The notes beneath the pieces are model-generated. The model did not search any database, was not told the origin of the DNA, and saw nothing but the letters and a program-made list of their open reading frames with translations. Shown in pieces: positions 1-33,703 of a stretch of DNA of 33,703 bases. Source of the DNA: an uncultured Geobacteraceae bacterium (GTDB taxonomy: Bacteria; Desulfobacterota; Desulfuromonadia; Geobacterales; Pseudopelobacteraceae); assembly GCA_903930585.1 (NCBI GenBank), contig CAIYZD010000163.1:1-33703 (forward strand), read 5' to 3'. Each line of letters begins with the position of its first letter. Position 1 is the stretch's first letter. The position numbers and the translations under genes are program-made.

Positions 1-115
1 CATAGAGGCACTTGAACAGCATTTGTCCTCTTCGCTACGCGAAATGGAGTTGGACAATCAACGTGTACACTCGATTACTGCTTGGCCATGGATTATAAAT
101 GCACTATTGAATTAG
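1..115 (+). pseudogene. 3' end of an unrecognised upstream gene
   Basis: Frame 2 is open from the window edge to a TAG at 113-115 and encodes 37 residues ending in ITAWPWIINALLN. The piece does not resemble the porin sequence that follows in the same frame, so it is the tail of a different protein. The sequence is compatible with the end of a transposase (an IS630-like protein came to mind), but the match is from memory and weak. If it is a transposase, the element's right end lies just after 115 and would explain why the porin gene has no start. Only the tail is visible, so the function remains open. Confidence 0.35.
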
Positions 116-709
116 AAATGGAATAACAACAATCAAAAAGCACTTAACGCCAGAGTTCTCATCACCCCTGTAGCGGAATATCTTTCCCTGTTCAGCGGTC
201 TGACGTTCGGCGGGTCGTACTACAAGGATATTGTTGGCGGCAGCAGTACGACAGCGGCACGGAAAGTCGGTAAAGAATGGTACGGCCTGGAACTTTCCTG
301 GTTGCGCAAACCGTTCCTGCTGACGGCTGAAAGCATCTACGGAAACAACCCTAATCTTCCAGCGAGTGTCAACCCGGCAAATCCGGTTATCCCCAACAGC
401 ACCGTTGTCGGGCGTCAAAAAAGCTCCGACGTCATCGTAACACTCTTCTGGTCACCGAACACGCTGCCCGACTTTCAGCCTCTGTACCGCTATGACCGTT
501 ACACCAGCAACAACACAACCACCGCCATTCACTCAATCGGCTTCAACTACTTTGTATGGCAAACCACACCGGTACTATACAGAACCTTTCAGGCGAAAGA
601 CACGGCAAGAGTCCTGAAGATACAGGCAAACTGGAACATTCGCGAACAGTTGCCGACCCAGAAAGCTACCGCAAACGATTATTCATTGCTTCTCGTTGCG
701 AGCTTCTAG
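116..709 (+). pseudogene. Outer-membrane porin, 5'-truncated
   Basis: The reading frame after the stop at 115 encodes about 197 residues of alternating, aromatic-rich beta-strand sequence ending in a terminal Phe (LLLVASF), the usual C-terminal signature of an outer-membrane barrel. Segments such as GLELSWLRKPFLLTAESIY resemble large periplasm-facing strands of substrate-selective porins. No start codon or ribosome site precedes the first conserved residues; the frame simply continues out of an unrelated gene tail. The gene has therefore lost its signal peptide and first strands, by insertion or deletion near 116-140. It lies 77 bp upstream of the ABC binding protein gene and was probably the outer-membrane door for that importer. 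It cannot be exported as it stands. Confidence 0.7.
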
Positions 710-739
710 GGTTATCGGGCAGCTACCTGACCAATCATT

Positions 740-757
740 GCCTGTCGGGAAACAGGC
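740..757 (+). other. Intercistronic hairpin upstream of binding-protein gene
   Basis: GCCTGT (740-745) and ACAGGC (752-757) form a 6-bp stem with a six-base loop, followed by ATAAAAAC and not by a T-run. It sits between the broken porin and the binding-protein gene. It may act as a weak terminator or as a 5' end protecting stem; it is not a convincing intrinsic terminator. Confidence 0.4.
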
Positions 758-786
758 ATAAAAACAAAAAAAGAGGAGGAAATACC

Positions 787-1830
787 ATGAAAAAGAGTCG
801 ATTATTAGTTGCCGGTGTTGCTCTTGCAGTCTCAACGAGCACTGTTGCGCTGGCGGCGCCGAAAAAAGACACGGTATATGTTCCGCTGAATGTATGGACA
901 TCCGTAGCGCTTAACAAGGGATGGCTGCAGGAAGAGTACGCCAAGGTTGGCGCAAAGGTTGAGGCGGTCGATACGTCGGCCATCAAGGTTCCGGGAGTCG
1001 AGGCATCCCTGCTGGAAAAAGGCGAGCTGCACTTTGTTAACTGCATGGGGTACGTGTCGATTCAGCACAAGCTCAACGGCCTCGATTCCGTAGCGGTATG
1101 GGGCTCCAAACTGCCGAATCCCCGCCGCTCTACAACAGTCGTGCTGAAAGACTCACCGGCGAACAAGCTGGCAGACCTGAAAGGTAAAAACCTTGGCGGA
1201 TGGCGTATATCCTGCCCCTATTTTGCCACCTATGAGGCGTTGAAAGAACATGGCGTACAACAGGACACCGAGTATCAGAAGGGGGATGTCCGCTACACCA
1301 ACATCGCACCGGCTGCCCAGATTTCAGCGCTGCTTGGCGGCAAGATCGATGCCCTCTCCGTGCATGCCGCCACCAGCACGGTGACTCCGCTCTACACGCA
1401 AGGTCTGGTCAAGGAACTTGAACCGACCAGCACCAAGAGCACTTACGTAAACGGCGCCGGTCGCTCAATCATCTTTACGCTACGTGAATTTGCCGAGAAA
1501 CATCCGGACCGTGTCCGTCCCTTCCTGGTGGCGTATGAGCGGTCGCAGAAATGGATCAAAGCCAACCCGGATGCGGCGGCAGCAATCGCCGCCCGTGACC
1601 TGCGCATTCCCAAGCACATAGCCAAATATCAGATTGTGGACGATTCACAGATGCTCTTCTCGGATCCGGAACGCGATCGCAACAGGATTATTGCTTCCTA
1701 TAACCTGTTCCAGAGCTGGGGCATTAAAAACGGCGACGATTTCCTGAAAAAGAAAAACCTCAATCAGAAACAGCTGGAAGCATTTGTTGATCAGAAATTT
1801 TTTGCCGGTGGCGAATACGTACCGAAGTAA
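787..1830 (+). CDS. ABC transporter periplasmic substrate-binding protein (NMT1/SsuA-like)
   Basis: This 347-aa protein has a Sec signal peptide (MKKSRLLVAGVALAVSTSTVALA, cleavage after ALA about residue 23) and the two-lobed fold pattern of NitT/TauT/SsuA-type binding proteins: an early lobe-1 strand, the LADLKGKNLGG segment typical of this family, and a C-terminal helix-rich part. Family members bring sulfonates, nitrate, taurine, thiamine precursors or other small molecules to an inner-membrane ABC importer; the ligand here cannot be read from the sequence. The start at 787 is chosen because of the strong GAGGAGGAA ribosome site and the signal peptide; an upstream in-frame ATG at 556 would overlap the porin frame. 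It is the only binding protein in a cluster that holds two ATPases and three permeases. Confidence 0.88.
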   Translation: MKKSRLLVAGVALAVSTSTVALAAPKKDTVYVPLNVWTSVALNKGWLQEEYAKVGAKVEAVDTSAIKVPGVEASLLEKGELHFVNCMGYVSIQHKLNGLDSVAVWGSKLPNPRRSTTVVLKDSPANKLADLKGKNLGGWRISCPYFATYEALKEHGVQQDTEYQKGDVRYTNIAPAAQISALLGGKIDALSVHAATSTVTPLYTQGLVKELEPTSTKSTYVNGAGRSIIFTLREFAEKHPDRVRPFLVAYERSQKWIKANPDAAAAIAARDLRIPKHIAKYQIVDDSQMLFSDPERDRNRIIASYNLFQSWGIKNGDDFLKKKNLNQKQLEAFVDQKFFAGGEYVPK

Positions 1831-1843
1831 CGGCTTGATCCCC

Positions 1844-1872
1844 TTTTCCCCTCCCGTCACGGGAGGGGAAAA
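1844..1872 (+). other. Perfect 13-bp inverted repeat after the binding-protein gene
   Basis: Arms 1844-1856 and 1860-1872 are exact reverse complements around a three-base loop (TCA). The 5' arm begins with TTTT and the 3' arm ends with AAAA, so the transcript lacks a U-run after the stem on the plus strand. Such stems behind binding-protein genes commonly stop 3' exonucleases and raise the level of the binding protein over its membrane partners; partial termination is the alternative. Confidence 0.65.
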
Positions 1873-1943
1873 TTGCACAACATGTTACCGGGCCATCAGG
1901 CCAATCATATGAACGGCCGTACCGGCCCCCGAGGAGACGTATC

Positions 1944-2819
1944 ATGGAAAACCAGGCAATTATCTCACCCGTAGCAGCACCCCTGAATCGTGAACATTCG
2001 GCGCTAACGGCGAAGAAACAGGGTGCATCAATCACCCTCTCCGCCTTTACCGCCTTAAAAATAATTGGAGACCGCCTGATCGGTTTTATCATACCGGTGC
2101 TGTTGCTGATTGTATGGGAAACCGTTGCCCAACTGAATTGGGTTAAACCGGTTTTTTTACCGGCGCCATCACTCATCTTCAAAACGTTTATCAACCTTAT
2201 CCGCACCGATTCCTTCCTTGGCGATATCTGGTTCAGCCTCCATACGGTTATTCGCGGCTTTGCCTGGGGAATTCTTCTAGGGCTCCCCTTTGGCACTGCC
2301 GCCGGCATGTCCAGGACCGTTGAGAAATTATTCAGCCCCCTCCTGAACGCCATTCGGCAGGTGCCGCCCCTGGCTTTTCTGCCGTTGATCGTTCTCTGGT
2401 GCGGAATTGGCGATGTCGGCAAGCTCGTGGTTATTGCCAAAGCCGTGTTTTTCCCGGTATTTCTTAACACCCTGCAAGGTATTCGCACCGTCAACCGTGA
2501 GTATGTCGAGGTTGCCCGCGTATATGAATTCTCCCGTTTTCAGATGATCCGCCGGGTGATCTTCCCCGGAGCCCTCCCCTCAATATTCGTTGGTGTCCGT
2601 TTCGGAGCGGGTCTGGCCTGGGTCATGATTGTTGCGGCTGAAATGCTCTCCGGACGGAAGGGGGTGGGATACATCCTGACCAGAGGGCAGGATTTGCTCC
2701 AGACAGATGAAGTGTTTGTTGTAATTTTTGTCATCGGTCTGATCGGTTTCCTCATCGACAAGGTATTGAGAGACACCGAAGGACGACTCATCAAATGGAA
2801 AAAAAGTTTTGTAAGTTAG
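1944..2819 (+). CDS. ABC transporter permease (TauC/SsuC type)
   Basis: The 291-aa inner-membrane protein belongs to the binding-protein-dependent permease family. After a roughly 45-residue cytoplasmic N-terminus it shows about six hydrophobic segments, and the cytoplasmic EAA loop that docks onto the ATPase is visible as EVARVYEFSRFQMIRRVIFP (about residues 190-210). A GAGGAG ribosome site lies before the ATG. It follows the binding-protein gene by 113 bp, separated by the stem at 1844. It may pair as a homodimer with the ATPase at 3374. The two other permeases of the operon are more like each other than like this one, so the cluster probably encodes two related transporters or one remodelled set. 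Confidence 0.88.
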   Translation: MENQAIISPVAAPLNREHSALTAKKQGASITLSAFTALKIIGDRLIGFIIPVLLLIVWETVAQLNWVKPVFLPAPSLIFKTFINLIRTDSFLGDIWFSLHTVIRGFAWGILLGLPFGTAAGMSRTVEKLFSPLLNAIRQVPPLAFLPLIVLWCGIGDVGKLVVIAKAVFFPVFLNTLQGIRTVNREYVEVARVYEFSRFQMIRRVIFPGALPSIFVGVRFGAGLAWVMIVAAEMLSGRKGVGYILTRGQDLLQTDEVFVVIFVIGLIGFLIDKVLRDTEGRLIKWKKSFVS

Positions 2820-2824
2820 GACAG

Positions 2825-2845
2825 AGGTTGAAGGTTGAAGGTTAA
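2825..2845 (+). repeat. Heptamer tandem repeat (AGGTTGA x3)
   Basis: Two exact AGGTTGA units and a third with one change (AGGTTAA) lie between the permease and the PNPOx-like gene. A comparable three-unit heptamer array (GAGGGAT) ends another gene at 18407-18427. No function is implied. Confidence 0.7.
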
Positions 2846-2872
2846 TTTATAAAACACAAAAGGAGCTCCACC

Positions 2873-3346
2873 ATGCCACTGGAACAAAGAAAATCAGAAA
2901 TAACCGATTACGTTAACGCCACCCGCTTCGCCACCCTTGCTTATATCCGGAACGATGGCGCACCGGTGCAGCGTTCTTTCGGAAGCTACGCCCTGGCCGA
3001 TTATGACGTCATTTTTTCAACCAGGAAAGAAGCTGCCAAGGTCCGCGATATCTTGACCAATGCCAAGGTATCATTTTTCTTCGAGCAGGAGGGCCAGGAG
3101 CTGCCGAAATGGCGCAATGCCCTTTTTATCGGCGAAGCTCACACCATCGAAGATCCTCGTGAACTCGACTGGGCAATCGGCATTTTGAGCGCCCGCAACC
3201 CGCGCTTCAAGGAACGGATTGACAACGGGGATCTCCCCAACATCCAGCTGTTCAAACTCAAGACCAGCGAAATTGAATATATCGATTACAGTAAAGGCGC
3301 CGGGCATGTGGAGAAATTCACCCTCAGCAAAGTAGAAGAAAACTAA
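2873..3346 (+). CDS. Pyridoxamine 5'-phosphate oxidase-like flavoprotein
   Basis: A 157-aa cytoplasmic protein of the PNPOx-like split-barrel family. The N-terminal pattern RFATLAYIRNDGAPVQRSFG followed by DVIFSTRKEAAKVRDI is the usual FMN-binding split-barrel core. Family members use FMN, F420 or haem and act as small-molecule reductases or oxidases; the substrate here is unknown. An AAAGGAG ribosome site precedes the ATG. Its place inside an ABC transporter operon suggests that it acts on the imported compound or on a flavin the pathway needs. It is about the normal length for stand-alone family members and no residue is obviously missing. Confidence 0.78.
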   Translation: MPLEQRKSEITDYVNATRFATLAYIRNDGAPVQRSFGSYALADYDVIFSTRKEAAKVRDILTNAKVSFFFEQEGQELPKWRNALFIGEAHTIEDPRELDWAIGILSARNPRFKERIDNGDLPNIQLFKLKTSEIEYIDYSKGAGHVEKFTLSKVEEN

Positions 3347-3373
3347 GTACGTGAACACACGTGGAGGGTTTGA

Positions 3374-4162
3374 ATGAGTAGTATATCTGCAACACCGGAT
3401 AAATTGACCGTCAGCAACCTGAAAAAGGTGTTCAAAACACAAAACAGTGATGTGGTAGCCCTGGAAGGGGTTAACCTGAATGTCAAAGATGGCGAGTTTG
3501 TCTCCATCATCGGCACCAGCGGCTGCGGCAAGACGACTCTCCTGCGGGTTGTGGCAGGATTGGAAAGTGATTTTGAAGGTGAAGTCAGCCTGAACAACAA
3601 GAAAATCACTGCGCCGGGGACTGATCGGGCGGTTATTTTCCAGGATCATCGCCTGTTTCCCTGGTTCTCGATTGAGGACAATATTTCGTTCGGTTCCACG
3701 GAGAAAAATTCGGCAAAAAAACGAGAGCGGATTCAGCATTACGTGGATCTGGTCGGACTCAAAGGGTTCGAAAAGGTGTATCCGGGCCAGGTTTCCGGCG
3801 GGATGGCCCAGCGCGCCGCCATAGCCCGCGCCTTGCTCGGCAAGCCGGATGTCCTGCTGCTCGACGAACCACTCGGGGCTCTGGACGCTCTTACCCGCAT
3901 GTACATGCAAAACGAGCTGGAACGGATCTGGAAAGAAGAAGCTTCGACCATGATCATGGTTACTCACGACATCGAAGAAGCCATCTACCTGAGCGACCGG
4001 ATCGTCATCATGTCCAATCGCCCCGGCACTATCAAACGGATAGTTGAAGTGCCTCTGGCACGCCCCCGCGACAGAGCCAGCTACGATTTTACGGTCATCA
4101 AGGAAGAGGTGTTGAAAGAGTTCAACCTTGAGGCACAGAGCGCGTTCTACTATACGATCTAA
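3374..4162 (+). CDS. ABC transporter ATP-binding protein (NitT/TauT family)
   Basis: This 262-aa ATPase has all expected motifs: Walker A GTSGCGKTT (47-55), Q-loop VIFQDHRLFPW, signature VSGGMAQR (140-147), Walker B VLLLDEPLG (160-168), and the switch histidine in MVTHD. A GGAGG site lies before the ATG. It would energise import through permease dimers such as the one at 1944. The signature has Ala where most relatives have Gln (SGGMAQR versus SGGMQQR), which is a tolerated change. A second ATPase follows 25 bp later, and the two differ enough to serve different permease pairs or to form a heterodimer. Confidence 0.93.
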   Translation: MSSISATPDKLTVSNLKKVFKTQNSDVVALEGVNLNVKDGEFVSIIGTSGCGKTTLLRVVAGLESDFEGEVSLNNKKITAPGTDRAVIFQDHRLFPWFSIEDNISFGSTEKNSAKKRERIQHYVDLVGLKGFEKVYPGQVSGGMAQRAAIARALLGKPDVLLLDEPLGALDALTRMYMQNELERIWKEEASTMIMVTHDIEEAIYLSDRIVIMSNRPGTIKRIVEVPLARPRDRASYDFTVIKEEVLKEFNLEAQSAFYYTI

Positions 4163-4187
4163 CTGAATTTCAGAAGGTTGGTAATCA

Positions 4188-4991
4188 ATGGCTCCTCATC
4201 AGAATCCAAAAATTGAAATCAGAAACATTAGCAGAACATTCTCTCATACTACCGTGGGCAGCGATGGATCTCGTGAATTTACGGCCCTGGAGGATATCAC
4301 CCTGACCGTTCGCACAGGGGAATTTCTGGCCATTGTCGGTCCTTCCGGCTGCGGGAAATCAACCCTGCTCGATATCCTGGCCGGCCTCTCCCCGGCAACG
4401 AGCGGAGAGGTTCTGATCGATGGAGTGCCGGTTACCCGGCCGACCCTCAACCGTGGTATTGTCCTGCAAGGGTACTCATTGCTGGCCTGGCGCACCGTAC
4501 GAAAAAACATCGAGTTCGGCCTGGAAGTCAAAAATATCCCGAAATCGGAACGACGCGCCATCAGCGACCGTTACATCGCGCTGGTTGGGCTGACCGGGTT
4601 TGAGGATCACTACCCCCATGAACTGTCCGGCGGGATGCAGCAGCGTGTCGCCCTGGCACGCGCACTGGCCTATGATCCCGAGATTTTACTGTTGGATGAA
4701 CCGTTTGCTGCGGTTGATGCCCTGACCAGGGAAAACCTGCAAAATGAACTGCTCCGGATCTGGAACGAAACCGGCAAGACGATTGTGTTTGTCACGCACA
4801 GTATCGAAGAAGCCACCTACCTGGCTGACCGGGTGGCCGTTCTTACAACCAATCCCGGAACAATCCGCCAGGTGGTTGACGTACAACTGCCGCGCCCCCG
4901 TTCTGAAGGAGATATCCGCTCAACACCGGAATTCGGGCGCATCAGGCACTCCTTGTGGAATCTGTTGCAGAATGGCGGAGCCCATGCCTAA
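4188..4991 (+). CDS. ABC transporter ATP-binding protein, second copy
   Basis: A 267-aa ATPase with Walker A GPSGCGKST, Q-loop LQGYSLLAWRT, signature LSGGMQQRVALARAL, Walker B ILLLDEPFA and switch His in FVTHS. The Q-loop and surrounding residues differ from the ATPase at 3374, so this is a diverged paralogue. Its stop codon overlaps the start of the following permease, indicating translational coupling. The ribosome site is modest (AGAAGG). The overlap places it with the two tandem permeases (4984 and 5964), most likely as the ATPase of a heterodimeric importer. Confidence 0.92.
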   Translation: MAPHQNPKIEIRNISRTFSHTTVGSDGSREFTALEDITLTVRTGEFLAIVGPSGCGKSTLLDILAGLSPATSGEVLIDGVPVTRPTLNRGIVLQGYSLLAWRTVRKNIEFGLEVKNIPKSERRAISDRYIALVGLTGFEDHYPHELSGGMQQRVALARALAYDPEILLLDEPFAAVDALTRENLQNELLRIWNETGKTIVFVTHSIEEATYLADRVAVLTTNPGTIRQVVDVQLPRPRSEGDIRSTPEFGRIRHSLWNLLQNGGAHA

Positions 4992-5967
4992 ACAACAGAG
5001 CGCCATATCCAGCCTCCTGCTCCGCTCTTCCGGGATCATATTCTTTCTGATTTTCTGGGAAGTTTCTTCACGGATGCACTGGATTGACCCGTACTTTCTC
5101 CCCCGTTTTTCGGCAGTCATCACTGAACTGTGGAACCTGGCAGAGGATGGCACCCTGTACAGTAACATGATCATAAGCTCTGCCAGAGCCATTGGCGGAC
5201 TTGCCATTGCCTGTGTGGCAGGACTTCCGCTCGGTTTCGCCTTCGGGCGCTGGTTCCCGGCAACGTCAGCAGTACTCGATCCGCTGCTGCGTATTATGAG
5301 TCAGGTGAACCCGTTTCTGGTGCTGCTGATCTCCACGCTCATTCTGGGTCTGGGCGAGACGACCAAATTCGCGGTCATTGCCTGGGTTTCAATCTGGCCG
5401 CTCCTGTTCTATACCATGACCGCCGTGCGTACCATCGATCCATTACTGATTAAAACCGCCCGTTCCATGGGGATCTCCGAATCCGGGCTTCTGCTGAAGA
5501 TTCTTATCCCGGCGGCCCTGCCGACTATTTTTACCGGCCTGCGCATCAGCGCCGGCATCACGTTCTTCATTCTGGTTGCGGTGGAAATGCTCAACGCTTC
5601 CTCAGGACTTGGCTGGTACGAACATAACGCCGCCATGAATTTTGAAATTAACGGCATGTATGCCGGCGCAAGCGTCATTGTGTTGCTCGGCTTTCTCCTC
5701 AACCGTTTTTTTATTTCCCTGGAACGCTCGCTGTTTACCTGGAGGGCTCCGGTTGAGTTCCTCCTGGGAGGCGCCAAAACCGCCACACGCCTGGCACTCT
5801 GGCGTCCTGGCAGAGTCGGTATTGCCGCCGCTACGCTGGCTATAATGGGACTGTTTGTCAGCGGCAGTTTCGAGATTGTCCGGGTCAACACGGAACGGGC
5901 CAACAGCCTGGCCGGTATTGATGCCGGCAAACATGCACGCCATCTGGGAAGTGAGGTTGACAAATGA
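4984..5967 (+). CDS. ABC transporter permease, first of a tandem pair
   Basis: About 327 residues, inner-membrane, with six hydrophobic segments and an EAA loop (KTARSMGISESGLLLKILIP). The start at 4984 gives an 8-bp overlap with the ATPase stop and has GGAG three bases upstream; the in-frame ATG at 4972 is the alternative. The C-terminus carries an extra segment of about 65 residues beyond the usual permease end (WRAPVEFLLGG onward), including another hydrophobic stretch (GIAAATLAIMGLFVSG). That gives it a seventh membrane pass or a re-entrant tail not present in its neighbour. The last codon overlaps the next gene as ATGA. Confidence 0.87.
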   Translation: MPKQQSAISSLLLRSSGIIFFLIFWEVSSRMHWIDPYFLPRFSAVITELWNLAEDGTLYSNMIISSARAIGGLAIACVAGLPLGFAFGRWFPATSAVLDPLLRIMSQVNPFLVLLISTLILGLGETTKFAVIAWVSIWPLLFYTMTAVRTIDPLLIKTARSMGISESGLLLKILIPAALPTIFTGLRISAGITFFILVAVEMLNASSGLGWYEHNAAMNFEINGMYAGASVIVLLGFLLNRFFISLERSLFTWRAPVEFLLGGAKTATRLALWRPGRVGIAAATLAIMGLFVSGSFEIVRVNTERANSLAGIDAGKHARHLGSEVDK

Positions 5968-6746
5968 CACGTTCCGTCTCCAAGCGCTCTTCATGGGGAA
6001 TCCATGCCGCACAGGTGGGGATTGTGGCACTGATTGCCCTGGGGTGGGAACTGTTTCCCCATCTCGGCATCCTGACGGCCAACACGTTTCCGCCCCTCTC
6101 CAGGGCAATAACCACCATTTTGACCGACCATCTGTTTGCCAGGCATGCATTGACCAGCATTGGACGCGCTTATGGTGGCCTTACTGCGGCAATCCTGGTC
6201 GGTCTTCCTCTGGGATTGTTGCTGGGGGGATGGTTTAACCGTTTTCAACAGGCGCTTGAGCCGTTGATGGAACTGTTCGGCCAGGCGAATCCGGTCATCC
6301 TGTCCCACATCGTTGTGCTCTTTTTCGGTATCGGCACCGGCACCCAACTATTCGTTATTTCCTGGCTGAGTATCTGGCCGATCTCTTTCAGCGCCATTAA
6401 CGGCGTTCGTTCGGTTGATCCGCAGATTCTTAAAATGGCCGCGTCACTCGGAATTGGCCGGTGGCAACTATTCACCAGAGTTATTCTTCCCTCAGCGGCT
6501 CCGGCTATTATTACCGGAATTCGCCTGTCGGCCGGCTATGCTTTTATCATGCTGATTGCGGCGGAATTGATGGGGGCAACTACCGGATTGGGCTATGTCA
6601 TGGCCACCAGTGCCGAAACAGCAGACATGAACAGTCTGGCTGCTGCTGCCCTGGTTGTAACAATACTCGCCCTGACCACCGACCTGTTTCTCAAACAAGC
6701 GGGCAAACGGCTTGTTGTCTGGCGCTACCAGGGGGGTGTGGATTGA
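5964..6746 (+). CDS. ABC transporter permease, second of a tandem pair
   Basis: A 260-aa inner-membrane protein with the EAA loop KMAASLGIGRWQLFTRVILP. It begins in a 4-bp ATGA overlap with the permease before it, so the two are translationally coupled and likely made in equal amounts as a heterodimeric channel. GQANPVI and GIGTGTQLFVISWLSIWP closely parallel SQVNPFL and GLGETTKFAVIAWVSIWP in the preceding protein, which marks a tandem duplication. Its own stop overlaps the TTG start of the thioredoxin-fold lipoprotein. Confidence 0.88.
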   Translation: MTRSVSKRSSWGIHAAQVGIVALIALGWELFPHLGILTANTFPPLSRAITTILTDHLFARHALTSIGRAYGGLTAAILVGLPLGLLLGGWFNRFQQALEPLMELFGQANPVILSHIVVLFFGIGTGTQLFVISWLSIWPISFSAINGVRSVDPQILKMAASLGIGRWQLFTRVILPSAAPAIITGIRLSAGYAFIMLIAAELMGATTGLGYVMATSAETADMNSLAAAALVVTILALTTDLFLKQAGKRLVVWRYQGGVD

Positions 6747-7228
6747 ATCCCCTTATTGCACTGTTACTGCTGGTAGCTGTTGCGGCAGCGGGATGCAGCG
6801 ACGTGGCACCTACCCGGGTTGGCGATGCGGTTACGCCATTCCGTCTTGTCAATCCGGGCGGCATTACCATTGACACGGCCAGTGGCAGGGGAAAAACCCA
6901 GGTCATCTATTTCTGGAACGACCAATGCGGCTGTGTAGAGCAGCTTGCCAAGCTGAGTGGATTCGTAGTTGCCCGGCAGAGTACATCACTCTCGTTCATT
7001 ACCGTCAATGTCGGACAGAGCAGAGAGCATGTCGAAGAGTTTGTCAAAAAGTACGACCTCCCCTACACCGTTCTGCTCGACAGTGACAGAAAAATTGCCA
7101 CAAAACAGGTTGGTATCAAGGTATTACCGACGATTCTCGTCATCGATAAACAGGGTATCTTGCGTGAAAAACTGATGGGTATCGTCACAACGAGTAAACT
7201 GGAAGAGGTTATCTCCCGCTATCTTTAA
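6743..7228 (+). CDS. TlpA/ResA-like lipoprotein with CxC centre
   Basis: A 161-aa lipoprotein. The TTG start at 6743 overlaps the permease stop (TTGA), has a purine-rich GGGGGGTGTGGA in front and gives a clean lipoprotein signal (LLLLVAVAAAGC, lipid-bearing Cys18). The rest is a thioredoxin fold: strand QVIYFW, active site WNDQCGCVEQ (Cys62, Cys64), and the cis-proline loop VLPT (Pro129). In TlpA/ResA proteins the active site is WCxxC; here the two cysteines are separated by one residue. A CxC centre may be a metal site or a low-potential disulfide. It may keep cysteines of the NosL-like protein or the binding protein reduced. Position in the operon argues for a role in the same pathway. Confidence 0.78.
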   Translation: MNPLIALLLLVAVAAAGCSDVAPTRVGDAVTPFRLVNPGGITIDTASGRGKTQVIYFWNDQCGCVEQLAKLSGFVVARQSTSLSFITVNVGQSREHVEEFVKKYDLPYTVLLDSDRKIATKQVGIKVLPTILVIDKQGILREKLMGIVTTSKLEEVISRYL

Positions 7229-7232
7229 GGAG

Positions 7233-7253
7233 CTGTAAACTCCTGAGTTACAG
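7233..7253 (+). other. Imperfect hairpin before the activase gene
   Basis: CTGTAAACTC (7233-7242) pairs with GAGTTACAG (7245-7253) around CT, with one unpaired base. It sits between the lipoprotein gene and the GTG start at 7265, whose ribosome site AAAGGAA follows directly. It may adjust the translation or stability of the downstream dehydratase genes. Confidence 0.4.
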
Positions 7254-7264
7254 AAAGGAATTAC

Positions 7265-9328
7265 GTGAATTACTCGATTAAAAAACTCACCGGCAACACC
7301 CCCTGGAAATTTGCCTGGGACAAACCGGTCATCGGACTCGATCTCGGTTCACGGGCATCCAAAGGGGTACTGCTGACGCAGGAGAAGATCTATACCACCC
7401 TGATACCAACCGGCCTGTACATGCAGGAAACGGCAAATGAACTGCTGAAAAAGCTGTTGAAGATTGCCCGGCTGAAACGTGCGGATATCGGCTATATCGT
7501 CAGTACCGGCTATGGGCGAATATCTCTCTCTTTTACCGATATACCGTTTGAAGTGGTTACGGAAATTTCCTGTCACGCCATGGGCGCTCATGCCCTGTAT
7601 CCATCGACGCGCACCATCATTGATATTGGCGGTCAGGATTCCAAGGCGATCAAGGTTGACAAGAACAGCGGCAAGGTTGTGGATTTCGTCATGAACGACA
7701 AATGCGCCGCCGGAACCGGGCAGTTTCTGGAAAAAGCAGCCGTACTGCTTGGCCTCAATCTCGAAGAACTGGGCAATTCCGCGCTGCTGGCCACCAAACC
7801 GGCGCAGATCAGCAGCCAGTGCGTTGTCTTTGCCGAATCGGAAATGATTTCCCTGCGTGCCAAAGGCGCCCGTCAGAACGACAGCGAGGCGATTGCCAAT
7901 ATTGCCGCCGGTATCCATTATTCGGCAGCCCGCCGGGTACGCAACCTGCTGGGGCGCGTCGGCTCTGAACCGGATCTGATCTTTACCGGCGGTGTTTCCA
8001 ATAATCCCGGCATGCGTCACGTACTGGAAGAGCTGATCGGCGAACCGTTTATCAAGACCTCGTTTGACATGATCTATGCGGGCGCCCTTGGCGCGGCAGT
8101 GTATGCCACGCAGCACGCAGCCAAAATACGAGGCGCCGAAGATACAATTCATGAATACCGCGGGGTTGACTTCTCCGCGATAGCCACTCTGATCGAACAC
8201 CAGTACGAGGCGTTTATCGACACCAATGACGACGACACCAGGGTCGGCTATCTCTGTTCCTACACTCCTCTGGAGCTGCTTAACGCAGCCGGTGTCAAGC
8301 ATACCCGCCTGTTCAAGGCGGGGCACTCCGATACCGTTGCCGCAGGTGAATTGTACACCCAGAGCGTCTTCTGCGACTTCAGCAAGAGCTTCATCGGCGG
8401 GTTCAAGGAGGGCGATCCGCTCTACACCTCCATCGACAAGCTCTACAACTTCCATACCTGTGCTGCCCTGAAACGCGCCAGCGAAGTCGTCGAACAGTTC
8501 GTGCCGACCAAACTGCTCAACCTGCCAAAGCTGCGCGACAGTGAAGACTCACGCCGCTTTTTCCGGGACGAAATCATTGCCTTCAAAAACGACCTCGTTA
8601 CGCTGACCGGCCATGACGTTCAGGAAGCAGCCATTCATGAGCAGATCGGACTGTACAACCAGCTGCGACGTTTATTGAAAAGCATCTCGGAACTGCGGAA
8701 ACGCGAGCACCCTCCCCTTTCCGGCAAGGAATTCCTTGAGCTGGTACGGGCGTACTATTACGTCCCGGCGGAACAACTGCTCCCCGTTTATGAAGATATC
8801 TACCGGCAACTCAGCGCCGTACCGGACCGGAGTGAAAACGACAGGCTCCGCATCATGATCGCCGGAAGTATTGTCGGCGACGGTGACCGCCGCCTGCTGG
8901 ACATAATAGAAGACGAACTCGGGCTCCAGGTGGTCGTTGAAGATCACTGCACCGGCCTGAAACCGTTTTACCATACGATTCGGGAACAGGACGATCCGTA
9001 TCAGGCACTGGCTGACGGCTACCTTGACCAGGCGCCCTGCGCCCGCATGAAGACGCTGGAAGACAACGTGGAATTTTCCGGCCAACTGGCCAGGGAGTAT
9101 GACGTTGACGGAGTGCTCTACGTCTACCTCAAATTCTGTTCCTGCTACGGCGTCACCAAAAAAGGGTTCCTGGACCACTTCCAGAGCCTCGATATTCCGG
9201 TAATCGATATCTCCAGCGACTATTCAGAAAGCGACCACGGACAATTAAAAACAAGGATCGAAGCGTTCATCGAAGTACTGAACGCCAGAAGGAGTGCAGA
9301 TTATGGCAAAATCGCCGTCAACGCCTAA
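7265..9328 (+). CDS. 2-hydroxyacyl-CoA dehydratase-type activase fused to a dehydratase-like domain
   Basis: A 687-aa cytoplasmic protein with two parts. Residues about 20-290 are an ASKHA ATPase of the HgdC/BcrA-D/BadF-G family: GLDLGSRASKGV, DIGGQDSKAI, NDKCAAGTGQF with Cys147, SSQCVVFAESE with Cys186, and FTGGVSNN. Cys147 and Cys186 would hold the shared [4Fe-4S] cluster in the dimer. Residues about 320-687 resemble the HgdB/C component and carry further cysteines (331, 370, 399, 562, 592, 625, 627). Such ATPases inject a low-potential electron into a partner Fe-S protein. The GTG start has an AAAGGAA ribosome site. The 3' end overlaps the HgdB-like gene by 26 bp. The fused form is known for double-cubane type systems and differs from the short activases of glutarate fermenters. 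Confidence 0.85.
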   Translation: MNYSIKKLTGNTPWKFAWDKPVIGLDLGSRASKGVLLTQEKIYTTLIPTGLYMQETANELLKKLLKIARLKRADIGYIVSTGYGRISLSFTDIPFEVVTEISCHAMGAHALYPSTRTIIDIGGQDSKAIKVDKNSGKVVDFVMNDKCAAGTGQFLEKAAVLLGLNLEELGNSALLATKPAQISSQCVVFAESEMISLRAKGARQNDSEAIANIAAGIHYSAARRVRNLLGRVGSEPDLIFTGGVSNNPGMRHVLEELIGEPFIKTSFDMIYAGALGAAVYATQHAAKIRGAEDTIHEYRGVDFSAIATLIEHQYEAFIDTNDDDTRVGYLCSYTPLELLNAAGVKHTRLFKAGHSDTVAAGELYTQSVFCDFSKSFIGGFKEGDPLYTSIDKLYNFHTCAALKRASEVVEQFVPTKLLNLPKLRDSEDSRRFFRDEIIAFKNDLVTLTGHDVQEAAIHEQIGLYNQLRRLLKSISELRKREHPPLSGKEFLELVRAYYYVPAEQLLPVYEDIYRQLSAVPDRSENDRLRIMIAGSIVGDGDRRLLDIIEDELGLQVVVEDHCTGLKPFYHTIREQDDPYQALADGYLDQAPCARMKTLEDNVEFSGQLAREYDVDGVLYVYLKFCSCYGVTKKGFLDHFQSLDIPVIDISSDYSESDHGQLKTRIEAFIEVLNARRSADYGKIAVNA

Positions 9329-10517
9329 GAAACATACGACTGTTACGTCCGGCGCCGCCGATACGGTTGCCGCATCCGAAGCGCGCACCGCACTTGAAGA
9401 GCTGACGCAATCCTATTCATTTCAAAAGATAGAACAGCTGGTAGAAGAGGGTGCATCCGCCATCTGGGGCGGTATGTCCTGGGAAGCTCCCCTCCTCTAC
9501 GCCTGTGACACCATCCCGATCGGGATTGGCGAACTGTGGCGTGAGGAGAGCCGCGAGGCGGAAGCCATCGGTGAGAACCATTTCCAGGTGCCGGCAGAAT
9601 ACTGCTCCATGATCAAGGCCATGATCGGTCGCCTTCACCTGCGCAAAAACGAAAAGATCAAACGCATCCTCTACTTCGGTTCCACCTGCGAACCGATCAG
9701 CAATGTTCTTGAACTCGCCAAGGGGGACGGCTATGAAACGTACTGCATTGAAAACGTCACGTCATTCAAGGAGGAAGACAAACGTCCTGAAGTAGTAAAA
9801 TTCCTGGCCGATGAACTGCAAAAAGTCGCAATATGGCTGACCGGAAAGCCGGTTGACGAAGAGCGCCTGAAATTCGAGATCAAACGAAAAAATTTAATCT
9901 CCCGCAAGATCAATCGTATTTTGGAGTTGCGCCTGAAAAGCCCGTTCTACCTTACCAGCATCCCGACATTACAGATCCTGATGGGAACAAACCATAATTA
10001 CGGCAATCCGGAAGAGTTTATCCGCGTACTTGATTTGTTGATCGAAGAGCTGGAATTTGCCATTCCGGAAACCCGCCCGTATATTCCACTGGTACTTGCC
10101 GGTGGCGCCGCGGGTGGCGGCGGCATTCTCAAGGTTATTGAAGAATCAAATGCCGCAATCCTCGGCTGGGTGATCGCCGGGACCGAGTTTTATCCCGAGG
10201 ACATTCCTCCACTGGAGGCCATGGCCCATTACGTTCTTGATGCGCAGTCTCGTGGAGAGCTGGGTGAAGGCGCAGGTACCTCCGCCACCTACCGCCGTTT
10301 TCATATCGAGCGGCTCTATAAGTCAACCGGCGCTCGCGGCATCATCACCTCCGCCATCACCGGATGCCCGTACGGCAGCGTCGTACAGCAGACAGAACGC
10401 GATTACTTCAAGGAGCAGGGTATTCCGATCATCTCACTGGAAAGCAGCGTTCACAAGGAACGTCCGACAGAAGAGCAGGTCATGCGGGTAAAAACGTTTG
10501 TGGAGATGCTTTCGTAG
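9303..10517 (+). CDS. HgdB-type / double-cubane-like dehydratase subunit
   Basis: This 404-aa protein belongs to the 2-hydroxyglutaryl-CoA dehydratase D-component family. It shows the typical blocks WGGMSWEAPLLYACDTIPIG (Cys68), PAEYCSMIKA (Cys101), FGSTCEP (Cys129), ETYCIE (Cys148), VLAGGAAGGGG and ITGCPYG (Cys355). These cysteines would bind a [4Fe-4S] or a double-cubane [8Fe-9S] cluster. Relatives dehydrate 2-hydroxyacyl-CoA, reduce benzoyl-CoA, or, as double-cubane proteins, reduce small molecules with ATP-dependent electrons. No CoA-transferase or beta-oxidation gene is nearby, so the small-molecule reductase option is favoured by inference. The ATG at 9303 is preferred over the GTG at 9294 because AAGGAG lies eight bases ahead of it. 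Confidence 0.83.
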   Translation: MAKSPSTPKKHTTVTSGAADTVAASEARTALEELTQSYSFQKIEQLVEEGASAIWGGMSWEAPLLYACDTIPIGIGELWREESREAEAIGENHFQVPAEYCSMIKAMIGRLHLRKNEKIKRILYFGSTCEPISNVLELAKGDGYETYCIENVTSFKEEDKRPEVVKFLADELQKVAIWLTGKPVDEERLKFEIKRKNLISRKINRILELRLKSPFYLTSIPTLQILMGTNHNYGNPEEFIRVLDLLIEELEFAIPETRPYIPLVLAGGAAGGGGILKVIEESNAAILGWVIAGTEFYPEDIPPLEAMAHYVLDAQSRGELGEGAGTSATYRRFHIERLYKSTGARGIITSAITGCPYGSVVQQTERDYFKEQGIPIISLESSVHKERPTEEQVMRVKTFVEMLS

Positions 10518-10563
10518 CATGAAGAGAATTGATGTTCTGAACATACCCCTAAGGAGAGTACTT

Positions 10564-11058
10564 ATGAAACCGATAATGACCGCAGTAACAGTATTTTTCA
10601 TGTTCACTATCACAGCCATAAACACTTTTGCAGCTTCTAAAATCGAACAGCCGGCCGATTGTCAGCTGTGTGGTATGAAACGAACCATTTTTACCTATAG
10701 CAGAGCTCTGGTGGAGTATACCGACGGAACGAAGAGCGGTACGTGCAGTATAAACTGCGCCATGACGGATATAAAAAAGAATCATGGCAAAAAAATAAAA
10801 AGTATAAAAGTAGCTGACTTTGGCACAAAAAAACTGATTAATGCCACAACCGCCTTCTGGGTTATCGGCGGTGATGTCGATGGCGTCATGACGCCGGTGG
10901 CGAAATGGGCTTTTGCCCGTCAGATCGACGCACAGTTATTTGTGAAGGAACATGGCGGATGGGTGGCACCGTTTAAAGAAGTGCAACAGGCCGTAAATGA
11001 AGAACTGGAGATGAAGGAAAAAGATGGTGGACATCAGCAGCATAATCATAACCATTAA
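10564..11058 (+). CDS. NosL-like exported metal-binding protein, copy 1
   Basis: A 164-aa protein with a signal peptide (to about residue 24) and the NosL core: CQLCGM (Cys33, Cys36), YSRALVEYTDG, and GTCSINC (Cys61, Cys65). NosL binds Cu(I) and helps build the copper site of nitrous oxide reductase; no nosZ is present in this window. The C-terminus ends in a histidine-rich tail (HQQHNHNH), a likely extra metal site that the two other copies lack. It follows the HgdB-like gene by 46 bp with its own GGAG site. It may deliver or sense copper, or the family may serve another metal here. Known NosL proteins are often lipoproteins; this one lacks a clear lipobox. Confidence 0.8.
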   Translation: MKPIMTAVTVFFMFTITAINTFAASKIEQPADCQLCGMKRTIFTYSRALVEYTDGTKSGTCSINCAMTDIKKNHGKKIKSIKVADFGTKKLINATTAFWVIGGDVDGVMTPVAKWAFARQIDAQLFVKEHGGWVAPFKEVQQAVNEELEMKEKDGGHQQHNHNH

Positions 11059-11083
11059 ATGGTGAGGTGGTGAGGATATAAAC

Positions 11084-11194
11084 TTGACACAACCGTTATC
11101 ACTATTATACAACTATATAAAATGTAGATTTTATATTCGCTAACTGGACAGCCGGAGGCACTCATCATGATTTTTGATGCGGCCTCCTTTTTTT
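11084..11194 (+). promoter_or_regulatory. Leader-terminator element, copy A
   Basis: A promoter-like TTGACA (11084-11089) is followed after 16 bp by TATACA (11106-11111). After 32 nt comes the mini-hairpin CTGG-ACAG-CCGG (11144-11155), whose last GG also opens the terminator stem GGAGGC (11154-11159) with GCCTCC (11182-11187) and a run of T. The terminator ends 36 bp before the cysteine-rich gene at 11230. An 8-bp dyad TATAAAAT-GTAG-ATTTTATA (11116-11135) overlaps the expected start of transcription and could be an operator. See copies B to H for the conserved pattern. Confidence 0.7.
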
Positions 11195-11229
11195 ATTCAT
11201 AAAAACGTGATCTCAAGGTAAATTGAACC

Positions 11230-11838
11230 ATGATTCATGCCTTATCACATATCAAAACATGCACTTTTCGCCGTTTTAGCGGTTTTTTCCTCACCGTCAT
11301 CTATGGCTTAATTGCTCTTGCGCCACTGGCGCCGGTAACATTGCATTCCAAGACGGTTTTGCATGCGGTGACCGGTGAGTGTGTCGGTGATTGCACGGTC
11401 TGCGGCTGTTCACCGGAAGCACGCGTCAACGGAACCTGCTGCTGCGCGCAGAAACATAAGCTGCAACAGGATCGCACGACAACCGTAACCGGAAGCTGCT
11501 GCGTGCCCAACTCCGCACCCCCCGCTCCATCAACAGCCGCCACTAATAAGAGCTCTTGCTGCAGCGGAAAGAACGGTGAACAGGTCCATGACGGGCATGA
11601 AACTCACGGCCACTCCCCAGACAACAGAACCGTTACCTTACTCAAGTGCGGTTGCCCCTGCGGCAGCGGTAAACAGTTTGCCCTGAGCGGAGTCTCGTTT
11701 GAGTACATCCCTGCGGCAGCATCAATAATCACTGCTCCATATGAGTATATAACAGCTTATGTTATAATTCCTCACCGTGCGCCTTACCGCCACGGGGAAC
11801 CGCCCACTCCTCCTCCCGAACTCTCACAGATTTCCTGA
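11230..11838 (+). CDS. Cysteine-rich exported protein of unknown function
   Basis: A 202-aa protein I do not recognise by family name. It has an N-terminal hydrophobic segment (FFLTVIYGLIALAPLAPV), then clusters of cysteines: CVGDCTVCGC, TCCCAQ, SCCVP, SSCCSG and KCGCPCGSG, plus the histidine stretch HDGHETHGHS. The C-terminus is proline-rich (PPTPPPELS). The spacing suggests a periplasmic or membrane-anchored metal-binding protein. The start at 11230 follows CAAGGTAAATTGAACC. It is the first gene behind leader element A and precedes a group of exported proteins, so it is probably first in its own transcript. Confidence 0.65.
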   Translation: MIHALSHIKTCTFRRFSGFFLTVIYGLIALAPLAPVTLHSKTVLHAVTGECVGDCTVCGCSPEARVNGTCCCAQKHKLQQDRTTTVTGSCCVPNSAPPAPSTAATNKSSCCSGKNGEQVHDGHETHGHSPDNRTVTLLKCGCPCGSGKQFALSGVSFEYIPAAASIITAPYEYITAYVIIPHRAPYRHGEPPTPPPELSQIS

Positions 11839-11967
11839 CAGCTGCTCAATGCGTTCCGGTGCATCGTAAAAACGGTGTTGCCCCGTCCCGAGGTGCGTCC
11901 TCTCTGTAATTTTGTGCAATGAAAAAAATGCAGGGGCGAACTATATCAAAACCAAGGAGATACCTTA

Positions 11968-13626
11968 ATGAAATTTACCACATATCTGCTGTCGTTTATT
12001 CTGATGCTGGCGGTTCTTACCGCGTGCGGCAGTTCTGACGGCACTACTACCCACACTATATTAGTTTCCGGCGTGGTCTTTGCCGGTCCCGCCGACGGAG
12101 TTACCGTCACAGCAAAAACAACCGCCGGGGTAGTCGTTGCAACCTCCGCCTCCTCAGATTCCACCGGTGTTTTCACTGTTGCCATACCCACAACGGCGCT
12201 TTCCGGAGACCTGATCTTCGAGACCACCGGCAGCGGCGCAATCTTTACCGATGAAGCCACCGCCACCTCAACCACTCTGGGAACGCTCAGCGTGTTTGTC
12301 CCGGCCGGAACACTGTCAGCCGGTTCCAGCGTAACCCTCGATCCGTCCAGCACCATCGTCCAGAGACTGATCGCCGGGGGGAAAACCAGAACTGCCGCTT
12401 TCTCCATCTACAGCTCATCATTCGGTTACAAGCCGGACTTCACCATCAAACCGGCCTTTGCCAATATCTCTACCGCGTCAACAACTCCCCAGCGTCTGGC
12501 CGGTTTCCGGGCCGCAGTCTTCAGCCAACTGACGAATGACATCATTGACCCTACCACTGCCAGCACCGGCATCGGCGGAGCGGTCAGACAGTTTGAACTG
12601 CTCCAGGCAATTGCCGATGACCTGTCTGATGGCGTACTGGACGGCAAAAAAAACGGTGGCTCCGTGGTTAAAACCGCATCCAATTTCACCATTCCGGAGG
12701 ACATTCTCAACCAGTACAATGCATCACTACTCAAATTCCAGACAAGCGGCAACAACAAAACCAAACTGACGCCATCCCTGATTAACGCGCCGATCTCCGG
12801 AAAAGTATCCCTGACACCGTCCTACCGCGTCGAGTACGTCCCCCCAACAACCGGTGAATACATCTCCGCTGACACCTTCCAACTGAAGATTACCAAACGG
12901 AGCGACGGCACCGCGGCAACCGGACTCGCCACCAGTATTGTCCTCAACCCGTACATGGTCATGGGGACAATGGGTGGCGGCGGCAACTGGCCGGGCGCTG
13001 TTGTTGAAACCGGTACCCCAGGCACGTATACCGGCACAATCCACTACAGTATGGAAACCTATTGGGGCCTGGACATGTACTGGAAGCTGTACGTCTTTAT
13101 CGGCTCCGAAACAGCTTTATTCTATCCGAATGTAGCAACATTAACAAATATGACCGACACCGTATCAGTCAGTTATTACAACGCCAGTGATCTCACCGGA
13201 ACGTCCAGGCGACGATATCGCATTTGGCGTGAAAGTTTGACCGCCGGTACCGGAGGCACCTACGATCTAACCCTATTCGTATCTGCACCGGATAGTGGAA
13301 CAAGTACGCATGGTTCGGTTTCATCGGCAAACAACTATGCGGTATATGCCGGACAGAACGCATGGGCAAATTCACCTCTCACCATAAATGCGGTAACAGT
13401 TCAGTATTATAACGGTTCTACATGGATCGGTCTCACACCGGTCGGAACAAATACCGGTAAATTCATCGCCAGTTCCCTTCCGCTTACCGCCGGAGCACAG
13501 GGGAGCGTATACCTCCGCCTGATCATTAACGGCACCACCTATACCAACGCCAATACCGGCACAGCATGGGATGCCTCAGACAGCACAACATCCAATGCAG
13601 TTCAAAACTTCAAAGTAACCCCGTAA
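11968..13626 (+). CDS. Large lipoprotein of unknown function
   Basis: A 552-aa lipoprotein with a clear lipobox (LMLAVLTACGSS, Cys at about residue 20) and a strong AAGGAG ribosome site. The first domain (residues about 30-115) looks like a carboxypeptidase-regulatory or surface beta-sandwich (VSGVVFAGPADGVTVTAKTTAGVVVATSASSDSTGVF). The rest is Thr/Ser/Gly-rich, repeatedly beta-stranded and free of obvious catalytic motifs. It ends 13 bp before the barrel gene and is likely co-transcribed with it. A surface or periplasmic binding role is possible; I cannot name the family. Confidence 0.75.
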   Translation: MKFTTYLLSFILMLAVLTACGSSDGTTTHTILVSGVVFAGPADGVTVTAKTTAGVVVATSASSDSTGVFTVAIPTTALSGDLIFETTGSGAIFTDEATATSTTLGTLSVFVPAGTLSAGSSVTLDPSSTIVQRLIAGGKTRTAAFSIYSSSFGYKPDFTIKPAFANISTASTTPQRLAGFRAAVFSQLTNDIIDPTTASTGIGGAVRQFELLQAIADDLSDGVLDGKKNGGSVVKTASNFTIPEDILNQYNASLLKFQTSGNNKTKLTPSLINAPISGKVSLTPSYRVEYVPPTTGEYISADTFQLKITKRSDGTAATGLATSIVLNPYMVMGTMGGGGNWPGAVVETGTPGTYTGTIHYSMETYWGLDMYWKLYVFIGSETALFYPNVATLTNMTDTVSVSYYNASDLTGTSRRRYRIWRESLTAGTGGTYDLTLFVSAPDSGTSTHGSVSSANNYAVYAGQNAWANSPLTINAVTVQYYNGSTWIGLTPVGTNTGKFIASSLPLTAGAQGSVYLRLIINGTTYTNANTGTAWDASDSTTSNAVQNFKVTP

Positions 13627-13639
13627 ACAGGGATAATCC

Positions 13640-14629
13640 ATGAATATCAATATAAAATCAAAATGTTATTTCATCTCGGCAGCCCTCCTCGCAGGGGGTG
13701 CCGCACTATTCCCCAGCCACAGTCAGGCCGCCTCCTGCTGTGGCGGCAGCTCTGCCGCTTCCCTGAGCGTTCCAAAATACGCCACTGCGGTTGCCGATCT
13801 TTCCTTCGATACGGAGGTTTACGACGGCTACTGGAACCAGAACGGCAAACATGTCATCGACCCTCCCGGTTCCGATCTAAAACAGTACCGGCTGAACACG
13901 GGACTGGCCTATCGTTTTGCCACGGATTGGCAGGCAAGCATTGCTGTCCCTTACGTGTTTAACGTCAACAAGTATTCCGGCCAATCATCCCAGAACAACG
14001 CCCTGGGAGATATGACCGTCGCGGTAACCTATGAACTGCTCGACGATAATTCGACCGGTAAGGTACGAAGCGCTAACGACCTGATCCCTGGAGTGACGCT
14101 TGGCCTGTCACTGCTGGTTCCGTCCGGCGTATCCCCTTACGATGATCAAAAAAGCAGCTTTGACATCACCGGAAGGGGATTTTACCGCCTTGACGGCACA
14201 CTGCTGATAGAAAAAAACATCCGCCCCTGGAACGCATCACTCGCCCTCGGCTATGGCACCTATTTTGAGCGATCGGTCAACCGGGAATATGGCAAATATG
14301 TGGCTCCGTACAGAAAAGTACTGGGGGATCGATTCACCACAACCCTGTCAAGCGGGTATACCTATGTACTCGGAACAGGTGGGGATAGCATCGCCGCAAC
14401 TGTTTCCTACACCTATATGCGGGAGGGTAATACCAGCTACGACGGCGTTACCGACAGCGGTAGCGGCTTTGAAAAACAGTCCGTGGGTGGAGCGTTGTCG
14501 TATTCGTGTACCGACCACAATTGGGGAGTCCGGGCAGGGTGGAACCATGCCATTCAGCAGAAAGGCTGGGGCAGAAACTTCCCTACCACCGATCTGTTTT
14601 CCGTGGGGGTGCGCTATGTGTTTCTGTAA
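13640..14629 (+). CDS. Outer-membrane beta-barrel with N-terminal CCGG motif
   Basis: A 329-aa protein with a signal peptide ending near SQA and a mature N-terminus beginning ASCCGGSSAAS. The rest alternates in barrel fashion (YRLNTGLAYRFATDWQASIAVPYVFNVN, LALGYGTYFERS, FSVGVRYVFL) and ends with a hydrophobic residue, as expected for barrel insertion. The CCGG stretch just after the signal is a likely metal- or disulfide-binding handle facing the periplasm, reminiscent of the cysteine clusters in the neighbouring proteins. It sits between the large lipoprotein and the TlpA-like lipoprotein and overlaps the latter by 14 bp. A metal-related efflux or sensing pore is an inference. Confidence 0.78.
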   Translation: MNINIKSKCYFISAALLAGGAALFPSHSQAASCCGGSSAASLSVPKYATAVADLSFDTEVYDGYWNQNGKHVIDPPGSDLKQYRLNTGLAYRFATDWQASIAVPYVFNVNKYSGQSSQNNALGDMTVAVTYELLDDNSTGKVRSANDLIPGVTLGLSLLVPSGVSPYDDQKSSFDITGRGFYRLDGTLLIEKNIRPWNASLALGYGTYFERSVNREYGKYVAPYRKVLGDRFTTTLSSGYTYVLGTGGDSIAATVSYTYMREGNTSYDGVTDSGSGFEKQSVGGALSYSCTDHNWGVRAGWNHAIQQKGWGRNFPTTDLFSVGVRYVFL

Positions 14630-15158
14630 ATTATTCACAATGCTGCTGTTGCTTGCCGTACTTACCGGTTGCGGTGACAATCTGATCCCGTCAAATGAGG
14701 ACAAGCGCACCACCGTTCAGGCAGGCAGCGGCGGTAGCGCGGTAAGTCAGAAAACTCCCGACTTTGCGGTTCCGGATATTAACGGCACCACCGTTACCTT
14801 AAGTTCCTCGCTTGCGGGCAAAAAAGGGGCGGTCTTCTATTTCACCATGTGGTGCCCGATCTGCGACACTCACATGAGCGCCATACAAAGCTCCATCATA
14901 CCGCAATTCCCGGGAGTCGCCTTTTATCTGGTCGATTACGTATCCGGGTCGGTGGCGGGAGCAGCCGATGCAGTTACGGCATCCGGGTATGCCGGGGGCG
15001 TTTTCACCACGCTTGCCGACACGAACCATACACTGCTCACCAATTTCCAGGGTACCATGGGCACCACGGTGGTGGTTGACAACAATGGCATCATAAAAAT
15101 GAACGAAGATTTCCGGGATGGCGCCACACTGCACTCCGTGCTGGCAGCGCTACCATGA
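14616..15158 (+). CDS. TlpA/ResA-like thiol-disulfide lipoprotein
   Basis: A 180-aa lipoprotein. The ATG at 14616, inside the end of the barrel gene with GGGGGT ahead, gives a lipoprotein signal (MLLLLAVLTGC, Cys19). The mature domain is a thioredoxin fold with active site TMWCPICDTH (Cys80, Cys83) and a C-terminal TTVVVDNNG strand. The position normally taken by the cis-proline reads GTMGTT, so the proline appears replaced by glycine, which would change substrate handling. Partners are probably the cysteine-rich and NosL-like proteins on either side and the lost CcdA-like reductant donor whose remnant lies at 15641. An ATG at 14640 is a less likely start because it trims the charged N-region. 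Confidence 0.8.
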   Translation: MCFCKLFTMLLLLAVLTGCGDNLIPSNEDKRTTVQAGSGGSAVSQKTPDFAVPDINGTTVTLSSSLAGKKGAVFYFTMWCPICDTHMSAIQSSIIPQFPGVAFYLVDYVSGSVAGAADAVTASGYAGGVFTTLADTNHTLLTNFQGTMGTTVVVDNNGIIKMNEDFRDGATLHSVLAALP

Positions 15159-15173
15159 ATAAAGGAGCGGAAT

Positions 15174-15632
15174 ATGAGAGTACTCGTTGTTGCCGTATAT
15201 CTGTTGCTGTGTACCTTTTTTGCCGGCGTGACCTTTGCCCACCAGGACATCGAGCAGCATCGTTCCTGTGAATATTGCGGCATGGACCGCAAGGTCTACG
15301 GCTACAGCAGGGCGCTGGTCGTGTATGAAGACGGCGGGCAGACCGCGGTTTGCAGTCTACACTGTGCCGTCACCGAATTAAACGCGCACAAGGAAAAGAA
15401 GCTGAAACAATTGCTGGTCGCCGACCGTGATTCACATCAACTGATAGATGTAGAAGACGCTACCTGGGTTACAGGGGGTAATAAACGGGGCGTTATGACC
15501 CATCGACCAAAATGGGCGTTTGCCTCAAAGAAGGGTGCACAGGCATTCATTGATTCCAATGGTGGAACCATCATAACCTGGAGCGAAACATTGTCTGCGG
15601 CAAAAGAGGATGCTGCACCGAATCGGCGTTAA
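15174..15632 (+). CDS. NosL-like exported metal-binding protein, copy 2
   Basis: A 152-aa protein with a signal peptide (to FA, residue 22) and the NosL pattern CEYCGM (Cys32, Cys35), YSRALVVYEDG and CSLHC (Cys60, Cys64), ending with WAFASKKGAQAFIDSNGG. A GGAG site precedes the ATG and the gap to the TlpA-like gene is 15 bp. Copy 2 lacks the histidine tail of copy 1. The arrangement TlpA-like, NosL-like, CcdA-like suggests a redox-supported metal delivery module in which TlpA/CcdA keep the cysteines reduced. Confidence 0.82.
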   Translation: MRVLVVAVYLLLCTFFAGVTFAHQDIEQHRSCEYCGMDRKVYGYSRALVVYEDGGQTAVCSLHCAVTELNAHKEKKLKQLLVADRDSHQLIDVEDATWVTGGNKRGVMTHRPKWAFASKKGAQAFIDSNGGTIITWSETLSAAKEDAAPNRR

Positions 15633-15640
15633 CAGCTTCA

Positions 15641-15826
15641 GTGAGTAATACATTATATGGATATGATACATTACCTATTTTCGAAAATGCTCTTAACGCA
15701 GGATCAATGCCGGCATACCCGGCCGCTTTGACTGGTGGGGTACTGGCAAGCCTGACACCCTGCATATACCCATTGATTCCGGTGACTATAGCTTTTATCG
15801 GAAGCCGTGCGGTTGAAACCGGGTAA
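15641..15826 (+). pseudogene. CcdA/DsbD-like transmembrane gene, N-terminal remnant
   Basis: The frame from GTG 15641 encodes 61 residues. Its middle, GGVLASLTPCIYPLIPVTIAFIGSRA, is the first membrane helix of CcdA/DsbD-type electron-transfer proteins, including the conserved TPCxYPLxP motif. Only this start remains; the normal protein has six to eight helices and about 220 or more residues. After SRA the frame runs into foreign sequence and stops. The remaining part of the gene has been lost together with the start of the barrel gene now joined to it. The gene is almost certainly non-functional. Confidence 0.72.
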
Positions 15827-16106
15827 CAGCCTTAACGCCAGTTTGGGAATTCGTTACGCCGGATTTGACGTAATTGCCCCTCAGCTACAACTAAATGTGC
15901 GTAATTCCCGGCATGACACCGGCGTAAATGCCGATACGGTATGCACAGGCAGAACATTGCTCTATATCAGCCCTGGCATTATTGCAGAGGTCAGCAATCA
16001 GATTTCGCTGTACAGCTTTGTGCAAATTCCTGTTTACCAGGATGTTAACGGAGTTCAACTGGCGCCCCGCTTTATATCTACTGTTGGCGTGCGTTACTCA
16101 TTCTAA
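15810..16106 (+). pseudogene. Outer-membrane barrel gene, C-terminal remnant
   Basis: A frame shifted from the CcdA remnant encodes LKPGNSLNASLGIRY and onward for about 98 residues, with amphipathic strands and a terminal RYSF, the C-terminal signature of an outer-membrane barrel. It has no start codon of its own with a ribosome site, no signal peptide and no early strands. The junction with the CcdA-like gene falls at about 15800-15815. The sequence differs from the intact barrel at 13640, so this was a second barrel gene of the module. Confidence 0.68.
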
Positions 16107-16125
16107 TTGTTTCCGGAGATAAACT

Positions 16126-16470
16126 ATGGTGGTAAAAATCGCAGTTGCAAGCAGTGACGGTATCAACGTAGACCAGCATTTTGGCAGGGCACGAGGTTTC
16201 AGGATTTACCTGCTGCACGATTCCGGGTACGAATACCTGGAGACACGTAACACCGATGCTCCCTGTTCAGGGCAATCGCATGACGACAACGCCCTTGAAC
16301 AGGCAGCGGCCCGAATATCGGATTGCCGGGGTGTTGTGGTTACCCAGATCGGTGCGGGAGCTATAGACGCTCTCATAGGACATCGTGTCATGGCTTTTAC
16401 CTTGCCCGGTACCGTTGAGGAAGCGTTCGCATCACTTATCAAATCAAAACGTTTTGCGACAAGATCATAG
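16126..16470 (+). CDS. NifX/NafY-like (dinitrogenase iron-molybdenum cofactor) protein
   Basis: A 114-aa cytoplasmic protein of the NifB-C/NifX/NafY family. It starts with the family strand VKIAVASSDGINVDQHFGRARGFRIY, in which the HFGRA motif with the conserved histidine is intact, and continues with a RNase-H-like alpha/beta fold (GVVVTQIGAGAIDALI). Members bind Fe-S or Fe-Mo precursor clusters; stand-alone copies in non-nitrogen-fixing genomes have unknown clients. A GGAG site precedes the ATG. It directly follows the barrel remnant. A related, degenerate copy lies at 17120. Confidence 0.85.
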   Translation: MVVKIAVASSDGINVDQHFGRARGFRIYLLHDSGYEYLETRNTDAPCSGQSHDDNALEQAAARISDCRGVVVTQIGAGAIDALIGHRVMAFTLPGTVEEAFASLIKSKRFATRS

Positions 16471-16569
16471 AATTTTCTACCAAACCGGTGAAAAAGGTAT
16501 AGATGTAGACAACTTCGGGGGTCCCCAATATACTTTCAATGCAGTCAAATATTGTAAGGGGGTGAATGT

Positions 16570-16950
16570 ATGAAAAAACTCGTTCTGGTTGTTTGTTCAC
16601 TGCTGTTTGTGGTAATCGCTGCCGGCGCAGTTCTTGCGGCAAAGGGAGCAAAGGAGACCTTTGAAGCCAAGGCCGGTGACACGATTTATGTGTGCGGATG
16701 CGGCACCGGTTGCGACTGCGGCACTCTGGCCACAAAGGGAGGCAAATGCGGTTGCGGCAAAGATCTGGTAAAAAGCACCGTAACCAAGGTAGAAAAAGGA
16801 AAGGTTTTTTTTCAGGTTGACGGCAAAGAGTTTTCGGCACCGGCTAAAGGAAAATATGCCTGCAATTGCGGTGAAGGATGTTGCAGCACGGTCAGCCAAA
16901 AACCGGGTAAGTGTTCCTGTGGCATGAACCTTGTGAAGGTTCAAAAATAG
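16570..16950 (+). CDS. Periplasmic cysteine-rich metal-binding protein
   Basis: A 126-aa exported protein with a signal peptide (MKKLVLVVCSLLFVVIAAGAVLA). The mature part has two copies of one cysteine pattern: VCGCGTGCDCGT with KGGKCGCGKDLVK, then ACNCGEGCCST with KPGKCSCGMNLVK. Each unit ends CxCGxxLVK. The duplication is direct, with about 50 residues between units. This is the form of a heavy-metal (Cu/Zn/Cd/Hg) binding protein, and the neighbouring NosL-like genes make copper plausible. A GGGGG(T)G ribosome site lies before the ATG. No enzymatic motif is present. Confidence 0.75.
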   Translation: MKKLVLVVCSLLFVVIAAGAVLAAKGAKETFEAKAGDTIYVCGCGTGCDCGTLATKGGKCGCGKDLVKSTVTKVEKGKVFFQVDGKEFSAPAKGKYACNCGEGCCSTVSQKPGKCSCGMNLVKVQK

Positions 16951-16980
16951 GATCAGCAAAAAAATGTTTCCCTTTTTTTA

Positions 16981-17092
16981 TTGACAAAGAAGGGTGCAAA
17001 AGACTATAGAATACTAAAACTGTAGATATAGTATCGGCTAACCGGACAACCGGAGGTCACATCATGCTCATGATGCGACCTCCGGTTTTTTT
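16981..17092 (+). promoter_or_regulatory. Leader-terminator element, copy B
   Basis: TTGACA (16981-16986) and TATAGA (17005-17010) lie 18 bp apart. After 31 nt comes the mini-hairpin CCGG-ACAA-CCGG (17042-17053). Its 3' arm is at the same time the beginning of the terminator arm CCGGAGGTC (17050-17058), which pairs with GACCTCCGG (17077-17085) before a run of seven T. The two structures cannot form together, which is the layout of an antiterminator/terminator switch. A 6-bp dyad ATACTA/TAGTAT (17011-17016, 17029-17034) lies near the expected transcript start. The element is 28 bp from the gene at 17120. Confidence 0.72.
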
Positions 17093-17119
17093 GTTTTTCA
17101 GACTTTGCGGAGCAGTTCG

Positions 17120-17518
17120 ATGGGACTTATTGCCATTGCCACCAGTGATGGAGTCACCATTGACGGGCGGCTCGACACTCCCGGCAGCTATGAAATTTAC
17201 TGTTTTGATGATTACAGGGAATATACCCTGAAAGAACGGCGCACTACGCAACGACATGTTCCTGGCCGAAATCATCAGGTGCTGCCGCAGGAGGCAGCGC
17301 TTCTCCTTGCAGACGTTCAGCTGGTGCTGGTGACCTCTGTACTGCGCGAAACTGAATTGTTTTTGCTTACCAGGGGAATAATGGTTGTGGCCGTTAAAGG
17401 AAGTGTCAGCGAGGCACTGGAAGCGTATCACCGCAGAGGCCGGTTCCTTGACGAACTTCTTGGAAAGCTCCAGCGACCCGTAAAAAAGCATCCGACAGAT
17501 TTGAACTACATCCGGTAA
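17120..17518 (+). CDS. Degenerate NifX-like protein
   Basis: A 132-aa protein whose start MGLIAIATSDGVTIDGRLDTPGSYEIYCFDD aligns with the NifX-like protein at 16126, and whose second half (VQLVLVTSVLRETELFLLTRGIMVVAVKGSVSEALEAY) follows the same fold. The conserved DQHFGRA segment is replaced by DGRLDTP, so the key histidine is missing and cluster binding in the usual way is doubtful. The ATG at 17120 with GGAG nine bases upstream is chosen; a TTG at 17105 is possible. It is first behind leader B, ahead of the tautomerase, DUF1847 and nitroreductase genes. Confidence 0.68.
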   Translation: MGLIAIATSDGVTIDGRLDTPGSYEIYCFDDYREYTLKERRTTQRHVPGRNHQVLPQEAALLLADVQLVLVTSVLRETELFLLTRGIMVVAVKGSVSEALEAYHRRGRFLDELLGKLQRPVKKHPTDLNYIR

Positions 17519-17555
17519 TTCCGGATAATCACCATACAACGAGGAGAATATCACC

Positions 17556-17744
17556 ATGCCAATCGTCAATATCGACATTGCAAGCAAGCTTTCAAAGGAG
17601 CAGAAATCGGCACTGGTAAAAGGAGTTACTGCAAGCATCATCGAAGTAACCAAGTCCCCCGATCACTCCGTGACCATTATCATCAACGAAGTGGAGCGTG
17701 ACAACATTGCCAAGGCCGGCGTCCTCTTTTCCGACCGCACCTGA
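17556..17744 (+). CDS. 4-oxalocrotonate tautomerase-like protein
   Basis: A 62-aa protein of the tautomerase superfamily. The catalytic N-terminal proline is present (MPIVNIDIA), and the length is that of the small hexameric 4-OT group. The end NEVERDNIAKAGVLFSDR matches the family's C-terminal pattern (usually DNW..GG). Members tautomerise or dehalogenate unsaturated acids; the natural substrate cannot be inferred. A GAGGAG site lies before the ATG. It is probably in one operon with the NifX-like gene upstream and DUF1847 downstream. Confidence 0.85.
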   Translation: MPIVNIDIASKLSKEQKSALVKGVTASIIEVTKSPDHSVTIIINEVERDNIAKAGVLFSDRT

Positions 17745-17794
17745 CGGTAACAAGCTGACCGAATCGCCTGTTCGGAAACGAAAGGATAATTACC

Positions 17795-18415
17795 ATGTGC
17801 GATAGCAGCATTTCATTTACGTGCGGAGAGTGCACCACTCTCAACTGTTCCAAGCAAAACTCGGAGTACCCGGAAGATTGCCTGACGTTGGCTCTGGATA
17901 ACGAAGAGTTACAAAAAATCATCCGTATCTACAAGGAAGATCCGATTGATGCTTCCTATTCACTGGCTGCCGCGGAATTGGTCAAATCGGGTTATGGCAC
18001 TCTGAGTCGTGTAGAAGAGGTCGCAGCGTTTGCCAAAAATCTCGGAGCAAAGAAAATCGGTATTGCCAGCTGTGTCGGCCTTGTCAAGGAGACTCACCAG
18101 TTCATACGCTATCTCAAATCGGAAGGACTGGACAGTTACTGTGTCCTCTGTAAGGTCGGAGCGGTAGATAAGGGCGAGATCGGCCTTCCGGAACGCGTCA
18201 GAAGAAAAGAAGGGGCGCACGAATCCATCTGCAATCCGGTGCTCCAGGCGTTCATCCTTGAGAAGGAAAAAACCGACCTGAATGTGATCGTCGGACTCTG
18301 CGTCGGCCATGACTCGCTCTTCATTAAGCATTCGGCAGCACCGGTCACCTACCTGATCGTCAAGGACCGGGTCCACAAACACAACCCTGTCGCGGGGTTG
18401 CCTGTTGAGGGATGA
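17795..18415 (+). CDS. DUF1847 metal-binding protein
   Basis: A 206-aa cytoplasmic protein of the DUF1847 family. Typical features are the N-terminal cysteine pairs CGECTTLNC, the middle CVGLVKETH and CVLCKVGAVDK, CNPVLQA, and the well-conserved C-terminal block GLCVGHDSLFIKHSAAPVTYLIVKDRVHKHNPVAG. Seven or more cysteines suggest a metal or Fe-S site. No biochemical role has been established for this family that I can recall. It lies between the tautomerase and a nitroreductase in a run of short redox genes. AAAGGA precedes the ATG. Its stop codon falls inside a GAGGGAT triple repeat. Confidence 0.85.
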   Translation: MCDSSISFTCGECTTLNCSKQNSEYPEDCLTLALDNEELQKIIRIYKEDPIDASYSLAAAELVKSGYGTLSRVEEVAAFAKNLGAKKIGIASCVGLVKETHQFIRYLKSEGLDSYCVLCKVGAVDKGEIGLPERVRRKEGAHESICNPVLQAFILEKEKTDLNVIVGLCVGHDSLFIKHSAAPVTYLIVKDRVHKHNPVAGLPVEG

Positions 18416-18427
18416 GGGATGAGGGAT
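18407..18427 (+). repeat. Heptamer tandem repeat (GAGGGAT x3)
   Basis: Three exact copies of GAGGGAT cover the last codons and stop (18413-18415) of the DUF1847 gene. Copy-number change by slippage would alter the C-terminus by one or two residues. A similar AGGTTGA array is at 2825. Confidence 0.8.
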
Positions 18428-18441
18428 GATATTAATATCAT
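18426..18441. promoter_or_regulatory. Perfect 16-bp palindrome, possible operator
   Basis: ATGATATTAATATCAT is an exact palindrome 32 bp before the nitroreductase start at 18473. It could be a binding site for a dimeric repressor, or a small hairpin. No clear -35/-10 pair was identified next to it. Confidence 0.4.
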
Positions 18442-18472
18442 TACCGAAATTCAGAAATAAGGAGATTATTAA

Positions 18473-19021
18473 ATGGAACTTTTTGAAGCAATCAAGCAGC
18501 GTTACAGTTACCGGGGCGCATATCGGCAGACAGCGGTACCGGAAGAAGATCTGCGAAAAATCGTCCAGGCAGGCCTGGATGCCCCTACCGGCAAAAACCT
18601 CCAGACCACGCAATTTATTATCATCAATGATCCGGAGACGCTTACCCGGGTGAAAGCGGTCTTTTCAGGGCAGCCCTTTATCGCCACCGCCCAGGCGTTT
18701 ATTGCCGCGTTCTACGATCTGGCTGAGCAGGCGGCATCGGAATATCCATACACGTTCGAAGTCGAGGATACTTCGGCTGCCGTGCAAAATATCCTGTTGG
18801 CCATAACCGGGCTCGGCTATGCCTCCGTCTGGCTCGACGGCGTGCTCAGGAACGAGCAGCGTGCCGAAAAAATAGGTGAGGTTCTTGGTTTGCCGGCATC
18901 GAAAAAAGTGCGGATTCTGCTGCCGGTAGGCGTGCCCATTGAAGAAGGGCCTCGCAAGCAGAAACAGACATTTGGAGAGCGAGTCTGGTTTAATACATGG
19001 ACACAACCCGTCAAACAGTGA
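18473..19021 (+). CDS. Nitroreductase family protein, copy 1
   Basis: A 182-aa FMN-dependent oxidoreductase of the nitroreductase family. The N-terminal FMN-binding pattern IKQRYSYRGAYRQTAVPEEDLRKIVQAGLDAPTGKNLQ and the later GLGYASVWLDG segment are typical. Family members reduce nitro groups, quinones, flavins or enoyl bonds with NAD(P)H. An AAGGAG site lies before the ATG. It follows DUF1847 by 57 bp across the palindrome. Two further nitroreductases lie at 23342 (minus strand) and 25806, with only modest identity to this one. Confidence 0.88.
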   Translation: MELFEAIKQRYSYRGAYRQTAVPEEDLRKIVQAGLDAPTGKNLQTTQFIIINDPETLTRVKAVFSGQPFIATAQAFIAAFYDLAEQAASEYPYTFEVEDTSAAVQNILLAITGLGYASVWLDGVLRNEQRAEKIGEVLGLPASKKVRILLPVGVPIEEGPRKQKQTFGERVWFNTWTQPVKQ

Positions 19022-19036
19022 AATCTCTTTTAACAG

Positions 19037-19591
19037 ATGACTCATGTAAATCAGCATTATGACCTTCAACGAATTACCGTTATAGGCACCAGTTGTTCAG
19101 GCAAATCGACCTATGCCCGACAGCTATCCGAAGTTCTCAAACAGCCGCACATAGAGCTTGATGCACTGCATTGGGGCCCAAACTGGACACCGCAACCACC
19201 GGAGCAGTTCCAAAGATGCGTTACTGAAGCAGCAGCCCGTGAGCGGTGGATCATTGACGGAAACTACAGCAAGGTTCGGGACACGGTACTACAACAGGCA
19301 ACAATATTGATCTGGCTGAACTACAGTTTCTCCACGGTGTTCAGCCGGGCACTGATTCGTACCATCCGGCGCTCGCTGTATGCCGAAAAACTCTTTTCCG
19401 GCAACCGCGAAACCATTGCAAAATCATTTTTCAGCACGGAATCGATCCTCTGGTGGGTTATCACCACGTACCGGCGCCGACGCAGAGAGTATCGACAACT
19501 CCGGGAGTCGAGCCGCTATCCGCACCTCTCCTGGCTTGAGTTTCGCCATCCGAAGGAAGCGAATCAATTTATCGCCGGACTATCACATTAG
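19037..19591 (+). CDS. P-loop kinase-like protein (adenylate kinase/FlaR-related)
   Basis: A 184-aa cytoplasmic P-loop protein. The Walker A motif GTSCSGKST is near residue 17, followed by ARQLSEVLKQPHIELDALHWGPNW, a pattern seen in DNA-topology-modulation (FlaR-like) and adenylate-kinase-like proteins. IIDGNY and the Arg-rich lid RRSLYAEKLF are also typical. The substrate is unknown. The start is 15 bp after the nitroreductase stop; the ribosome site is weak, so translation may depend on the upstream gene. Confidence 0.8.
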   Translation: MTHVNQHYDLQRITVIGTSCSGKSTYARQLSEVLKQPHIELDALHWGPNWTPQPPEQFQRCVTEAAARERWIIDGNYSKVRDTVLQQATILIWLNYSFSTVFSRALIRTIRRSLYAEKLFSGNRETIAKSFFSTESILWWVITTYRRRRREYRQLRESSRYPHLSWLEFRHPKEANQFIAGLSH

Positions 19592-19603
19592 AAATGAGAA
19601 TTT

Positions 19604-20155
19604 ATGAAGAAAACGGTATCCATCATTAGCATATTCTTACTCGCAATAACTGTATCCGTATCGGTATTTGCCGGAACCACTGCGGTTCAAACAAGCGGAA
19701 TCGAATTGCCCGAGAAATGTGACAAGTGCGGTATGAGCCGGATAAAGTTTGCCCACAGCCGTGTACTGGTAGAGTTTGAAGACGGGAGCACCGGAGGGGC
19801 TTGCAGCATTACCTGCGCGTCATACGATATTCGTCAAAAATCGACGAAAAAAGTGAAGCGGCTTCTGGTTGCCGATTATGATGACAGCAAGGTGCTCATA
19901 GATGTCCACGACGCGGTATGGGTGACCGGCGGTAACCTGCCGGGTGTGATGACCAAAATTCCCAAATGGGCCTTTACCAAAAAAGAGGCGGCAGAGCGCT
20001 TCATCAGTTTGCATAGCGGCAAAATCGCCACATTTGACGAGGTGATCGTGGCAGCCAAGCAGGAAACCTGCAAATGCGGAAAACATGGCAACAAAAACGA
20101 CGGAAAAGCTAAACATGGTGATGACGAGGTACCGTGTCATAGCCAGAAATTGTAA
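19604..20155 (+). CDS. NosL-like exported metal-binding protein, copy 3
   Basis: A 183-aa protein with a signal peptide (to VFAG, about residue 24) and the NosL core: CDKCGM (Cys39, Cys42), HSRVLVEFEDG and GACSITC (Cys67, Cys71). The C-terminal tail is extended and holds more metal ligands (ETCKCGKHGN, KAKHGDDEVPCHSQ). It differs from both copy 1 (His-rich tail) and copy 2 (no tail). It is 12 bp after the kinase-like gene and 8 bp before the RarD gene. A dedicated metal chaperone role remains an inference. Confidence 0.82.
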   Translation: MKKTVSIISIFLLAITVSVSVFAGTTAVQTSGIELPEKCDKCGMSRIKFAHSRVLVEFEDGSTGGACSITCASYDIRQKSTKKVKRLLVADYDDSKVLIDVHDAVWVTGGNLPGVMTKIPKWAFTKKEAAERFISLHSGKIATFDEVIVAAKQETCKCGKHGNKNDGKAKHGDDEVPCHSQKL

Positions 20156-20163
20156 GAGAAATT

Positions 20164-21105
20164 GTGTTGTCAGGCATTAGTTCTTCCTCAGTATCCGAAG
20201 CACGTACCGGTTTTTTCTATGCGCTGGCAGCGTATACCACATGGGGATTAACTCCACTGTATTTTAAAGCGCTTGTCGGAATTGGAGCGATTGAAATTCT
20301 AGCTCATCGCATCGTTTGGTCGGCACTCCTGTTGCTGATAGTTATTGTCTGCACAGGAAGGGTTGAACGCTTGCAACGGCTATTCAGGCAACCGGGCTTG
20401 ATTGCCACACTTACCATTACCGCACTTTTGATCGGCAGCAATTGGCCGGTTTATATCATTGCTGTACAGCATGGCGAAATCTTGCAGGCGAGCCTCGGAT
20501 ACTTTATCAACCCGCTGGTCTCGGTACTGCTTGGTCGTTTTCTGCTGGGTGAACGGCTTGGAATGGTGCAATGGATCAGTATTGCCCTGGCTGCATCCGG
20601 TGTGCTCTGCCTCAGTACAGGTGTGGGGCGCATTCCGTGGATTTCACTTTTTCTTGCGATAAGTTTCGCCCTCTATGGCTACTTTCGCAAGAGAACACCG
20701 GTCGGGCCATTGGAAGGGCTGGCAGCGGAAACAGCTGTGCTACTGGTTCCGGCGGTCATATATCTAGCCTATCTTGTCTTCTTGGGAAAAGCGGCGTTTC
20801 CTTCCCATTCAGTCTCTTTGAATGTGTTGTTCCCGCTGGCCGGCGTTGTAACCTCGGTGCCGCTACTCATGTTTGCGGCAGCCGCCCGGCGACTACGACT
20901 CGTCACTATCGGGCTGATGCAGTATATCGCGCCAACCATTTCACTCCTGTTGGCATTGTTCTACTACCACGAACCGTTCGGTCGCATTCAACTAACCAGC
21001 TTCATCCTCATCTGGAGCGGACTGGCACTGCTCACCGTTGATGCAATCAGGAGCCATGCACGCCGTAAAGTCACGGTAAACGAGTGCATTCAGGAAACCG
21101 CGTAA
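20164..21105 (+). CDS. rarD: RarD-type EamA-family transporter
   Basis: A 313-aa inner-membrane protein with ten predicted helices in two EamA halves. GFFYALAAYTTWGLTPLYFKAL at the start and GSNWPVYIIAVQHGEILQASLGYFINPLVSVLLG in the middle are hallmarks of the RarD (chloramphenicol-sensitive) subgroup. Members are believed to export small metabolites; no substrate is proven for RarD. It starts with GTG and closely follows NosL copy 3. It ends before a small stem at 21133 and the Nfu gene. Confidence 0.9.
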   Translation: MLSGISSSSVSEARTGFFYALAAYTTWGLTPLYFKALVGIGAIEILAHRIVWSALLLLIVIVCTGRVERLQRLFRQPGLIATLTITALLIGSNWPVYIIAVQHGEILQASLGYFINPLVSVLLGRFLLGERLGMVQWISIALAASGVLCLSTGVGRIPWISLFLAISFALYGYFRKRTPVGPLEGLAAETAVLLVPAVIYLAYLVFLGKAAFPSHSVSLNVLFPLAGVVTSVPLLMFAAAARRLRLVTIGLMQYIAPTISLLLALFYYHEPFGRIQLTSFILIWSGLALLTVDAIRSHARRKVTVNECIQETA

Positions 21106-21132
21106 TACAAGTATATTTCTATCCATAACAGC

Positions 21133-21148
21133 CCGTACGCAGGTACGG
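21133..21148 (+). other. Small hairpin between rarD and nfu
   Basis: CCGTAC (21133-21138) and GTACGG (21143-21148) form a 6-bp stem with a GCAG loop, followed by TCTTAC. It could be a weak terminator of rarD or an RNA stability element. Confidence 0.4.
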
Positions 21149-21173
21149 TCTTACAAACCAAGGAGGACATACT

Positions 21174-21395
21174 ATGTCAGCAGAAATCGAAAAAGCATTG
21201 GATCTTATTCGCCCGGGGCTTCAGGCCGACGGCGGCAACGTTGAACTGGTCGAGGTAACGGAAGAAGACGTCGTCAAGGTGAAGTTGACCGGAGCATGCG
21301 GCTGTTGTCCCATGTCAGCACAGACGCTCAAGTTCGGTGTTGAGAAAACTCTCAAGGAGAAGGTTCCCAGCGTTACTGCTGTCGTAGCGGTGTAG
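21174..21395 (+). CDS. NifU C-terminal (Nfu) Fe-S scaffold protein
   Basis: A 73-aa protein that is the stand-alone NifU C-terminal domain. IRPGLQADGGNVELVEV and the cluster-binding GACGCCPMSAQTLKFGVEKTL are present, with the CxxC pair intact. It assembles or carries a [4Fe-4S] cluster to client enzymes. An AAGGAGG site lies before the ATG. Clients could include the cluster enzymes encoded upstream (activase and HgdB-like) but no coupling is shown. The length is typical for Nfu-only proteins. Confidence 0.93.
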   Translation: MSAEIEKALDLIRPGLQADGGNVELVEVTEEDVVKVKLTGACGCCPMSAQTLKFGVEKTLKEKVPSVTAVVAV

Positions 21396-21483
21396 CGTGA
21401 CGGGGATTCCCCCTTCAACTGCACGTTTTCCAGCCTTGCAGCATCGCAATTTCTCATATATACAACCCTTTGGAGGATAATGA

Positions 21484-22134
21484 ATGAAAGCCATCGCAAT
21501 AAACGGAAGTCCGAGAAAAACATGGAACACGGCAACCCTGCTGAACAAGGCGCTGGAAGGGGCAGCGGTTCATGGAGCGGATATGGAGATCGTCCACTTG
21601 TACGATCTCACCTACAAGGGATGCGTGAGCTGCTTCGCCTGTAAGACCCGCGGCGGCCCCAGCTATGGAAAATGCGGTTACAAGGACGACCTGACCCCTC
21701 TTCTGGAGAAAATCGCCACGGCAGACATCCTGTTGATCGGTTCACCGATCTATTTCGGCACGGTGACCGGTGAAACGCGCTCGTTTCTGGAACGGCTCCT
21801 CTTCCCTTACGGAACCTATACCGAGCCGCCGCAGAACCTTTTTCCCGGCACTATCAGGAGCGGCTTGATCTACACGATGAACGTCAAGGAGGAACTGGCT
21901 GAAACTAATGGCTATTTCCAACATCTGGGCAACAATGAGCGGGTATTGCAGCAGCGCTTCGGCTCCGCCGAATCTCTCTACAGCTTTGATACATATCAGT
22001 TCGACGACTACGCAAAAGTGGTGGCCGACCGTTTCGATCCGTTACTGAAAGCAAAGCGGCGACAGGAAGTGTTTCCGGTCGATTGCCAAAAGGCGTTTGA
22101 GTTGGGGGCGAGGCTGGCACAAGATAACGGGTAA
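21484..22134 (+). CDS. NADPH-dependent FMN reductase / iron-sulfur flavoprotein-like
   Basis: A 216-aa flavodoxin-fold protein. The N-terminus MKAIAINGSPRKTWNTATLLNKALEG is the FMN phosphate loop. CVSCFACKTRGGPSYGKCGYKDDL is the cysteine segment seen in iron-sulfur flavoproteins and related NAD(P)H-quinone/FMN reductases, and GSPIYFGTVTGETRSFLERL is the FMN-isoalloxazine loop. It likely shuttles electrons in the cytoplasm. TTGGAGGA lies before the ATG. It is followed by a short MFS remnant. Confidence 0.87.
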   Translation: MKAIAINGSPRKTWNTATLLNKALEGAAVHGADMEIVHLYDLTYKGCVSCFACKTRGGPSYGKCGYKDDLTPLLEKIATADILLIGSPIYFGTVTGETRSFLERLLFPYGTYTEPPQNLFPGTIRSGLIYTMNVKEELAETNGYFQHLGNNERVLQQRFGSAESLYSFDTYQFDDYAKVVADRFDPLLKAKRRQEVFPVDCQKAFELGARLAQDNG

Positions 22135-22148
22135 ATTCTTTGAACAAT

Positions 22149-22223
22149 ATGAAACAAAACATCACCGTGCTCGTCATCGGCCAGACCCTGCTCCTGACAA
22201 TCAGTTCCACCGTGGTACAGTAA
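22149..22223 (+). pseudogene. MFS transporter N-terminal remnant
   Basis: ATG 22149 opens a 24-residue frame, MKQNITVLVIGQTLLLTISS and four more residues, ending at TAA 22221. The hydrophobic start with GQTLLLTISSTVV is like the first helix of a group of MFS transporters. The rest of such a gene (about 380 residues) is absent. The following bases to about 22318 contain an unrelated short tail (KTQISMNPELSNGSLVVIEE onward) that may be the other side of a deletion. The identification rests on one helix only. Confidence 0.4.
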
Positions 22224-22376
22224 CCGTATCGAAAACTCAGATCTCAATGAATCCGGAGCTTTCCAATGGATCGCTTGTTGTCATTGAAGAGAACAGAATA
22301 CGCGTCAGGACTCTATGAACGTATTTTAGGTTGACTTCCGGATGACATGCTTATCCGATCTCTTTTTGTTGCTATT

Positions 22377-22408
22377 TACAGGGATAAAAGGGATGAAGGG
22401 GATAAAAC
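22377..22408 (+). repeat. Dispersed repeat, copy 1 (GGGATAAAAGGGATGAAGG type)
   Basis: The stretch ACAGGGATAAAAGGGATGAA and its flank is nearly the exact reverse complement of 29141-29170 (one mismatch over about 29 bases), and both lie beside the string AGCATTTGAA. A shorter relative is at 26733-26790. This is a small dispersed intergenic repeat family. Confidence 0.7.
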
Positions 22409-22425
22409 CTTTAAAAAGCATTTGA

Positions 22426-22553
22426 ACCGCAAAGACGCTAATAACGCAAAGGAAAATCAATCAGCTATCTACCCAGAACCCTTCACCTGATTGATTCAGA
22501 TTTTTAACTTCATAAGTATATGAATTTCTTTGCGCACTTTGCGTCTTTGCGGT
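22426..22553. repeat. Intergenic inverted repeat with CGCAAAGACGC arms
   Basis: The arm beginning ACCGCAAAGACGC (22426-22450) is repeated in inverted form, ending GCGTCTTTGCGGT (22527-22553). The 75 bp between hold no gene. The stretch 22224-22743, about 520 bp, contains only this repeat, the GGGATAA repeat and an unassigned tail. Similar arms are common between genes in related genomes by my recollection. Function is unknown. Confidence 0.7.
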
Positions 22554-22743
22554 GAAAAACTGCCTATTTTTTAGTTATAAAGGTGTTCTTCAGCAGCTTA
22601 ACAGCTACAGCAGGGGTACGAGGGTAAGACAGCAACTCTTTACATCCAATTATAAAATAATTAGAATAAACCATATATTTGTGTTGGAGGTCAAACGTAT
22701 GCAGACGGTGATATGTCATGGAAGACGAGAGGAATATGAATAC

Positions 22744-23352
22744 ATGAAAACAATCCTTTACATATCTCGCCACGGTGAGACCGAATGGAACCTTGCCAAA
22801 AAACTTCAGGGACATCAGGACAGCCCGCTTACCGAAAAAGGTCAAATCCAGGCTGAATCTCTGGCGGCAACGTTGAACAACAGACAGATCACCAGGGTGT
22901 ACAGCAGCGATCTGGGGCGTGCAGTGCAGACCGCCCGCGCCGTTGCGAAACATCTGGATGTAGAACTGATCATGGACGAGAGGTTGCGGGAACGGAATTT
23001 CGGCCTCCTGGAAGGCAAGACAAAGGCCGAACTCGATGAAAATCTTTTGCAGGCACGGCGTCGCAGTCACGACCCCGATTACGTCATACCTGGCGGCGAG
23101 AGTTTCAGACAGGCATATGAACGCTCGGTGGCCTGCCTGGAGGAACTGATCGAACAGAACCGGCATACAGCCTTTGCCGTCATTTGTCATGGCGGCATAG
23201 TAAATGGCGTGTTCTACAGGGCACTCCAACTGCCGCTGAGCCACCCCCGCAATTTTTCGCTTACCAATGCCAGTGTGAACAAAATCACCATTGCCGATGG
23301 AAAGTGGTTTCTGGATATTTGGGGCGACGTATCCCATCAGGTTAACCGATGA
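22744..23352 (+). CDS. Phosphoglycerate mutase-family phosphatase
   Basis: A 202-aa histidine phosphatase. The catalytic RHGETEWN motif lies at residues about 9-16, followed by SDLGRAVQTA, RLRERNFGLLEGK and the second histidine in VICHGGIVNGV. This pattern fits GpmB/CobC-like phosphatases, including alpha-ribazole phosphatase; the exact substrate is unclear. The ATG at 22744 is preferred because AGGA lies ahead and the protein begins at the conserved strand; upstream in-frame starts (22699, 22552) would add unconserved residues. Its last 11 bp overlap the end of the minus-strand nitroreductase gene. Confidence 0.87.
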   Translation: MKTILYISRHGETEWNLAKKLQGHQDSPLTEKGQIQAESLAATLNNRQITRVYSSDLGRAVQTARAVAKHLDVELIMDERLRERNFGLLEGKTKAELDENLLQARRRSHDPDYVIPGGESFRQAYERSVACLEELIEQNRHTAFAVICHGGIVNGVFYRALQLPLSHPRNFSLTNASVNKITIADGKWFLDIWGDVSHQVNR

Positions 23353-23914
23353 TGATGTCATCCAGACTCCGCTTCGGAACATAATGAATTCCTGCCTCAT
23401 CCCGGTAGTACTTGATGCTGCCGTCTGGTGCCAAGGATACCAGACGCACCTCTTCCTTCGGCCTGCCCAGGGCGATCACCAGCAGGATCTCCAGATGTTC
23501 CGCAATCCCCAGGACCCTGCGCAGTTCATCCTTGCGTACATTGCCGAACTGGCACCCCCCGAGCCCTTTTTCAGCGGCGCCCAGCAGGATGCTCTGGGCC
23601 GCAATGCCGTGGTCCCAGTAAGGGATCTTGGCAATGTTCTGATCGAACAACACCACAATGTAGCCACCCGGTCGTTCCCCCTCTTCCGGACCATCCCAAT
23701 CCTTTAGATAGCCGGCCCACCCCAACGTGGTAAAAATCTGCGCATTCTGCTCCGGTTCACTGGAAAGAAAATATTTCAGTGACTGCAGATTGCCGCCTGT
23801 GGACGACAGACGCGCCAGATCCACCAGTTCACGAAGTATGCTCCGGTCAAGTGGGTAGTCCTGGTAAAATCTGCGGTAGGTACGGTTCTTACGTACGAGT
23901 TCATTGATGTTCAT
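23342..23914 (-). CDS. Nitroreductase family protein, copy 2
   Basis: A 190-aa FMN-dependent oxidoreductase and the only plus-strand exception in the window. The N-terminus INELVRKNRTYRRFYQDYPLDRSILRELVDLARLSSTGGNLQ and the later GLGGCQFGNVRKDELRRVLGI match the nitroreductase fold. The C-terminus is extended with a short strand (IKYYRDEAGIHYVPKRSLDDIIIG). It converges on, and overlaps by 11 bp, the phosphatase gene. GGAGG precedes its ATG on the minus strand. Upstream on the same strand lies leader element H, so it appears to belong to the same regulon as the other copies. Confidence 0.88.
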   Translation of the reverse strand: MNINELVRKNRTYRRFYQDYPLDRSILRELVDLARLSSTGGNLQSLKYFLSSEPEQNAQIFTTLGWAGYLKDWDGPEEGERPGGYIVVLFDQNIAKIPYWDHGIAAQSILLGAAEKGLGGCQFGNVRKDELRRVLGIAEHLEILLVIALGRPKEEVRLVSLAPDGSIKYYRDEAGIHYVPKRSLDDIIIG

Positions 23915-24019
23915 GATGGCCTCCTGGCAGTTTCATGTATTTTTCCCAGTTGAGATTCACGCTTCCCGGTTGAAAACGGGGTGTAACGGCTCTGTTACGA
24001 CAAAGAAGTCCTCTTGTGT

Positions 24020-24130
24020 AAAAAAAATCGGAAGTTCACAGCATGATTTTCCATGCGAGAACCTCCGGTTTTCCAGTCAGTTTAAGCCTCATTGTTTATT
24101 TGACAATTGTGGCATATATAATCTATGTTA
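24020..24130 (-). promoter_or_regulatory. Leader-terminator element, copy H (minus strand)
   Basis: On the minus strand the mini-hairpin CTGG-AAAA-CCGG (plus-strand 24076 down to 24065) merges into the terminator stem CCGGAGGTTC (24068-24059) paired with GAACTTCCG (24037-24029, one mismatch), followed by A and eight T (24027-24020). TTGTCT and TATATG at a 17-bp spacing can be read upstream. It lies ahead of the minus-strand nitroreductase gene (start at 23914), about 105 bp away. The minus-strand orientation shows that the element follows gene starts and not gene ends. Confidence 0.6.
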
Positions 24131-24261
24131 CATATAGACAACGTGTAGCAAATTAAACAACGACGTGTCAATCAATTTTCTTCACTGTGGGGTACGGTTT
24201 ACCGGAAAAATTTGACTGACCTGATAACAGGAGGCCACGGAGATGATCCTGGTCTTTTTTT
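24100..24261 (+). promoter_or_regulatory. Leader-terminator element, copy C
   Basis: TTGACA (24100-24105) with TATGTT (24124-24129) 18 bp later forms a likely promoter that overlaps the divergent promoter of copy H. The mini-hairpin CCTG-ATAA-CAGG (24220-24231) follows after a longer leader of about 90 nt. The terminator pairs GGCCACGGA (24233-24241) with TCCTGGTC (24247-24254, one bulge) and a run of seven T. It ends 16 bp before the flavoprotein gene at 24278. The 363-bp gap 23915-24277 holds only the two elements C and H. Confidence 0.62.
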
Positions 24262-24277
24262 ATTTTAGGAGACTTTT

Positions 24278-25633
24278 ATGAGTTCTAAAGAAAAGTACGA
24301 TGTGGCGGTAATCGGCGCAGGAGCCAGCGGCACTCTCCTGTCAGCCCAATTCAACAGGCATGCTCCACGCGGCGCACGCCTGACGTTGATCGGCACCGGC
24401 AGCCGTCCGGCACGCGGTGTTGCCTATGAAACCAACTTCCTTGCCAATGTGCTTAACGTTCCGGCAGGAAACATGAGCGCCTTTCCAGATGACCGGGAGC
24501 ATTTTATCCGCTGGCTGAGAAGCCGCATTCCCGGCTCAGATTCCGGAACATTCGCTCCGCGCCTTGTCTACGGCGAATATCTGGAAGGAATTCTCGCTGA
24601 CACCCTGCAAAGAGAGACGGTAACCCTGAGAGACGACAGAGCGGTCAAACTAACCCGCGATACCGACAAATGGCTCGTGCATACGCAGGACGACTCACCT
24701 ATCTCCGCCAACTCGGTCGTAATAGCCATCGGCAATGCGCTTGCACCAGATTCTCCACTGGATATTAGTACCATTCTCCCCTGGTACCGTGGCGTCCCCT
24801 GGTCGCCAGAGGCAATTGAGGGGCTTTCCCGCACCGCTTCGGTCCTGCTCATCGGCACGGGTCTGACAACAGTGGATGTGGCCCTCTCCCTGCGCGAGTC
24901 CGGACATGATGGTCCAATCCATGCCGTATCTCGTCATGGCCGTCTGTACTGCCACCATAAGCCCTATACACCTCAGCCGCTAACAGAAGTGCCGGGAGAG
25001 TTCCGCACCCCTCATGCCGCCCTGCGCTGGACACGTGCTGCTGTCAGTAACCTGCAGAAATCCGGCGGTGACTGGCGTGCGGTGATCGACAGTCTCCGAC
25101 CATATACTGCACAGATATGGAGCAACTGGACATTGAAGCAGAAAAGCTCTTTTTTACGCCACGCCCGCAACCTGTGGGACATTCATCGTCACCGCATGGC
25201 TCCGGAAGTTGCCGGACAGCTGAATACGTTATTGGACAACAGGATTCTCACTATTCACTCCGGGCGCCTGCTCAAGGCTGAGTCAATCGGTACCAAGGCC
25301 CGGATCACCATTCGCCAGACGCATACAAACGAAACTTTTGCCCTGGACGTTGACCGGGTCGTCAACTGCACCGGTCCTTCGCGCAACTACACCAAAACCG
25401 AGATTCCACTGATTGCCAATTTGCGTGATAACGGGTGGCTGACGCCGGATAAGCTGCGCCTTGGCATCGAAACCGGCACAAACGGGCAACTCATCGATAA
25501 AGATGGCAGCTATGTCCCGGACCTCTACACTATCGGTCCACTGCGCATACCGGCCCTGCTCGAATCCATTGCCATTCCGGAGATACGTGTGCAGGCTGAA
25601 GAACTGGCACAACTGCTCGTAAAGCAACATTAA
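24278..25633 (+). CDS. FAD/NAD(P)-binding oxidoreductase (PF13454-like)
   Basis: A 451-aa flavoprotein. VAVIGAGASGTLLSAQF is the FAD-binding Rossmann motif at the N-terminus, and RGVAYETNFLANVLNVPAGNMSAFPDDREHFIRWLR is characteristic of the FAD-NAD(P)-binding family of COG4529 type. A second Rossmann motif (VLLIGTGLTTVDVALSL) near residue 190 binds NAD(P). VVNCTGPSRNY and LYTIGPL near the end are also typical. Substrate unknown. AGGAGACTTTT precedes the ATG directly after terminator C. It lies between two leader elements (C and D) and is probably monocistronic. Confidence 0.86.
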   Translation: MSSKEKYDVAVIGAGASGTLLSAQFNRHAPRGARLTLIGTGSRPARGVAYETNFLANVLNVPAGNMSAFPDDREHFIRWLRSRIPGSDSGTFAPRLVYGEYLEGILADTLQRETVTLRDDRAVKLTRDTDKWLVHTQDDSPISANSVVIAIGNALAPDSPLDISTILPWYRGVPWSPEAIEGLSRTASVLLIGTGLTTVDVALSLRESGHDGPIHAVSRHGRLYCHHKPYTPQPLTEVPGEFRTPHAALRWTRAAVSNLQKSGGDWRAVIDSLRPYTAQIWSNWTLKQKSSFLRHARNLWDIHRHRMAPEVAGQLNTLLDNRILTIHSGRLLKAESIGTKARITIRQTHTNETFALDVDRVVNCTGPSRNYTKTEIPLIANLRDNGWLTPDKLRLGIETGTNGQLIDKDGSYVPDLYTIGPLRIPALLESIAIPEIRVQAEELAQLLVKQH

Positions 25634-25662
25634 GAGGAGAATGTAAATCCGTCAATTTATGC

Positions 25663-25761
25663 TTGCAACGGAAATACGTGCAAGATATTGTATGAGCATG
25701 ACTGCCATAGAATGACTGACCTGACAACAGGAGGCCGAGGATACTGTCCTTGGCCTTTTCT
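25663..25761 (+). promoter_or_regulatory. Leader-terminator element, copy D
   Basis: TTGCAA (25663-25668), 17 bp, TATTGT (25686-25691); 28 nt later the mini-hairpin CCTG-ACAA-CAGG (25720-25731). The terminator pairs GGCCGAGGA (25733-25741) with TCCTTGGCC (25747-25755), including one G-T pair, followed by TTTTCT. It precedes the nitroreductase at 25806 by 45 bp. The conserved string TGACTGACCTGACAACAGG is shared exactly with E and F. Confidence 0.72.
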
Positions 25762-25805
25762 CTAACGAGGCAGGAACGAAACAATTCAAAACGGAAGGAT
25801 ACACC

Positions 25806-26324
25806 ATGGACTTTTACGATGTGATCAAGACGCGGCTCAGCGTCAGGCAGTACACACAGGAACCGGTTGAAGAGGACAAACTGACGCGGGTACTGGAAGC
25901 TGCACGCATTGCCCCATCGGCGGCAAATCGTCAGCCATGGCGCTATATTGTAGTGCGCGACGAAGAAACGAAAAAACGGCTGCAACCTGCCTATGACAAG
26001 GAGTGGTTTTACACCGCGCCGGTGGTTATCGTAGCTTTCGGTGACCCGGCCACAACATGGGTGCGCAAGGATGGGCGCTCCTACATCGATGTCGATGTGA
26101 CCATATCCTTTGACCATCTGGTTCTGGCAGCGGCAGCCGAGGGACTGGGAACCTGCTGGATTGCCAACTTCGATCCGGCAGTTGTCTCGGAAGTTCTGGG
26201 AATTCCGACGAAATACGAGCCGCTGCTGCTCACCCCGCTCGGGTATCCGGGCGTAATTCCGCAGCCGCGCGACCGGAAACCGCTTGATCAGATCGTGTAT
26301 CAGGAGCGCTGGTGTGAGAAGTGA
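25806..26324 (+). CDS. Nitroreductase family protein, copy 3
   Basis: A 172-aa FMN oxidoreductase with the N-terminal pattern VIKTRLSVRQYTQEPVEEDKLTRVLEAARIAPSAANRQPWRYIVV and the later LAAAAEGLGTCWIANFDP, both canonical for nitroreductases. It ends with an RWCEK tail. AAGGA precedes the ATG. It is the first gene behind leader D and is followed by the DUF2164 gene. Among the three nitroreductases it is the closest to the standard short form. Confidence 0.9.
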   Translation: MDFYDVIKTRLSVRQYTQEPVEEDKLTRVLEAARIAPSAANRQPWRYIVVRDEETKKRLQPAYDKEWFYTAPVVIVAFGDPATTWVRKDGRSYIDVDVTISFDHLVLAAAAEGLGTCWIANFDPAVVSEVLGIPTKYEPLLLTPLGYPGVIPQPRDRKPLDQIVYQERWCEK

Positions 26325-26397
26325 GCGTCAAAAAAACCGGGGTTGTACAGACACACTCGTTAACGTATGCTGCGCCAATCATCTGACAAGGACGGTT

Positions 26398-26676
26398 ATG
26401 GAGATCATACTCGCAAAAGATGTGGAACGGAAACTCACCGCTTCTATAAAGCGCTATGTTGCCGAAAACCTTGACACCGACATCGGAGATCTGCAATCCT
26501 CGCTTTTCCTGCAATTCTGCCTGGAGGAGATCGGACCGGCGGTTTACAACCGGGCCATCTCGGATGCCCAGACGTACATGCAGGAAAAGGCACTGGATAT
26601 GGAGAACAGCTGTTTTGCCCCCGAATCCACCTATTGGACCAAGCACGATAAAAATACGCGGCGGCGCAAGGGATGA
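26398..26676 (+). CDS. DUF2164 protein
   Basis: A 92-aa cytoplasmic protein of the DUF2164 family. KRYVAENLDTDIGDLQSSLFLQFCLEEIGPAVYNRAISDAQTYMQE is the family core, and the ending NSCFAPESTYW is also characteristic. No function is established. The ATG at 26398 has AAGGA six bases ahead; the in-frame ATG at 26284 would lie inside the nitroreductase gene and is rejected. It probably shares a transcript with the nitroreductase 73 bp upstream. Confidence 0.85.
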   Translation: MEIILAKDVERKLTASIKRYVAENLDTDIGDLQSSLFLQFCLEEIGPAVYNRAISDAQTYMQEKALDMENSCFAPESTYWTKHDKNTRRRKG

Positions 26677-26732
26677 ACAGCATGCGGATTGATTTTAGAC
26701 GGAGCCAGGGTTACTATTACACTCAGGGACAT

Positions 26733-26793
26733 TCACTTGAACAGGGATGAAGGCCCGCTGTGGGCCTAAATAGATACAAGGGATAACGGCGAT
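26733..26793 (+). repeat. Short relative of the GGGATAA dispersed repeat
   Basis: AACAGGGATGAAGG and AAGGGATAACGGCGATAAAA flank a small stem GGCCCGCTGTGGGCC in the 149-bp gap before pyrE. These strings match those at 22377 and 29069-29170. The stem may act as a terminator for DUF2164, though it has no T-run. Confidence 0.5.
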
Positions 26794-26825
26794 AAAATAA
26801 ACGTCATTGACGAAAGGAGCAACAG

Positions 26826-27506
26826 ATGTCTCAACAGGATTGGAAACCGAAAAACGCAGCGCAGGCACTTGTTGAATTTTCAATTAAAATCGGCTCCCTG
26901 GAGCTGCTGCCCGCTGGCCGCACGTTAAAGAGCGGGCGAGTATCACCATACTTCTTCAACAGTGGATTATTCTGCGATGGTAGCGCGCTGGAATTCCTCG
27001 GTTCATCATATGCGGAGGTCATTGCCAGTTCCGCAATCCCCTACGATGTGGTCTTTGGTCCCGCCTACAAGGGCATTCCCCTGGCCGTGACAACGGCGAT
27101 TCATCTCGCCCGAAAAGGACTTGCCAGCGACTATACGTTCAACCGCAAAGAGGCGAAAGGGCATGGCGAAGGTGGCTTACTCGTCGGAGCGAGTCTCGCC
27201 GGAAAACGTGTCATCATAGCCGATGACGTCATCACCGATGGTGCATCGAAACGCGAAGCCAAGGAGACCATTGAGGCGGCAGGCGGAACCGTAGTCGCCG
27301 TGGTAATCGCTTTTGACCGTCAGGAACGGGGTATCGGGACATTGTCGGCTCTGAAGGAGTTTGAGCAGACCTTTGAAACTCCCGTACTCGCTGCCGCCAC
27401 ACTTTCAGACCTCATCGATGTCATTGAAGCAACCGCTAACGCGCATCCGGAACGAGGCGAAATACTGCCGAAGATACTCGCCTACCGAAGCGAGTTCGGA
27501 GCATAG
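26826..27506 (+). CDS. pyrE: Orotate phosphoribosyltransferase
   Basis: A 226-aa cytoplasmic enzyme of pyrimidine synthesis that joins orotate and PRPP to give OMP. The PRPP loop VIIADDVITDGAS and the FGPAYKGIPLAVTTA and FNRKEAKGHGEGG segments identify PyrE. GRTLKSGRVSPYFFNSGLFCDG is the substrate-binding N-terminal strand region. AAAGGAGC precedes the ATG. Length and motifs are normal. It is the main housekeeping gene of this end of the window and may mark a chromosomal rather than a mobile location. Confidence 0.96.
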   Translation: MSQQDWKPKNAAQALVEFSIKIGSLELLPAGRTLKSGRVSPYFFNSGLFCDGSALEFLGSSYAEVIASSAIPYDVVFGPAYKGIPLAVTTAIHLARKGLASDYTFNRKEAKGHGEGGLLVGASLAGKRVIIADDVITDGASKREAKETIEAAGGTVVAVVIAFDRQERGIGTLSALKEFEQTFETPVLAAATLSDLIDVIEATANAHPERGEILPKILAYRSEFGA

Positions 27507-27541
27507 TGATTAATGGCTGCGAATTGGCTACGAATTGACAC

Positions 27542-27642
27542 TTGATATACACCTGAACTCAAGGTATGGTAGCGAAAATTGTGACCGATCAACTGACTGA
27601 CCTGACAACAGGAGGCCAAGGAACTTTTCCTTGGCCTTTTTT
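27542..27642 (+). promoter_or_regulatory. Leader-terminator element, copy E
   Basis: TTGATA (27542-27547), 17 bp, TATGGT (27565-27570); 30 nt later CCTG-ACAA-CAGG (27601-27612). The terminator GGCCAAGGAA (27614-27623) pairs perfectly with TTCCTTGGCC (27627-27636), followed by six T. It could also end pyrE transcripts, but the promoter match and the shared leader place it with the other copies. The ankyrin gene starts 62 bp later. Confidence 0.75.
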
Positions 27643-27704
27643 GTTCTGCAGAATCTGACATTGGCTTTTGGAGCAGCACCACTCATTCTCCGGAGGAACA
27701 TTGC

Positions 27705-28397
27705 ATGAATAAAATCTTGTTTGCCTCTCTGGCTCTTGTTGTTTTTGCGGCATGCCTGGGGCACGCCGGACTTCCCATAACCAAGCAACTCACGGCATCT
27801 ACCCCGGAAGCCAACTCGCTGTTACAGATGGTTCAGCAAGGCGATCTAAATGGCATCAACTCCCTTTTGGAGAAAAGTCCTGATCTGATTCATGCCACGA
27901 ATGCAGAGGGATACACCGCACTTCATCTTGCAGCCAGACCCGGTTCTGATGGAGTCTTACGACTGTGGATTGACTATTCCCGTATCGTTGAATTTCTTCT
28001 TGAGCATGGGGCAGACGTTAACGCAGTGAATAAGGCTGGTGAAACCCCGTTACATATGGTTACATCCTATGTCGTCCCCCCACATCCTGAAAAATACAAA
28101 CGTAGAGTTATGCCGGTCGGAAGTGTCGGCGGATTGCCGTATGAGATCGTTTTCCCGGAAAAGCAAATGCGCTCTTTACGCGCTATCTTGCGTCACAACC
28201 CTCCAATCAATGCTGCCAGCCAAAATGGTATGACACCTCTGCACTTGGCTGCGTTTCGCGGACATGCAGACATGGTGAAACAGCTTCTTGAAAGTGGAGC
28301 AAATGACCAAGCCGTCACAAAAGACGGTATGACCCCTTTGGCACTGGCACGTATAGGAAAACATGACGACGTCGTTGCGTTACTACGTTCACGTTAA
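27705..28397 (+). CDS. Exported ankyrin-repeat protein
   Basis: A 230-aa protein with an N-terminal export signal (MNKILFASLALVVFAACLGHAG); the FAAC segment could be a weak lipobox, otherwise cleavage follows GHA. Four ankyrin units are visible: NAEGYTALHLAARPG, NKAGETPLHMVTS, SQNGMTPLHLAAFRGHADMVKQLLESGA and TKDGMTPLALARIGKHDDVVALL. An insert of about 45 residues separates the second and third units. Such proteins make protein-protein contacts in the periplasm; partners are unknown. GGAGGA precedes the ATG. It is the only gene directly behind leader E. Confidence 0.87.
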   Translation: MNKILFASLALVVFAACLGHAGLPITKQLTASTPEANSLLQMVQQGDLNGINSLLEKSPDLIHATNAEGYTALHLAARPGSDGVLRLWIDYSRIVEFLLEHGADVNAVNKAGETPLHMVTSYVVPPHPEKYKRRVMPVGSVGGLPYEIVFPEKQMRSLRAILRHNPPINAASQNGMTPLHLAAFRGHADMVKQLLESGANDQAVTKDGMTPLALARIGKHDDVVALLRSR

Positions 28398-28478
28398 GGC
28401 ACGCCTACCGGTCCTGCCCTACCGGCTTGTGTCAGTTTTTGAGAGCACTTTACAGTGAACGGAAAAGGATACTCACTC

Positions 28479-29070
28479 ATGAGACAACACGTTCACGAAG
28501 CGCTTGATGAATCCTCCCGTTCCCTTACCCGGCTCCAGGATGACACCACAACTCTTGCCGTAATCGAGGCCGCCGCCCAGGCCCTGATTGCCACATTCTC
28601 CAATGGCGGTCATGTGTTCAGTTGCGGCAATGGCGGTTCCCTGTGCGATGCCATGCATTTTGCCGAAGAGCTTTCCGGACGGTTTCGTCGCGACCGACCG
28701 GGACTACCGGCCACCGCCATCAGCGACCCGGCCCATATCTCCTGTGTCGCCAACGATTTTGGTTATGACGCGATTTTTTCCCGCTATGATGAGAGTCACG
28801 GCCGCAAAGGGGATGTCCTGCTGGCGATCAGCACCAGCGGCAGCAGCCCCAATGTGATCAAGGCGGCCCAGGCAGCACGGGAGCGGGGCATAAGTCATCG
28901 CCCTGACTGGCAAGTTGCAGGCACCGCTGGAAGAACATGCCGATCATGTCATCTGCACACCAGGCGGCGCTTTCTCCGACCGAGTTCAGGAGCTGCATAT
29001 CAAGGTCATCCACATTCTGGTGGAACTAGTGGAACGGGCACTGTTCCCGGAGAACTACAACATTATTTAA
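28479..29070 (+). pseudogene. gmhA: Phosphoheptose isomerase gene with frameshift
   Basis: The frame from ATG 28479 encodes the first two thirds of GmhA (sedoheptulose-7-phosphate isomerase, LPS heptose pathway): GGHVFSCGNGGSLCDAMHFAEELSGRFR, SCVANDFGYDAIFSRY and GDVLLAISTSGSSPNVIKAAQAARERG. At about 28889-28894 the frame is lost. The shifted frame continues exactly as GmhA would (VIALTGK, then DRVQELHIKVIHILVELVE with the catalytic His region) to TAA 29068. A two-base loss in the ATAA(AA)GTC region explains it. Without correction the C-terminal active site is missing. A sequencing error gives the same picture and cannot be excluded. Confidence 0.82.
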
Positions 29071-29140
29071 CAGGGATGCAGTGGATAACGGCAAATGCCT
29101 ATGAAAAGCATTTGAAACAGCCGTTCAGATTGAAGGTTTC

Positions 29141-29170
29141 ATCCCTTTCATCCCTTTTATCCCTGTAAAA
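29141..29170 (-). repeat. Dispersed repeat, copy 2
   Basis: ATCCCTTTCATCCCTTTTAT and its flank is the reverse complement of 22377-22405 with one mismatch. With AACAGGGATG at 29069-29078 it frames a roughly 100-bp segment with inverted ends, including AAAAGCATTTGAA as at 22413. The layout resembles a small non-coding repeat element lying between gmhA and ddl. Confidence 0.65.
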
Positions 29171-29194
29171 ATGCCTTTATTTTTTTCCGAATGA

Positions 29195-30298
<1,104 letters not shown>

Positions 30299-30312
<14 letters not shown>

Positions 30313-31087
30313 CTCAATCGGCGGAAACTATAACAAAACCCGCAGAGCAGACGAACGGATCGTCGAGGTAATTACCAGACTGCTCAACCTCCCGGAAAAC
30401 GCCGTCATCGCTGACATCGGCGCCGGTTCCGGCAATTATACTTCGGCCATTTCAGCACGTGGTTACCAAGTCAGGGCGGTCGAACCGTCTGAGGCGATGC
30501 GACGGCAGGCGGTGCCCTCGCCGCAGATCGAGTGGTTTCCCGGCGTTGCCGAGCAGATTCCGCTGGCCGATGCATCAGTTGACGGTGTCATCGCCACCAT
30601 GGCGATTCATCATTTCAGCGATCTGAGCAAGGCCTTTGCCGAGATGATTCGCGTCGCGCCGAACGGCCCGATCATTCTCTTTACGTTTGATCCACGGACA
30701 GTAGAGAAGACGTGGTGGATAGCCGACTACTTCCCAACGATCTGGTATGACGCCTTCCGGGCCTTCCCGCCGATCCGCGAACTGGCCGGAATGCTCGAAG
30801 AAGCTGCCGGTCGCATGGTTGATGTTGTTCCGTTTCTTCTGCCCCACGACTTGACCGATAATTTTACTGCCGCAGGGTGGCGTACACCGGAGCGTTATCT
30901 GGACGCCTCATATCGGGACAACATGTCTTCATTCCGGATTACGGATCAGGACATCATCGCCGTGGAACTTGCACGATTGGCACAGGATCTGGCTGACGGA
31001 ACCTGGCAACGGAAGTACGGTCATACACTTTTGTGGGACGAGATAGATGCCGGTTACTGTTTTCTGAAAGTGCGCCCTTCGGTGTAA
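30299..31087 (+). CDS. Class I SAM-dependent methyltransferase
   Basis: A 262-aa methyltransferase of the Methyltransf_11/25 type. VIADIGAGSGNYTSAISARG is motif I, VRAVEPSEAMRRQA motif II, and ADASVDGVIATMAIHHF the post-motif strand. The acceptor is unknown. It begins with GTG after GGAG in the stub overlap. Its N-terminus (MPLYNSIGGNYNKTRRADERI) is typical of this family and supports the start. The next gene, a different methyltransferase, lies 49 bp downstream. Confidence 0.85.
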
Positions 31088-31136
31088 TGGGTATGAGGGG
31101 TACATAGTCAATACAAACAAAAGGGAGGGAAGTAAG

Positions 31137-32054
31137 ATGGAACAGGGGCAGGTAAGTCGCACCGCATTGTCATCAGCTTTTACACGAGCGTATCATGCCG
31201 AACATGGTTCCCCGAAAGTGTTTGACGATTTTCTTGCCAATCGCCTGCTTACTGAAGAGGAAAGCGCTCAGTTCACGCAGTTCATGCTGACAACGATACA
31301 AACGCTCAACCCCGCAGCGGCTGCCGCCTTCCCTGACCAGACGGCTACACTTGAGTGGATGATGCAAAGCTCCGGCGCAACGCCGCTCATGCTCGCCAGG
31401 TCACGGTACACGGAAGAGTGCCTTGAAGAGGCTATCAAGCAGGGAGTCAGTCAATACGTGATTCTTGGCGCGGGAATGGACACCTTTGCGTTTCGCCGAC
31501 CCGAACTGGTGGAGCAGCTTCAATTGTTCGAGGTGGATCACCCCGCCACTCAGACCCATAAGCAGCGGCGCCTGTCCGATCTTGCGTGGGATCTTCCGTC
31601 CCGCCTCCACTTTGTCCCGGTTGACTTCACCAGAGACAGCCTGGCCTCGGCGCTCTCAGTAACCCCGTACAACCCCCTGTTGCCGACACTGTTCAGCTGG
31701 CTCGGAGTTTCCTATTACCTCACCCGTGATGAAGTTTTTGCGGCTCTGCGGGACATAGCCGCGATTGCCCCCGCAGGGAGCAAAGTTATTTTCGATTACC
31801 TTGATACCGACGCCTTTATCCCTCGGAAAGCGGCGCCACGGGCGCTTGGCATGCTCTGGTTTACCCAGCAGGTGGGGGAACCGATGAAAACAGGTTTTGA
31901 TCCGCTGACACTTGACGCCGACCTGGCCGGCATCGGGTTTCGCCTGCATGAAGATTTGAGTCCGATGGATATCCAGAGGCGCTATTTCTCAGGCCGCATC
32001 GATCATTACCGTTCTTGCGAACATGCCCATTATGCCTGTATTAAGGTGAAGTAA
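31137..32054 (+). CDS. SAM-dependent methyltransferase, TIGR00027/LCMT-like
   Basis: A 305-aa methyltransferase of the leucine-carboxyl-methyltransferase-related (PPM/TIGR00027) group. YVILGAGMDTFAFRRPELVEQLQLFEVDHPATQTHKQRRL contains the GxGxDT SAM loop and the acidic EVDHP strand diagnostic of the group. TLFSWLGVSYYLTRDEVFAAL is the matching catalytic region. Such enzymes methylate carboxyl or hydroxyl groups of small natural products; the substrate is unknown. GGGAGGGAAG precedes the ATG. It ends before leader F. Confidence 0.86.
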   Translation: MEQGQVSRTALSSAFTRAYHAEHGSPKVFDDFLANRLLTEEESAQFTQFMLTTIQTLNPAAAAAFPDQTATLEWMMQSSGATPLMLARSRYTEECLEEAIKQGVSQYVILGAGMDTFAFRRPELVEQLQLFEVDHPATQTHKQRRLSDLAWDLPSRLHFVPVDFTRDSLASALSVTPYNPLLPTLFSWLGVSYYLTRDEVFAALRDIAAIAPAGSKVIFDYLDTDAFIPRKAAPRALGMLWFTQQVGEPMKTGFDPLTLDADLAGIGFRLHEDLSPMDIQRRYFSGRIDHYRSCEHAHYACIKVK

Positions 32055-32102
32055 GTTCCAGGAACACAACACAGGATTTGATCAACTGTGTTCAATTGAC
32101 GC

Positions 32103-32202
32103 TTGATATACTACTGAACACAAGGTATGGTGGGCAAAATTGCTGACTAATGATTGACTGACCTGACAACAGGAGGCCAAGGAACTATTCCTTGGCCTTA
32201 TT
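32103..32202 (+). promoter_or_regulatory. Leader-terminator element, copy F
   Basis: TTGATA (32103-32108), 17 bp, TATGGT (32126-32131). A small stem GGCAA-AA-TTGCT (32133-32144) sits in the leader. The mini-hairpin CCTG-ACAA-CAGG (32162-32173) and terminator GGCCAAGGAA/TTCCTTGGCC (32175-32184, 32188-32197) follow. The T-run is interrupted (TTATTACTTTTTT), so termination may be leakier than in E. The NAT gene begins 20 bp later after GGAGG. Confidence 0.75.
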
Positions 32203-32221
32203 ACTTTTTTGGAGGCCCTCA

Positions 32222-33070
32222 ATGGGCTCTGAACATCTTGAAGAACATAATCTTTGCCCGGATGTCGATGCCTACCTGCGTCGGATCGACTACAGAGGTG
32301 ATCTGCGCCCCACAAAACAGGTGCTGGATCAGTTGCACCTGGCCCATGTCACCCATATCCCCTTCGAAAATCTTGATGTTGTGCTGAAGCGTCCGATTCT
32401 TCTCGATCTCGGCACTCTGCAGGCAAAGCTGGTGACGGCCGGCCGTGGCGGCTACTGCTTCGAACAGAACGGGCTCTTTTCCGCAATCCTGCGGGAGATC
32501 GGCTTCAAAGTAACCAATCTGTCGGCCAGGGTTCACTTCCGCTCCACCCATATCCGTCCCCGTACCCATCGCACCTCCCTGGTCGAGGTTTCAGGTGAAC
32601 GGCTCCTGGCCGATGTGGGATTCGGGGCCACCGGGCTGTTCATGCCGGTGCCCATGGACGGGGAACAGGTTAGCAGACAGTATGCCTGGAGTTACCGGGT
32701 CATCGAGCGGGAGGGGCTGCGCATCCTGCAGACCGTGCTGGCAGGGGAGTGGAGCGACCTCTACTCGTTCTCCCTTGATCCTCAGCTTGAAGCTGATTAC
32801 GAGATGGCCAACTATTACGTCTCCACCTATCCCGAATCGCCTTTCGTCAAGGCCCTTACCGTCCAGAAAAGCACCACGGAAGCGCGGCATACGCTACGCG
32901 GCACCGAGTATACCCTGGATCTCGGCAGTCACTTGATACAACAGCAACTGAGCGACGTAACCAACCTTGGAGCATTCATAGCATCAACCTTCGGTGTGGA
33001 GCTGCCGGAAGGGTATCGGTTCGAACTTGATGAAGCGGGCGTGCAGGTGCGGCCATCGGGTGAAAACTGA
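32222..33070 (+). CDS. nat: Arylamine N-acetyltransferase
   Basis: A 282-aa cytosolic enzyme that transfers acetyl from acetyl-CoA to arylamines, hydrazines or N-hydroxyarylamines. The catalytic triad is visible: Cys79 in RGGYCFEQN, His116 in RTHRTSLV and Asp131 in LLADVGFG. IPFENLDVVL is another family signature. The ATG at 32222 with GGAGG eight bases upstream is chosen. Length is normal for bacterial NAT. It lies directly behind leader F with a flavodoxin gene following. Arylamines arise from nitroarene reduction, so a link to the nitroreductases is plausible but is inference. Confidence 0.92.
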   Translation: MGSEHLEEHNLCPDVDAYLRRIDYRGDLRPTKQVLDQLHLAHVTHIPFENLDVVLKRPILLDLGTLQAKLVTAGRGGYCFEQNGLFSAILREIGFKVTNLSARVHFRSTHIRPRTHRTSLVEVSGERLLADVGFGATGLFMPVPMDGEQVSRQYAWSYRVIEREGLRILQTVLAGEWSDLYSFSLDPQLEADYEMANYYVSTYPESPFVKALTVQKSTTEARHTLRGTEYTLDLGSHLIQQQLSDVTNLGAFIASTFGVELPEGYRFELDEAGVQVRPSGEN

Positions 33071-33116
33071 CTACGGACATGATCCAGACAATTCATTAGT
33101 AAACAAGGAGAACAAC

Positions 33117-33593
33117 ATGGCACGTGTACTCGTTACCTATTATTCACGCAGCGGCAACACAAAAAAAATTGCAGAACTGGTATCCGACGGCCTGACAGCA
33201 CTGGGGGTTACGGTAGATCTGATCCCGGTGGAAGAGGTTGATATCGATTCCCTGCCCGGCTACGACGGCTTTATTGTCGGCTCGCCCAACTATTTCGGCA
33301 CTATCGCCTGGCCGGTCAAGAAGTTCATCGACGAGAGCGTCAAGTATTACAAAAAACTGGAAGGTAAAGCAGCTGCCGCCTTTACGTCCGAGGGAATCAT
33401 CGGTGGCGGAGGCGATATCGTGGTGCTGGACATCCTCAAGACCTTCCTGATTCACGGCTGCGTAGTGCAGGGACTGACCGGTATCGGCCACTTCGGCCCG
33501 GTGGCGGTCGGAAAACCGGACGAACGGATCGAGAAGGAAGTAATAATTCTGGTGGAGCGTTTCAGCGCTTTGTTGCAGAAGTTACAGGCGTAA
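33117..33593 (+). CDS. Flavodoxin-fold protein (WrbA-like short form)
   Basis: A 158-aa flavodoxin-like protein. The FMN phosphate loop is YYSRSGNTKKIAELV at the N-terminus, the isoalloxazine loop GSPNYFGTIAWPVKKFIDE follows, and GGGGDIVVLDILKTFLIHGCVV is the third loop region. It could be an electron carrier or an NAD(P)H:quinone/flavin reductase; WrbA-type enzymes are longer. AAGGAG precedes the ATG. It is probably co-transcribed with the NAT gene 46 bp upstream. Confidence 0.87.
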   Translation: MARVLVTYYSRSGNTKKIAELVSDGLTALGVTVDLIPVEEVDIDSLPGYDGFIVGSPNYFGTIAWPVKKFIDESVKYYKKLEGKAAAAFTSEGIIGGGGDIVVLDILKTFLIHGCVVQGLTGIGHFGPVAVGKPDERIEKEVIILVERFSALLQKLQA

Positions 33594-33642
33594 CTGTCAT
33601 GTTGCAAAAGAGCTTGCTCCGGTGCCTGCCGAAAAATGATGC

Positions 33643-33703
33643 TTGATATAGATCAGCTCACAAGGTATTGTGAGCAACATTGCTGACTACCGATTGACTG
33701 ACC
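33643..33703 (+). promoter_or_regulatory. Leader-terminator element, copy G (cut by window end)
   Basis: TTGATA (33643-33648), 17 bp, TATTGT (33666-33671), then the leader stem AGCAA-CA-TTGCT (33673-33684) and TTGACTGACC at the window end, which matches the onset of the mini-hairpin. The -10 region lies in a perfect 8-bp dyad GCTCACAA-GGTA-TTGTGAGC (33656-33675), of which D, E and F retain imperfect versions. The regulated gene is beyond the window. Confidence 0.65.

What the first reader, a model, noticed from the sequence alone, without database searches (positions are those of the whole stretch)
11084..33703. Eight-copy promoter-leader-terminator element, possibly a new attenuator or riboswitch family
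Eight sites (A 11084, B 16981, H 24130 minus, C 24100, D 25663, E 27542, F 32103, G 33643) share a promoter-like pair. In six of them (A, B, D, E, F, G) 28-32 nt follow to a four-bp mini-hairpin with an ACAA-type loop; the spacing is about 36 nt in H and 90 nt in C. An intrinsic terminator comes next, directly ahead of a gene. The mini-hairpin arms change together (CCTG/CAGG, CCGG/CCGG, CTGG/CCGG), which supports pairing. Each element precedes a redox, metal-binding or unknown gene. I know of no described RNA with this form.
Basis: partly seen in the sequence, partly recalled or inferred. Interest (0 to 1): 0.85.

Follow-up and report, generated by a model that had tools for sequence, protein, structure and literature searches.

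The report
Sulfur-gene RNA antiterminator linked to YezD
The repeated leader element is a small RNA switch that appears to decide whether transcription continues into sulfur-scavenging and other genes; it occurs in several bacterial phyla, is absent from the RNA family library searched, and often travels with a tiny protein of unknown function (YezD) that may be its partner.

Summary
A model of the element matches 95 of 141 genomes of the order and 20 places in the window's genome at E<1e-4. In 150 aligned copies the mini-hairpin covaries. A second, unreported helix (GCU/GGC) makes it a 7-bp hairpin with a GA/A internal loop; its distal strand is the start of the terminator's 5' arm, so hairpin and terminator exclude each other. 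All 18 distinct Bacilli cores examined form all seven pairs. The largest nameable target group is sulfur acquisition (40 of 147 sites, plus 28 nitrogenase-like); copies in other phyla also precede sulfur genes. The element sits beside, and co-occurs with, yezD (DUF2292): 41 of 98 yezD genes in a Bacilli family have it within 300 nt downstream, 0.003 expected; odds ratio 115 over 277 genomes. No Rfam family matched. Best reading: a RAT-like transcription antiterminator of a sulfur-limitation regulon, off by default, with YezD the leading candidate for the factor that switches it on. YezD binding the RNA is inferred, not shown.

The parts
11137..11194 (+). Element A: antiterminator hairpin 11139-11159 (GCU/GGC plus CUGG/CCGG), terminator from 11156
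11113..11127 (.). Operator-like dyad CTATATAAAATGTAG near the promoter of A (10/10 match to CTAYA-N5-TRTAG)
11084..11111 (+). Promoter-like pair of A (TTGACA-16-TATACA), by eye
   Evidence: the scan picks 11096-11123 instead
11230..11838 (+). Gene after A: Cys-rich unknown protein, no Pfam or NCBIfam match
17035..17094 (+). Element B; terminator stem runs through the 3' arm of the mini-hairpin (AACCGGAGGTC...)
17120..17518 (+). Gene after B: unknown; no Pfam match when read from 17123; resembles NifX by eye only
24020..24083 (-). Element H (A-U at the first pair of the lower helix)
24123..24137 (.). Operator-like dyad CTATGTTACATATAG (9/10) shared by the divergent leaders of C and H
23342..23914 (-). 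Gene after H: nitroreductase family
24213..24262 (+). Element C (lower helix 2 bp: A-C mismatch at first pair)
24278..25633 (+). Gene after C: FAD-NAD(P)-binding protein
25713..25762 (+). Element D (A-C mismatch at first pair of lower helix)
25806..26324 (+). Gene after D: nitroreductase family
27594..27643 (+). Element E (A-C mismatch at first pair of lower helix)
27705..28397 (+). Gene after E: ankyrin-repeat protein
32155..32204 (+). Element F (83% identical to E over 109 nt including promoter; A-C mismatch at first pair of lower helix)
32222..33070 (+). Gene after F: arylamine N-acetyltransferase family
33643..33703 (+). Element G: promoter-like pair and first bases of the motif only; contig ends here

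Best explanation
A transcription antiterminator element of a sulfur-limitation regulon. The nascent leader can fold either a 7-bp hairpin (GCU-[GA]-CYNG-ANAA-CNRG-[A]-GGC) or an intrinsic terminator whose 5' arm begins with the A-GGC that closes the hairpin; the two exclude each other. The terminator is predicted to be far stronger, so the default is OFF. When a factor binds the hairpin, probably through the conserved GA/A internal loop and ANAA loop, the terminator cannot form and the gene is transcribed. The most likely factor is the roughly 50-60-residue protein YezD (DUF2292), whose gene commonly lies just upstream of a copy of the element and ahead of the attenuated gene, so that YezD can be made before the terminator. 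In Geobacter relatives about a third of copies also have a CTAYA-N5-TRTAG dyad near the promoter, likely a repressor site. Shown: the element, covariation of both helices, their overlap, sulfur context, yezD linkage. Inferred: default OFF in the cell, factor-dependent readthrough, YezD as the factor, sulfur limitation as the signal.
For: Mini-hairpin: 4 pairs 99.7% paired in 150 copies, third pair AU 90, GC 43, UA 10, GU 4. Lower helix: first pair GC 113, AU 19, GU 7, other 8, gap 3; A goes with U and G with C, Fisher p=3e-13; Watson-Crick there in 128 of 144 against 99.6 in shuffles, maximum 111. The model that found the copies had no pairs in this helix. 18 of 18 distinct Bacilli cores form all 7 pairs, loop of 4 or 5 chosen for best pairing, with A-U, U-A and C-G changes. 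Hairpin mean -6.8, terminator mean -19.6 kcal/mol over 144. Sulfur targets. yezD linkage: 25 of 40 DUF2292 genes (every other one of the first 79 in the list, chosen without regard to the element) have a same-strand element 29-127 nt downstream, about 0.9 expected; 41 of 98 in a Bacilli family within 300 nt downstream, plus 6 just upstream, 0.003 expected. Co-occurrence 58 both, 10 element only, 10 yezD only, 199 neither, holding in Sbp+ genomes 52/8/9/28 and Sbp- genomes 6/2/1/171, and in the genus 15/1/0/23.
Against: Ten of 68 genomes with strong elements lack DUF2292, some nearly complete (G040 five hits at 98%; G119 two hits at 100%), and ten yezD genomes lack strong elements. In two genus genomes where a second metK lies at the element, the main metK is elsewhere, so element and yezD could be lost together as parts of one accessory regulon without direct contact; element and Sbp are also associated in genomes without DUF2292 (8/2/28/171). 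Fisher tests ignore shared ancestry. In Bacilli 61 of 108 model hits are not next to a DUF2292 gene; many of the weak ones may be chance. C, D, E and F of the window have an A-C mismatch in the lower helix. 75 of 147 downstream genes were neither sulfur, nitrogenase-like nor Rrf2. YezD matches no family but DUF2292 and its model is a helix plus beta-hairpin of moderate confidence; fold search could not be run. No expression or binding data.
Confidence: 0.6

Rival explanations
1. A metabolite riboswitch: the 7-bp hairpin is a terminator-overlapping aptamer for a sulfur-related small molecule and needs no protein. YezD is only a regulon mate, often early in its operon.
For: Strong sequence conservation of loop and internal loop over phyla. 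Elements in ten genomes with no detected DUF2292. Tandem copies (L018, L030, L036, L118) as recalled for some riboswitches.
Against: Smaller than most known aptamers (recalled). It does not explain why yezD so often directly precedes the element in two phyla nor why co-occurrence persists given Sbp.
Confidence: 0.22
2. Another RNA-binding protein, or translation of an upstream ORF, sets the balance: ribosomes finishing yezD cover the hairpin's 5' strand and favour termination.
For: In Bacilli the yezD stop codon often lies inside the element (stop ending at +7 or +11 of the site in 21 of 40 loci).
Against: Copies with their own promoter-like and dyad sequences and no yezD just upstream exist in Geobacter relatives; spacing from yezD to the element varies from 29 to 127 nt there.
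Confidence: 0.1
3. Ordinary terminators or a dispersed repeat without regulation.
For: Some copies lie behind genes; E, F and G are similar local duplicates.
Against: Covariation of two alternative helices, conserved loops across phyla, position ahead of genes, divergent pair C/H each facing its own gene.
Confidence: 0.04

Closest known systems
RAT elements of the BglG/LicT/SacY antiterminators
   Same: Antiterminator hairpin mutually exclusive with an intrinsic terminator and stabilised by a bound protein (passages of PMC3369936); an asymmetric internal loop is recalled for RAT.
   Different: Different sequence (RAT letters recalled, not compared), sulfur not sugar genes, no CAT or PRD domain in the candidate partner, which is DUF2292.
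ANTAR leader RNAs (NasR, AmiR; GnfR of Geobacter recalled)
   Same: Protein-dependent antitermination ahead of assimilation genes.
   Different: ANTAR targets have two hairpins with critical loop residues A1 and G4; here one hairpin, usually with an ANAA loop.
SAM-I riboswitch (S-box)
   Same: Sulfur regulon, terminator control; reported in Geobacter ahead of metIC and metX (PMC545781 passages).
   Different: No Rfam SAM match on the element; the SAM model hits a separate site upstream of yezD in L208.
Unnamed bacilli attenuator ahead of a sulfonate ABC operon (Naville and Gautheret 2010)
   Same: Attenuator shared by a sulfonate transporter operon and an unknown gene (PMC2965389 section 14 read).
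   Different: Its alignment is in a supplement that I did not see, so identity with this element is untested.

Membership tests
RAT / CAT antiterminator family | Antiterminator hairpin mutually exclusive with an intrinsic terminator | tested here: met
   Columns 34-36 pair in both structures; both supported by covariation
RAT / CAT antiterminator family | Bound by a CAT-domain protein with PRD domains | tested here: inconclusive
   Candidate partner YezD matches only PF10055 (five proteins); a separate CAT protein was not searched for
RAT / CAT antiterminator family | Sugar utilisation targets | tested here: not met
   Sulfur genes are the largest nameable group
ANTAR leader RNA | Two hairpins with A1 and G4 in their loops | tested here: not met
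   One hairpin ahead of the terminator in the model; loop first and third letters A in 139 of 150 copies each
Any Rfam 15 family | Match of a covariance model | tested here: not met
   Window at gathering threshold: 0 matches; window 24000-33703 at E<=5 and six cross-phylum loci at E<=1: no match on the element itself
Riboswitch | Direct metabolite binding changes readthrough | not testable with these tools
   No binding data
Peptide-leader attenuator | Conserved short ORF with regulatory codons | tested here: not met
   By eye: an ATG lies in the terminator hairpin of A, B, C and H but not of D, E, F, and no common ORF was seen
DUF2292 as the trans-acting factor | Binds the hairpin and alters termination | not testable with these tools
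   Only linkage and co-occurrence

The most novel reading that the evidence does not exclude
YezD (DUF2292) is the founding member of a new family of tiny RNA-binding antiterminator proteins, and with this hairpin it forms a sulfur-limitation switch shared by many phyla, giving a first function to a widespread unknown protein.
Probability: 0.45. Interest if true: 0.9.

Novelty: new variant of a known kind. Interest (0 to 1): 0.82.

Why it matters
It would add a sulfur-regulon RNA switch, separate from the S-box, with copies in Geobacter relatives, Bacilli and records labelled Chloroflexi, Planctomycetes, Actinomycetota and others. It ties an orphan protein family (two papers in the library name DUF2292, both in passing) to a concrete, testable role, and gives a handle on how anaerobes and soil bacteria switch on sulfonate and organosulfur scavenging, perhaps including nitrogenase-like enzymes.

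Tried and rejected
GnfR/ANTAR control of nif genes was my first idea after seeing nitrogenase-like targets; dropped because the loop rule is not met and because CysK, MetY, Sbp and NIR_SIR-domain reductase genes are targets. The reading that GGAGG is a Shine-Dalgarno of a leader peptide was dropped because many copies have no start codon behind it. A kink-turn fold for GCUGA..GGAGG was tried on paper and does not fit. The yjbM and nifV motifs of Geobacter (PMC11109978; passages, section 12) are described there with three and four representatives and other targets; that paper counts five Geobacter riboswitch candidates and the remaining ones were not seen, so an earlier sighting there is not excluded. 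PDB by sequence: no convincing relative of YezD. Foldseek never got a slot. PMC13194489 was opened for passages and had nothing on this.

Limits of counts: A2 holds the best 150 of 158 matches, and a few of these are antisense or weak; six rows with gaps were left out of the 144. Target genes were assigned for 147 of 150 sites by an ORF heuristic and grouped by BLAST; only representatives of some groups were checked against Pfam or NCBIfam. The ABC ATPase representative matches nitrate/taurine/sulfonate-type models below their cut-offs, and the NIR_SIR representative scores best with CobG and NirA below cut-off. The 41 genomes are a choice from the 80 stretches; Geobacter relatives and some others were left out (for example L149, L151, L156, L159, L162, L185, L226). 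One search returned exactly 80 stretches and is probably truncated. The split into Geobacter relatives and others was made by record title and contig. (30 of 54) is biased because loci were fetched around elements and is not used as a statistic. Shuffles keep base composition only. In one search only 20 of 184 papers were listed; the single-term search replaces it.

Full report
What was checked. The eight sites were read directly. Seven carry the full hairpin and terminator; the eighth (G) is cut by the contig end. The window is a whole contig of a 5.9-Mb draft assembly in 854 contigs. No Rfam family matches the window at gathering threshold; in 24000-33703, which holds H and C to G, three weak matches at E<=5 lie off the elements.

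A family in the order. An 18-base core was found in 11 of 39 genomes, own included, with up to two mismatches. Copies in five other genomes (G014, G025, G028, G031, G034) had the same anatomy, most with a changed but complementary mini-hairpin (CCAG/CTGG); those in G005, G009, G016, G037 and G038 looked like chance matches. A covariance model (R1) from 15 copies matches 95 of 141 genomes of the order at E<=0.01, up to 20 per genome, often clustered. The window's genome has 20 at E<1e-4. In 277 genomes of the class 122 match at E<=0.001 and 68 at E<=1e-7; the rest are weak. Record titles of matching contigs (Geobacter, Geomonas, Geotalea) place the order among Geobacter relatives.

Two alternative structures. 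In 150 aligned copies from 78 loci the mini-hairpin pairs in 99.7% of cells and three of four pairs change on both sides; the terminator pairs in 93.2%. The upstream GCU, which the model left unpaired, pairs with GGC just after the mini-hairpin: first pair GC 113, AU 19, GU 7, other 8. The A-U cases come from many genomes; six exceptions are A-C, including C, D, E and F of the window. The GGC is also the start of the terminator's 5' arm, so the long hairpin and the terminator exclude each other. Predicted energies average -6.8 and -19.6 kcal/mol, so without help the terminator should win. This is the layout of a RAT-type antiterminator.

Targets. Of 147 sites with an assigned downstream gene, 40 are in clusters of cysteine synthase (9), nitrate/sulfonate/taurine-type ABC ATPase (8), methionine adenosyltransferase (8), rhodanese (5), O-acetylhomoserine sulfhydrylase (4), NIR_SIR-domain reductase (3), SsuA-like (2) or sulfate-binding protein (1). 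A further 28 are nitrogenase-like or NifB/NifX-like (15, 7, 5, 1); their resemblance to methylthio-alkane reductase genes is recalled, not tested. Four are Rrf2 regulators. The other 75 include porins, corrinoid proteins, efflux parts and unknowns. Representatives were checked with Pfam or NCBIfam. The distance from terminator to start codon has a median of 53 nt; 124 of 147 lie at 15-150 nt. A dyad CTAYA-N5-TRTAG upstream scores at least 9 of 10 in 50 of 146 sites against 2.75 in shuffles and 10 of 10 in 20 against 0.0; that it is a site for an Rrf2-type repressor is inference.

Other phyla. The exact pattern GCTGACCNGANAACNGGAGGCC in genome contigs gave 80 stretches, probably a capped list. 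In 47 distinct matches outside the Geobacter relatives the free third pair is complementary in 43, expected 6 of 16. The model then finds terminators behind many of them. Ten downstream genes were checked: Sat, CysH (two), MetQ-like, MsrA, a cystathionine-type enzyme, TauC-like, MetY, CysK and SsuA-like. A few matches look like chance, inside genes or without terminators (L155, L161, L166, L174, L176; judged by eye).

YezD. Many of these copies follow a small ORF of the DUF2292 type (PF10055). Independent joins: 25 of 40 DUF2292 genes taken alternately from the genome-wide list have a same-strand element 29-127 nt downstream, about 0.9 expected within 150 nt; in 101 genomes of a Bacilli family, a model trained only on Geobacter relatives places an element within 300 nt downstream of 41 of 98 DUF2292 genes and just upstream of 6, 0.003 expected; 61 of the 108 model hits there are not next to DUF2292. 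In the loci fetched there the usual order is yezD, element, then a gene that reads like cysH by eye (one checked), and the yezD stop codon lies inside the element in 21 of 40. All 18 distinct cores from 52 Bacilli loci form all seven pairs, with A-U at the first lower pair in two. Genome co-occurrence in the class is 58/10/10/199 (element E<=1e-7), and 15/1/0/23 within the genus. With sulfate-binding protein (Sbp) as control, element and DUF2292 stay associated among Sbp+ (52/8/9/28) and Sbp- genomes (6/2/1/171), while element and Sbp are unassociated among DUF2292+ genomes (52/6/9/1); among DUF2292- genomes they are associated (8/2/28/171), so sulfur-regulon membership matters on its own. Of 41 chosen genomes reached through, 32 have DUF2292; the nine without are the five chance-match genomes and those of L150, L182, L220 and L228. 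Against a strict partnership stand ten element genomes without DUF2292 and the accessory metK paralogue, so joint loss of a regulon is possible.

YezD itself. Model: one helix and a beta-hairpin, mean pLDDT 74.9, about 86 in residues 11-40; no convincing solved relative by sequence. Literature: two papers in the library hold the word DUF2292, a B. subtilis strain table (PMC7953295, passage) and a Pseudomonas fragi biofilm transcriptome (PMC7921472, passages); a third reports yezD up-regulated in deep starvation of B. subtilis with no viability effect of deletion (PMC6385201, passages). Searches for an antitermination or attenuator role in sulfur metabolism (listings only) showed nothing that describes this element, except a possible 2010 sighting in bacilli.

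Verdict. A real sulfur-linked antiterminator-type element found in several phyla, without an Rfam family, with YezD as the leading candidate factor. Structure, context and linkage are shown; factor identity, polarity and signal are inferred.

Noticed in passing
window 10498-11058, 15174-15632, 19604-20155: Three similar NosL-like genes (CxxCGM motif) in one contig; only the first was checked with Pfam.
   Followed up: partly
window 22375-22414 and 29130-29169: A 40-nt inverted repeat, 93% complementary, 6.7 kb apart.
   Followed up: no
window 27542, 32103, 33643; L026, L074: A second promoter class (TTGATA-17-TATGGT or TATTGT, no good dyad) is shared by E, F, G and two copies in genome G096, suggesting a locally spreading subtype.
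   Followed up: partly
G014:C142:69947-71110, G101:C238:1044-2204: A second metK paralogue lies just behind an element hit in these two genomes; the main metK is elsewhere.
   Followed up: partly
L018, L030, L036, L118: Tandem pairs of the element ahead of one gene.
   Followed up: no
L229, L230, L231 (IMG/VR contigs): Element copies with model scores of 41.7-43.5 bits in three contigs labelled viral; origin not examined.
   Followed up: no
L208:6222-6333: A SAM-I riboswitch precedes yezD and the element follows it, ahead of metQ: two sulfur switches in one leader.
   Followed up: no
L285-L317 (Bacilli): The yezD stop codon lies inside the element in 21 of 40 loci.
   Followed up: partly
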